NCBI RefSeq assembly: GCF_018873765.1
Contig: NC_057923.1
Coordinates: forward strand, 60,878,593 to 60,942,592
Direction of reading: 5' to 3'
Length of the DNA stretch: 64,000 nucleotides
From: Telopea speciosissima
Taxonomy: Eukaryota; Streptophyta; Magnoliopsida; Proteales; Proteaceae
Below are positions 1 to 64,000 of the stretch, piece after piece (the first letter of the stretch is position 1; each line of letters starts with the position of its first letter). Made by a program: the position numbers and the translations under genes. The notes under the pieces were generated by a model. It did no database searches, was not told the origin of the DNA, and was given only the letters and a program-made list of their open reading frames with translations.

Positions 1-1119
1 ATGGGTGCAAGATTCACAAGCAACAGGGGAAAGTAAATCAGGAAAAGAAAAAAACAAAAACACAAACAAAATAAAATGTTCTACTTCAAATCTTGTAGGA
101 ACAGATATGGGGCCTTAGCTTGCAAATGATCAAGATTCCTTTTCACCCATGGTTGGGTATCATGCAAATGCAATAATCCAATGATTATATTTAAAGTTAT
201 ATATGAAAGATCTTAGTTGGATTAGGACTACTCTAGAACCAAGAATTGATAGCAGAATATGGATTGATCTCAGAAATCAGAACAACATACAAAAGTAAAT
301 AGATTAAAAACAGCAGTAAGGAAACTTAGATTTAATATCATTAAACAATCAGCAGAAGCAAGAGTTGGATCATCCCACACGGTGTGTGACACACACACTC
401 ACACACTTAAGCCAATAACCTCCAAACTCAATCACAAACCGTAAAGTTCCTCATGGATCACAAAGAAAATAAAGAAAAAAAAAATGCTGTAAATGACATT
501 ACAAACAGCCAAGGTCCTCATGGATCACAATTCAGGAAAATCACAAATCTTCACAACATCAGAAACCCACCTTAAAAAAGAAAAAGGATTTCAAAAAAAT
601 ACCTTACAGGAATCTACCGTTGCAATCGCCGGCGGCCGGCCTGAAGAACAGAAGAACCACGGTCACGGGTCGTCAGAAGTAGAAGGGACGGAGAAGAATG
701 GAGAAGGAACCAGCCGCGGGACCTCGTTTTATCTCTGGTTTCCGCGAAGAATAATCCGGAAGAAAGTACGAGGGTTTGATAATAGTGTAATAAATTAGAT
801 TAGAAAGCTTACCAAAAAAAATAATAAAAAATTAGATTTGAAAGAGGAAATAGAGTTGCCACTGTGGGTCAGGTATGTACGGACTAAACCTAAAAAATAT
901 TATTACTGGGGTGATCGATGTTTGGGTAGGATTGCAAGTGTTCTTGGTCGTCCGAGTTGGACCGATAGGAAGACGGTTCCATGGGTAAGTGGCTGTCTTT
1001 TGCATGCATTTGCATCTCCATCAAAGCCGCTGACAGGCTTCCTGCTTCTATTTTTATCGCTCAGGAAGATGGCACACTGGTTGAACAACCAGTACAGTAG
1101 TACACTATGACGTACTGGT
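1..1119. repeat. Segmental duplication, left copy (partner 42161-43281)
   Basis: This stretch is nearly identical to 42161-43281, with scattered substitutions and small indels. In the partner the segment lies 436 bp upstream of the start codon of PhzF-like copy B. It holds a GC-rich patch (about 620-730) that stands out from the AT-rich surroundings. Two open frames (493-798 and about 838-1110) are preserved in both copies, but they match no family I recognise and the copies are too young for that to argue for coding. The patch may be a 5' exon or promoter of a minus-strand gene; this is inference. Confidence 0.9.
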
Positions 1120-1233
1120 ACCCTCCACTCGACTGTGCAGTGTGTGTGTGTGTAAGTTGATAAATATTGTCCTATTGCTGCCATCAATAAGTCTCAGGAA
1201 TAACGTGATTTGGTTCATGATACCATGCAGGTC

Positions 1234-1632
1234 GAGGAGAATTGGCAGCGTCGTCCAAGGGGACGCAGGGCAAAAGGAAAACGCTCCTTGCCGCCGGAGG
1301 TTTCTTCTGGCGTTTCAGACAAGGTGGCGCCGGCGACTCCAACTGATCAATCAGTTCCAGCAGTTAGAGAGAAGATGGATGTAGAGAAGACAGGTGGCGT
1401 AGTTGAGATTAATTATTCAAATAATTCTAGAAGTGTGGTTCCACGTGGAGCAGTTGAGTTTAAAAATTCAAATGGAACTGGAGTTGTGATTTCAAATGGT
1501 GCAGTTGAGATTAAAAACTCAAATAATTCTGGAAGTGTTGGGAAATCTAATGCAGTTTCGGTTAAGGCAGCCATAGAGGTTGAGGCCACACGTGACAAAC
1601 CAGTAAATGATATATATATATTGGTGAGATAG
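1234..1632 (+). CDS. Unrecognised open frame with internal repeats, possibly one exon
   Basis: An open frame follows a splice-acceptor-like sequence (ATGCAG, ending at 1230). The start is basic (QRRPRGRRAKGKR). It is followed by imperfect repeats of a unit like GAVEIKNSNNSGSV, seen about three times between 1400 and 1560. I recognise no family, and there is no convincing upstream or downstream exon. It may be an exon of a decayed gene or an open frame in a degenerate minisatellite. Confidence that it is translated is low. Confidence 0.2.
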   Translation, partial: EENWQRRPRGRRAKGKRSLPPEVSSGVSDKVAPATPTDQSVPAVREKMDVEKTGGVVEINYSNNSRSVVPRGAVEFKNSNGTGVVISNGAVEIKNSNNSGSVGKSNAVSVKAAIEVEATRDKPVNDIYILVR

Positions 1633-3096
1633 GAGTGATTAGCACATTTATGTGTGAAAATATTTCATTTAATTATGTATTTTATCTGTTTAGAATGGAA
1701 CTACCTTGGATATTATCTATCTTTTTCAAGGTACAGGGTATTTTCGACATATAGGAAGAATTGGAGAAAAAATACATTTTCAGAGACTAAATTAAGAAAA
1801 TCAGATCGGAGTAGTTCAATGCTACACAGGTACCAGTCTACCCATGGATCGACTCACAAGTGATCAAGGGCGAGATGGGAAGAAGTTTTACTGAAGATCC
1901 AAAAGCATAATCATCATTTTATAAAATTGGGAAATCTTCAGAAGATATCCGATATTGGGCTCATACTATCCGAAATATTAATTGGAGCAACTTTAATTCT
2001 CAGGTTGAGTCCACCTAGGGCCAGTGAGGAGAGAGATTCTCAAAAACAGAATTTTAATCAAAATAGATAATTTAAGATTAAACTCTCTCTCTCTCTCCTC
2101 CCTAATATCTCCCTCTCATCTACTACGGGTTATTTCTCTATTCCAACTTTAATTCTTTCTCTCTCTCCCTGTCCTCTCTCTTAGTTTCCAAATCGCCATC
2201 TCCCTCTACCTCTCCTCCATTTCGCACGTTTTCCTTCTTTGTTTTTGTTTCCTTTTTTTATATTATTCTTTTTAAAAGCCAATTACAAAAACAGCCACGG
2301 ATTATCCCACCTTTCCTAGTTTTATTCCACTTTTCTCTCTCTCTCTCTCTCTCTCTCTCCTACTCAAAATCACTCACGGATTCTTTATTCCTACATCTCC
2401 TCTATCTCTCATGCTTTCTTATTATTAAACTTTTTTTTTAAACACCGAGAGATATATAAACCCACGGACAGATTAGAGAGGGGATCCGATTCTATTCCCA
2501 TAGCCATTAGCCGTCTATCTCTCATGCTTTCTTAGTATTAAACTTCTTTTTTTAAACACCAAGAGATATATAAACCCACGAGACAGATTAGAGAGGGGAT
2601 CCGATTCTATTCCCATAGCCATTAGCCGTGCCCTCTTCTTTTATTTTTCTTCTTACTTCATCTTTCATCTTTGGGAAAATATCATCCCCCTCCCCTCTAA
2701 GTATCCTTAATATCAACCCAGTATCTAAGTTTTAAAAAATATCATCCCCCTCCCCCACTTTTTAAAGTTACTATCAACCGTACCCTTAGTGACTAATTCT
2801 GTTAAAAAAAGACATATAAAAAGATAAAATTACCCAAGTCATCTTTAGACAAAATTACCCAACCGTACTCCTCTACTTCCATTCATACTTCTATCTTACT
2901 TTCAAACGCTCACAGATCACCACGTGTCAAAGTAGTCATCCAACGTTTCAAAATGAAAGTATTCAAAAGTTTTCAAATTTTTGTACAAACCTTTATGAGA
3001 CCATTGAACCATGACTTGGACCCCTAAACTGCCCAACCCAACCGGTTCAAAGGTTACACAAACCATGCCCAAACCCATATTCTCTCAAATCCCTAA
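1633..3096. other. Non-coding stretch with microsatellites and a TATA-bearing tandem duplication
   Basis: No gene is seen. CT microsatellites lie at about 2083-2098 and 2335-2359. A 113-bp unit is repeated in tandem at 2401-2513 and 2514-2626; each unit holds GATATATAAACCC, so a TATA-like box is duplicated. From 2691 the sequence resembles one end of a Mutator-like element (GGGAAAATATCATCCCC), but no matching opposite end was found. Confidence 0.6.
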
Positions 3097-3195
3097 GGAC
3101 GTGTTTGGTTGGAGGTGTCGTAGGAGCCGGATTCTTAAATTGGATCGGATTCTTAAGAATCTGGTTCATGTGGATTTGGATCCTGATAAAAAACC

Positions 3196-3395
3196 TGTTT
3201 GGTTACCCAAAATCTGTCAGGTGGAATCCAGTTGAAAAACTGTTTGGTTGCTCTGGTTCTGTCAAGTGGAATCCAGCTGAATCCATATATAAGACTGTTT
3301 GGTTTCCCTGAGTCTGACAGTTGGATTCTTCCTGAATCCATATTCAAAATTGTTTGGTTACCCATGAATCCATTAGTTGGATTCTACTTGAAATA
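3196..3395. repeat. Subterminal repeats of the Harbinger left end
   Basis: A unit of about 45-57 bp containing CTGTTTGGTT and a following TCTGTCAGGTGGAATCCAG-like block is repeated about four times just inside the left terminus. The same units are in the fragment at 14131. Subterminal repeats in such elements are often transposase-binding sites; that role is inferred here. Confidence 0.7.
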
Positions 3396-3676
3396 ACTTT
3401 TAATTTAAAAATTTTTTTTTATATACAACATATGCATAAATTTAATGATAATTTATTAAAAAAAAAGATAAAAAAATTGTAAGTGGTGACATGACACTTC
3501 AATATGTGATCTTTCCCAATTTTTTTTGTATCCATACTAATATAAAAATCTGTAGTAAGTGGTGATATGATATTTCAAGTCCACAAAACGCATGGATAAT
3601 AAGTCACAGCCAAATATGGAATACATTGTATTGAATTGAAGTACATACATATGAGAGTTCATCTTCTCAAAATACA

Positions 3677-4267
3677 TCACCTGTTAAGATCTAATGTTTT
3701 TACAGCATCAAGTATCTCTTCCAACGTCTTTGTATGCTGCTCACATAATCTTGTTTGTTGTTTTGAATCTTTGATTTTACTAGTAAGGATTCTCTCCAGA
3801 TTTTCTTTGGATTGACTTGAAGTCGGTAGGATGGTTGGTTCATGTTTGTCAGTATTCCTCGCTTGGTTGTCTGAGGAGGATGTTTGTCCATCATTAATAA
3901 ATTTAAAGAATCCACAACCAGTATATTTTCCCTGCTAGAAAATGAAAACAAAAAATTTTATGAAAATGAGTAAGAATGAATTATTACAATGACAATAATA
4001 TTAAAGAGGAAAATTGTATGATAGCCATACTGCAGTGGAATTGGGGCAACACAAAAAATCTCGCCCTATGTCTGATCCTCCTGTGCACCTACGGACCTTG
4101 CACTGACCTTTTCCACAGTCACACATTCTCAAGTGATCCACCCACATAAAAAAAAAAAACATGTGAACAGGGCATTTGAAGAATTTTCTTCTCGGATTAT
4201 TCGTCGTAGTTGATGTAAATACGTTACATCTACTTTGACAAATTTCGCATCTACCAATAATGTCCAT
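3677..4267 (-). CDS. Transposon-borne GRF-type zinc-finger protein, two exons
   Basis: Exon 1 runs 4267 to 4031 and starts MDIIGRCEICQ; exon 2 runs 3931 to 3677 and ends LDLNR-stop. The intron has GT (GTATGG) and CAG borders and joins in phase, giving about 163 codons without a stop. Two GRF-like cysteine modules are visible: CEICQSRC with NPRRKFFKCP, then CDCGKGQCKVRRC with GRDFLCCPN. The second is completed across the splice by GKYTGCGFFKF. The C-terminus is rich in Glu, Lys and Gln and probably forms a coiled coil. GRF fingers bind nucleic acid and recur in plant transposon-associated proteins. It is the only one of the element's three genes that I find open. An upstream Met at 4294 is an alternative start. 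Confidence 0.65.
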
Positions 4268-4740
4268 CTGGGTACATTGAAAATTGAAGAACATAAGTAA
4301 ATAACAAACGATCCAATGGCTGATTATAGGGTGAGAACCAAAAAATCAGAATCTGAGATCACATCTAAAATTTGAGGAGATTTTTCAAAGCCCTAGATAA
4401 TAAAGGTCGAAGGACCTTCTTTGGAAGGGCAATAATGCGTCAATATATTAGGAAAATAATAAAAATTATCACCTCCATGTCAAGCATAAAAAAATGACAG
4501 AAACAGAAATGAAATCAACACATTGAGCTGTTCATAAAATGAAACAAACAGTACCATTTGATAAAATTGTTCCAAGATGCCATTCTAAAGATAACCACCA
4601 CATAAATATAAACTCTAAGTCATAAGTTCATAAACACAAAATCACAAAACATCCATGTCAACTGTTTAATATCTCAGAAACAGAAAGTCATAAGTTCATA
4701 ACCAAGTCTTCCACCCAAAGCATCAAATAAAATTGCCCTT

Positions 4741-5629
4741 CTATTCCATCATTTGAAGATAATAGTCAATCATTTCAGGCCTCTCTTCAGAAGGAGCAGT
4801 CAAGAATAGAGTAGCCTTATCCTTCTTCTCCATCAAATACTCTTTGATAATCATTTTCTTGTGAAAGTCAATCCCTGGAATGGCACCAATTGCTTCATGT
4901 AACTTAGTTGCAAAATCAGCCTCCTTGGTTGATATGGCAGACATTGCCTTGGCTATCATTTTTAATGGACTGGCAACCTTATCAACACCTGCTTTCTTTT
5001 TCTTTGATTGGGCTTGATTATTTGCTAGATGTAGAAGCCCTTTTCTTTAAACGGTTTGTACTCTGATTGAGAGTGGTACCTTCTCCTTCAAGATCCATGT
5101 CTTCACTCTCAAGGTTGATATTATCAAATGCCCCTATGGCTATTTCATTGCCTAGCCAAATAGCAACTTCAACATGAATTGGTAGAATGTTATGATCTTT
5201 CCAATATCGTTGCTCCTTCTTCTGCCAAACATTCAAATACATTATTATTCTAGCTTACCATATACATAAATTTATAAACATTAAAATGATCACCAATATT
5301 ACCTTGAATTCATTCCAAACATGTTGGCCTGCATCAAACCTATTTTCTTGAGCATTTCAACCCATGCCACTATTTTTCTGCATATCACTAAGCGCTTTGA
5401 ATCTTGCCTTCCAAATCTTGAAATGGTTTCGACATTGTTCCCAATCGTATGTCATCCCATACTTCTCATTCAATCTTTTAGATATGTCAAGCCATACCTC
5501 CTTCCTTAACCCATTGTCTCCACTCTTTCCAGTTTTATGTTGTGTGACACATAATTCCAACATATGATGAGATACTTCAAGTGGCCAACTTGCTTGTGAT
5601 CTAGACTGGGTTCTCTCTTATGTGGCCAT
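4741..5629 (-). pseudogene. Myb/SANT-like Harbinger accessory gene (ORF1), degenerate
   Basis: This matches the Myb/SANT-like DNA-binding protein usually paired with a Harbinger transposase. The trihelix-like part is visible in KEVWLDISKRLNEKYG and QCRNHFKIWKARFKAL (about 5364-5563). A GT-AG intron follows DAGQHVWNEFK and the next exon begins KKEQRYWKDHN. The C-terminus (4741-4959) carries the EKKDKATLFLTAPSEERPE block. Lesions are a TAA as the fourth codon (5618-5620), a TGA where Trp is expected after KNSGMG, and a frameshift near 5010-5020. Related elements need this protein for transposition; this copy cannot encode it intact. Confidence 0.8.
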
Positions 5630-5923
5630 TGTTTATGCCCAGTGTGACTAGTAATAAAAATAATATACAAAAATTATTGAACTATCTTCATACACAAAAT
5701 CAATAATTGCATGACAATTTGTATTAATACAATCATTTATCATTAAAATCTAATCATCCATTCAACATTGAGATCATGAAACATAATAAACCTAAAACTT
5801 AACACAACATGACATAAGTCCATAAACCAAATATAAAGGAAACATGTCAAAAGTTTAAACACCAATTCAACACAAAAATCAAGATTTAAGTTTATAATCC
5901 AATACATTAAACTATCAATTACA

Positions 5924-7162
5924 TTAACCATCAGACGAAGTAGAAGTTTCTTCATCATCCATATCGCATGTCATCCAGTCAGCCCACATGTTGTCAGCTA
6001 TTTCTTCTCTGAGTTGATTAGCATTAAGGGCTTCACCACTGTAATTATCCTCAACTTCATCATCATCATCATCAATTTGTTGGTTTGGTTGAACACTAGA
6101 ACTAGGCCCTGCAGCCTCTCTCATCTGCATCTAACCACTCATCTTCTTCTTCAATACTGTGCTGTGTAAGGATATGGTTATGAAGTAGAACACATGCTTG
6201 AACAATTTTTACTTGAGTCCTAAATGGGTATTCCGCTTGAGCCTTCAATATCTTGAACCTTAACTTCAAATTAGAGAATGCCCGTTCAATAACGCTTCGT
6301 AGCTTAGAATGTCGCAGATTAAACAATTCCTGTTTATTTGTTGGTGACAAGTTTGAATTCTTCCACTCCTTTAAATGGTACCTAACATTACAATACGATC
6401 TCAAGAATCCATTCTTGGCAAATCCAAGCATCAACTAGATAAAATTTACCTGTAGGTACCACTAACTTTTGTCACCTTGTCTATGAATGACATCCTCTAA
6501 TATTCTAGAATCCGATGCAGATCCTTCCCGACTAGATAGTATGTACGTAAACCTTCTACCATGATCGCATGCAGCTAAAATATTTTGAGATATAAGTCCT
6601 TTCCTATCACGAAACTTGCAATGATCAGCAACTGGAACCCAAGCTGGTTCATGTGACCCATCTATGGCTCCAATGCAATCCTTGAAGTAGGGGTAGTAGC
6701 TTCTTGGGTTATTCAATGTTTTTTCATGGGTTGTGGTACTTGGAGGTCGTAACACTGGGTCGTTTAAGAATTGCATGTAATACTTTGTTTAAATACCGAC
6801 TTTTGTCTCACCGAGTGTCCAAAATGCGACTTCATAACTCAATTCTTAACATTGTGGGCAATTGTAAATAAAAACATGACCAATTGTTCTTCCACTCGAA
6901 CTGAGTTCGTGTGATATAGAAGGCCACCATCTTGTAGCCTTTGACATAAGGTAAAAAAAGACCTTCTACTCATTCTTATTATATCTCTACAAGTCCAGTC
7001 GGAAGCACCAATTATTCTCTTTGTCTCCATCCATCCATGATTACCCTCAAGTCGATAAGGTTGTTTTTTGAGGAACAGTTTGTGATACTTTTCTACTGCT
7101 ATGACAACAGCGGTAAGTACCCAAAACAATATCATCTCTTCATCATCGGGGTCAATATCCAT
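5924..7162 (-). pseudogene. PIF/Harbinger transposase (DDE_Tnp_4), degenerate
   Basis: The reading starts MDIDPDDEEM at 7162 and ends TSSDG-stop at 5924. Recognisable blocks are the N-terminal RMSRRSFFTLCQRL region, GAIDGSH with the first catalytic Asp, GSASDSRILED, a VDAGF-like block with the second Asp, and KLRSVIERAFSNLK with the catalytic Glu. The tail is acidic. Damage includes TGA after AHNVKN, a frameshift before MQFLNDPVLRPPS, and another frameshift with in-frame stops around 6430-6470. All three catalytic positions can still be traced. The enzyme family cuts and pastes DNA at TWA-type sites, in keeping with the TAA duplication at the element's ends. Confidence 0.9.
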
Positions 7163-7239
7163 CTAGTACAAAAACAAAAATTACAAAATATGATGACATC
7201 AATTACGACATATGTTAACCATATGAAGTACTAAAGCAA

Positions 7240-10200
7240 AATTTTCATATACAATCTTTACACAACAACTTTATATACACAGTTCAATCCATGATTCAAA
7301 CATTCAATAAAACAACAGGCTTTTCACCCAAGCAATTCCCCTGAAGCTCTAGCTTTCTAATCCCTGTTTTGTCCCCTTAATTTTATAATCCCCTCTTTGT
7401 CAACTTCAGTCCTTCTCTCTCAGATATCTCTTTGATCTCCTGCAGTCAATAATTTACCTATCTCCTTATACACCATTCACTAAATATAGATTGGCAAAGA
7501 TATTTCTTTCACAATCTCATTGGATTCCTTCTTCACCTCCTTCGAGATGTGTGCAAGGGCATGCCTAAGTATACAAACTGGTGTTTTAAAAACACCATAG
7601 TTGGACTTGCTCAACCAATGAATGACTCAACCAAGGTAACAGATTGGTTACAATCTTCCTATCATTTGTGGAATTATTAATCACAAGAACCCAAAGTGCA
7701 ACATTTCAGATGAGTGAATACCAAAATTGTGAAGAGTTCTAGAAATGATATTGCTTCCTTTATAACTTAGTCCAAAATAGTTAAAGATCACGAAATGTGA
7801 GCAACACTGTTCAAGATTATAATCTCAAACTGAACTACATAGTTGCCATGGCTACTAGGTGAGGCCAAGGAGCCCTAGGGGAGCACCATATTCCGGAAGA
7901 TTTGCCTAATTACAGGGTATGCTTCCATATTCAACCTGCCTTGTTTCCATGGCATTGCCTACATGATGCCTTGACAAGTGACAACTTCAACCGAAAGAAA
8001 CAAGTTACGTAGTTGGATCACTAGCTGAATACAAGAAGAAGCTTGAAGGAGGCCAAATTGCAACTTGTTTACTCATAATCAATAGTAAATGAAACATTCA
8101 AGCCATCATATTGTTCATATACTCATTTTAGTTAGAAAGAAAAGAGGATATTTGCTACACATGGAAATAAAGAGAAAAATAACTGGTCATTATTAAGGGT
8201 AGAAAACAGAGATGCACGTTATGGAAAAAAAATTAAGAAGAAAACCCTTTTAAGGAACAGAGGATAAGGACAGTGCATTTAATTCATCCCTCTCCTTGAA
8301 TATGACCCTACTGTCTACCCGTAACCAATTCCAAAGTTCCAAAATTCTTTCCTTGTTTCACTAAAGCTAGAAGTAACAACCCCTTAATTAACTTACCATA
8401 ACCCTAGAACCCCACAGAGGAGACTAGAGAGTGAAGATAAATGATTTCAATGTTAAATGACCCCCCATGCAAAGCATAAGAAGATTCCAAATGCTTCAAA
8501 AAGATATTTAAGATTAGATACTGAACAACAGAACCCACCTTCAAGGTCAAATCCAACAGGATTTTAGATTTAGAATTTGTCCAATTTAAAATTCAGTTTA
8601 ACTCAAGCATATTCTTAACACTGGTTTTCTCAGAGTGGGTTCTCAAACAACTGATTTCAAGGATCGAGTGGAACAACCTGCAACCATAGCTTAAGAAAAT
8701 ATGATGATACTGTGTTATGGTGGTGATTCATGGTAAGTTATTTAATGGGAAGACATGTGAACCAGCTGAAACTTAGATTTTGTGCTGGAATCAGAAGAAT
8801 TAGAAGTGAAAATTGAGGTGGTCCCCATTTATTTTTCCCTCGTCAGAGTAAGGTGGTCTTGGATGATGGATCAAAGAATGTAAAATAATCCATCCTTGTG
8901 TGTAAAGCTGGATTTTGCTAGTCTGAACTGCTATCAATGAGTAAAAATTTTGACCTTTGTTAAATCTTGAGATTTTGAAGCCAGCCAAGCTTATGTTATC
9001 AGAAATCTGAGTGATAAATGATGACCATTGGTCCACATTGGGGGTGCAATATTTTATTGAACAAGGATACTTGTGTTATGGCCCTGTAAAGTGATGGGTG
9101 CACCTTATTCAGCATAGCTTAATATAGTGGGTCCTATTGTTTTACGTGAAAGCAATACACTGTCTGGGATGGATTCAGAATCCTCATAACTCCTTCATGG
9201 CATGAAGCCTACCCTTCTCATTTGCATAATCATATTCAGAGAATTTTGATATTTAGGGAATATAAGTGATACAAGTATTCAGCTTGAGTTATACTATGTT
9301 CTTGCTGTGTGTTTTTTATGGCATTGTGACCATTGATGCTAAAATCCCAGAATTGTTTGACAATCAGCTCGGTGTGGTATAGGACTGGGAACAAAAGTGG
9401 TATCCCTACTGAGTAGAGGGTGTCTAATGATATTTTCTGTTCTTGTTTACCGATTTATTAGTTATTACCTAAATACGACTCTCCTAGATCTACTAGGATT
9501 GTCCTATATGGCCTGAATTATTCTTTGATTTAAAGATCTTGTCTATTGGCTACTGTTTCGAGTCTTTCAAATACAATACTACATTAGAAGGGGTAGAACA
9601 GGATAACAGTAAAGAGAGCTGGTAAGGAAGAAGAGGAACAAAGAAAGATGAAGGGAAATCATACCAAGGGGAAAAAGGAAGAAAAAAAGAACGGAGGAGA
9701 GAGAGAAGTTTCTCACGCCACAGCCATAACACAGTAGCAACTCAAAAACTCTTTCACTTCATTTTAATCTTCCATTGCATTACATCAATATAAAGAAAAA
9801 CACTTTTACATGATAATAGAAACTCAAATAAAATGGAAACTAAACAATCTAGGCAATATATCAAATATGCTCTCAAGTCTCCCCAAATCATCTACTCAAC
9901 CTATGTATTTTTAAAAATCCATAACTATAATCAATTGTCTCGGAGAAGGAGAGAGTGAAGAAATGTGGCATACTGTGTTAATCCAAGATGTTCCTTCCAC
10001 CACAGATTTTCAAAACAACCCTAATTACAATCAAACCTGAAATGGAGAGGAAAATCGGTTAGCAATCAAATAATTCCAATTTTTTTTTTTAAAAAAAAAA
10101 AAAACCCTAACTACAATCGGAGAATGATAAAGGGAGAGATAGGGAGATATATACATAGACACAGAGAGAGAGACAGGGACAACGATAGAGATAGAGAGTG

Positions 10201-10250
10201 ATAGACAGAGAAACAAAGAGAGAGAGAGAGAGAGAGATAAATGGAGTAGT
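7240..10250. other. Harbinger interior without recognisable genes
   Basis: Both strands are AT-rich with many stops. Nothing resembles a protein family. The only notable features are a T-run followed by an A-run at 10081-10103 and GA-rich sequence at 10110-10240, which yields meaningless Ser/Leu-rich frames on the minus strand. Confidence 0.6.
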
Positions 10251-10273
10251 AAAGAACCTTTGTAGACGAAAAG

Positions 10274-10535
10274 GAGAAGGCTGAGAGAAACCCTAGTATT
10301 GACTTCCTTCGTCTTCGGTTTGGAGAAAAAATGAGATGGCAAGACCAGAGTTGCAGAGACAACTTCGGCTTTGGTTTGGAGAAAAAATGAGAAGGATGCG
10401 AGAAACCCTAGTCTTGATTTCCTTCGTCTTCAGTTTGGAGAAGAAACGAGATGGCAAGACGAGAGTTGCAGAGACGACTTCGTCTTCGTTTTGGAGAAGA
10501 AACGAGAAGGCTGAGAGGAACCCTATCGACTTCCT
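10274..10535. repeat. 115-bp tandem repeat near the Harbinger right end, 2.3 units
   Basis: Units begin with GAGAAGG at 10274, 10389 and 10504, an exact 115-bp period. Each includes AACCCTAGT or AACCCTAT and CTTCCTTCG. The array is open in more than one frame because 115 is not a multiple of three, but I see no known protein. Confidence 0.8.
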
Positions 10536-10793
10536 TCGTTTCGATCTCGATAAAATTGGAGTCCACAAGATTCCACCGTATTTATTTGAGGGCTTGGAAT
10601 CCTGGATTCTATTTGGAATTCACCCCCTTGGACGAATTCTGGTGGATTCCAAAATTTAGCCTAAAAAGTAGATTTTTATGGATTCTTGGAATCCAATACG
10701 GATCTGGGTTCCGAGAAACCAAACACCCAAAAAGTGACAGAATCCGGATTCCGTCGAATCAGACTCCGAAGAAACCTCCAACCAAACGCGTCC

Positions 10794-11116
10794 TAAACTA
10801 TACAAAACAGAGAACCCCATCTTCGTTCTCCTCTTCTTCTTCTTCTTCCTCCCAAAAACTCATCTGCTCCGCTCCTCAACTCTCTTTTGCTTTTCTTCCT
10901 GAGGTTTCAGAGAATCCTTGCAAACGTTCAACGACCTCTTCGGCCATCGAGATCTAAAGCCATCTGCTACGCTCCGCTACTCCCTTCTTCTTCTCTTCCA
11001 GAAATCTCAGAGCACACCAGGTTCTCTGTTGCAGGAAGACGACATCAACAGGTAATTTTTTAGTTTAAAATTTTAATATTAATTTTTGTAAGACCTCCCA
11101 CCCACCACCGGTCCAC
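10794..11116 (+). repeat. Inverted-repeat arm 1, flanking the Harbinger right end
   Basis: This arm, beginning TAAACTATA, is the reverse complement of 13802-14130 with scattered changes. It includes a pyrimidine-rich stretch and an exon-like segment ending AACAG followed by GTAATT, a plausible donor site. It may be a 5' exon of an older gene; no protein is recognised. Confidence 0.85.
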
Positions 11117-12272
11117 CACCACACACGATAGTACGATACAGAAACCTTCAACCTTCAGGCTTCAACAGCATTTGTGACAAAAAAAATTATTTAACAAATA
11201 AAATAGTCTCCGTTGATTGGGGAACTCTTTCAGCCAAACAGGGCTTTGTTCTTCTTTTGTGATGTTTTAACTTGACTTTGTGAATCCATTTGAGCTAGTT
11301 GTATCGTCTATGGATTTGGTTGCTCTGTTTTGTGTGAATGATGCAATGTTTTATCTCTGAAATTGTGTGTTTGATGCTACTATTTGTTGTTTTAATGTTC
11401 TTTTTATCTTTTCCACTTGCAATATAAGGTAACTGCAGAACAAGTGTGGTGTATCTATCTTAGTTTAGGGCTTTTGTGTTCATGCTAAGCAAAAAAAATT
11501 TGTGTAAAAAAATTCTGAAAATAAATCGTTTAGGATTTCATTTTTAGAGAAATTTTTTGTAGAGAAATTCTGCAGTAGGTTGAAATTTTTTGTAGAGAAA
11601 TTCTACTGTATAAATCGCTTGATGTGATTCTGATTTTAAAATCTCTGCCATGACTCCCTAATTCGTCTTCCACTCAAGATGCCATTGATATAGTGAGGTA
11701 TGCTCTTTCCTTGGGTATGTTAAGGAAAGATTGATTTTGTAACAAGCCAGCAGATGATTTGGCTGAACTGAAGAAAGAGAATACAGAATAGGCCAATAGG
11801 GTTGAACCATTAGAAGCCATTGGAAGAATAGATTATGCAAACACTTTTATACAGATTATTCAAACTCTTTAATATAGATTATTTGCCCAAAAAAAATTAT
11901 ACAGATTATATATATTTTTTCAACTTCATCTTTGGAAGTTGAAACATAGTGGTCTACATTCCATATTATTCGGTCCTTCTCAAGCCACTGTTTATGAGAG
12001 ATCAGCAGAAAACCCTCAATAAAGGATCTAAACTACTGTTTACAAGCCTATGTTGTGGGATTTAGTGTGGTCACCTTCATCAGTTAGCCATTCCAACATG
12101 TTTCAATTGTTCTAAACATATAGAGGAACCACATTATTTAAACAAAATTGAATAATTTTTACTACAACTATCTCTCTCCTCCAGCAGAGGGTTATTGGGT
12201 TTAATTTTTTGGGTTTCATTTTAATTCTTTCATTCACTTCAAGCAGATAGAATCTGGCATGTGGTTGTAGGT
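11117..12272. other. Non-coding spacer between the inverted arms, left part
   Basis: No gene, RNA or clear repeat is seen in this AT-rich segment. Short open frames lack any family signal. Confidence 0.5.
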
Positions 12273-12345
12273 TAGTCTTTAGCTCAAAAAGGGAGAGCGC
12301 CTGGGTAAATACCAGGAGATGGAGGTTCGACTCCGCCAAGACTAT
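12273..12345 (+). ncRNA. tRNA-like sequence 1 (probable tRNA pseudogene or SINE head)
   Basis: It folds as a cloverleaf: a perfect 7-bp acceptor stem (TAGTCTT with AAGACTA), D-stem GCTC/GAGC, a perfect 5-bp anticodon stem (CCTGG/CCAGG) with a 7-nt loop, and a B-box-like GGTTCGACTCC. The loop would give anticodon AAA, which is unusual in plants, and the T-stem has a mismatch. A functional tRNA is therefore doubtful. Confidence 0.5.
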
Positions 12346-12695
12346 TGGTTAAGAAAATCTTTGGAAATTGTTGATGGAAACTTAAACACAAAATTAACTA
12401 AAACTTAAAGAGTAGAACTAGAAGCAAAACAAAAACTAGGGCTAAACAAGATAGAGATAGACTAATGATAGCAAAACAGATTGAAATTGAGAGGAAAAGC
12501 ATCCGTACGTTTAACTAATTTATATAGTTGATGGAAAGAAGAATAAAACAGAGCTGTCAATGTTTAGAACATATTGGTATTATATAACCAAGAGCCATGC
12601 TATCCTATTTGTACTGGTGTCCTTTTGAGGAGCACACCCCTATTTGTACTGATTTCTTATTCTCCTTTTTTAGGAGCACACCCCTATTAGTTGCA
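12346..12695. other. Non-coding spacer
   Basis: No gene is seen. The phrase GAGCACACCCCTATT occurs twice (about 12630 and 12674), a small direct repeat beside the next tRNA-like sequence. Confidence 0.4.
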
Positions 12696-12769
12696 TGACT
12701 CTTGGTGGATTTGAACCACCATCTCCTCGGTAAATCCAAGGTGCTCTTCCATTTTTGAGCTAAAGAGTC
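12696..12769 (-). ncRNA. tRNA-like sequence 2 (probable pseudogene)
   Basis: On the minus strand it has a perfect 7-bp acceptor stem (GACTCTT with AAGAGTC), D-stem GCTC/GAGC, anticodon stem CCTTG/CGAGG and a B-box-like GGTTCAAATCC. The anticodon loop lacks the usual U33, which argues against function. It shares TTTAGCTCAAAAA with tRNA-like sequence 1. Confidence 0.5.
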
Positions 12770-13604
12770 ACCTACCTACACAAGCTATATTGTTTCATGC
12801 CATTTTTACCCCAAATGGGACATGCATAACATTCTTTCAGACAATGCACCCACATGAAAAATCCCAAATGGAACATACATACAAGAGAGAGAATCACAAG
12901 CACATAGGCACAAACCATAATACAATCAATCTTGTTTTAAGACAATCCAGTGCATTGCAATCTCTACAAAACTTATGCCCAGAACAAAGCAATCTTGTTT
13001 TAAGACACTCCATAAGGTATCTCCAGGGAATATTGGCATGACAATCAACAGAACACTACTACTCATTTGGCACACATGATTCCAGGGCTGACTTGCAATT
13101 TGAGAGTTAAAAACACTGCCTACTAGGATTGAATTCTGCACTGGGTTTTCCACAATCTGCAGCCAGGGACTGTATGTAGCCTATGGTGATCTAATGAGAA
13201 TGATTCAAGCAAACAAGGACCAGTGGGTAACCCACATCCATTCATTATTTTGTTCTACAGCTTCAACATGGCTAAAAATGGTGGACTCCAAACCAAACTG
13301 CATAAAGCTCTTTGCTGCTGCAGTTGTTAGTTCCAAAGGGAAACAATTACATTTAGAAGCTTAGTTCTCATCGTACCTCGACATAGAGCCAATTAACATA
13401 AAAACATTTTCGGATTTCAGACTAAATAACGAAGGAAGGTTCACACTACAAATGCATTAGACGTTATGGCTATCTCGCGAGAATGAGAACAACTAACATC
13501 TGCAGATCTCTATTGATCCATTGCAGGAGCCACATAGGCACCTTCCTTTAAGATCAACTAAATCAAGACAACTGATGGAAGTGAACGCTTATAAGCCTGG
13601 TTTG
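12770..13604. other. Non-coding spacer between the inverted arms, right part
   Basis: No gene is supported. A phrase CAATCTTGTTTTAAGACA occurs twice (about 12926 and 12990), a short direct repeat. Confidence 0.4.
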
Positions 13605-13918
13605 ATGGAGGCCCATAGCAGGATCATGTACAGCCAAGCTTTGTGGACTGGTGGTGGGTGAATCGGCCTTACAAAAAATTAATATTAAAATTTTAAACTT
13701 AAAAATTACCTGTTGATGTCGCCTTCCTGCAACAGAGAAACTGGTGTGCTCTGAAATTTCTCATGGAGGCCCAATAGCAGGGTCATGTACAGCCAAGCTT
13801 TGTGGACCGGTGGTGGGTGAACGGCCTTACAAAAATTAATATTAAAATTGTAAACTAAAAAACTACCTGTTGATGTCGCCTTCCTGCAACAGAGAAACTG
13901 GGGCGCTCTGAAATTTCT
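13605..13918. repeat. Tandem duplication of about 157 bp at the inverted-repeat boundary
   Basis: Units start ATGGAGGCCC at 13605 and 13763. The second unit lies mostly within inverted-repeat arm 2, so part of the arm was duplicated after or during the inversion. Confidence 0.85.
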
Positions 13919-14130
13919 GGAAGAGAAGAAGAAGGGAGTAATGGAACGTAGCAGGTGGCTTTAGATCTCCATGGCCGAAGAGGTCGTTGAACGTTTGCAA
14001 CGCTTCTCTGAAACTTCAGGAAGAAAAGCAAAAGAGAGTTGCGGAACTGAGCAAAGCAGATGAGTGTTTGGGAGGAAGAAGCTAGAAGAAGAGGAGAAAG
14101 AAGATGTGGTTCTCTGTTTCATATAGTTTA
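13802..14130 (-). repeat. Inverted-repeat arm 2 (reverse complement of 10794-11116)
   Basis: The arm ends TTA at 14128-14130, the complement of the TAA at 10794-10796, and then abuts a Harbinger terminus. The two arms enclose about 2.7 kb. Confidence 0.85.
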
Positions 14131-14372
14131 GGACGCGTTTGATTGAAGGTGTCATAGGAGTCGGATTCTTAAATTGGATTGGGTTCTTAAGAATCTGGTT
14201 CATGTGGATTTGGATTCTGATAAAAAACCTGTTTGGTTACCCAAAATTTGTCAGGCGGAATCCAGCTGAAAAACTGTTTGGTTGCTCTGGTTCTGTCAGG
14301 TGGAATCCGGTTGAATCCATATGTAAGACTATTTGGTTACCCTGAGTCTGTCAATTGGATTCTACTTGAATT
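14131..14372 (+). mobile_element. Harbinger left-end fragment
   Basis: The fragment starts GGACGCGTTTGATTG and follows the left end of the 3097 element for about 240 bp, with one subterminal repeat unit fewer. It then stops without a right end. The base triplet before it is TTA, a permitted target site. Confidence 0.85.
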
Positions 14373-14601
14373 TTGTCTGGAAAAATATTTTAATTGGTGT
14401 TATGTTACTTCAACAAAGCAAAACTCATAGTACGGGCATTTTCAAACAACAGAGATCTCTACATAGGGTAAAAAATCCATATCCATTTAATTTAAGTACA
14501 TACATATAAATTTTTTGTGAAATTTCAAAGATGTCATTAAATTTGGGTTCTTGTGTGGATTAGTGTCATAACTGACTATGCTATAAACAGTTGAATAAAA
14601 A

Positions 14602-14679
14602 GGGCCTTGGTGGATTCAAACCACCATCCCTGGAACATGCGCATGTTCCAAGTGCTCTACCAATTTGAGCTAAAGATCC
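14602..14679 (-). ncRNA. tRNA-like sequence 3 with palindromic anticodon arm
   Basis: On the minus strand the acceptor halves GGATCTT and AAGGCCC pair with one mismatch and one wobble. D-stem GCTC/GAGC and a B-box-like GGTTTGAATCC are present. The anticodon arm is replaced by an 18-bp perfect palindrome (GGAACATGCGCATGTTCC), so no normal 7-nt loop exists. A decoding tRNA is unlikely. Confidence 0.45.
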
Positions 14680-14689
14680 ACCAAGTGGA

Positions 14690-15836
14690 GCTTGGAATTT
14701 ACAAATAACTAAAATAAAAGAAAAAACTAACAAAAAACAAATCCTATGCTTCCACAATACTCATTCAAAGCCTTTCCAAGTTAATTCTCCAATTCTAAAT
14801 TGAAGCCCACAGATCACAAGAACCATTGGTCCAGTAAGTCCAGAAATGAAGAAAGAGCAGCCATTCACATTAAAAGGGAAAAACCATTGAGCAGTATCAC
14901 AAATCATAGTCCCAAATCCACGTATGAGATTACAAAAAATGATAATAAATGAACAAATATGCATTTTTGGTCTGTTTTCTCTTAATACAGCTTACACGAA
15001 ACACAAAATCAATTATAAATGCAAACTTAATTGGACTTAAGACATAATATAGTTTCCTATTCCAATCACAGTTTTGTTGTCTAGGCCATGCCATTCCAAG
15101 CATTAATTCCTTACAATGATAAGGTATCATTTAGTTCCTGACTCACCAACACAAGTCATAATGGAGAACTGATTCAATCAATCACACTCTTCAGTTTCTT
15201 ATATACTTAAATGACAGACCCACCTTCACCACAGCAAAATACAATACTCAAATGAAGTAACAAAACACTTCTTATTACCCTAATCTTGAATTGATTGCCA
15301 CCACTGGGTAGTCTTTAAAATTAAGTACTAATTTATAATAAGTCACTCGATGATTTGACTAGTTCTATCATAATACCTATTCCGGATTAGATATGGGAGA
15401 TAGTACTCACCATAATGACCAGGAGGATGAGTTATAAGACTCTTAATCAGCTAAATCTCATGTCATATGGGGGTATGTTAACTGTGGTACATACTATAGG
15501 CTGACCTAAGTGGATGTAAGGGGTGATGCCGCCTCCGATGAGAATTTTATGGGCAAATTCTCTAAACATTCATAAGTCCAAGATGGGGACAAGGCCAAAA
15601 TGTCCATAATATAAAAAAAGGGTGATTACAGCGTCGAGTGGTAGGATATGGATGGTAAGTCAGTCGGCTACACCAATGACGAAAGGTTCAAGAAGTCTGA
15701 CTTCACCCGTACTCTGTAGCGTGGCTTATCAGACCTAGTGTAGATTCAAATCGAAAGACATTTGCAACGATGTGTCCTACCATTCTAATGTGCTCAGACT
15801 AATTTTTTGTTTTATATTTTACTGGTATTTTGAATC
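14690..15836. other. Non-coding stretch, in part LTR-element interior
   Basis: No protein family is visible. The final 500 bp precede a polypurine tract and LTR and are probably the decayed 3' interior of that retroelement, but no reverse transcriptase or integrase motif survives. Confidence 0.4.
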
Positions 15837-15848
15837 TTGTGGGGGAAT

Positions 15849-16503
15849 TGTTGGTTTTACATGATTTTTTAAAACAATTAAGATTCAAAATAGGTTTAAA
15901 TATTTGTTTAAATACAAATAAGTTTCTTTAACATTTTACCTCTTCTTTAATTTGTTTATTCAATTTTTTTGGAGACATTTTATGTCCCTTTATGGAGCTC
16001 CTAAAGCTTTTAATCTTTTCAGTTTTTGGCTCCTATTTTCTCCTCTTAATGTTATTTCTTACATGCCTTTGTTCCTCTATAAATTGAGGGAACTCTAGTC
16101 CTTTACGGATTAAAAGGGGTTTTCTGGAGATTAATCAAGACTCTCTTGAGATTAATCAAGTCTCCCTTGAAATGAATCAAGTCTCTTTTTGAAATCAATC
16201 AAGTCTCTCTTGAAATGAATTCCTCTTTGTGTCATGTGTATGCATATATTGCATGTTATTATTTATTCCCATTGTTTTGTTGAGTTTTGGAAGTAATATT
16301 ATTATAAGTATTTTCCTTTTAGTTTGAGCACAGCCCTATAGTACTCGAAGGGGTCTAGTAGTCGAGTGCACGATTACTGGGGAAGCCAATGGGCTGTTTT
16401 ATCTTGGAGGCCGATTCGCATATTCCCGGTTGCACCATAAGGGGTGTCTACGGTCTTAAGGACAGTGTCAAGTGACACAACTCAGCCCGCAAATTTTCTA
16501 ACA
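15849..16503 (+). mobile_element. LTR (copia-type appearance) with upstream polypurine tract
   Basis: The polypurine tract GTGGGGGAA (about 15839-15847) precedes a TGTTGG terminus at 15849. A TATA-like CTATAAATTGAGG lies at about 16077, and the LTR ends CTAACA at 16503. The order of tract then LTR marks a 3' LTR on the plus strand. No 5' LTR or coding region is found in the window. Confidence 0.65.
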
Positions 16504-16632
16504 TAATTGGGGAGCCAATGGGTTGTTTTATCTTGGAGGCCGATTCGCATATTCCTGGTTGTACCATTGGGGGCGTCTACGGTCTTAAGGACAGTGTCAA
16601 GTGACACAACTCAGCCCGCAAATTTTCTAACA
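16375..16632. repeat. 129-bp tandem duplication of the LTR terminus
   Basis: The LTR's last segment, from GGGAAGCCAATGGG through TTCTAACA, is repeated immediately with a 129-bp period (ends at 16503 and 16632). The phrase TGTTTTATCTTGGAGG in each unit also occurs at about 58952, in another LTR-like sequence. Confidence 0.85.
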
Positions 16633-16972
16633 TAATTTTTGGTTACAAGTTCCTGAAAGAGACAGTGCAAATAATTGTTTGAAAGCTCTTACAGTAAAAA
16701 TAACTTTCAACTCATTTATGTTTGATCTCTCAATATTTTGACATATAATGTCCTACATGGTCACAGCGGCACCGTCCGGCACTCGTTTCAGTTTTCCTAG
16801 GTTATTTTGCTTCGATGGGTACTCCAACAAAGCGAGAGGAGTGAGGGATTAGGTTCGTAGTGAGAGAGAGGGAGGAGTGGAGAGAGGAGTGAGAAAGTGC
16901 GGGAAAGAGGATAGAGAATAGAGGATGTTAGGGTTGAGGTCAAAATTTTTGCTTTCAAAACAGGCCATGTGT

Positions 16973-17577
16973 TTCTTTAGTAGATGGAAGATCAAGGTGC
17001 AGTTCGTTCATGGCAGGTCAACAGCTGTGACTTGGATGAAACCTCCTACGGGGTGGGTTGCGATTAACTGTGACGGGTCCCTACGGAACGGTCTCGGGGA
17101 TTATGGTGCGATTGGGCATGATTCCTCTGGCCATGTTTTGTTCGCAACTGCCGGCACGCAGGGTGACGATAGTATTCTTCGAATGGAACTAATGGTAGTC
17201 AAAGGGGGCCTTATTCGCGCAAGGAACAAAGGGCTGGATCATGTGCAAGTCCGATCTGACTCACTAACTGCTGTGCATACTGTCCTCGGTCACTTTCAGA
17301 CCCCATGGTACTTTCATAGCTTGGTTGGCGACATTCTGTACCTCCGGAATTGCTTCGGGAGTTTCGTCTTTGAACACCATTTCCACGAGGGCAACTCGTG
17401 TGCGGATTTCCTGTCTGGGTTCTTAAACTCTGCCCAGGAGACCAATCTCTGTGCAGACAGTCTTCCCATGGCACTCTCTCAGCTTATAAGAGAGGATGCC
17501 TTGGCAAGAAATACTATAGATTGTAATTATTCCCCATTTTCTAATACAAAGCTCCCTTACTCCAAAAAAAAAAAAAA
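16973..17577 (+). mobile_element. 5'-truncated LINE tail with RNase H domain, poly(A) and target duplication
   Basis: The open frame includes an RVT_3-type RNase H fold: GWVAINCDGS with the first Asp, RMELMVVKGGL with the Glu, and VRSDSLTAVHTV with the second Asp. It ends in an A-run (17564-17577). AGGCCATGTGT flanks it at 16962-16972 and 17577-17587, an 11-bp target duplication. This is the expected product of a truncated LINE insertion. The frame starting at 16925 runs in from host DNA and is not the true protein start. Confidence 0.85.
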
Positions 17578-17978
17578 GGCCATGTGTGTACACGTGTCGT
17601 CAATCTAAGTTGGGGGGCAATTGGAGAAATGGAACAGATAAAAATTCATCCAAAGGCCTCAGTCAAGAGAGATGGAAGGAAAATTGTTCCCTTAAGGTGT
17701 GTTTGGTTGGCAAATAATGGATAGAAAAGAAAAGAAACGAAAAAAAAAAAAAAAATTTCCTTGTTTGATTGTAAACTTGTAATAGAAAAGAAAAGGAAAA
17801 AAAACTACATAAAAAAGCAAAGTGAGGAAAGGGGGGGTGTCAGCGAGGTGGCTTATGTGGTGTTGTTCTCGATCCCAAGCATGGTTGGTTGGAAATGGGG
17901 CCTGAGCACCTGAACTACTTTCACATTGGTTACTAGACTTGGGAAGCTTATGGATATCGTAGTAGCAAAGGAGCTATT

Positions 17979-18340
17979 TTGAAAGCTTTTCAGGTCTTTG
18001 GGCGTTCTGGGACCTCTCTCCTTCTCTTCTTCTTCACCTTCTATATCAAACTTCTAATGATTGATGATGGAACAAAACCCAATTTCACTCCTTTCAAGCC
18101 AAGCATCTCTGTGATTGTTGGAGTCTTAAGGACCCTTTTCTCTACCACGTTTCTTCTTCTTCTGTATGCGAAGCACTGCAAGACAAACAATGGAGTAGGA
18201 AGTTACACAGGTAATCACTACCCAAGAGTGATGTTGTGGCGAGGAAGAACTCAAGGATCTATTAGGCGGTCACGCTCATAGAGTCGCTATTGGTTTTCCA
18301 GTTTGATCAATTGTGTCGTGGAGGGGAAAAATGAAATTTG
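17979..18340 (+). pseudogene. RING-H2 finger ATL-type gene, N-terminal fragment
   Basis: The frame from 17979 contains FKPSISVIVGVL and LLLLYAKHCK, the transmembrane segment style of ATL ubiquitin ligases. After a frameshift the second conserved block is recognisable as VVARKNSRIY, stop, AVTLIESLLVFQF, which resembles the ATL block RKNSGID..VIESLPVF. The RING-H2 domain that should follow is absent. In-frame stop, frameshift and missing RING make this a dead fragment. Identification rests on motif memory, not a search. Confidence 0.6.
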
Positions 18341-19109
18341 CAGATGCATTCTCCACCGGAGCTAGAAAAGCAAAGAAGAAGAGAAAAGTGAAAGAGAAAA
18401 CACCGCAAAACGCACTGTTATGCTTTTGTCCAGCACAAGGCTCCCACGGTTGCAGATCACGCATAGACCCACTAGCTTTCTGGCGGCTATCCTTCCACTA
18501 CCGGTAAACCTGGCTGTGACTTCCGCCCTCTAAATCCATCACTATTTCAGCCATTTGCGTGCGCACGGCCATGATCCCTTCTCTTTTTCTCTCTTTTAGG
18601 ATTTTCCTTGTGAAAATCCATTTTTTTTCTTACAATTTTTGGGGAGACTTCTTTTTTTACAAAATTAGAAATTTGTGCTATTTTCGAGGTAAATTTAAAT
18701 TTAAAGAAAAAACTGAATCTTTTGTCCGTCAATGGACAACCAAACGCATAGAAAATTTGGAGCAAAAAATCAGTACCGAATCTTCTGTTTTTTTTTCCCT
18801 ATTTTATTGATGTCGTGACAAACAAACACAGCCTTAATAAATTAAAAGTTGAAGGAATTCAAACTAAGGAAATTAAATCATGAGACTTGATTCCAATACA
18901 AGGAAATAGCATATTGTGATTGGGGAAAATATATTCTATGCTAACTTTGTGGGAATTCTTTCACATGCCTTCTCATATAACCAATGTTTACCTTACAAAT
19001 AAGATGTCATGAGGTCAACTCTCTTTGGGGTCTAACCAAAAAAGAAAAACTCTGATTTCCTCACATATTTGTCTCTCTTTCCAGATCTTGTGAGCTCCTA
19101 TTAACAAAA

Positions 19110-19533
19110 GGGAAAATTACACGATTAGCTACTTTTGGGTTTTCATTTACAAAACTGTCCACCCTATGTTTGAGTTAACAAAAATAGATAAAAACAAGTT
19201 TAGTTTTACAAAACTAGACAAAACAGTGACTCTCCTTCCTTCCTCGGTAGTTCCCCTCTGAAAAAAATCTCTTTTTTTTTCCTCTGTTAGTTAGGGTAGC
19301 AGAGGATGGCGGTGGCTGGGACAAGGGTAGGGTTGCAGGGAACGGAGGATGCCTGGGCGAGAAGGCAATGACAGGGGTAAAAATGTCTAAAAAAGTAAGT
19401 GTGGGAAGGAGAGACACTATTTTGTCCAATTTTGTAAATCTTAACTTGTTTTTGTCTATTTTTGTTAACTCAAACATAGGGTGGACAGTTTTGTAAATGA
19501 AAACCCAAAAGTAGCTAATCATGTAATTTTCAC
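19110..19533. mobile_element. Mutator-like MITE, 424 bp, long terminal inverted repeats
   Basis: The two ends are inverted repeats of about 115 bp (from GGGAAAATTACACGATTAG and its counterpart). Flanking 9-mers TTAACAAAA (19101-19109) and TTGACAAAA (19534-19542) fit a 9-bp Mutator-type duplication. Unit B has one TTAACAAAA and no insert at the matching place (about 29800), a direct empty site. The interior has no transposase. Confidence 0.9.
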
Positions 19534-20375
19534 TTGACAAAACCCATTCTCACGTGCTGATTGGTGTGACTTGGGAGATTCTCTTCCCCTCCCCCATATG
19601 GGTAGTGTGGGGGAAACCTTTATATGAAACTTTTAATTCAGATTTTAACCATTTTTTATGTTTACTTTAGGGGAAAAGGCTGGGCACGCCCAGACGCACA
19701 ACATGTGTCATCCTCCCTCCTTCCCTTTTGTAAAAGATCCATTTGCCCTCCTACGTTCAACCTTGTGAATGATGTATGCCGCTAATTTATCGATAGCTGA
19801 CGGCATGCCTAACCCTCTCTCTTATTTTAGATGAAAGTTGCTTAAGGAGAAAGATGTGTTATATATTAATGCATGAACCCACCCGTGTTTATTCATGTTT
19901 CCACATGCTTGCCTTGATGATATGAACATTTTTTATAGGGTGACTTGTTGATTGTATGTATGAAGTGGTGAATTTATTTTGCCCTTTTCAACTTATAATG
20001 AGATTTATTTCTAAAAATTTACTTTTTAACCACTTCCAATACTCATTTCAGGCTTAAAATTGACTTATGAGATAAATGTGAAATCATGTATTACATAAAC
20101 CCACCCAATCTTTCCATATCCTATGTGAATAGAGATTATGATCTCATGATCATATTATTATTTTAAAGAAACATGAAAATTGGAAAAAAAATATATATAT
20201 ATATATATGGTCCACCTATTAGAGCTCACAAAGTAAGCCCAAGCAACTCTTCAAGGTTCTTACTTGCTTAAAGTTTAATTGCTATTGACTAAAACTACCA
20301 AGTCATGCTGCATGAAGAATAAAGAACTATCACCATATATATGGTTAAGAAGGGAAATTTCAGGTGAAAACTTTG

Positions 20376-20580
20376 GAGAAATATTTCCTTTGAGAGAGTG
20401 TACTGTCCACGCCCAGACATAGAAGGAGGCAAAATGACCGATCCTACCCCATGAAAGGCGAAAATAACCATCCGCCTGATGCTTCTACACACATTCCCAT
20501 TGGCCTGCACCCATGCAAGCGTGCATGCAGGGGCCACACTTCCCCACAAGAAATGCTGCCCCAAAAACTTTTTACAGAGG
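20376..20580. repeat. Dispersed repeat family copy (others near 52120, 57205, 63345)
   Basis: Shared phrases include GAGAAATATT, AGAGTGTA, CCCCATGAAAG, CTCCCATTGGCC or CATTCCCATTGGCC, and a CCCCACAA block. Unit B has lost the first half of this copy. No coding or terminal structure is clear. Confidence 0.6.
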
Positions 20581-21377
20581 TGATGCTTTTTTCTGAGGGA
20601 GCTATTGGTTACTAGAAAGAGAAGGTGGTAAGTTCTTACCCTGGAAAATTATAAACTTCCCATTTTTTTAAAGTGTTTTGTAACGAGTGTGTGATACTTT
20701 GGGCAGGTATAAATGTGGGGAATTGTGGGATGCTATGTGGATATGGAGATGGTGACTGGGTGGGTTTTGTGGCTGTAAGATTTTCTGGTGGGGTTTTTTC
20801 CTGGTGGTGAAATATTTCTTGGGGATGGACTGTAAAATTTTCTCTATTTCAATGAAATTTCTCCAGTGTTTTATAAAAAATCTCTGTTTTAAGTTAAACC
20901 TTGTTTCAAGGTTGTCTCAAAAGATCCATATATAGAAGTAAATACAAGTAGAGCTGAACTAACAGATTTGGAAGCAAGTACTACATGTGGGATCCTCAAA
21001 TGGTCATTTGTTTTCAGAAGGAGAAAAAAAATGAAATAGAAAGCATGGACCAAAAATGGCTGCAATTGTGTAAAATTCTGGGAAATTCGCTTAAATTGAT
21101 AAAAGTACATGGGCAAATGCTTCCTTCACTGTTGATCCCTCCCTTTAAATTAATGCTTACTAATTAAAAGACATGAATGCACTGTATGTATCGCTTAGAA
21201 GATTAATAAACGAGAGAAACCAATAGTTAGATTTAAAACTTGGAAGACATTCATTCAATGCAAATACAAGGTCTAGCAATCAATACAAGTATTTAAGGGG
21301 GAAAAAATACTTTTAAAATTCCAAAATATTGGTACAATTTACATACAATTCCAAGGAAAAGGGAGTAATTTCCTTGG

Positions 21378-24300
21378 TTATGCTAATAAGGAACCTTCCA
21401 TGACAGTAACAGCTTTGCCTCGAATCAGTACTCTCTGGTTTGTCTCATCTAAATGCAATTCCAGTACTCCACCCCTTGGAGATGCCTAATCCATATAATT
21501 TGTGTTATTGAGAAATCTCATGCATGTGTTTGTGTCTGTGATAGAAAGAGAGGAGAGTTAAAGAGGATACCATGTATGCAACAAGATCACATTTTCCCAG
21601 CTTTTTACTCCAATAGGTCACTAAAGCACAATGTACGCTTCCACAAACAGGATCCTGCAAGATAAATGGAAGCCATTTCCAATGAGCCAGACCAATTAAG
21701 GATACTAACAGTCTAAAATTCTGTTCAAAAAATTATTCTTCTCACTTTATAATCTTTTGAACAATCATCATGGTCCAATAATGGAGTTTATTTGCACATA
21801 ATAGAATCAAACCACGTAAAAACTATTTCACTGCAGAAACCACATTGTTTTTGTACAGCAACTATTGCAAACAAGAGTTAATTTCTTTACTCCAAGTCAG
21901 TCTCTACTACCTAACTTCTAGAAAAACAATCAATAGACAATCAGAAAACAAGAGAGCTTTGGAACTATTAAAAAAAACCCAAAAGAGGAAAAGAAAAGAT
22001 GGAAGATGCTTGCAATGTTCCACAACGATATAACTAAAAATCTTCATTAGTTTGGTACAACATTCACGCCAACAACTAGATGTATAGATAATATCCATTA
22101 AGAGATCATGTCCAAATTTAAGTTGCCCAAGTACCAATTACTATATGGAAACAGGATACAGATTTACTAAAGTCCAAGATATTATGCCACTTAACATAGC
22201 GACAGTTTATATAAATGATAAACACCAAGAATTGAAAATTTTCTTCCAAAACAAAAAGATACGTCAAACGAAGTATAACTAGCATCTAGCACAAGAATCC
22301 TCAGTAATTAGTCACTGTGACAAAGCACAAGTATATGTAGCAAGCACAAGAAAAACAAAATCATTACATGATTGACACCCATAGGTGCAAGTTTTTGTGA
22401 TTTCATTACGATTGAAAGTTAAAAAGGAAAAGAAAAGTGAAAGGAATAAATTTATTCCATTAACTAATTAAATGATAAAGCGTGGCTCAATCTTTCACAT
22501 TTACTTCTACAACATAAGTTTCTAAGTATTAATAATAATGAGAGTGACTAGTTGTCTGTAAATATTAGTTACATTTCAAAAAGGAAATTACTGTCAACAA
22601 GGCCGTTACAATACGTATTCATAAATGAAAGATAAATAAATAAACCAAGTCCATTTTATGTTCATAAGTAACAAAGAAGTTACCTCATTAATTCCCATCT
22701 TTGGACTAAAAAAGCGACTGAAGAAATCAAATCCAGATCCGTCAGGAGCAGGCCCTGTAACAATGAGCCCTCTAGCAGGACATTTTCGTATCTCATCCAA
22801 TTGTGGTTTTAAATCTGCAACAGTCTTTCCGGATGAGAGCTCGACCTAAGAAAATGCAACCAAGTAACCTCTTTCAGTACAAATGCCAAAAATTTCTATA
22901 TTGGAGCTACAAAAAAGGCATCCGCCTAGCTTCCAACAAACATGTGGTGCCTGGAGTGGGTAAACAACACATATTCTTATCCAATGGTACAACCTGGGAT
23001 AGTCAGTGTCAAATTACATGCAATGCTACAAGCATTAAGCAAGAAACAGGAGACGAACTAGGATTAAGAAAAGCAGAGGCTTCCAACTCTATCAATTATT
23101 GAAATGAAAGTCGTTAAGTTGTCCCCAAGTTAAAGCACACTAAAAACGTGTTACTACACTTGTTACCTGGATGCTGCTTCTAGCATACTGATTCAAACCT
23201 ACACAAATGAAGCACCCTAATATATCCATAATCAAGTGTCATTATAAATGAATGGGATAAAACAAGTACATAGAGGTCACCACCACCGGCTTCAGCTGTT
23301 TTACTTATATTGACCATAGGAGCGCCATTCAGGGTTTCTGGAAGTGATGGAATATCTGCAGATTCACACTCGAGCACAGGAATTGTAGGGAAGTCTAATT
23401 CTATAGAGAAGTGCTCTTCTGGGTCGCCATCTGAGAACTTTGACGCGTCCACATTGCTTGCTGTAGGAATCCTTTTAGCAATCAGAACTCCAGATAGTGT
23501 GACAAACTCAATAACATCTGTTCTTGCTATCCTGTATGCAAAGAGAAAATGTGCAGATGCCAAGGTTCCATGACCGCAAAGCTTGACCTATAGATAAAAA
23601 TGAAAACGAATTATGTGGAAATTTATTTACCAACAGGTGCGAAAGCAATTGACCTATCGACAACTAGCCAATGTATGAAATTTAGCAGAACCCATTGGTA
23701 CTATACGATGGTAACTAGTGACCATGAGCACGGTAGGAAGGGGAATCATCATTCAATTAGTTCCAATTTGTATATGGTACACCAAAGGTCCAAAACGCTT
23801 CTCTCTGGGTTGACTGTTCCTCGGTGCTACCTTCAGCATCATGAACTATGGGAAGGCAACTTTGCAGGGGATGTTCCACTAGAAATATTGATGTAGTTCA
23901 AGAGAACAATAACGGAAGCAGCAAACCAGGCCATCAAACTGGACCAAGAATAGGCTATTACGTGTAATTTTGAGTGTCCAATGGGTTGTATGGGCCATGG
24001 GCTTTATATTTTTGGGTTTATTTTTGTAATGGGACAATTCTATAAGCCCAAATATTAGGGATTTAAGTCCCATGCGGGGTTAAGTAGTTATTTTCTGTTT
24101 CTTAGTCATTAAGTGGTGGACAATGGCTGACACTAAGAGGGGAGTGTATTAGTGTATTTAAAATTTTCCCTTTTTATCTGACTGGCTCAACTCAAACTTG
24201 CAGCCCACTTCTGGCATTGATAATAATCAGACATACAGTCCTGTGTACACCCATCCTACAGACAAAAGCACTTCCAATATACACACATGCACAGCCACAA

Positions 24301-26667
24301 GAAGCACACCCTTCCTGCAGACAAAAGCACTTTCAATATACACACATGCACAACCACAAGAAGCACAACCACAACACAAGATTTTTAGGTTACAGCCTCT
24401 TTGCGAAAGCAGGGGTAAGGCTGCGAACATTATGACCCTCCCCAGACCCCACAATGGCGGGAGCCTCGTGCACTGGGTATGCCTTTTTTTTTATAGATTT
24501 TGAGTTTCTATTTCCTTGTAAGTTTTATTTAGTTGCTATTTTGCTATACTCTCCATTAGCCAAGGGGAATTTCTATTTTGTAACAAGGCAATTTATAAAC
24601 ATAGGAGGAGGTAATTCCTAGCCTTCAACGACTTTGACAGCCATTGAACGTGTGGTTTGTGCATGTGCGTGAGTATGAGAAACACCCATGCTGTGAGAGA
24701 CAGCAAACCTTGGTGACATTCCGAGGTGGAGATTGGTGAGAGGCCATCTCCTAGTTGGTGGGAGATCAACATATCCCTTTCTTTCTTTCTTCTTCCACTG
24801 GTAAGCTGTTCTACTGTTATTTACTATTAGTTTCCTTATTTCTAATCTCACTTCTCACCTTGTTTCTACCGAGCGACATCACCTGTTTGAATCCCATACT
24901 TCCATTCCATTGACTTGCGCATGGCGCTACAAGGTTAGAGGCCTTACTTGCTGTTTTTCAGCCACCGTTTCCGATTTTGTAAGTTCTATTTCTCTGCTTT
25001 CTAATCTGGTGCAGGACTCCTTTTGTGATTTCTGTAACTGTTATTGATTGAGACCAATAATCTCCGTTTATACGCTGTTTCCTAACTTTCTAAATCAAGT
25101 CACTCCTCCAGACTGGAACATCCAAAGGTCTCCGTTGAACATGGACGTGCCACCTCAAACAACATTCTCATAGTTTATCATGTATCAGAGCTACACCCAA
25201 CTCAGCTCTAATGGATCCCACTCTAATAGCTCCGCATAAATCAACTACATACCAGGTGGGCTTTAAGGTTAATTGGAACAGTTCCTTTCTAGTATAGTAG
25301 GAAGGCCTATGGCAGTTAGTCGGTTAGTCCTATCACATGAATGTGCCCAATGCATAACATGGTATTGTTTTTCTACCATGAGAGATTTCATGAATTTACC
25401 AAACAAACCAGAATCGTACCAACTAATAGAGAAGCTACCTTCAATATTAAAAATGCAACAAAAAAAAAACAATGTAGTTCTTCATAACTCAATTAAGAGA
25501 AGTAATAAAAAAAATTTCTTAAATTACACGGCCAATAAACCATGAGATTTTATTCTGCACTACTCAACTCTCTGCTGGAAGGTAATAATGGTGGCCAACT
25601 ACTAGATACTACAGCTTCCTAGATCTAATTTACAACAGTAATCACTTACATGAGAATCAACCAAAAGGCTATAAAGAAGTGATAAATCGAAAAGAATAAA
25701 ATTACTAGTACAATCCTCCAACACTCTCCCCCCACCCCCACCCACACCCACACCCACACCCACACCCACACCCAAAAAAAGTGTGGAGCCTTCTATAGTC
25801 CTGGAGTAGGAACAACAGCCACACATAGCAACACTTTAAATAAATAAAAAAAAACACAAACCCCTTGAGTCATGAATCATGACTCAACCATAAGAACCCA
25901 CTACCTTCCCATACATTACTATATTATATATATGTAAATTATATGTAGAAGAAAAAATTTAAACTTCCACTTAAACAAAAAACAAAAGAAAGTGGGCCAG
26001 CTTAAAACCAACTGAGAAATTAAAATTTAGAAATAAATCAAATAAAATAAACAAGTTTTAAATAAACTTTAATTAAACAGAAAAAAAAAATAGAATTCAA
26101 GAACACCGAAATTTCAGATTCTCAGGGTTTCAGTGAGTACATTTCCAGGAAAAGGTAAATTGTGTTTCTCTTCGAAATCGTAAAAACAGATAATATGGAG
26201 AATCTAAAGTTTGGAATCACTACACTAAAAATTGAATGCAAATTTTTTTTTTATTCTCCCGGGGCAGAGTGAGTGGGGATATAGAGATGAACAGAGGTGA
26301 TAGATGGTAGAAGAACATCAAAACGAACCTCAACTAAAGGAGTAAACCAGCGGAGGTGGAATCGCGTGACAGAATGGTCATTAGCATCCGATTGGGTAGA
26401 GGAAATCGGAGTCAAGAAACAAGTTTCGGAAATGTTGAATTCCGCGGCAACAGCTTGCATCCATTTCTCATCTTGCTCTTCTTCTTTCTCCAACAAACAC
26501 ACTGCCGCTGGGTTTCCCTTAAACGCCGTGTCAGTGAACGCGTCCACCTGCTCGAGTCATCCCAGCTTCATCTTAAAACCACAAAATCTCAAAGCGCACA
26601 GACCATAAGAATCCAAAGGAAAAGACAGAGAAATTACCACAGAGTACTTCACGGGACGCTTCACCAT
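21378..26667 (-). CDS. PhzF-like isomerase/epimerase-fold protein, copy A (six exons)
   Basis: Exons (minus strand): 26638-26667, 26329-26547, 23270-23587, 22684-22845, 21571-21654, 21378-21485. Every exon is a multiple of three and every intron has GT-AG borders, giving 306 codons plus TAA, a normal family length. The product starts MVKRPVKYSV then VDAFTDTAFKGNPAAVCLL and ends VTVMEGSLLA. It belongs to the PhzC/PhzF family with the diaminopimelate-epimerase fold; plant members are of uncertain substrate. Residues matching bacterial PhzF catalysis are all present: Glu51 in NISETCFL, His89 in LCGHGT, Asp244 and Ser249 in DPVCGS. The donor of intron 2 (GTTCGT) is weak but kept in all three copies. 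This is the copy most likely to be catalytic. Confidence 0.93.
24245..24370. repeat. Two-unit tandem repeat of 59 bp in intron 2 of copy A
   Basis: The unit from CAGACAAAAGCACTT through GAAGCACACC occurs twice, and again at the matching place in unit B (about 37420-37530). It predates the A/B duplication and is absent from copy C. Confidence 0.7.
24392..24492 (+). mobile_element. 5'-truncated Au SINE (unit A)
   Basis: The run GCGAAAGCAGGGGTAAGGC, then GACCCTCCCCAGACCCC and GCCTCGTGCACTGGGTATGC with a T-run, is the 3' body of the Au SINE family found across flowering plants. The tRNA-derived head is missing. The same insertion is at 37553 in unit B, so it is older than that duplication. Confidence 0.85.
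25083..25250 (-). mobile_element. RTE-type LINE 3' fragment (unit A, deleted)
   Basis: On the minus strand the reading resembles IRAELGVALIHDKL, then VHVQRRPLDVPVWRSDL, the C-terminal region of plant RTE reverse transcriptases. Compared with unit B, about 380 bp including the 3' tail is deleted here. Confidence 0.7.
25728..25777. repeat. CCCACA minisatellite in intron 2 of copy A
   Basis: Tandem CCCACA/CCACCC units follow a C-rich run. Unit B lacks this stretch. Confidence 0.8.
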
Positions 26668-27319
26668 TTTTTCGGAGAGAGAGAGAGAGAGAAAACCGAT
26701 GAGGAGACCAGAAAGATTCTTCCTGCGCGAGTTTTTTTTTTCCGTGTATTTTATTTGTGAGCCTGTGAGGAGTGTTGGAGTGATGTAACCTTCTTCCCAA
26801 GTCCTCACCTGAAACATGGAATGCTCGTGAATCGTGAATCTTGAATCGTGACTCGTGACTAGTGACACGACAAACGACACGCATTGCTGAGCTGTAATGT
26901 CGTCCTAGCATAGTATAATAAAGAAAACTATGAGCCTATCACATTCGTATATGGTACATGCATGGATGATAATGATGTCAACTTGGATCATTGATTTAGT
27001 AAAATCCGATACCGATTCGGATCGGTGCTATGGCCGATAGGATAGTGACACGAGGTATTAAGATTATAAAATAATTTTCAAAAAATTAATAAAAATTGGT
27101 AGCAGATCAATAGTGTAGTCGCATGCACCAACCAATGAGAGCACGCACGATAGCACAATGGAGGTGGAATGGGTAATCTGACTGTTTTGAATTAGTTCTG
27201 ATCCCGAGGGGCCAATCCTAAAACTGTCTCATTTATTAAACGGTTCTAAAATTAGGATACAATCCTTTTTAATAATGAGAAATGTTCAATTCTAGCTCTT
27301 AAGCGATTCTTAAGAGCTA

Positions 27320-27690
27320 TGTGTTGCAGAGATGAGGATGTTAAGATGGATGTACGGCAAAACTAAGAAGGATAAAATGAAGAACAGATGTATTAGAGAT
27401 TTAGAGCTGATGTGGGAGTTGCCCTGATCAGTGACAAACTTCAAGAATGTCGTCTAAGATGTTTTGGCCATGTACAAAGGAGGCCTGAGGAGTGGGGACG
27501 CCCCAATAAGGAGGCGTGATCTAATTTCAATTGAAGGAGCTAAAAGAGTTAGATACAGGCCAAAATGACCATAAGTGAGGTTGTGAAGAATGACATGCAC
27601 AGTTAGGGTCTTGTGCCAAGTAAGACCTCAGATAGAGCTTATTGGAGAGTAAGAATCCCCATTGTAGACACCCATGTAGCCATTAATCGA
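27320..27690 (+). mobile_element. RTE-type LINE reverse-transcriptase C-terminal fragment
   Basis: The translated phrase RWMYGKTKKDKMKNRCIRDL, then FGHVQRRP-like and RVRYRPK-like blocks, matches the end of plant RTE reverse transcriptases. Several stops and frameshifts are present. The 3' part from 27564 is repeated at 43289. Confidence 0.75.
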
Positions 27691-28213
27691 TTCCAAAATC
27701 AGATCCCAAAACCATCTGAATTCGGAATTTTAATTGACACCCTTGAGTAAAATGTAACGTTTCCCACCTAATGTTTGTTTGGTTGGGTTGGTGATGGAGA
27801 TGATGGCAATGGAAATGAGAACATGAATATGAACACGATTGTCCGCAAGCAACTGTGAGATGTTCGAAGTATTCATACCAATTGCAAGAACAATACAATC
27901 AGGAAAGGATCTCCAGAACAATAGTAAAGAAGAAGATCTCCGGAAACTCCCTCTGAAAATCTATTGAACTAGCAAACTAGTCTTCAAATGCACAGCTACT
28001 TAAGGGAACAAAAGAAACTGAAAACATAGTTTTAAAATTACAAAATACAGGTACAATTTACAAAACATACTTTTAAAAAGAACTCCAAGGAAGAGGGAGA
28101 TATTTCCTAAGCTAGGAAAATAGGAAACCTTCCATTACAACAACAGCTTTGCCTCGAATCAGTACTCTTTGGTTTGCCTCATCTAAATGCAAGTCCAGTA
28201 CTCCACCCCTTGG
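27564..28213. repeat. 650-bp duplication, partner 43289-43938
   Basis: The two segments are almost identical and of equal length. The partner is the sequence just downstream of, and within, the last exon of PhzF-like copy C. The match stops abruptly at both ends, marking recombination or insertion breakpoints. Confidence 0.9.
28112..28213 (-). pseudogene. PhzF-like last-exon fragment (copy D)
   Basis: On the minus strand this reads the end of the PhzF-like protein (GVLDLHLDE-like, then VVVMEGFLFS and TAG), closest to copy C. The remainder of the gene is missing because the match is cut at 28213 next to an LTR. It is a remnant of an additional tandem copy. Confidence 0.85.
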
Positions 28214-29213
28214 TAAACCAATGGTTGATGTCCAATAGGACTATAAACCGATACACTCGTGAACCCGCATTGTAAACAAAAAGTATTCTCAACATGGAAT
28301 CCACTGCTCGTACGCGGGGAATATCCAAGAGAGAGAAAGTGATTGGTCGGAACTAAATCTGGATCCAGTGTTTATTCGAAATGTTTTATTAATTTATTTT
28401 CAATATAAAATTACTATATAAATTATATTGAAAATTGATTTCAAAGTTTTTCAGCCGTCCGATCTCAATCACATATTCACTCGATCAACGTACATGATGA
28501 TTGGGGGATTAGTAGCATTAAAGTACATACCCTATAATTCATTATGGGATATTAGGAAAGTGGAAGGGTTTATGTACAATAAAAGAGTTTATTGGACACA
28601 TGGCATTGTAGGGGAGAACAAAATATTTATGGTTAAATATCTGTTTATATTATGGCAAGAGATATATGAGAATATCTCATGAACCATAATTTAGAACGAT
28701 TATATCCCTTTTGAGATTCTATGTCTTCACTTTAGTAGCAAATTAGAGTTGAAAAAATTAGATGATTCACAAAACACCAAAATGGAAGATTGAGTCAAGG
28801 CAAAGATGGAAGGAGGTTACTTGAGACCCAAGGATCTCCAACTATAAAAGAGGGAGAGGGAGGAGCCTCCCACGATTTTGGCAGTGCTCTCTCCCCCCTC
28901 CCACGATTTCTCTCTCTCCCCTCTCTTGTAGTGGTGTGTGTGAGACTTGAGTTAGAGAACTAAAGAGGCTTTGGTGATTTTTGTGTTCTTCTAAAAGGTT
29001 GCAATGATTGATCAAGCTTCAAAGTGTTGAATGATTTTTCAATCTCCAAGTTTGCACAAGTTAGAAGACCCATTATCTATAGGAGGAGCTTTACTTGCGA
29101 CTCTGAGGTAACCATGAATGTTATTTTGAAATTGTTTCTTCCCTACTCTTGATCATGAACTACGAACATTGACCCGATCCAAATTCCGTTGTGCATCGGG
29201 TTTATTCCCAACA
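28214..29213 (+). mobile_element. Probable solo LTR, about 1 kb
   Basis: The segment ends TTATTCCCAACA at 29213, a typical copia LTR terminus, and has a TATAAAAGAGGG promoter-like box at 28843 followed by a T/C-rich leader. It fills the gap between the copy D fragment and unit B. The exact start (28214-28225) and any target duplication are unclear because the flanks are duplication breakpoints. Confidence 0.6.
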
Positions 29214-31155
29214 GCTGTGACTTCCGCCCTCTAAATCCATTACTATTTCAGCCATTTGCGTGCACACGGCCATGATCCCTTCTCTTTTTCTCTCTTTTAG
29301 GATTTTTCTTGTGAAAATCCATTTTTTCTTACAATTTTTTGGGGAGACTTCTTTTTTTACAAAATTAGAAATTTGTGCTATTTTCGAGGTAAATTTAAAT
29401 TTAAAGAAAAAACTGAATCTTCTGTCTGTCAATGGACAACCAAACGCATAGAAAATTTGGAGCAAAAAATCAATACCGAATCTTCTGTTTTTTTTTTCCT
29501 ATTCTATTGATGTCGTGACAAACAAACACAACCTTAATAAATTAAAGTTGAAGGAATTCAAACTAAGGAAATTAAATCATGAAACTTGATTCCAATACAA
29601 GGAAATAGCATATTGTGATTGGGAAAAATATATTCTATGCTAACTTTGTGGGAATTCTTTCACATGCCTTCTCATAGAACCAATGTTTACCTTACAAATA
29701 AGATGTCCTGAGCTCAACTCTCTTTGGGGTCTAACCAAACAAGAAAAACTCGGATTTCCTCACATATTTTTCTCTCTTTCCTGATCTTTTGAGCTCCTAT
29801 TAACAAAACCCATTCTCACGTGCTGATTGGTGTGACTAGGGAGATTCTCTTCCTCTCCCCCATATGGGTAGTGTGGGGGGAAACCTTTATATGAAACTTT
29901 TAATTCAGATTTTAACCATTTTTTATGTTTACTTTAGGGGAAAAGGCTGGGCACGCCCAGGATGCACAACATGTGTCATCCTCCCTCCTTCCCTTTTGTA
30001 AAAGATCCATTTGCCCTCCAGTGTTCAACCATGTGAATGATGTATGCCGCTAGTTTATCGATAGCTGATGGCATGCCTAACCCTCTCCCTTACTTTAGAT
30101 GAAAGTTGCTTAAGGAGAAAGATGTGTTATCTATTAATGCATGAACCCACCCGTGTTTATTCATGTTTCCACATGCTTGCCTTGATGATATGAACATTTT
30201 TTATAGGGTGACTTGTTGATTGTATGTATGAAGTGGTGAATTTATTTTGCCCTTTTCAACTTATAATGAGATTTTTTTTCTAAAAATTTACTTTTTAACC
30301 ACTTCCAATACTCATTTCAGGCTTAAAATTGACTTGTGAGATAAATGTGAAATCATGTATTACATAAACCCACCCAATCTTTCCATATCCTATGTGAATA
30401 GAGATTATGATCTCATGATCGTATTATTATTTTAAAGAAACATGAAAACTGGAAAAAAATATGTATATATGGTCCACCTATTAGATCACACAAAGTAAGC
30501 CCAAGCAACTCTTCAAGGCTCTTACTTGCTTAAAGCTTAAATTTACTTTGAAGCCCGCCTGATGCTTCTACACACATTCCCATTGGCCTGCACCCATGCA
30601 CGCATGCATGCAGGGGCCACACTTCCCCACAAGAAATGCTTCCCCCAAAACTTTTTACAGAGGTGATGCTTTTTTCTGAGGGAGCTATTGGTTAGTAGAA
30701 AGAGAAGGTAGTAAATTCTTACCCTGGAAAATTATAAACTTCCCAGTTTTTTGGAGTGTTTTGTAACGAGTGTGTGATACTTTGGGCAGGGAGTAAAATT
30801 GACATTTTAATTTTCATGGAGGTATAAATGTGGGGAATTGTGGGATGCTATGTGGATATGGAGATGGTGACTGGGTGGGTTTTGTGGCTGTAAGATTTTC
30901 TGGTGGTGAAATATTTCTTGGGGATGGACTGTATAATTTTCTCTATTTCAATGAAATTTCTCTCTTTAAATTAATGCTTACTAATTAAAAGACATGAATG
31001 CACTGTATGTATCACTTAGAAGCCAATAATATTAGATTTTAAACTTGGTAGACATTCATTCAATGCAAAATACAAGGTTTAGCAATCAGCACAAGTATTT
31101 AAGAGTACAATTAACATATCATATCATTCCAAGGAAAAGGGAGTTATTTCCTTGG

Positions 31156-34100
31156 CTATGCTAATAAGGAACCTTCCATGACAATAACAGCTTTGCCTCG
31201 AATCAGTACTCTCTGGTTTGTCTCATCTAAATGCAATTCCAGTACTCCACCCCTTGGAGATGCCTAATCCATATAATTTGTGTTATTGAGAAATCTTATG
31301 ATAGAAAGAGAGGAGAGTTAAAGAAGATACCATGTATGCAACAAAATCACATTTTCCCAGCTTTTTGCTCCAATAGGGCACTAAAGCACAGTGTATGCTT
31401 CCACAAACAGGATCCTGCAAGATAAATGGAAGTTTTTGTGATTTCATTACGATTGAAAGTTATAAAGGAAAAGAAAAGTGAAAGGAATAAATTTATTCCA
31501 TTAACTAATTAAATGATAAAGCGTGGCTCAATCGTTCACATTTACTTCTACAACATAAGTTTCTAAGTATTAATAATAATAATGAGAGTGACTAGTTGTC
31601 TGTAAATATTAGTTACATTTCAAAAAGAAAATTACTGTCAACAAGAATACATATTCATAAATGAAAGATAAATAAATAAACCGAGTCCATTTTATGTTCA
31701 TAAGTAACAAAGAAGTTACCTCATTAAGTCCCGTCTTTGGACTAAAAAAGCGACTGAAGAAATCAAATCCAGATCCGTCGGGAGCAGGCCCTGTAACAAT
31801 GAGCCCTCTAGCAGGACATTTCCGTATCTCATCCAATTGTGGTTTTAAATCAGCATTGACCTTTCCAGATGAGAGCTCGACCTAAGAAAATGCAACCAAG
31901 TTCCCTCTTTCAGTACAAATGCCAAAAATTTCTATAATTGGAGCTAAAAAAAAGGCATCCGCCTAGCTTCCAACAAACATGTGGTGCCTGAAGTGGGTAA
32001 ACAACACTTATTCTTATCCAATGGTACAACCTGGGATAGCCAGTGTCAAATTACATGCAATGCTACAAGCATTAAGCAAGAAACAGGAGATGAACTAGGA
32101 TTAAGAATAGCAGAGGCTTCCAACTCTATCAATTATTGAAATGAAAGTCGTTAAGTTGTCACCAAGTTAAAGCCCACTAAAAACATGTTACTACAGTTGT
32201 TACCTGCATGCTCCTTCTAGCATACTGATTCAAACCTACACAAATGAAGTACCCTAAAATATCCATAATCAAGTGTCATTATAAATGAATGGGATAAAAT
32301 AAGTACATAGATGTCACCACCACCGGCTTCAGCTGTTTTACTTATATTGACCACAGGAGCGCCATTCAGGGTTTCAGGAAGTGATGGAATATCTACAGAT
32401 TCACACTCGAGCACAGGAAACGCAGGGAAGTCTAATTCTATAGAGAAGTGCTCCTCTGGGTCGCCATCTGAGAACTTTGACGCGTCCACATTGTTGCTTC
32501 CTGTAGGAATCCTTTTAGCAATCAGAATTCCAGATAGTGTGACGAACTCGATAACATCTGTTCTTGCTATCCTGTATGCAAAGAGAAAATGTGCAGATGC
32601 CAAGGTTCCATGACCGCAAAGCTTGACCTGTAGATAAAAATGAAAACGAATTATGTGGGAATGTATTTACCAACAAGTGCGAAAACAATTGACATATTGA
32701 CAACTAGCCAATGTATGAAATTTAGCAGAACCCATTGGTACTATACAATGGTAACTAGTGAACATGAGCACATTTTGTATATGGTGAATGAAAGGTCCAA
32801 AACGCTTCTCTCTGGGTTGACTGTTCCTCGGTGCTACCTTCAGCGTCATGAACTATGGGAAGGCAACTTTGCAGGGGATGTTCCACTAGAAATATTGATA
32901 TAGTTCAAGAGAACAAGAACGGAAGCAGCAAACCAGGCCATCGAACTGGACCAAAAATAGGCTATTATGTGTAATTTTGAGTGTCCAGTGGGTTGTATGG
33001 GCCATGGGCTTTATAGTTTTGGGTTTACTTTTGTAATGGGACAATTTTATAAGCCCAAATATTAGGGATTTAAAACCCATGCGGGGTTAAGTAGTTATTT
33101 TCTGTTTCTTAGTCATTAAGTGTTGGACAATGGCTGACACTGAGAAGGGGGGTAATGTAGTCCTAGATAGGTAGGAGACCTAATAGGAGCTAGTTCAACC
33201 AGGATCTAATCTGAACAGGTCATCCGAATGGGAGAAACTTGAGTTTTAGGTCAAAATTAGGGTTAAAGTTAGGTTTAGGTTAGAGTTGCCTTATATAGTA
33301 ATGATGGGCAGGTGTAGGGAAGTCTAATGGTATAGGTTTTATGATGTTTGAGTGAATGCAAGTAGGTTAGGTGAGTTGGGCAGCAAGATAAGGTTATTTG
33401 AGACAATTCCTAATGGAGGTAGGAGAAGGGGATTCTAAGGTTTAGAGATATGATTTGGTTACTAATTTCAGAATTATCATGTCATGAAATCAACTACTTA
33501 TTCTGAGCATGAAATCAGAATCGAGTATGGTTGAAGGTCTGAAACTGTGTTTTAATGGAGGTAGGGGTAGAATGGGAAATATGAGAATATATTCAAATCA
33601 GGCCACAGGAATTAGGTCAAATTTGAATCACTTCCCAAATTAGGGTTAATAGAGGTATGGTGAAAATATGAGTTTAATCGGATGGCTGGTTTGGTAGATC
33701 TCAAAAATCACCTTGTATGTGACCTTCTAGAAGGAAGAAGAATAGTTGCAGAATTTCTTACTTGTTGCAGGTCTTCAATGGTAGCAGCTTTGAAGATGAA
33801 CAATGGGGTGTCCCGATCTTCACGGTACAAGGAGATAAGTAGCAGCCCTCTCGATCTTCACGATGCAAGGAGTCGATTGGAGATCCACCAATCCCTTCAA
33901 CCTTGATATTACTCACAAGGCACACTCACAATGGAGCAAAGGCAGCAACAAAGGCAGCAAGCATAAAGCTAATTTTTATTAATCAAATTCGTATTCAATG
34001 CTGGCCTCCCTTACAAACTTATATAGAAGACTCAAAAATAGACTTAGACACTAAAAAGGATTGGCCTAATCCAATCCTTAACCTATAAGCTAACTTAAAC

Positions 34101-37100
34101 TGACTAGGAAACTAAAATAGACTCAAAATAGAGTCCTAATAACTTAAAAACAACTTAAACTACTTAAAATAAAGAAGATTCCCTAGCAGCCAATAGGATA
34201 TAAGAACCTCTTAGCCAATAGGATCACTTCACTTAAATTAGACCAATTGAACCAATTGGATGCAACCAATTTAAACCGGTTCAATTAAAAACACACAATA
34301 AAAACTTAGTATTGGGCTAATCCCGTATGCAACCTATGTACCCCTAATTTAGGCCCAGAAAAGTGGCCTATTACATTAGAAACTCATGGGATCAAAGGCC
34401 CAACAGGTATGTAACCCAACCCTAGACTTATTTCTAATGAAACAAGCCCTATTTGGTGATGAATCTGCATCAACTCTCCCCAACTTGAAAAAATTCGTCC
34501 TCGAATTTTGTAGTGATGAGGGGGAATCAACATGTGATCAATAGCTTTGACCATCCCCAAACAGAATTTCGATGAAGCAGGAACATTAGGAATATAGTCT
34601 TCAAGGCGTGGAGCTTTCTCTTCGAAGAACCATGGTGGCATAACAAACTCTATGTGCTCTACCTCTGAATCAGCACCAACTGTGAATGCCCTATCCATAG
34701 AGTCTTTAGTGTTAGCAACCTTCTCATCTAATACTTGAGATACAAGCTCCACCTCTACAAGAACAACATCTTGAATATCATTGATCTCCTGTGGAATATT
34801 CTCAACCACCTCTTCATCTTCTGCTGTTTCAGCTTTGTCTACTTTGACTTCTTCAAGGTAGACCTCTTCAGTAGAATCTTCCGCATGTTGACTTTCCATC
34901 TTTGAAGCTCCAGGCATTGTCTCTTTGTTTTCATCACAATTCACTGTGATCACTTCAGCTTTGTCTTCAACTTGTGCTCTCTCAATTTTCGTTGGCAATG
35001 TACATTTGTATTCAGCCGCTGATTTAACACTGGTGATGTCAGATTTTCAACACTCTTCAACTTGCAAACGGAATCTCATTGATGGAGGCTTCAAGTTGTC
35101 TTCAGATTTGAAGGCTTTTTGGTGGTGATGTTGTCGATGGGAATTTAAGTTACCTTGTTGTAGAGCTCTGAACGTCCGTGGGAAATATTTCTTACTCAGA
35201 TCTTCTTTCATCTCTGCCCATGTAATAGGTTCTCTATCACGGTAGTCAGGATAATCCATCTGGGTTCTCCACCAATTATGTGTTGGTCCCACTAGCTTGG
35301 TATGTGCTAGTCTCATTTTCCTATGCTCAAGCAAATCATACCAATTAAAATAATCATCTAAAGCAGCTAACCAGTCACAAAATACCTGTGGATTTGGTTT
35401 GCCATCATAGTCTCTCAACTCATACCCCTCTGGAGGTCTATGGCGTCTCCTGTAATCTCTGTATCCTCTGTTCCTATCTTCACTATGATCTCTGTCATGC
35501 CTACGTCGATCCCTGTAATCTCTGTCTTCTCTGTATTGATCTGTCCTTGGGGCTCTTTGTGCTACTGAATTGACTTGATATTTGTCCTTTTCTAGGGGAA
35601 TGTTGTTGCTCCTTACTGGAGTAGTTTGGTGTTGCTCAATTCACTGCAATGTTTCACTTATAGCCCTTTGACTAGCATGAATCTGCTGAAGCTTCTCCAG
35701 AATTTTGTTCAAAGAGTCGATGGAGACAGAGGTAATGGGCTGGCCATGCTCATCCATGGCTTTGATACCACTTAATGTAGTCCTAGATAGGTAGGAGACC
35801 TACTAGGAGCTAGTTCAACCAGGATCTAATCTGAACAGGTCATCCGAATGGGTGAAACTTGAGTTTTAGGTCAAAATTAGGGTTAAAGTTAGGTTTAGGT
35901 TAGAGTTGTCTTATATAGTAATGATGGGCAGGTGTAGGGAAGTCTAATGGTATAGGTTTTATGATGTTTGAGTGAATGGAAGTAGGTTAGGTGAGTTGGG
36001 CAGCAAGATAAGGTTATTTAAGACAATTCCTAATGGAGGTAGGAGAAGGGGATTCTAGGGTTTAGAGATATGATTTGGTTACTAATTTCAGAATTATCAT
36101 GTCATGAAATCAACTACTTATTCTAAGCATGAAATCAGAATCGAGTATGGTTGAAGGTCTGAAACTGTGTTTTATTGGAGGTAGGGGCAGAATGGGAAAT
36201 ATGAGAATATATTCAAATCAGGCCACAGGAATTAGGTCAAATTTGAATCGCTTCCCAAATTAGGGTTAATAGACGTATGGTGAAAATCTGAGTTCAATCG
36301 GATGGCTGGTTTGGTAGATCTCAAAAATCACCTTGTATGTGACCTTCTAGAAGGAAGAAGAATAGTTGCAGAATTTCTTACTTGTTGTTGGTCTTCAATA
36401 GTAGCAGCTTTGAAGATGAACAATGGGGTCTCCCGATCTTCACGATGCAAGGAGTCGATTGGAGATCCACCAATCCCTTCAACCTTGATATTACTCACAA
36501 GGCACACTCACGATGGAGCAAAGGCAGCAACAGAGGCAGCAAGCATAAAACTAATTTTTATTAATCAAATTCGTATTCAATGCTGGCCTCCCTTACAAAC
36601 TTATATAGAAGACTCAAAAATAGACTTAGACACTAAAAAGGAATGGCCTAACCCAATCCTTAACCTATTAGCTAACTTAAACTGACTAGGAAACTGAAAT
36701 AGACTCAAAATAAAGTCCTAATGACTTAAAAACAACTTAAACTACTTAAAATAAAGAAGATTCCCTAGTAGCCAATAGGATATAAGAACCTCTTAGCCAA
36801 TAGGATCACTTCACTTAAATTAGACCAATTGAACCAATTGGATGCAACCAATTTAAACCGGTTCAATTAAAAACACACAATAAAAACTAAGTATTGGGCT
36901 AATCCCGTATACAACCTATGTACCCCTAATTTAGGCCCAGAAAAGTGGCCTATTACATTAGAAACTCATGGGATCAAAGGCCCAACATGTATGTAACCCA
37001 ACCCTAGACTTATTTCTAATGAAACAAGCCCTATTTGGTGATGAATCTGCATCAACTCTCCCCAACTTGAAAAAATTCGTCTTCGAATTTTGTAGTGATG

Positions 37101-40100
37101 AGGGGGAATCAACATGTGATCAGCAGCTTTGAGTGTCCAGTGGGTTGTATGGGCCATGGGCTTTATATTTTTGGGTTTACTTTTGTAATGGGACAATTTT
37201 ATAAGCCCAAATATTAGGGATTTAAAACCCATGCGGGGTTAAGTAGTTATTTTCTGTTTCTTAGTCATTAAGTGTTGGACAATGGCTGACACTGAGAAGG
37301 GGGGGGGTGTATCAGTGTATTTAAAATTTTCTCTTTCTATTTGACTGGCTCAACTCAAATTTGCAACCCACTGCTGGCATTGATAATAATCAGACATACA
37401 GTCCTGTGTACACCCATCCTACAGACAAAAGCACTTCCAATATACACACATGCACAGCCACAAGAAGCACACCCTTCTTGCAGACAAAAGCACTTTCAAT
37501 ATACACACATGCACAACCACAAGAAGCACACCCACAACACAAGATTTTTAGGTTACAGCATATTTGAGAAAGCAGGGGTAAGGCTGCGAACATTATGACC
37601 CTCCCCAGACCCCACAATGGTGGAAGCCTCGTGCACTGGGTATGCGTTTTTTTTTTATAGATTTTGAGTTTCTATTTGCTTGTAAGTTTTATTTAGTTGT
37701 TATTTTGCTATACTCTCCATTAGCCAAGGGGAATTTCTATTTTGTAACAAGGCAATTTATAGACATAGGAGGTAGTAATTCCTAGCCTTCAACGATTTTG
37801 ACAGCCATTGAATGTGTGGTTTGTGCATATGTGTGAGTATGAGAAACACCCATGCTGTGAGAGACAGCAAACCTTGGTGACATTCCAAAGTGGAGATTGG
37901 TGAGAGGCCATCTCCTAGTTGGTGGGAGATCATATCCCTTTCTTTCTTTCTTCTTCCACTGGTAAGCTGTTCTACTTTTATTTACTATTAGTTTCCTTAT
38001 TTCTAATCTCACTGCTCACCTTGTTTCTATCGAACGACATCATGAGCTGTTTGAATCCCATATTTCCATTCCATTGACTTGCGCATGGCGCTACAGGGTT
38101 AGAGGACCTTACTTGCTGTTTTTCAGCCACCGTTTCCGATTTTGTAAGTTCTATTTCTCTGCTTTCTAATCTGGTGCAGGACTCCTTTTGTGATTTCTGT
38201 AACTGTTATTGATTGAGACCAATAATCTCCGTTTATATGCTGTTTCCTAACTTTCTAATTCTGGTTTTAGATGTGTTCTCCATCCAATTAAGTACACTCG
38301 ACTAGAGTTATATCTTCATCAGACTGATCTGTTGTAGTCTCCCTCCGGTCCTAGTAATTGGTTTCTTGGTCATTATTAATGGTTTGGTGATTAGGAACCC
38401 AAGAATACTCTTGTTGTTGCTTTGACTCAATCCCCCAAAAGTGGATCTCACACTAATACAACAACAACAATGCCTTATTCCAATTAAATGGGGTCAGCTA
38501 CATGGATCCTTGCCCTCCACTCAACTCTATTCGAAATTATATGTGGTATAAGGCCTAGGCTATGCATGTCTTTCGTCACCACCTCTTCTAGGGTTATTTT
38601 AGGTCTATTCCTTACTCTTTTAGCTTTATCAATCTGAATCAAGTCACTCCTCCAGACTGGAGCATCCAAAGGTCTACATTGAACATGACCGTGTCACCTC
38701 AAACAACATTCTCATAGTTTATCATGTATCGGAGCTACACCCAACTCAAATCTAATGGATCCCAGTACTCTAATAGCTCCGCATAAATCAACTACATACC
38801 AGGTGGGTTTTAAGGTTAATTGGAACAGTTCCTTTCTAGTATAGTAGGAATGCCTATGGCAGTTAGTTGGTTAGTCCTATCACATGAATGTGCCCAATGC
38901 ATAACATGGTATTGTTTGTCTACCTCTACCATGAGAGATTTCATGAATTTACCCAACAAACCAGAATCGTACCAACTAATAGAGAATCTGCCTTCATTAT
39001 TAAAAATGCACCAAAAAAAAAAAAAAAAAATGTAGTTCTTCATAACTCAATTAAGAAAAGTAATAAAAAAAATTCTTAAATTACACGGCCAATAAACCAT
39101 GAGATTTTATTCTGCACTACTCAACTCTCTGCTGGAAGGTAATAATAAAAACACAAACCCCTTGAGTCATGCATCATGACTCAACCATAAGAACCCAATA
39201 CCTTCCCATACATTATTATATTATATATATGTAAATTATATGTAGAAGAAAAAACTTAAACTTCCACTTAAAAGAAAAAACAAAAGAAAGTGGGCCAGCT
39301 TAAAACCAACTGAGAAATTAAAATTTAGAGGGAAATTTTCACGGACACCCCTTAAAAGTATTCAATATCTCAGAAACTTACCATACTTAATCAAAATGTC
39401 ACAGACACCCCCTATTTTTATGAATTTATTTCAATTTAGTCCACTCCGTTAGTCTCTGCAGTTAAGTGTCTGTTAACTCTTTTTAAATGGCAAAATTACC
39501 CTTACCACAGTGAAATCCCTGTAATACCCTTACTGATGAATTAATGATGTTAGAAGTTAATTTTTAGAAAAAGACAATTTTGCCCTTGTTTTTATTCAAT
39601 ACTTTTTTGTTATTCCTTTTATCTCTCCTTCTTCTTCTCCTTCTTCTCCTTCTGCTCTTGCTTTCTTCCACTGCCGCCACCACCACTGCCACCGCCAACC
39701 CCTCTAGCCCTCCTTCTCTTGCTCCCTTGCAACCCCTCCACCACCCTCTCCAGTCTCCTCCGCCCGAGCATGCTCTCAGCAATCCAACCCCATAAAAACC
39801 CTAACTCTGCAAATTAAAACCCTAACCCACCAACGTATGGCGTAGTCCAAAAAAGTCTTATGCTATATGAAACAGAAAAAGGAAACAAACACAGAATACT
39901 CTGCCTATCTGCCATTGCCATCTGCCAGATGAAAACGAAAGCAAAGGTTGCAGATTGGCGATAGACGGAGAGGAACACAAACAGAATTTACCAATTTCAT
40001 CACAACAAAAGGAAAACATAGAAAGAGTGGAGACTAGACTGTAGAATACATATAGAGCAAATACTTTTTTCGGCCATTTCCTAATTTTTCTTGCTCCACC

Positions 40101-40333
40101 CACTAGAAACTTTGTTCTGTTCTTCCCATTGGCAAGAATTCAAAATTTAAAAATAAAAAATGAATAAGTGGAGAGAGAGAGAATTTTTTTCATCATATTT
40201 TGATTTTTAATACTATATTTGAATGAAAAACACCGACTAAACAAGTAGTAATTTTGTAGAAAATTGCAACGAATCAAATTGATAAAAATAGGGGAAGTAA
40301 TCCTCATCGGAAATGCTCTTGTGGGAAAATGTC

Positions 40334-40401
<68 letters not shown>

Positions 40402-41725
40402 CTAGCCCTCTCGAGGGCTCCAAGGCACCTACTGAAGCCGAATAGGAGGAGTTTTTGCAATTCCGCTCCAAGTTCCTAACGGCGGCAGTGGGCGTGGCGT
40501 TATAGTGTGAAGAAATTAAACGCAGCGGGACAACTAAGCAGGTGATCTGATGAAGCCGAATCCCGCAGAAACAAAGGATTGTGTCGCATGTCGCGTTGGG
40601 CTGTGGAATATAGATGTTCCGACTAAGAAGCGACATTTGCAGCGAATTCACACACTTCTGCCCATCCGATGACGACGCTGGAGTTGGTGCCAGAACCTGC
40701 AATGCAAACTTAGCATGTGTTGTAAACAGCCACGCCATTAGAACGAGACAGCAACGGCTACTGTCAAGAGACTCCCTCTGCAAATGGGGCAGCTGCATGC
40801 GTTGATTCCATGGTCGCCGTAGCCGGAGCAAGTGATGGTCGCCGGAGCCACATCCATAGAGGGAAGAAGATGAAATGACAGTTTTGTCCTTTTATTTAAA
40901 TAACTAAGGGGTAAAATGGATATTTCACCTTTGGGTACTAATTGTGCTTAACGTTTGGGGTGTCTGTGACATTTTGACCAAGTATGGTAAGTTTCTGAGA
41001 TATTGGATACTTTTAGGGGGTGTCCGTGAAATTTTTCCGAATTTAAAAATAAATCAAATAAAATAAACAAGTTTTAACTAAACTTTAACTACACAGGAAA
41101 AGAAAGAAAGCAAGAAAAAAAAAACAAAGAATTCAGGAACACGGAAACGTCAGATTTGGTTTTCAGGGTTTCAGTGAGTACATTTCCATGAAAAGCAAAA
41201 TTGTGTTTCTCTTAGAAATCGTAAAAACAGATAATATGGAGAATCTAAAGTTTGGAATCACTACACTAAAAATTGAATGTAACTTTTTTTTTTTTTTTTT
41301 TTTCCTCCTCTTCTACAGGGGCAGAGTGAGTGGGGGTATAGAGATGAAGAGAGGTGATAGATTGTAGAAGAACATCAAAACGAACCTCAATTAAAGGAGT
41401 AAACCAGCGGAGGTGGAATCGCGTGACAGAACGGTCATTAGCATCCGATTGGGTAGAGGAAATCGGAGTCAAGAAACAAGTTTGCGAAATGTTGAATTCC
41501 CTGGCCACAGCTTGCATCCATTTCTCATCTTGCTCTTCTTCTTTTTCCAACAAACACACTGCCGCTGGGTTTCCCTTAAACGCCGTGTCAGTGAATGCAT
41601 CCACCTGCTCGAGTCATCCCACCTTCATCTTAAAACCACAAAATCTCATAGCGCACATACCATAAGAATCAAAAGGAAAAAAAGAGAGAAATTACCACAA
41701 AGTACTTCACGGGACGCTTCACCAT
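31156..41725 (-). CDS. PhzF-like protein, copy B, catalytic Glu replaced by Gln (six exons)
   Basis: Exons (minus strand): 41696-41725, 41386-41604, 32307-32627, 31720-31881, 31331-31414, 31156-31263. All are in phase, with GT-AG introns, giving 307 codons plus TAG. The start is MVKRPVKYFV and the end MEGSLLA. Against copy A it has one extra Asn codon in exon 3 and several substitutions. The key one is NISQTCFL: Gln51 (CAA) where the family has the catalytic Glu. His89 and Asp245 in DPVCGS remain. In bacterial PhzF that Glu is the acid/base of the isomerisation, so activity is probably lost or changed. Intron 2 is 8.8 kb and holds two mobile elements. No stop is seen in any exon. Confidence 0.9.
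32976..33153. repeat. 178-bp direct repeat flanking the LTR element, left copy
   Basis: The host segment from TTTGAGTGTCCAGTGGG to GAGAAGGGG also follows the right LTR at 37128-37307. Unit A has it once (about 23967-24150). An ordinary LTR insertion duplicates only about 5 bp. Confidence 0.85.
33156..37122 (-). mobile_element. Gag-only LTR retrotransposon (TR-GAG-like), 4.0 kb
   Basis: Two LTRs, 33156-34540 and 35776-37122, are nearly identical; the left has an extra 46-bp local duplication near 33825. Reading on the minus strand, the 5' LTR is followed by a primer-binding site at 35758-35770 (TGGTATCAAAGCC, one mismatch to the initiator-Met tRNA 3' end). The interior is only 1.2 kb and holds a gag-like frame but no protease, reverse transcriptase or integrase. 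Movement would need enzymes from another element. It lies in intron 2 of copy B and is absent from unit A. Confidence 0.9.
34384..35757 (-). pseudogene. Gag-like protein of the LTR element, two stops
   Basis: The frame opens at ATG 35757, directly beside the primer-binding site (MDEHGQPITSVSIDSLNKI). It passes a TGA after ISETLQ, a basic Arg/Asp-rich stretch, then a retrotransposon gag core (VFCDWLAALDDYFNWYDL, then EMKEDLSKKYFP). A second TGA follows QVEEC. The same frame then continues as a Glu-rich tail and ends just inside the 3' LTR. The core is typical of plant gypsy gag. Two stops make this copy non-coding as it stands. Confidence 0.8.
37128..37307. repeat. 178-bp direct repeat flanking the LTR element, right copy
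   Basis: Partner of 32976-33153. The unit B host sequence resumes after it, collinear with unit A (GTGTATCAGTGTATT). Confidence 0.85.
37553..37656 (+). mobile_element. 5'-truncated Au SINE (unit B)
   Basis: Same insertion as at 24392, with the Au SINE phrases GACCCTCCCCAGACCCC and CCTCGTGCACTGGGTATGCG before a T-run. Confidence 0.85.
38455..38790 (-). mobile_element. RTE-type LINE 3' end with TTG-repeat tail (unit B)
   Basis: On the minus strand it reads VPVWRSDL-like, RVRNRPKITLEEVVTKDM, then EWRARIHVADPI, the conserved end of plant RTE reverse transcriptases. It closes with the short TTG-repeat tail typical of RTE elements. It is 5' truncated and frameshifted. Confidence 0.8.
40336..40398. 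repeat. Compound GT-GA microsatellite
   Basis: A GT run of about 15 units passes directly into a GA run of about 15 units inside the Pack-MULE. It produces meaningless Ser/Leu and Thr/His frames on the minus strand. Confidence 0.95.
40402..40850 (-). pseudogene. Captured fragment of a plant GPI-anchored-protein gene
   Basis: The minus strand reads CVNSLQMSLLSRNIYIPQPN, ATCDTILCFCGIRLHQIT, then NATPTAAVRNLERNC, and in a shifted frame GFSRCLGALERA. The Cys-rich order resembles the uncharacterised GPI-anchored protein family typified by Arabidopsis At4g28100; this is recalled, not searched. Indels break the frame at least twice. Neither signal peptide nor GPI end is visible. It sits wholly inside MULE ends, so it is best read as a host sequence picked up by the transposon. 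Confidence 0.65.
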
Positions 41726-41830
41726 TTTTTCGGGGAGAGAGAGAGAGAGAACCAAAGAGGAAATGGGATCAAAAATTTTTCCGCCTCACCGGTGTTGGAG
41801 TGATGTAACCTTCTTCCAAGTCCTCACATG

Positions 41831-42160
41831 AAACAGTTAGTAAGTTTGAAAACGGTAATAATACGGGAACGGATACATACGACAGTCAAATAGATTTTAT
41901 GGCAATAATACTTTTCAAAAAATCCGATACAATAAAACGCTTTGACAATATTACAATACGATTTTTAATACGGTGGCTCTAAAAAAATGCAGGAGCAAAA
42001 ATACGGACATATATTCACTATATAATAGAAGTTTATCGGTCACACTCACTATAATTATTATTTGTTGCTAGTTAGATTCTTTTGTTTTTGCATATCTCTC
42101 CTGCAGCACCTCCATTATCATCAATTTAATTGTAAATGGAGCTAAGGATAATAGAGAAAG
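41831..42160. other. Non-coding, upstream of PhzF-like copy B
   Basis: AT-rich sequence between the copy B 5' end and the duplicated segment. It should contain part of the promoter, but no element can be named with confidence. Confidence 0.4.
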
Positions 42161-43281
42161 ATGGGTGCAAGATTCACAAGCAACAGGGGAAAGTAAATCA
42201 GGAAAAGAAAAAAACAAAAACACAAACAAAATAAAATGTTCTACTTTAAATCTTGTAGGAACAGATATGGGGCCTTAGCTTGCAAATGATCAAGATTCCT
42301 TTTCACCCATGGTTGGGTATCATGCAATTAATGCAATAATCCAATGGCTATATTTAAAGTTATATATGAAAGATCTTAGTTGGATTAGGACTGTTCTAGA
42401 ACCAAGAATTGATAGCAGAATATGGATTGATCTCAGAAATCAGAACAACATACAAAAGTAAATAGATTAAAAACAGCAGTAAGGAAACTTAGATTTAATA
42501 TCATTAAACAAGAAGCAGAAGCAAGAGTTGGATCATCCCACACGGTGTGTGACACACACACTCACACACTTAAGCCAATAACCTCCAAACTCAATCACAA
42601 ACCGTAAAGTTCCTCATGGATCACAAAGAAAATAAAAAAAAAAAAATGCTGTAAATGACATTACAAACAGCCAAGGTCCTCATGGATCACAATTCAGGAA
42701 AATCACAAATCTTCACAACATCAGAAACCCACCTTAAAAAAGAAAAAAGATTTCAAAAAAATACCTTACACGAATCTACCGTTGCAATCGCCGGCGGCCG
42801 GCCTGAAGAACAGAAGAACCACGGTCACGGGTCGTCAGAAGTAGAAGGGACGGAGAAGAATGGAGAAGGAACCAGCCGCGGGAACTCGTTTTATCTCTGG
42901 TTTCCGCGAAGAATAATCCGGAAGAAAGTACGAGGATTTGATAATAGTGTAATAAATTAGATTAGAAAGCTTACCAAAAAAAATAATAAAAAATTAGATT
43001 TGAAAGAGGAAACAGAGTTGCCACTGTGGGTCAGGTATGTACGGACTAAACCGAAAAAATATTATTATTGGGGTGATCGATGTTTGGGTAGGATTGCAAG
43101 TGTTCTTGGTCGTCCGAGTTGCACCGATAGGAAGACGGTTCCATGGGTAAGTGGCTGTCTTTTGCACGCATTTGCATCTCCATCAAAGCCGCTGACAGGC
43201 TTCCTGCTTCTATTTTTATCGCTTAGGAAGATGGCACACTGGTTGAACAACCAGTACAGTGGTACACTATGACGTACTGGT
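42161..43281. repeat. Segmental duplication, right copy (partner 1-1119)
   Basis: See 1-1119. It ends where the duplicated copy C downstream segment begins (43289), so two duplication blocks meet here. Confidence 0.9.
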
Positions 43282-43288
43282 CCCTTCC

Positions 43289-43938
43289 AATGACCATAAG
43301 TGAGGTTGTGAAGAATGACATGCACAGTTAGGGTCTTGTGCCAAGTAAGACCTCAGATAGAGCTTATTGGAGAGTAAGAATCCCCATTGTAGACACCCAT
43401 GTAGCCATTAATCGATTCCAAAATCAGATCCCAAAACCATCTGAATTCGGAATTTTAATTGACACCCTTGAGTAAAATGTAACGTTTCCCACCTAATGTT
43501 TGTTTGGTTGGGTTGGTGATGGAGATGATGGCAATGGAAATGAGAATATGAATATGAACACGATTGTCCGCAAGCAACTGTGAGATGTTCGAAGTATTCA
43601 TACCAATTGCAAGAACAATACAATCAGGAAAGGATCTCCAGAACAATAGTAAAGAAGAAGATCTCCGGAAACTCCCTTTGAAAATCTATTGAACTAGCAA
43701 ACTAGTCTTCAAATGTACAGCTACTTAAGGGAACAAAAGAAACTGAAAACATAGTTTTAAAATTACAAAATACAGGTACAATTTACAAAACATACTTTTA
43801 AAAAGAACTCCAAGGAAGAGGGAGATATTTCCTAAGCTAGGAAAATAGGAAACCTTCCATTACAACAACAGCTTTGCCTCGAATCAGTACTCTTTGGTTT
43901 GCCTCATCTAAATGCAAGTCCAGTACTCCACCCCTTGG
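43289..43938. repeat. 650-bp duplication, partner 27564-28213
   Basis: It includes the 3' scrap of an RTE LINE and most of the last exon of copy C. Copy C is the intact counterpart of the truncated copy D. Confidence 0.9.
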
Positions 43939-46900
43939 AGATGCCTAATCCAAAGAAAATGTATTATTGTTCCAGAAATCTCAAGTATGTGTTTGTGTGA
44001 AAAAACAAAAAAAAGAGAGAGAGTGAAGTAGTGAAAGAGGAATACCATGTATGCAACAAGATCGCATTTTCCCAGTTTTTTGCTCCAATAAGGCACCAAG
44101 GCACAGTGTGCACTTCCACAAACAGGATCCTGGAAGATAAATGGAAGTCATTTCAGATGAGCCAGACCCATTAAAGATACTAAGAGTCTAAAATTATGTT
44201 CAAAAAATCATTCTTCTTTACTCTAGAATCTTTTGAACAATCATTATGGTCCAGCAATGGAGTTTATTTGCAAATTAGGTGCAAGTTACAAAAAATATCT
44301 AATGGTTTTCTATTTGGGTTGAAAGTATATTTGCTCATAAAAGAGAAAAAAAAAAAAAAAAAACAGAGATGCAAACTTTGCAACATAGGGAGCAACCTGA
44401 AATAGCGAATCCATTTGTATTTCAATCAATGTGGAGAAAATTTGCAGAACTTGTAACATAAATCCTAATTACTAGAGACATGAAGATGTTGCCTAAACTC
44501 TCCTTTACTCATGTGAGGAAAAAAAATGTAGTTCGCCATACAGCAAAATGGAAGTCACATTTTGGCAGTTTCGTCGGAATAGTCAAAATTTTGACAATTG
44601 AAATTTGGAAAACAAGTCAATTACACTGCTGCCTATACATTGGGTGGGCTTCAAAATTTGAAATGCAGCCAATCTAGAGGGTTCTCGATAAACTGAATAG
44701 CCACATCAAATTTCAACTTGGCAAAAATCACAGTTGTCCACCAGGCTGCTCACCAAAGGCCGTTCCAAATACCTTTACCCATACATATACAAATATGCCC
44801 CCTGTTTATATTAGATATGTCATATATGTATTGGATATCAAAACTTTGTATCCATGTCCCTGCTATGTAGCTCCATTTAAATTAAGCACTAATACAACTG
44901 TTGACTAATTTGGTATCAAGATTTCAAAATGTTTGGTTCCTCACCCAGACTCTCTAAAAGCTTTCTATTTTTTCAGATGGTCTTAGGTCCCCACCCCTCT
45001 CCCTTCAATCACTGCATATGATAAATAATAGAATCAAACCATGTGAGAACAATTTGCTTCAAAACATATTGTTATTGTACAACTACTATTGCAAACAAGA
45101 GAGGATTTCTTTACACCAAGTCAGTCTCTACTATCTAAATTATAGAAAAACAACCAAGACAATCAGAGGACAGGAAAGCATTAGAACTAAAAAAAAAAAA
45201 AACTTGGAGAAGAAAAGATGAAAGATGCTTGCAATGTTCAACAACAATATTAAAAATGTTCGTAAGTTTGATACAACATTCATGCCAACAACTAGATGTA
45301 TAGATCATATCCAACAAAGATATTATGGCACTTAAAATAGTGATAGTATGCATCCATATGACATGGTTACTACATAAAAAGAAATGACAAAACACTCAAG
45401 AGTTGAGATACATTCTTTCAAAACAAAAGGATACAGTCAAACAAAGAGTAAAAAGGAAAAGATAAGTGCAAGGAATCATTCTAATCCATTAACATAATTA
45501 AATGATAAAGTTTGGCGCACTCTTTCACATTTACTTCTACAACATAAGTTGTTGCTGTTTTGACCAAGTATTTCTCATAAAGAGAGTGACTAATTGTTTG
45601 TAAAAACTAGTTACCTCATTAATTCCAAACTTTGGACAAAAAAAGCGACTGAAGAAATCAAATCCAGATCCGTCGGGAGCAGGCCCTGTAATAATGAGCC
45701 CTCTTCCAGGACATTTTCGTATCTCATCAAATAATGGTTGTAAATCTGCAACAGTCTTTCCAGATGAGAGCTCGACCTAAGAAAATGCAACCAAGTTTCC
45801 TTTTTGAGTACAAATGTCAAAAATTCCTGTACTTGAACTAAAAAGAAGGCAACCACTTAGCTTCCAACAAACAGGTGGTGCCGGAGTGGGTAAACATTTT
45901 TTCTTATCCACAATGATACAACATAATAACATAGGACAGCCATAATTTCAAAATACATGCAATGCTACTAGCATTCCTTTGATAAACAAGAAACATGACA
46001 TGGCCTAGGATTAAGAAAAGCAGAGGCTTCCAACTCTATCAATTCTTTAAATGAAAGTATCCAAGTTGTCGCCAAGTTAAAGCCCACCAAAAATGGGTTA
46101 TTATAGTTGTTTCATGGATACTGATTCAAACCTACACAAATGATGCAACCTATTATATCCATAATCAAGTGTCATTATATATGAATGGGATAAAATAATT
46201 ACAATGAGGTCATTGCTGGCTGTTTTACTTATATTGACCGCGGGAGCACCATTCAGGGTTTTAGGAAGTGATGGAATATCGGCAGATCCACACTCGAGCA
46301 CAGGAACTGTAGGGAAGTCTAACTCTATAGAGCAGTGATCTTCTAGTTCGCCATCTGAGAACTTTGATGCATCCAAGTTTCTTACTGTAGGAACCCTTTT
46401 AGCAATCAGAACTCCAGATAGTGTGACAAACTCGATAACATTAGTTCTTGCTAGCTTGGATGCATAGAGAACATGTGCAGCTGCCAAGGTTCCATTCCCA
46501 CAAAGCTTGAGCTATAGATAAAAATGAAAAATCAATTATGTGGGATTTTATTCATCAAAAGATGCAAAAAAACAACTGATCTATTGATAACTAGCCAATG
46601 TATGAAATTTAACAGAACCCATTGGTACTATACAATGGTAACTAGTGAATGGGGCATGGTAGAGATGGAATCATCATTCAATGAGTAACAATTGGTATAT
46701 GGGTTAGCAAAGGCCCCAAGTGGGTTATTGAAACCATCCTACCTTCTCTCTCTCTCAAAAAGCAAAGCTCCAAGCAATGGTAGGTGATAATGGTGGCCAA
46801 ATACTAGATATTACAACAGCAATCACTTAACATAAGTATCAGCCAAAAGACTGAAAAGAAGAGGAAAACTCATAAAACCCCCACGGTCTGAGTTATGACT

Positions 46901-47568
46901 CGATCAACCATACTATGTAGAAGACCTACTCTAAACCCATCTGTAATTCTTGAATAAAAGCTTAACAGCTCAAACTTCCACTTAACCTTGTCATTCGACC
47001 TAGAAAAAAAATCAAAATCAAGAATACCGAAACCTCCAACTCTCAGAACTACAGTGAGTACATTTCCAGGAAAACCAAAATCGACTTTTCTCTTCGAAAT
47101 CCTCTACAGGGCATCTCAAGTTTTGTATCACTACAATAAATTGAATGTAAATTTTTTTTTCTCCAGGGCCAGAGTGATCGATGATGGAAGAAAATAAAAC
47201 GAACCTCGTTCATAAGAGAAAACCAACGGAGATGGAACCGCTGGACAGAATGGCCATTCGACTGATCATTAATGTCCGACTGGGTAGACGAAATCGGAGT
47301 CAAGAAACACGTTACGGAAATGTTGAATTCCATGGCAACAGCTTGCATCCACTTCACATCTACCTCTGCTTCTTCTTCTTCCAATAAACACACCGCCGCG
47401 GGGTTTCCCTTAAACGCTGTATCAGTGAACGTGTCCACCTGTTTGGGTCATGCTTCATCTTAAAAACAAAATCTCAAAGCGTACCAAGAACAAGCATCAA
47501 AGAGCACAGAGTAAGAGAGAGAGAGAGAGAGAGACTACCACAGAGTACTTCAATGGACTCTTCACCAT
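43837..47568 (-). CDS. PhzF-like protein, copy C, two catalytic residues replaced (six exons)
   Basis: Exons (minus strand): 47539-47568, 47205-47438, 46203-46511, 45615-45776, 44046-44129, 43837-43944. All are in phase with GT-AG introns, giving 308 codons plus TAG. The start is MVKSPLKYSV then VDTFTDTAFKGNPAAVCLL; the end is VVVMEGFLFS. It is the most diverged copy: exon 2 is five codons longer and exon 3 three shorter than in A. The catalytic Glu is Val52 (NISVTCFL, codon GTA) and the conserved His is Asn94 (LCGNGT, codon AAT). Asp246 and Ser in DPVCGS are kept. Normal PhzF chemistry is unlikely, yet the frame is open. Intron 2 is only 0.7 kb, without the insertions seen in A and B. Confidence 0.9.
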
Positions 47569-47684
47569 TTTTCTGAAGGGAGGCAGAAAGAGAGAACCGA
47601 AGAGAAACCCAGCAAAATTATTCACGTATTTCAGTCTTTCCTGTAATTTATAACCAAAACAGAAAGATAGAAAATGAGTGACAC

Positions 47685-47845
47685 GGGATTAAAATCCTCT
47701 GCATTGCGGGCATCTGGCGGTTCACTACAGTGCGGTTGAAAGATCATCTTGCTTTCTTTCTCCCGCTCTGAGAACCCATATGGGATTAAAATCCTCTGCA
47801 TTGTGGGCATCTGGCAGTGCAGTACAGTGCAATTGAAAGAAGTTT
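47685..47845. repeat. Two-unit repeat, 97-bp period
   Basis: GGGATTAAAATCCTCTGCAT begins units at 47685 and 47782, each followed by GGGCATCTGGC and a CAGTGC-rich part. It lies 5' of copy C. Confidence 0.8.
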
Positions 47846-48686
47846 CATCTAACAGTGTGAACTCAATGGAGGGCAGGTTTTTATTTCTTCTTTTTTCTTG
47901 AGCTCAGTACCGTTGGACGTCGCATCTTCTACGTCTCAAGCTCTCAGATCCACACTATAGAGGATATTTTTTTTGACACAGGGGGTGAAAAAACCCTCTC
48001 CAGTGCGTCAATGATCCAGCCATCCAATGCACACTGGAGAGAATTCGGACTGGATACATGGGTTTTTGAGCATAAGTATAGTGTCTCTCCCCCTCTTATC
48101 ATTCCCCCCCTTCTATCATTGAATAGTGGTATAATACAATGATATCATTACCGTCATCTTATATCAAATATATCAAATGGTGACAATTTAATATAATCAT
48201 ACATAATTACATAGAGAATATTTTTAAAAAAAATTCTATTTGGAACGTCAAGAGATTTGGAGTTCTAAAAATAAAGAGATTACAATTCTTGGCAAAAGTT
48301 TTTAGCCAACTAATTAAGGTGGAGAAAATCTCTTTATCCATTATGATTTGATGCTACAATTGGACTCCTTGGAATAATTAAAGATGATGATTTATTACAT
48401 CAACTCTTACTCCTACTGTAGGTTTTACCTAAAGGTCAAATTTTATAACTGATTACCTAAAAAAAAAATTCTATAACTAAAGAGATTCTCTCTTCACTAT
48501 GAGTATAACAGGAAAAAAAACAACCCACCTTTCACAAATATCCCTTAATACTTTTTCCCATCATGCAGTATGAGTTGTCTTTTGTGTGTGTGTTTTCTCT
48601 TTCATTGTGTAATTTCTTCGGCAAAAAATTGCTATTTTGGGCGTGGGATTACTGGTGTGGGCTGCACTCCAGAACAGAAAATTACT
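47846..48686. other. Non-coding spacer
   Basis: No gene is seen. An imperfect palindrome around CTCTCCAGTGCG and CACACTGGAGAG lies at about 47996-48045. Confidence 0.5.
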
Positions 48687-48826
48687 ACCAATATATTACT
48701 CCCAAAAGATTTTGCTTTTGGTAGAGGCATTAAGAGTAACAGTGAATAGAATTTCAACCAATATATTGCTACCAAAAGATTTTGTTTTTGGTAGAGGCAT
48801 TAAGAGTAATAGTAATTTGATGTTAG
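48687..48826. repeat. 70-bp tandem duplication
   Basis: The unit beginning ACCAATATATT occurs at 48687 and 48757 with few differences. The second unit runs into the TRIM's target site. Confidence 0.85.
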
Positions 48827-49249
48827 GTACTTGACTGATATGCCAAAAGCTCCAGAGCTGATGGAACACGTTAAATCAAGCCCTTTAATCTATCCCATAC
48901 TAAACTAGCCCTATCTAGCACCCATACACTAGAGTGGGCCCCATTAGGCAATAGGTAGCCATTTCCAAGCGGTTCAACTCTGTTCCAGGGATTTTAGCCT
49001 GTCGGTAGATAACTCTTTCTTGACTGCTTTCACTCTATTCCAGATAGCTCTCTCCTAGGTCGTCTTTTTCATGACTCGAACCCATGACATGGTGACTGGC
49101 TCTGATACCAAATGTTAGGTACTTGATCAATACGCCAAAAGCTCCAGAACTGATGGAATGTGTTAAACCAAACCCTTTAACCTATCCTATACTAAACTAG
49201 CCCAATCTAGCGTCTATACACTAGAGTGGATCCCATTAGGTACATAACA
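48821..49249 (-). mobile_element. TRIM retrotransposon, 429 bp, with primer-binding site
   Basis: Two short LTRs, 48821-48955 and 49113-49249 (TGTTAGGTACTTGA on the plus strand), enclose about 160 bp. On the minus strand the LTR ends CCTAACA, followed within 2 bp by TGGTATCAGAGCCA (49098-49111), the standard initiator-Met tRNA primer site. Flanks TTTGA and TTTGG look like a 5-bp target duplication with one change. There is no coding capacity, as expected for terminal-repeat retrotransposons in miniature. Confidence 0.9.
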
Positions 49250-49264
49250 TTTGGGTACCAAAAA

Positions 49265-49441
49265 AAATAGCAAAAGGGAATGCTAACCAATCGTTGGCAT
49301 GGCGTGGTGTACTAGTGCCCAAACAGAAGATCGACACACCCCCTTAAAAAGATGAAAAATGACCAAGAGATCTTTTCACGCTGGTCTATGTCTTGACGCT
49401 TGTAGAGGCCCAACACCTGTTAGCGTTCTTTTCTCCCAAAA
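49265..49441. mobile_element. Possible MITE with imperfect inverted ends
   Basis: The left end AATGCTAACCAATCGTTGG pairs imperfectly with the reverse of the right end (AACGCTAACAGGTGTTGGG). No clean target duplication was found, so the family is not assigned. Confidence 0.4.
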
Positions 49442-50172
49442 AAGGTAATAGTAATTCTACAACTTCAATAATGGAAGAGGTCTGGGGAAAGATAGCATCA
49501 AACCCACACCCAAATACACACAAACCTCGCGAATAATTATCACCTCCAATTTGTGAGCACCTCCAATTCCTCTAATATGGGGAAGCGGATCCCACCTTGG
49601 ATAGTGTTTTCGGGTAGGGGGTAGAGTGATCATTTCCGCTCCCATGTGAAGAATTGGAAGAATTAGAGGGGACAGCGAATTGGAGGGGATAACGATTAAA
49701 TCCCACGTCATCCTTGTGAGACCCGCTTAGTTCTTAAATGCATACAGGATACTCTAGAAGCCCAAATCCAAACCCACATGTGATTTAAATGTAGCGACTT
49801 TTTGTTTTTTTTTATGAAAGTGTAATCACACAAACCACATGCCAATCCCAAAAATGTAACCCAGTGTAGTGATTTTCAGTCAAAGTTAATAACGTTCTCT
49901 CAGCAAGTGTCACAATTAATCAAACTTCTGGCCTGTGTGCCGTGAAACGAAAGATAACGGCTTGACCGAATTTGCTACTTGCAACAACAAAAGTCATCAA
50001 CGTTTCGTTAGGTGATAATGTTATTATGGCTACCCTGAATTTAGCTCCCAAATCTACCACATTCAATACTCCCCAGCATGGTAGGCACCTATGAGTTATG
50101 TACCTAAAGAACTAATAAAGTAGTGTTCCTCGAGTCGGGTCGTCTGGATCGTGTATCAAATAGAGTTAAGAA
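49442..50172. other. Non-coding spacer
   Basis: No gene is supported. Open frames here lack family signals. Confidence 0.5.
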
Positions 50173-50820
50173 TTCATGGCCCGGCAACAGCAGACCCTAC
50201 TACTGTCCTCTTAAATGTTTTCAGATGAATTATAGACCTTAATTTAACACCACTACTATTACACAATCAATTGATAGATCCTCTCATTAGCATGCACAAT
50301 AATTTTGATTCTTCTTCAAATACTAATCATGAAATAAACTTACATATTTTATGTTGCGCAAGTTTTTCTGAACCATCCATAGGCCTAATGGGATGGGTTT
50401 ACTGTTTTTTACTTGATGGTCAGAGTGTTTTAACATCTACAGGATTTACTGTTTCAACCGATGAAATGAAGGTTGAGCTACATGGAATCTTACAGGGGTG
50501 GAAATACGTTGTGACTGATAAAATCCAACTAAAAGAAATATGGATGAATAACCGGATTCTACATGTACAGCCTTTTGGTAGCCAAACAGGATAATAGTGT
50601 TCCTTGGCATATCATCCCTATCTTTTTTGAACTGACTGAACTAACCTCCAACTTCTCAACTGTACAGTTTAAGTACAAAAACAATATGTGGTCCCGTATT
50701 TTGTGCTCTCTAGCTACTTTCTCTATTACTAATAGAACTGTTATCCACCCTTTTCTTTATGATGTAAACACGTTTTGCTCTCTCTAATGTTACAAACTAT
50801 TTTTCCTCATAAAAAAAAAA
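50173..50820 (+). mobile_element. 5'-truncated LINE tail, degraded RNase H, poly(A), target duplication
   Basis: The frame from 50271 has the order of an RNase H tail (CCASFSEPSIGLMGWVYCF, later STDEMKVELHGILQGWKYV). A shifted frame follows with VPWHIIPIFFELTELTSNF. It ends in an A-run (50811-50820). Flanks AAATAGAGTTAAGAA (50158-50172) and AAATAGAGTCAAGAA (50818-50832) give a 15-bp target duplication with one change. The catalytic acidic residues are partly lost. Confidence 0.8.
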
Positions 50821-50836
50821 TAGAGTCAAGAAAATG

Positions 50837-51430
50837 GGAAAATTTCACGGAGCCCCTTAGAAATATATCAAATATCATGGACATCCCAAACATTGTAAAA
50901 ATATCACAAACACCCCTTATTTTATGACTTTATTTCAAGTTAGTCCACTCTGTTAGGTTTCTGTAGTTAATTAGTAACTATTAACTCTTTTTAAATGTCA
51001 AAATTACCCTTATCACAATGTGAACTCCCCATAATACCCTTGAGGTAAAATCCCAAATACAAACACCATTATATCTTCATCGTCTTCGTTGGGCGGAAGG
51101 CGGAAGAAGCAAGAACAGGGAAAGGGACTTCTGCAATCGACGCCATTTTTTGACCCATTGTCTTCACAGAAACCGAAGCTGTATGAAGCAGCAAATTTCT
51201 CTTCGATGTTCTTGAGTGAGTTAGAAGAGTTGGGGGAGGGGAGAGGGGAGGGGAGAGTGTGAACAAGGAAGGAGGTGAAGGTGGGATGAAGGGTAGTAGT
51301 AAGGTAAGGGTAAATTTAGAAATATTTTTATTTAGAATAGGACTAACCAACAAAACGCCTCTTTTGAGAAAATAGGTACCTCATAAGTCTTTTTAACAAA
51401 TGTTGGGCACCTCAGGTGTATTTTACCTTT
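50837..51430. mobile_element. Mutator-like end with unresolved interior
   Basis: GGAAAATTTCACGGAGCCCC to about 51020 is a diverged copy of the left inverted repeat of the Pack-MULE at 39331, including CAAACACCCCTTATTTTATG and the Leu-Thr-rich spacer. A clear matching right end is missing; the reverse of 51370-51425 (ACACCTGAGGTGCCCAAC) looks like an end of another family. Between them lies GC-richer sequence (51070-51200) that may be another captured fragment, not identified. Confidence 0.45.
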
Positions 51431-51439
51431 ATTTTTTTG

Positions 51440-52795
51440 AAGTAATAAAATAAAGGGAACCCAATCTTACAGTTTGTTCTTAAGAATAATATCAAAAGTA
51501 TAAATAAAATAATGATTTTTAACTGAGGATCTCATGATCATCCCTCCCAAATCGTTTCTATCAAAACTGTCTTTAGAATGGGCTGATAGAATACAATAAC
51601 CCTAGCCAGAATATATGATAGATATTGAAACATAAAAAGCAAGAACTAGGGTTTCGACTTATCAGAAAAACAGGGTTTCGAAAGGCCATTTGGATAGATC
51701 ATCTCAACCATTCGTAGGCGCGTGCAGATAAGAATAAAAAAATAGGTAAAAAGAACTCCGAATGGAAGGTTGTAATGACCGCCCTATTAATTATGCCATG
51801 CATGTATCCATTAGCCCCACGTTGGCACAGGGGCCACATTGCCTTTAGGAGAACCCCTCCCAGAAAAATATATTGATTACATGTGCCACAAATTCCTTTG
51901 CATGAAGGAGAAAATGACCTGGTTAATATAAGGATTTAAGAAACGCTTACAAGTCGCACTCTAGACGTAAATAACCGCCTTGCCCCATGAAAAGGTGAAA
52001 ATCCCATGTGACAGGGCGGTCATTTCTAAGGCGTTTAGGTACTCATGTGTCTAGGCATTAGAGTCACGACTAGAGTACTAGTTAGTGTTCCTTTTACCTT
52101 AATATAATTTTGGAGAAATATTCTCTTTAGGAGAGTGTATCCTCTGCATCTAGATATATGAAAGTAAAATGATCACCTCGCCCCCATGAAAGTCGGTAAT
52201 GATTGTTCTGTGTTGCCGCACGCACTCCCATTGGCCCCGTGCGAAGAGCCACTCTCCCCCCACAAAGACTCTTGTCCTTTGAAAATTTTTGTCAAAATGC
52301 ATAACTTAGTCTAAACATTTGACTAAAAAAGAAGCATTTCCAGTAACATTTCATCAACCACCAAAGGAGGAAATGCATATAATTTTGACCAAAAAAAAAA
52401 AAAGAAGTGCATATAATTAATTCTTTGTACAGAAAGAGATAGAGAGATACATGTACGCAACGCCCAGGTGTCGCACACTAAAATATTTTTTTGGTAAAGT
52501 TAAGGCATGTTAATGGGCGGCACCAATAGAAAAAGATCCTTTCCAACTCCAACTACTCTTCAACCATTTAGCCACGGCGGGAAAGAGACATGCATCCCCA
52601 AGTGTTGGTAGGTGTTGGAATATGTGTCCAAGTCCTTCCAGCTGTTGGATTGTAATTGGAAAAGAATTGCACGTGCAAGTAATTCGAGAAATTCATATCC
52701 CACACTAAATAGTGCACCTTTTCCCATATAATATATATAGATATCCTAATTGACTATAAACACATGACGGCATATGGTATATTTAACGCATTCCA
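51440..52795. repeat. Segmental duplication upstream of the receptor kinase (partner 62705-64000)
   Basis: The two regions are collinear, starting near TTGTTCTTAAGAATAATATC and continuing to AACGCATTC. In this copy the receptor kinase start codon lies about 1.2 kb downstream. Both hold a member of the dispersed repeat family. Confidence 0.9.
52120..52290. repeat. Dispersed repeat family copy
   Basis: Shares GGAGAAATATTCTCT, AGAGTGTATCC, GCCCCCATGAAAG and CGCACTCCCATTGGCCCC with the copies near 20376, 57205 and 63345. Confidence 0.65.
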
Positions 52796-52885
52796 ATTTA
52801 TTGAGATATTTGACACTCAGCTAGCAAATGGCAAATATCTTGACTCTTGAGTTTTTAAGTTCATTAAAAAATGAGGCAATTTTTG

Positions 52886-53096
52886 GGTTAAATTTTGCTG
52901 CTACATTGGTAGCAGAAATGTTCCTGCTACAAGGCTGGCAGCCAAGGAAATGGGATCTTAAGGGGTATTTTAGAAAATACTAAAACTTAGGAGGGTATTT
53001 ATGAACCCAAAGGGGAAGTGAATTATTCCATTTCCTTGGCGGCTAGCCTTGTAGCAGGAACATTCCTGCTATGTGCGTAGCAACAAAATTTTTTCC
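52886..53096. mobile_element. Mutator-like MITE, 211 bp, 10-bp target duplication
   Basis: Ends GGTTAAATTTTGCTGCTAC and GGAAAAAATTTTGTTGCTAC (reverse strand) begin inverted repeats of about 65 bp that include TTCCTGCTACAAGGCT. An identical GCAATTTTTG flanks both sides (52876-52885 and 53097-53106). No coding capacity. Confidence 0.85.
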
Positions 53097-53990
53097 GCAA
53101 TTTTTGTCACTTTAGATACTCACCTTATATTTACACTATGTCCTGTATTTTGAACTTTTTTTTTAATTCTCCCCTAGAATCATTGTTCCACCTCTCCTTC
53201 TCCCCTGGTATTTTAAAAATCCTAGAATACCCCTCTCTTCCAGTAGACCCATCACCACTAACCAACTACCCCGTCACCACTGCTCCCCGCCCTCGTCCTC
53301 CCTGCCCACCTTTTTCTGCAACTTCTGAACTGCCTCCACCCCAATCTTTGCCTTACCTACCTACCCACACCCAACCCCACCCTATATAACCGTCCCCTCA
53401 TGCACTGCTCATTGAGGAGAACAGAGAGAGACTCAAGTGATGGGTCATGAGACTACAGGAAGAGATGGGTAATCTGGGGTTTTTGAAATCCCAGGAGCGA
53501 AGGAGATGAGAAACTTTGTTTGTAGGGGAGAATAAAAAAAAAAAGTTCAATAAGGAAGTGATATTAATTACCCCAAGAAGTATATATATTCTTGTACGTA
53601 ATCAGGAACGACTTGCTTAGCACACTATCCTTCTTTTTGACATTATTTAACATATTAGAATATTAGATATTAGATATTCTTGTGCGTAATTAGGAGCGAC
53701 TTGCTTAGCACATTATCCTTCCCTTTTTTTTCTTTTTAAGAAGGGGGAGGGGGAGGTAACAACCAGGAGGTCTTGAGTGTCGAGACTCGACACCTCCTAG
53801 TTAGCATGGGCATGAAGCGCACCACAACATACCAATTGCACTAGGCAGATGTTGTTACTATACTTCCTTTTTCTCTCAAAGACATTATTTAACAACATAT
53901 TAGGTATGGGTTCTATCTCAATTCAAAATTGCATTGGTTTCTTTTGCATTTGCTTCCCAAAATTTGATCATTCTGAATCATCTCTGAACA
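53097..53990. other. Upstream region of the receptor kinase, with tandem repeats
   Basis: A unit containing TATTCTTGTRCGTAAT and GACTTGCTTAGCACA is repeated at about 53585 and 53672, and the phrase GACATTATTTAAC recurs at 53638 and 53880. The last repeat lies in the apparent N-terminus of the long open frame from 53849, arguing that this part is not coding. Confidence 0.6.
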
Positions 53991-56900
53991 ATGGCACTTC
54001 ATCAGCTTATTCTAGTTTTCAACATTCTCCTCTTTGCTGCTGGGAGCTCATTGAGGCTAGTAGAATCAGTACTCACCGTGGTAGAAGGATGATGGTAGTA
54101 AGGAATAACAACAACGAGACAGATCGACTTGCTTTGCTGGAGTTGAAACAAATAATTGTTGATCCTTACGGAGCATTAAGTTCTTGGAACGATTCCATGC
54201 ATTTCTGCAATTGGGTAGGGATCACATGTGGCACCGCCCAGCAACAACAACAACAACGGGTTATCGAGTTGGTTTTAGATGGGAAGAGCTTGGGAGGTAA
54301 CATATCTCCTTCAATAGGGAATCTCACTTTTTTGCAATACCTCAGCTTTGAAAACAATAGCTTTCTTGGCAAAATCCCCCAAGAAATCGGTAATCTAAAT
54401 CAACTACAGTACATTTCCTTTTATAACAATACTCTCCAAGGAGAACTTCCTACCAGCTTGGCCAACTGCACTCTTTTAAGAGAAATCGACTTCTCCCGTA
54501 ACAACCTTGTGGGGAAGATTCCAGTTGAATTCACCTCTTTGTCAAAGCTAGACATAATTTCCATTAATTACAATGGCTTAACAGGAGAAATACCAGCTTC
54601 TTTTGGGAACATTTCCACCATCCGAGTTATCTCTTTGGCTAGAAATGGATTGCAAGGGAGCATTCCTGAATCTCTTGGTCAGCTAACAAACTTATATTAT
54701 CTATCACTTCCTCTGAACAACCTGTCTGGCACGTTCCCTGTCTCACTATATAATCTCTCATCTCTTCAATATATTTCTCTACTAGGAAACCAAGTGCATG
54801 GGAGCCTTCCACAGGACATTGGCCTTACTCTTCCAAATCTCAAACCACTAGGAATTTCAACAAACCTTTTCTCAGAGAGGTTTCCAAATTCCATCTCCAA
54901 TATTTCAACACTTGAAATAATAGATCTCTCTCATAACAGTTTTATTGGACCAATCCCTAACAACTTAGGCTATCTTCAAAATCTTCAATTATTCCTTATG
55001 GAAGAAAATCAATTTGGAATAGGGGAAGCTAGTGATTTAAATTTTGTAAATTCTTTGGTCAATTGTACAAATCTAAGGACTGTGAACCTAATACTTAATG
55101 GTTTTCAATGTCCCCTTCCCAACTTTAAAGCCAATCTCTCAACACAGCTCTCAATCCTTCATTTTGGATGGAATCTAATATCTGGAACCATTCCTGCTAG
55201 TATTGAGAATCTGGTGAACTTAACCTCATTGGACATGGAGGTTAATTTTCTCGAAGGTAATATTCCGTCTAGTATAGGGAAGCTTCCAAAACTTCAAAGA
55301 CTATTCTTAAATATGAATAGACTTTCAGGACAGATACCTTCCTCTACAGGCAATCTCACTCTTTTGTATGAACTTCATTTAGATTTCAACAATTTGAATG
55401 CAAGTATTCCTTCCAGCACTGGAAATTGTCAACAATTACAGTTCCTAACCCTTAAAAACAATAGCCTTCAAGGTCCAATACCTAAACAACTTTTTCTTAT
55501 TTCCTCCTTATCAATGTATCTTGACTTGTCTTATAATTCTCTGGTCGGTTCCCTACCAATAGAAATTGGTAACTTGAAGAGTCTTTCTACAATAGATATT
55601 TCCAAAAACAGATTGTCTGGAGAAATCCCCTCCTCCATTGGTGATTGTAATAGTTTGCAACAGCTTTATATGTGGGGTAATTTCTTTGAGGGAACCATTC
55701 CTCAATCTTTGAGTCTTTTGAAGGGCCTTCAAGATTTAGATCTCTCATACAACAACTTATCAGGGCAAATCCTGATAGATCTACAAAATCTTTTAGCATT
55801 GAAGAGTTTAAATTTATCATTCAATAATCTTGAGGGGGAGGTACTTGCAATAGGAATCTTTGGAAATGCAAGTGAGATTTTAGTGAATGGAAATGATAAG
55901 CTTTGTGGGGGAATTGCAAAGTTATAACTACCTACATGCACAAACAATGGACCTATGAAGCAAGAAAAGACCAATGTTTTAGTTTTGGCGATAATCGGTG
56001 GGGTTCTTGGTTTTCTTTTGATTTCTTCCGTTCTTACGTTTTTTTGGATAAGAAAATCAAAAAGTAAACCTCCATCCACACCATAATCGACAACGGGTTC
56101 TTAAAGCTTTCTTACAGAGAGCTCTTCCAAGCTACTGGAGGATTTTCTTCAACTAATTTCATAGGTTCTGGTAGTTTCGGCTCTGTATACAAAGGGATTA
56201 TCGGCCAAGATGAAACCATTGTGGCAGTCAAGGTACTCAACCTTCAAAATCCAAGAGTTTACAAGAGCTTTATGGCTGAATGCAAAGCATTAAGAAACAT
56301 TCGGCATCAAAATCTTGTCAAGATTTTAACTTCCTGTTCAAGTCTTGATTCAAAAGGAAAAGATTTCAAAGCCCTTGTCTATGAGTTCATGGCAAATGGG
56401 AGTCTAGATGATTGGTTGCATCTGCCGATGGAGGAACATAATCATTCAAGGAATTTAAGCCTTCTTCAAAGATTAGACATCGCAATTGATGTGGCTTCTG
56501 CATTGGATTACCTTCATTGTCATTGTTATGCAACAATTGTTCATTGTGATTTGAAGCCGAGCAATATTCTACTTGACAGTGACATGACTGCACATATTAG
56601 TGATTTTGGTTTGGCGAGACTACTTTTTGAACCTGACGACAATTCATCTGAGGCTCAAAGTAGTACCATTGAGATAAAAGGATCTATTGGCTATGCTGCT
56701 CCAAGTAACAAATAAACTATACAATTTTATTTTAAGTTATGAATGTATTAAATTTGGAATCTATAGTTCTAGATACCCATTATCAAGTTGTATCTATCTA
56801 TTCTAATCAAAATTTGTTGTAGGCTCTTAAACATAACCCATGATGATTTTGAAAAAGGGTCCTGAATAAAAGATTTGGTTTTGTTAGGTTAATATTTCAA

Positions 56901-57842
56901 TCCAACTATTGTTGGATATTCAGATCATGTTCTTAATAGTTGATTGATTATATCAACATATATACTTTCTATCCTAATTAGAGTGGATCATGGTTTTATC
57001 CATATTCATTGCAATTAGGAATTTAATTCGCTATACTATGAACACATTATTTGGTATCTAATTGGACTGAATTTGGCTAGATTGGATTCTTTTTAACCTA
57101 ATCAAAGAATCATGGTTACCAAATTGAAGAAATGATCATATAACTCGCTACTTTTGAGTAATGTGATCATAATTTCTATATTTCAGACTATAATTTCTTG
57201 TAGGGAAAAAGAATGATACTTGGTCACATGGCTCCTGCACATATACATAGGAGCACGCGAAAGTATCACCTTGCCCCCATAAAATCAAAACGGCATCTAT
57301 GTTGATGCCCTTGTGTGCACTGTCATTGGCCCCCATGCTATTGCAGGCACTACATGACCAGATTATGAACTCTTGCCCTTTCTTGTATTATATAAAAAAT
57401 ATGCAAATCTCTTATGGTTGTACTAACATTGAGAGGTTTCTACATTTCAGAATATGGCATAGGTGGAAGGGCAACTATACAAGGGGATGTGTTTAGCTAT
57501 GGGATCCTTTTATTGGAGATGGTCACAGGAAAAAGGCCAACAAATCAAATGTTTATTGATAACTTGAATCTCCATAACTTTGCAAATGCATCTTTATCTG
57601 TATGTGTGATGCAAGTTTTAGATCCCACACTCTTACCCAAAGAACATACAGAAGAGAATGAAAAATGTGTCATCAGCAAAACTGAAGATTGTAGTCATAG
57701 GATAGATAAATTGCAAGATTGCGTAACATCAATAATTGAAATTGCACTCTAGTGCTCTATGGAATCGCCTAGAGAATGTATGCACACAAACGATGTTGTG
57801 AGGGAATTACGTTTAATCAAGGGAGATTTTCTTGAAACATGA
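53991..57842 (+). pseudogene. LRR receptor-like kinase, subfamily XII type (Xa21/EFR-like), broken
   Basis: The likely start is ATG 53991, giving a signal peptide (MALHQLILVFNILLFAAGSS) in a different frame from the ectodomain; a frameshift lies before NETDRLALLELKQ at about 54107. An LRRNT and about 20 leucine-rich repeats follow to 55925, where TAA replaces a codon in AKL-stop-LPTC. The same frame then carries the transmembrane helix (VLAIIGGVLGFLLISSVLTF). A second frameshift near 56080 leads to the kinase: [29 protein letters not shown] (non-RD) and ISDFGLARL. Intron 56705-57450 joins APK-YGIG, so the APE Glu reads Lys. A TAG at 57750 precedes CSMESPRE and the final TGA at 57842. Such receptors sense microbial patterns at the plasma membrane; this allele cannot give a full receptor. 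Confidence 0.9.
56705..57450 (+). other. Intron of the receptor kinase, with a repeat insertion
   Basis: Starts GTAACA and ends TTTCAG, at the position usual for the subfamily, between the DFG and APE regions. A dispersed-repeat copy (about 57205-57390: GCCCCCATAAAA, TGTCATTGGCCCCC) sits inside. Confidence 0.75.
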
Positions 57843-58156
57843 ATCAATCAATATAGAGCAACTACGTCAGATTAGAAGGTGATTCTGATCATTGCCTTTG
57901 TAGATACTTTGTTGTCTTGACCGCTTAATGGTCATGACAAAACTGGGAAAAAGAAAGTTACAGGTAAGTTGTTACAAATGTCGTGGTCCTATATCTTGGC
58001 AGTCTTTCAAGCATTTATGATAATGCTTATCTATGGTCTTGACATTTGCAACTCTTACAAGAAATGCCTATGGCATGTTGATTGAATTTTTGATTGTGAA
58101 TGGATTAAAATTGTGTTTTCTTCTTCTCTTTTGGATTTCAAAACTAAGGTTATTCC
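57843..58156. other. Receptor kinase 3' flank
   Basis: No gene is seen. It may contain the former 3' UTR. Confidence 0.4.
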
Positions 58157-59075
58157 TGTTGGATTAAAATTCAAAAGATTCAAAATCACTTTTGTACTTT
58201 CCCTCCTTTTTTTTCAACTTTTCATTTCCCTCACTTTATTTAGTTTTGTTTCCCTCCTATTCCCTCCTATTCATCATTTTGAATTTACACTTGTTATGGT
58301 TGGAGCTAAAAGCAAGCATGGAATATGGGAATCTACTACTTTTTAGTTCCACATTGCTTAGCTTGAAAGAGGTGAACTTGTATATAAGTTTACTTGAGTC
58401 CTTAAGGGACATAGGGTTCTATGGGAAGTCTCTCTTCTTTCATGGGTGAGGTTGGGGTCCGGGGTGCTTTTCACACACGCGGTCACCGAGCCGAGCAGAG
58501 CCGAGGTCGGGGTCGGGTGTGGGTGTATATATATTTATTTTTTTTATATTTTGAATTTAAGTTCGAAGGACATACACCTTAACATAGAGGCACCAGTTGG
58601 ATACATGTATTGATATAAAGATATATAAGGATACAGTCACATCTGTACGTATTCAAGGATGCCTGTATACGTACGGTCACCTCTGCATGTATACAGGGAT
58701 GCCTGCATACGTACAGACTTACCCCTACATCTCTTTAAATACCATAGAGCAAACAGAAGGAATATAACGTGCTTCTGGGCTCATACCAAAGAGTGTGTTT
58801 TTCTCTGACAGAAAGTGTTCTAAACCAGAGAGCATATCTTTTCTCTTCGTTTTTGTTCCTTCCTTCCGTATTCTTTATAAGAGCATTGAGTGTAGCTTTT
58901 GGGCCCCTTCTGTAATCACTTCGGAGTGCTGTCTAAAAGTGGTTAGTGGATTGTTTTATCTTGGAGGTGTAATCGCAAGTCAACCCGGTTCTGCACTTCT
59001 AAGGGGCGATTAAAGACCTTAAGGAGAGTGTCTTTTGATACGACTCAATCCAAACCTTTGTCTGCAACGAACTGC
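58157..59075 (+). mobile_element. Probable LTR (copia-type appearance), boundaries approximate
   Basis: It begins TGTTGGATTAAAATTC and has TATATAAGTTTACTTG at about 58380. It carries TTGTTTTATCTTGGAGG and CTTAAGGAGAGTGTC (58950-59030), phrases shared with the LTR at 15849. No second LTR, primer site or coding region is apparent, so it may be a solo LTR. Confidence 0.5.
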
Positions 59076-59903
59076 CAGTCACTAGTAAGTGTGTGTTATT
59101 TATTTGCGTTACTGTTGTATAACGTGACTTATACTTTTTGTCTTTCAGCATATAGTACTTACATAACAATTCCTTGTTATTCATACATTATCAACTCTCT
59201 AGAGCTAAAAATTTTGATTTGAAGCACGTTTAGTTGTGTTGCAATTGGAATTGGTATTAATTGGTTTACCTTTTTGGAGTTAAGACAAAAAAATGTCTCA
59301 CTTAACTGTTAATGCCAAATCTTTGAACCAGTACCCTAATCGGTCCCAGTTCGTAATCAATCCAAAGACCAAAACGTCAATCAATAGAATTCAAAGAAAT
59401 TGGTTTTTATCATATTTGGGTCCATACACAATTTATGATAAAATTAGACAAAGATCTATGAAACATAAATCACGTGGACTCAGTGACTCATTTTAATATG
59501 AGACATACTTGGCTCAAGAGAGTGAATAGTGAGTGATAAACCTAAACACCCATACATAAATGCCTATAGTTGATACTTGATTGTTTCTAACCAGTTAATC
59601 AACTCAGCCCAGTTCTAATTCTAAAGTATGAATCACTCTAATGACTGGGGCGAGAATCGACCTATTAATAATTGTTTCCAATCGATTTCGATTTTTTAGG
59701 CGCTCAGTTCATGGACGGAACCCTCTGGATGCACCACCCAAGGGCTTCCAAGATGAAGGAATTCCTCTTGAATACGCAGTGTTTCAATCATCTCAAGACG
59801 ACATTTTATCCCTGTGATCTAAGGCGAAAACTTTAATTCATCAGTATGATAGGAGATGGGGCTTAGCGATGTCGTTTAGCTTTGGTTGTTTATTCTGACG
59901 CCG
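59076..59903. other. Non-coding spacer
   Basis: No gene is supported on either strand. Confidence 0.4.
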
Positions 59904-60110
59904 TGGCTCTGATACTAGTATTGTACCTGAATCTAGAGAAGGACAATAGAGAATTCAAGAGTTTTTAGGTCTCCACTTATGATTTCCCACAATCTCGCTT
60001 GTATATCTTTCTATCTCACAACCCCATCTTCTTATAGTTGGTTTAGGAGACTATAGAGCCGTTAGAGATAAGGCACATACGGAAATCACGAATTCGCCCA
60101 TCTTGACCAT
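59904..60110 (-). mobile_element. LTR-element fragment with primer-binding site
   Basis: On the minus strand GTATCAGAGCCA (59904-59915) matches the initiator-Met tRNA primer site, 6 bp after a sequence ending GGTACA at 59922, which looks like an LTR terminus. The LTR length and the remaining element could not be traced. Confidence 0.5.
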
Positions 60111-60490
60111 TATTATTGTGGGTCTTTTCATCCGTTAACTGCGGATATGGATGAGGCCACATGGCCACATCACCAATAAGTTTTGATGGAACTTGTGACC
60201 TTTATGACCTTTATGTTGGAATGTCCAAATAAGTTGAAATGTTAATCACACTCAATAAACTAAAGTACATAATAGATCAAAGATTTAAATTGATGACTTC
60301 TTTGGTTATCAAAAAGAGGTTGTCCACACAGATATACACATTTCCTAATAATTTGGTGGGTCTGGAACTTGTAATTGATAATGCCCCCTGTTCCCCAATG
60401 TTATTTTCATGCCAACCGAGGCCTTGGAGGAAAGAATACCACCACCTTCACCATGGATGGACAAATAAAAAAACTCGGTCATTTTGTTTA

Positions 60491-60632
60491 GGGAGAATGT
60501 TCATTGTGCTGCAGCGCAGGCTGCGCTCAAGCACATGGGCAGCCTGTGTAGGGGGCAGGGTGGTCATTATGCCCACCCCCATGTGCCTGTGGGTAGCCTG
60601 CGCTGTGGCACAGAGAACAATGCCCCTTTTGT
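60491..60632. mobile_element. Small MITE-like inverted repeat
   Basis: GGGAGAATGTTCATTGTGC at the left pairs with the reverse of the right end (GGGGCATTGTTCTCTGTGCC). The inner arms share CAGCGCAGGCT. No target duplication was established. Confidence 0.45.
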
Positions 60633-62704
<2,072 letters not shown>

Positions 62705-64000
62705 TTTTTTAAGTAATAAAATAAACTCAATCTTATATTTTGTTCTTAAGAATAATATCAAAAGAATAAATAAAATGATGATTTATAACTGAGGATCTCA
62801 TGATCATCCCTCCCGATCCCTTTCTATCAAAACTGTCTTTAGAATGGGCTGATAGAATACAATAACCCTAGCCAGAATATATGATAGATATTGAAACAAA
62901 AAAAGGAAAACAAGAACTAGGGTTTCGAAAGGACACTTGGAGATAGATCATCTCAACCATTCATAGGCGTTGCAGATAAGAATAAAAAAAATGGGTAAAA
63001 AGAACTCTGAATGAAAGACTGTAATGACCGCCCCGCCCCACGAAAGGTTGTAATGACCGCAACACAGGGATCACGTTGCCTTTAGGAGAACCCTCTCTCA
63101 AAAAATATATTGATTTCATGTGCCACAAAATCCTTTGCATGAAGTAGAAAATGACCTAGTTAAGATAAGGATTCAAGAACTTTAACAGGTCGCACTCTAG
63201 GAGTAAATGACCGCCTTGCCCCATGAAAAGGTGGAAATCCCATGGGACAAGGCGGTCATTTCTAAGATAGTTAAGCGGTTATGTGTCTAGGCGTTGGAGT
63301 CACGCCTAGAGTACTAGTAGTTCGTGTTCCTTTTTCTTTAATATAATTTTGGAGAAATATTCTCTGTGGGAGAGTGTATCCCTTGCATCCACACACATGA
63401 GAGCAAAATGTTCACCTCGTCCCCATGAAAGAAGGTAATGACTGCTCTGTGCTATCGCACGCACTCCCATTGGCCCTGCAAATAGGGACCACATTTCCTC
63501 ACAAAGACTCTTGCCCTTTGAAAAATCCCGTCAAAATGCATGACTTATTCTAAAGATTTGATTCAAAAGGAAGCAATTTCCACTACTATGTCATCAGCCA
63601 CCAAAGGAGGAAATGCATATAATTAATTCCTTGTTCAGAAACAGATAGAGAGATCTACGTACACAACACCCAGGTGCTGCACGTTAATTTTTTTTTGGGG
63701 TGAAGGTACTGCATGTTAATTGGCGGCATCAATGGAAAAAGATCCTCTCCAACTCCAACTACTACTATTCTCCAATCATTTATCCAACAGTGAAGAGGAG
63801 GGTGAGGTATTGACAATTATTGAGATGTGTATCCAAGTCTTTCCAATCGTTGGATGGATAATGAAAAAGGAATTACACGCCCAAATACTTAAAGAGATTT
63901 AGATATGACAATAATAGTGCACCTTTTTTATATATACATATCCTAATTAACTAGACCACCGGCACATGACGTTAAATGGTATATTCAACGCATTCAAAAT
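62705..64000. repeat. Segmental duplication, right copy (partner 51440-52795), runs to the window edge
   Basis: Collinear with the receptor-kinase upstream region, including the dispersed repeat (63345-63530). The copy ends only because the window ends. By position, a second receptor-kinase gene would start about 1.2 kb beyond the edge. Confidence 0.9.

Follow-up and report, generated by a model that had tools for sequence, protein, structure and literature searches.

Different residues at the catalytic glutamate position among tandem PhzF-like genes of Telopea speciosissima

Results

The DNA analyzed here (the window) is a stretch of 64,000 nucleotides from the 823-Mb genome of Telopea speciosissima (G000:C8:60878593-60942592, contig NC_057923.1), and it carries three PhzF-like genes, A, B, and C, all on the reverse strand. 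Gene A (26667..21378) has its six exons at 26667-26638, 26547-26329, 23587-23270, 22845-22684, 21654-21571, and 21485-21378; gene B (41725..31156) at 41725-41696, 41604-41386, 32627-32307, 31881-31720, 31414-31331, and 31263-31156; and gene C (47568..43837) at 47568-47539, 47438-47205, 46511-46203, 45776-45615, 44129-44046, and 43944-43837. Position 21378 is the stop end of A, and position 47568 is the start of C. A sequence-only reading of this DNA had described three six-exon genes that splice cleanly to 306 to 308 codons, as we also find: the products are 306, 307, and 308 amino acids long for A, B, and C, all 15 introns are bounded by GT..AG, there are no internal stops, and the exon lengths of the three genes differ only by multiples of 3. 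When A, B, and C were run against the Pfam profile PF02567, each matched its full length (1-281 of 281), with scores of 270, 258, and 244 bits, respectively, against a curated cut-off of 27 bits.

The second intron ranges in length from 0.69 kb in C and 2.74 kb in A to 8.76 kb in B (32628..41385, reverse strand), where it is enlarged by inserted repeats. The insert at 32976-37304 contains a pair of direct repeats, each about 1.4 kb long (97%), with a weak gag-like frame between them (35050-35640, slightly below the Pfam cut-off). It is flanked by a 177-bp direct repeat (99.4%), and A has a single copy of that 177-bp sequence. Elsewhere in the window, a partial copy of C at 27564..28213 (reverse strand) comprises 102 of the 108 bases of exon 6 (28112-28213, 100% identical) plus downstream DNA; it is 99.5% identical to 43289-43938 and is probably the scar of a tandem duplication. 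A copy of the intergenic DNA between C and B (42161-43289) occupies 1..1127, also on the reverse strand, at 97.9% identity. It sits upstream of a further gene, B2, whose first exon begins 435 bases to the left of the window.

The three genes are part of a larger cluster. We searched the host genome both by family and by protein; among the best-scored candidates, PhzF-like exons occur only at about 60.770-60.926 Mb of this contig (C8) and on the unplaced contigs C44 and C298. Exon mapping, for which we fetched the C8 array, C298, and C44 from position 115001 onward, resolved a single array of nine six-exon genes over 156 kb of C8 (60770126-60926160), all on one strand in the order C, B, A, B2, A2, B3, F, G, H; the window holds three of the nine. 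The array holds every chromosome-placed PhzF-like gene found by these searches, and it also contains three scraps made up of the last exons of C. Five more genes with exon 2 (three A-type, two B-type) lie on the unplaced contigs, together with one B-type 3' part and two scraps; these may represent extra repeat units or the other haplotype. Repeat units containing A and B recur with a period of 40-43 kb and share long blocks that are 97-99% identical. Exon 2 is present in 14 copies, and in 8 of these (A, A2, A_298, B, C, F, G, and H) the assembled frame is unbroken. Among their best-scored candidates, neither the family nor the protein search of the host genome yielded a PhzF gene from elsewhere that could serve as an outgroup to the array. 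Searches with A in collections of genome contigs and viral contigs returned no plant relative, nor did a profile search of the viral contigs; the best 80 of at least 566 loci from the genome collection are all titled bacterial or archaeal.

The best solved-structure match to A is a PhzF family member, PDB 1s7j (E=1e-41, 45% identity over the aligned part), which shares with the plant genes the motifs NLSETAF, LRWFTP, LCGHATLA, and NEDPVCGS. It is a bacterial protein, presumably from Enterococcus faecalis, and has both the Glu and the His of the active site; we know of no function for it. The isomerase PhzF itself (trans-2,3-dihydro-3-hydroxyanthranilate isomerase; PDB 1u1v group, 1t6k, 5iwe) belongs to the same Pfam family and has the same four active-site positions as the plant genes, although A matches it at only E=3.5e-6. 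Residues Glu45, His74, Asp208, and Ser213 of PhzF were equated with positions 51, 89, 244, and 249 of the plant proteins through motif and spacing. According to the accessible text of two studies, Glu45, His74, and Asp208 are catalytically critical in PhzF (PMC4586147), and the bacterial variants E45A, E45Q, and E45D are inactive (PMC5524880).

Gene A has Glu51, His89, Asp244, and Ser249 in place. At the position of the catalytic Glu, however, the window genes differ as had been reported from the sequence, with Glu51 in A (GAA, 26425..26427), Gln51 in B (CAA, 41482..41484), and Val52 in C (GTA, 47313..47315), all read on the reverse strand. The other assignments of that reading were likewise borne out: A and B have His89 where C has Asn94 (AAT, 46494..46496, reverse strand; the bacterial relatives have His), and the Asp and Ser of the DPVCGS motif are kept in all three genes. 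Across the nine C8 genes, codon 51 specifies Glu in A, A2, and H, Gln in B, B2, and B3, Val in C, Ala in F, and Asp in G, and the unplaced contigs add three Glu and two Gln. Every A-type copy (5/5) has Glu51, and every B-type copy with exon 2 (5/5) has Gln51. The codons are GAA, CAA, GTA, GCA, and GAC, the last four each one base away from GAA; all four changes are transversions, a pattern too weak to argue from. Asp and Ser are found in 8/8 intact-frame copies and His in 7/8, the exception being the Asn of C. B, C, F, and G each lack a residue essential in PhzF, one of the marks of a pseudoenzyme; B and C match PF02567 all the same, membership of which does not require the catalytic Glu. Glu45 is required in the PhzF of phenazine synthesis, whereas these four plant genes are without it, and the likeness does not imply a phenazine pathway in the plant. 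An incomplete B-type gene at C298:43060-44531 has Gln at the conserved His, amid several indels as assembled.

A tree of the copies, which included the chimeric B_298, had the topology (C,((A,B),F),(G,H)), with bootstrap values of 99-100 on the main splits. The root is favored to lie between G+H and the remaining copies; Thr247 and Gln271 are kept in G and H and in 76/79 and 79/79, respectively, of the bacterial relatives retained from the best 80 of at least 566 loci. We take Glu as ancestral because it is found in 74 of these same 79 relatives and also in A and H. Together with the residues at codon 51, the tree then implies at least four independent changes (Gln, Val, Ala, and Asp). The two independent changes in open frames that had been proposed therefore stand as to independence and frame, with the number raised to at least four. 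The stepwise loss from A through B to C did not survive, since B is the sister of A and not an intermediate. B_298 (C298:12387-17640) is a broken chimera, whose exons 1 and 2 match B exactly and whose exons 3 to 6 are degenerate and mostly A-like, as from unequal crossing-over in intron 2. Its structure indicates that exon 2 is able to move between copies.

We next consider how conserved the catalytic column is. Two N-terminal motifs, which include neither the Glu nor the His, served to retrieve the bacterial loci, and one short-frame locus was dropped from the best 80 of at least 566, leaving 79. Within these 79, the Glu column reads Glu in 74, Val in 3, Asp in 1, and Ala in 1; His89, Pro80, and Asp244 are each present in 79/79 and Ser249 in 69/79. 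We defined 62 conserved columns as those conserved at 90% or more in this set, minus any at which A, B, and C all differ from the bacteria; with the threshold raised to 95%, the codon-51 column, at 94% Glu, no longer qualifies. C breaks four of these columns (Glu51, Thr79, Pro80, and His89) and B breaks one (Glu51). All losses in C lie in the N-terminal half, together with the Glu, and its C-terminal half still has the Asp and Ser. By eye, we counted 7 mismatches in 15 bases between C and A at 47205-47219, the end of exon 2 of C, where a local burst turns Thr-Pro-Leu-Val into Ser-Leu-Met-Asn beside the conserved TPxxE motif.

Over the six distinct copies (A, B, C, F, G, and H), 16 changes fall on the 62 columns, and codon 51 accounts for 4 of these (P=1.05e-4 for that column under equal rates; P no higher than 0.007 if any column is allowed). 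Tips F, G, and H, which lay outside the view of the sequence-only reading, alone place 2 of 8 changes there (P=0.0068). Codon-model site tests were not significant (M1a versus M2a, 2dlnL 5.59, p of about 0.06; FEL at codon 51, p=0.135); in M2a, codon 51 had a naive posterior of 0.855 and shared the top rank with codon 82. Codon 239 likewise has 4 changes, and an overdispersed count model predicts about 1.7 codons with at least 4 changes among 301, against 2 observed.

Measures of selection differ among the copies. Pairwise omega among A, B, and C is 0.38-0.40, and one-ratio estimates are 0.49 for three copies and 0.55 for six. On its own branch, A has an omega of 0.19 (below 1, p=0.008) and C an omega of 0.52 (omega=1 rejected, p=0.005). 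Own-branch values for B (0.67), F (1.22), G (0.73), and H (4.0) are not different from 1, and neither is the combined value for the B, F, and G tips (0.78, p=0.36). The four Glu-less tips and the rest of the tree do not differ significantly (0.63 versus 0.39, p=0.16). We also estimated the frame damage expected under neutrality, roughly, from intron indels, with the estimate for F based on one indel in 175 bp. By this measure C would have accumulated about 5 stops and about 19 frameshifts, G 1.5-1.8 and 3.5, B 1.3-1.5 and 1.6, and F 0.4-0.7 and 2.6; none of either was observed in any of them. The probability that G would be intact by neutral chance is 0.005-0.006, again a rough figure. The omega of C and its lack of the expected stops and frameshifts make it clear that this gene was maintained as a protein through most of its history. 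G was probably kept as well, judging from frame retention only. B and F are not distinguishable from decay. Coding and intron divergence are nearly equal for A-B (3.9% versus 4.3%) and G-H (5.0% versus 5.1%) and further apart for A-F (3.4% versus 4.6%) and A-H (5.9% versus 8.8%), and exon 3 carries a frameshift in B2 (-7) and in B3 (-1) as assembled. The suggestion that these genes are pseudoenzymes under constraint or in recent decay accordingly divides between copies, with C on the side of constraint, the B, F, and G tips having a combined omega indistinguishable from 1, and B2 and B3 being frameshifted as assembled.

Upstream DNA also differs among copies. A and F have about 500 bp upstream of the start codon in common (83%), with more beyond, and G and H share several upstream blocks, extending some 840 bp upstream in G. 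The likeness of B to A ends at about -110; there follows about 1.45 kb unrelated to the 0.75 kb of A at that place, after which array DNA resumes. Within the 2.5 kb compared, C resembles the other copies only to about -83. Given these changes, B and C may be expressed differently or not at all. As to assembly quality, the three copies on C44 have 6-7 indels of 1-2 bases in coding sequence (exon 3 accounts for 3-6), compared with 0-2 indels in 0.9-1.6 kb of their introns, and A_298 has none. We suspect that the C44 indels are consensus error, and a like doubt attaches to the frameshifts of B2 and B3. We considered whether A and B could be alleles or a false duplication and rejected this, as genes of the two types follow each other in turn along a single contig (B, A, B2, A2, B3).

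Proteins without the Glu also occur in bacteria. In the bacterial family around a Bacillus locus, L046, 20/43 genomes have a match at E of 1e-30 or less. In a set of 25 related sequences that includes L006 and L035, the Glu site is Val in 13 (L006, L035, and L112-L122), Ile in 7 (L124-L130), Glu in 4, and without data in 1 (L131). His is present in all 24 sequences that cover its site, and Asp and Ser in 25/25. The Val clade has a median omega of 0.24 (11 sequences; 39/55 pairs, those with pS<0.7). In the bacterial Val and Ile sequences, Ser50 is replaced by Pro, and Pro245 by Tyr, His, or Gln; the seven Ile sequences (L124-L130) read QPITTF at the catalytic Glu and have Tyr for the Pro in EDPVTGS. 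Three genomes of Bacillus relatives also encode a Glu-type relative (L132-L134). These clades, like the Glu-less plant copies other than C, keep His, Asp, and Ser, and they are conserved across species; the plant losses are several, differ from one another, lie within one array, and left positions 50 and 245 unchanged. Since the bacterial clades are conserved, loss of the Glu need not mean a dead gene. The sequence-only reading had tied its catalytic argument to this Glu not varying freely in active members of the family. The column is Glu in 74/79 of the nearest relatives (from the best 80 of at least 566), in keeping with that argument; the Val (13) and Ile (7) clades near L046, in which His, Asp, and Ser are kept, would tell against it in part if they are active.

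Two Arabidopsis genes, At4g02860 and At1g03210, are annotated plant members (PhzC/PhzF). Within the accessible text of the sources, root traits were recorded in T-DNA lines of an Arabidopsis PhzC/PhzF gene that by elimination is At4g02860 (PMC3764102), and At1g03210 stands in a table (PMC9965218). One lead, PMC4345802, was rejected; its accessible part concerns a zinc-finger gene. Our literature search found no work linking PhzF with pseudoenzymes and no study of the catalytic-Glu residue in plant PhzF-like proteins, and the accessible text of the papers it returned names no substrate for a plant PhzF-like protein.

Discussion

The results presented above led us to consider what became of the copies without Glu. 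The Glu51 copies (the A type and H) most likely keep the acid/base, isomerase-type chemistry of the family, in which the Glu ferries a proton between two substrate carbons, as is established for bacterial PhzF and presumed here. Four lineages independently departed from Glu by one-base changes of its codon, to Gln (B group), Val (C), Ala (F), and Asp (G). By analogy with the bacterial mutants, the resulting proteins are very probably incapable of the Glu-shuttle reaction, but they still have the Asp and Ser that belong to the substrate pocket, as well as, C excepted, the His. We propose that some of them, C foremost, were retained as proteins that would still fold and would bind a ligand or pair with active copies. 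That at least C is a retained Glu-less protein and not dead DNA is the reading we tentatively prefer, with a probability of roughly 0.45.

Its main rival, which we regard as a substantial possibility, is relaxed selection: with the function secured by A (and H), the redundant copies would be free to drift, and the Glu changes would mark an early phase of ordinary decay. The strong constraint on A itself (omega 0.19), the combined omega of B, F, and G (0.78, not below 1), the frameshifts of B2 and B3 as assembled, and the altered upstream DNA of B and C are all consistent with this, as is the closeness of coding to intron divergence in A-B and G-H, less so in A-F and A-H. Pure decay, however, is not expected to target one conserved column, and yet 4 of 16 changes fall on codon 51; nor does it sit well with the kept frame of C and its omega of 0.52 along a long branch, or with an intact G at a neutral chance of only about 0.005. 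A further alternative is that codon 51 is a tuning site, with Glu-less members still catalyzing altered chemistry, or acting on an altered substrate, through His, Asp, Ser, or water. We consider this unlikely. It draws on the bacterial Val (13) and Ile (7) sequences, conserved across species with His, Asp, and Ser; on the single occurrences of Ala and of Asp among the 79 nearest relatives from the best 80 of at least 566 loci; and on the top rank of codon 51 in M2a, joint with codon 82 (naive posterior 0.855). Against it, the bacterial sequences changed neighboring residues too (Ser50 and Pro245) and the plant copies did not, C is also without His and Pro80, both invariant in those 79 sequences, and the accessible text of the literature found reports no activity for any Glu-less member.

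An artefact, with A and B as alleles or assembly duplicates or with the changed codons as sequence errors, seems to us very improbable. The coding indels on C44 do resemble consensus error, and scraps of C persist at 99.5% identity. Yet the A- and B-type genes, interleaved along a single contig, differ in their introns and upstream DNA, the residue at codon 51 is uniform within each type (Gln in 5/5 B-type and Glu in 5/5 A-type copies), and F, G, and C are single, diverged copies.

Retention of C can be extended to a bolder proposal, which we hold to be doubtful: that selection repeatedly changed the catalytic-Glu codon itself, so that amplification yielded Glu-less folds (Gln, Val, Ala, and Asp) that bind ligands, poison dimers, or work independently of Glu beside a constrained, co-amplified Glu copy, in parallel to the bacterial Val and Ile clades. 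Pseudoenzymes are mostly known as single old events. Here, in one young array whose genes are alike in other respects, the proton-shuttle position is occupied by five different residues, and the array would serve as a natural test of how an enzyme family becomes something other than that enzyme. Because the array includes a constrained Glu copy, it permits a direct test of decay against reuse. The bacterial Glu-less clades, for their part, hint at a second, unstudied mode of the PhzF family. Judging from the accessible text of PMC5524880, the Gln, Ala, and Asp of the array are the same mutants that were made in the laboratory for bacterial PhzF.

Other features of the window

Pieces of a leucine-rich-repeat receptor kinase gene lie at 53816-55921 and 56068-56712 on the forward strand (LRR_14, 3.5e-41; Pkinase, 3.7e-33). 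On the reverse strand, DDE_Tnp_4 transposase fragments and a Myb/SANT-like domain are found at 6105-6788 and 5360-5617 (DDE, 3.7e-11 and 5.1e-4, the latter below the cut-off; Myb/SANT-like, 4.7e-10), a combination that we take to be of the PIF/Harbinger transposon type. An RVT_3 (reverse-transcriptase-like) frame runs along the forward strand at 16922-17605 (1.2e-12), and a GRF zinc finger is encoded on the reverse strand at 4004-4345 (1.2e-7). The receptor-kinase gene is flanked by a pair of direct repeats, 51429-52557 and 62701-63763, that align in pieces of 967 and 155 bp at about 83% identity.
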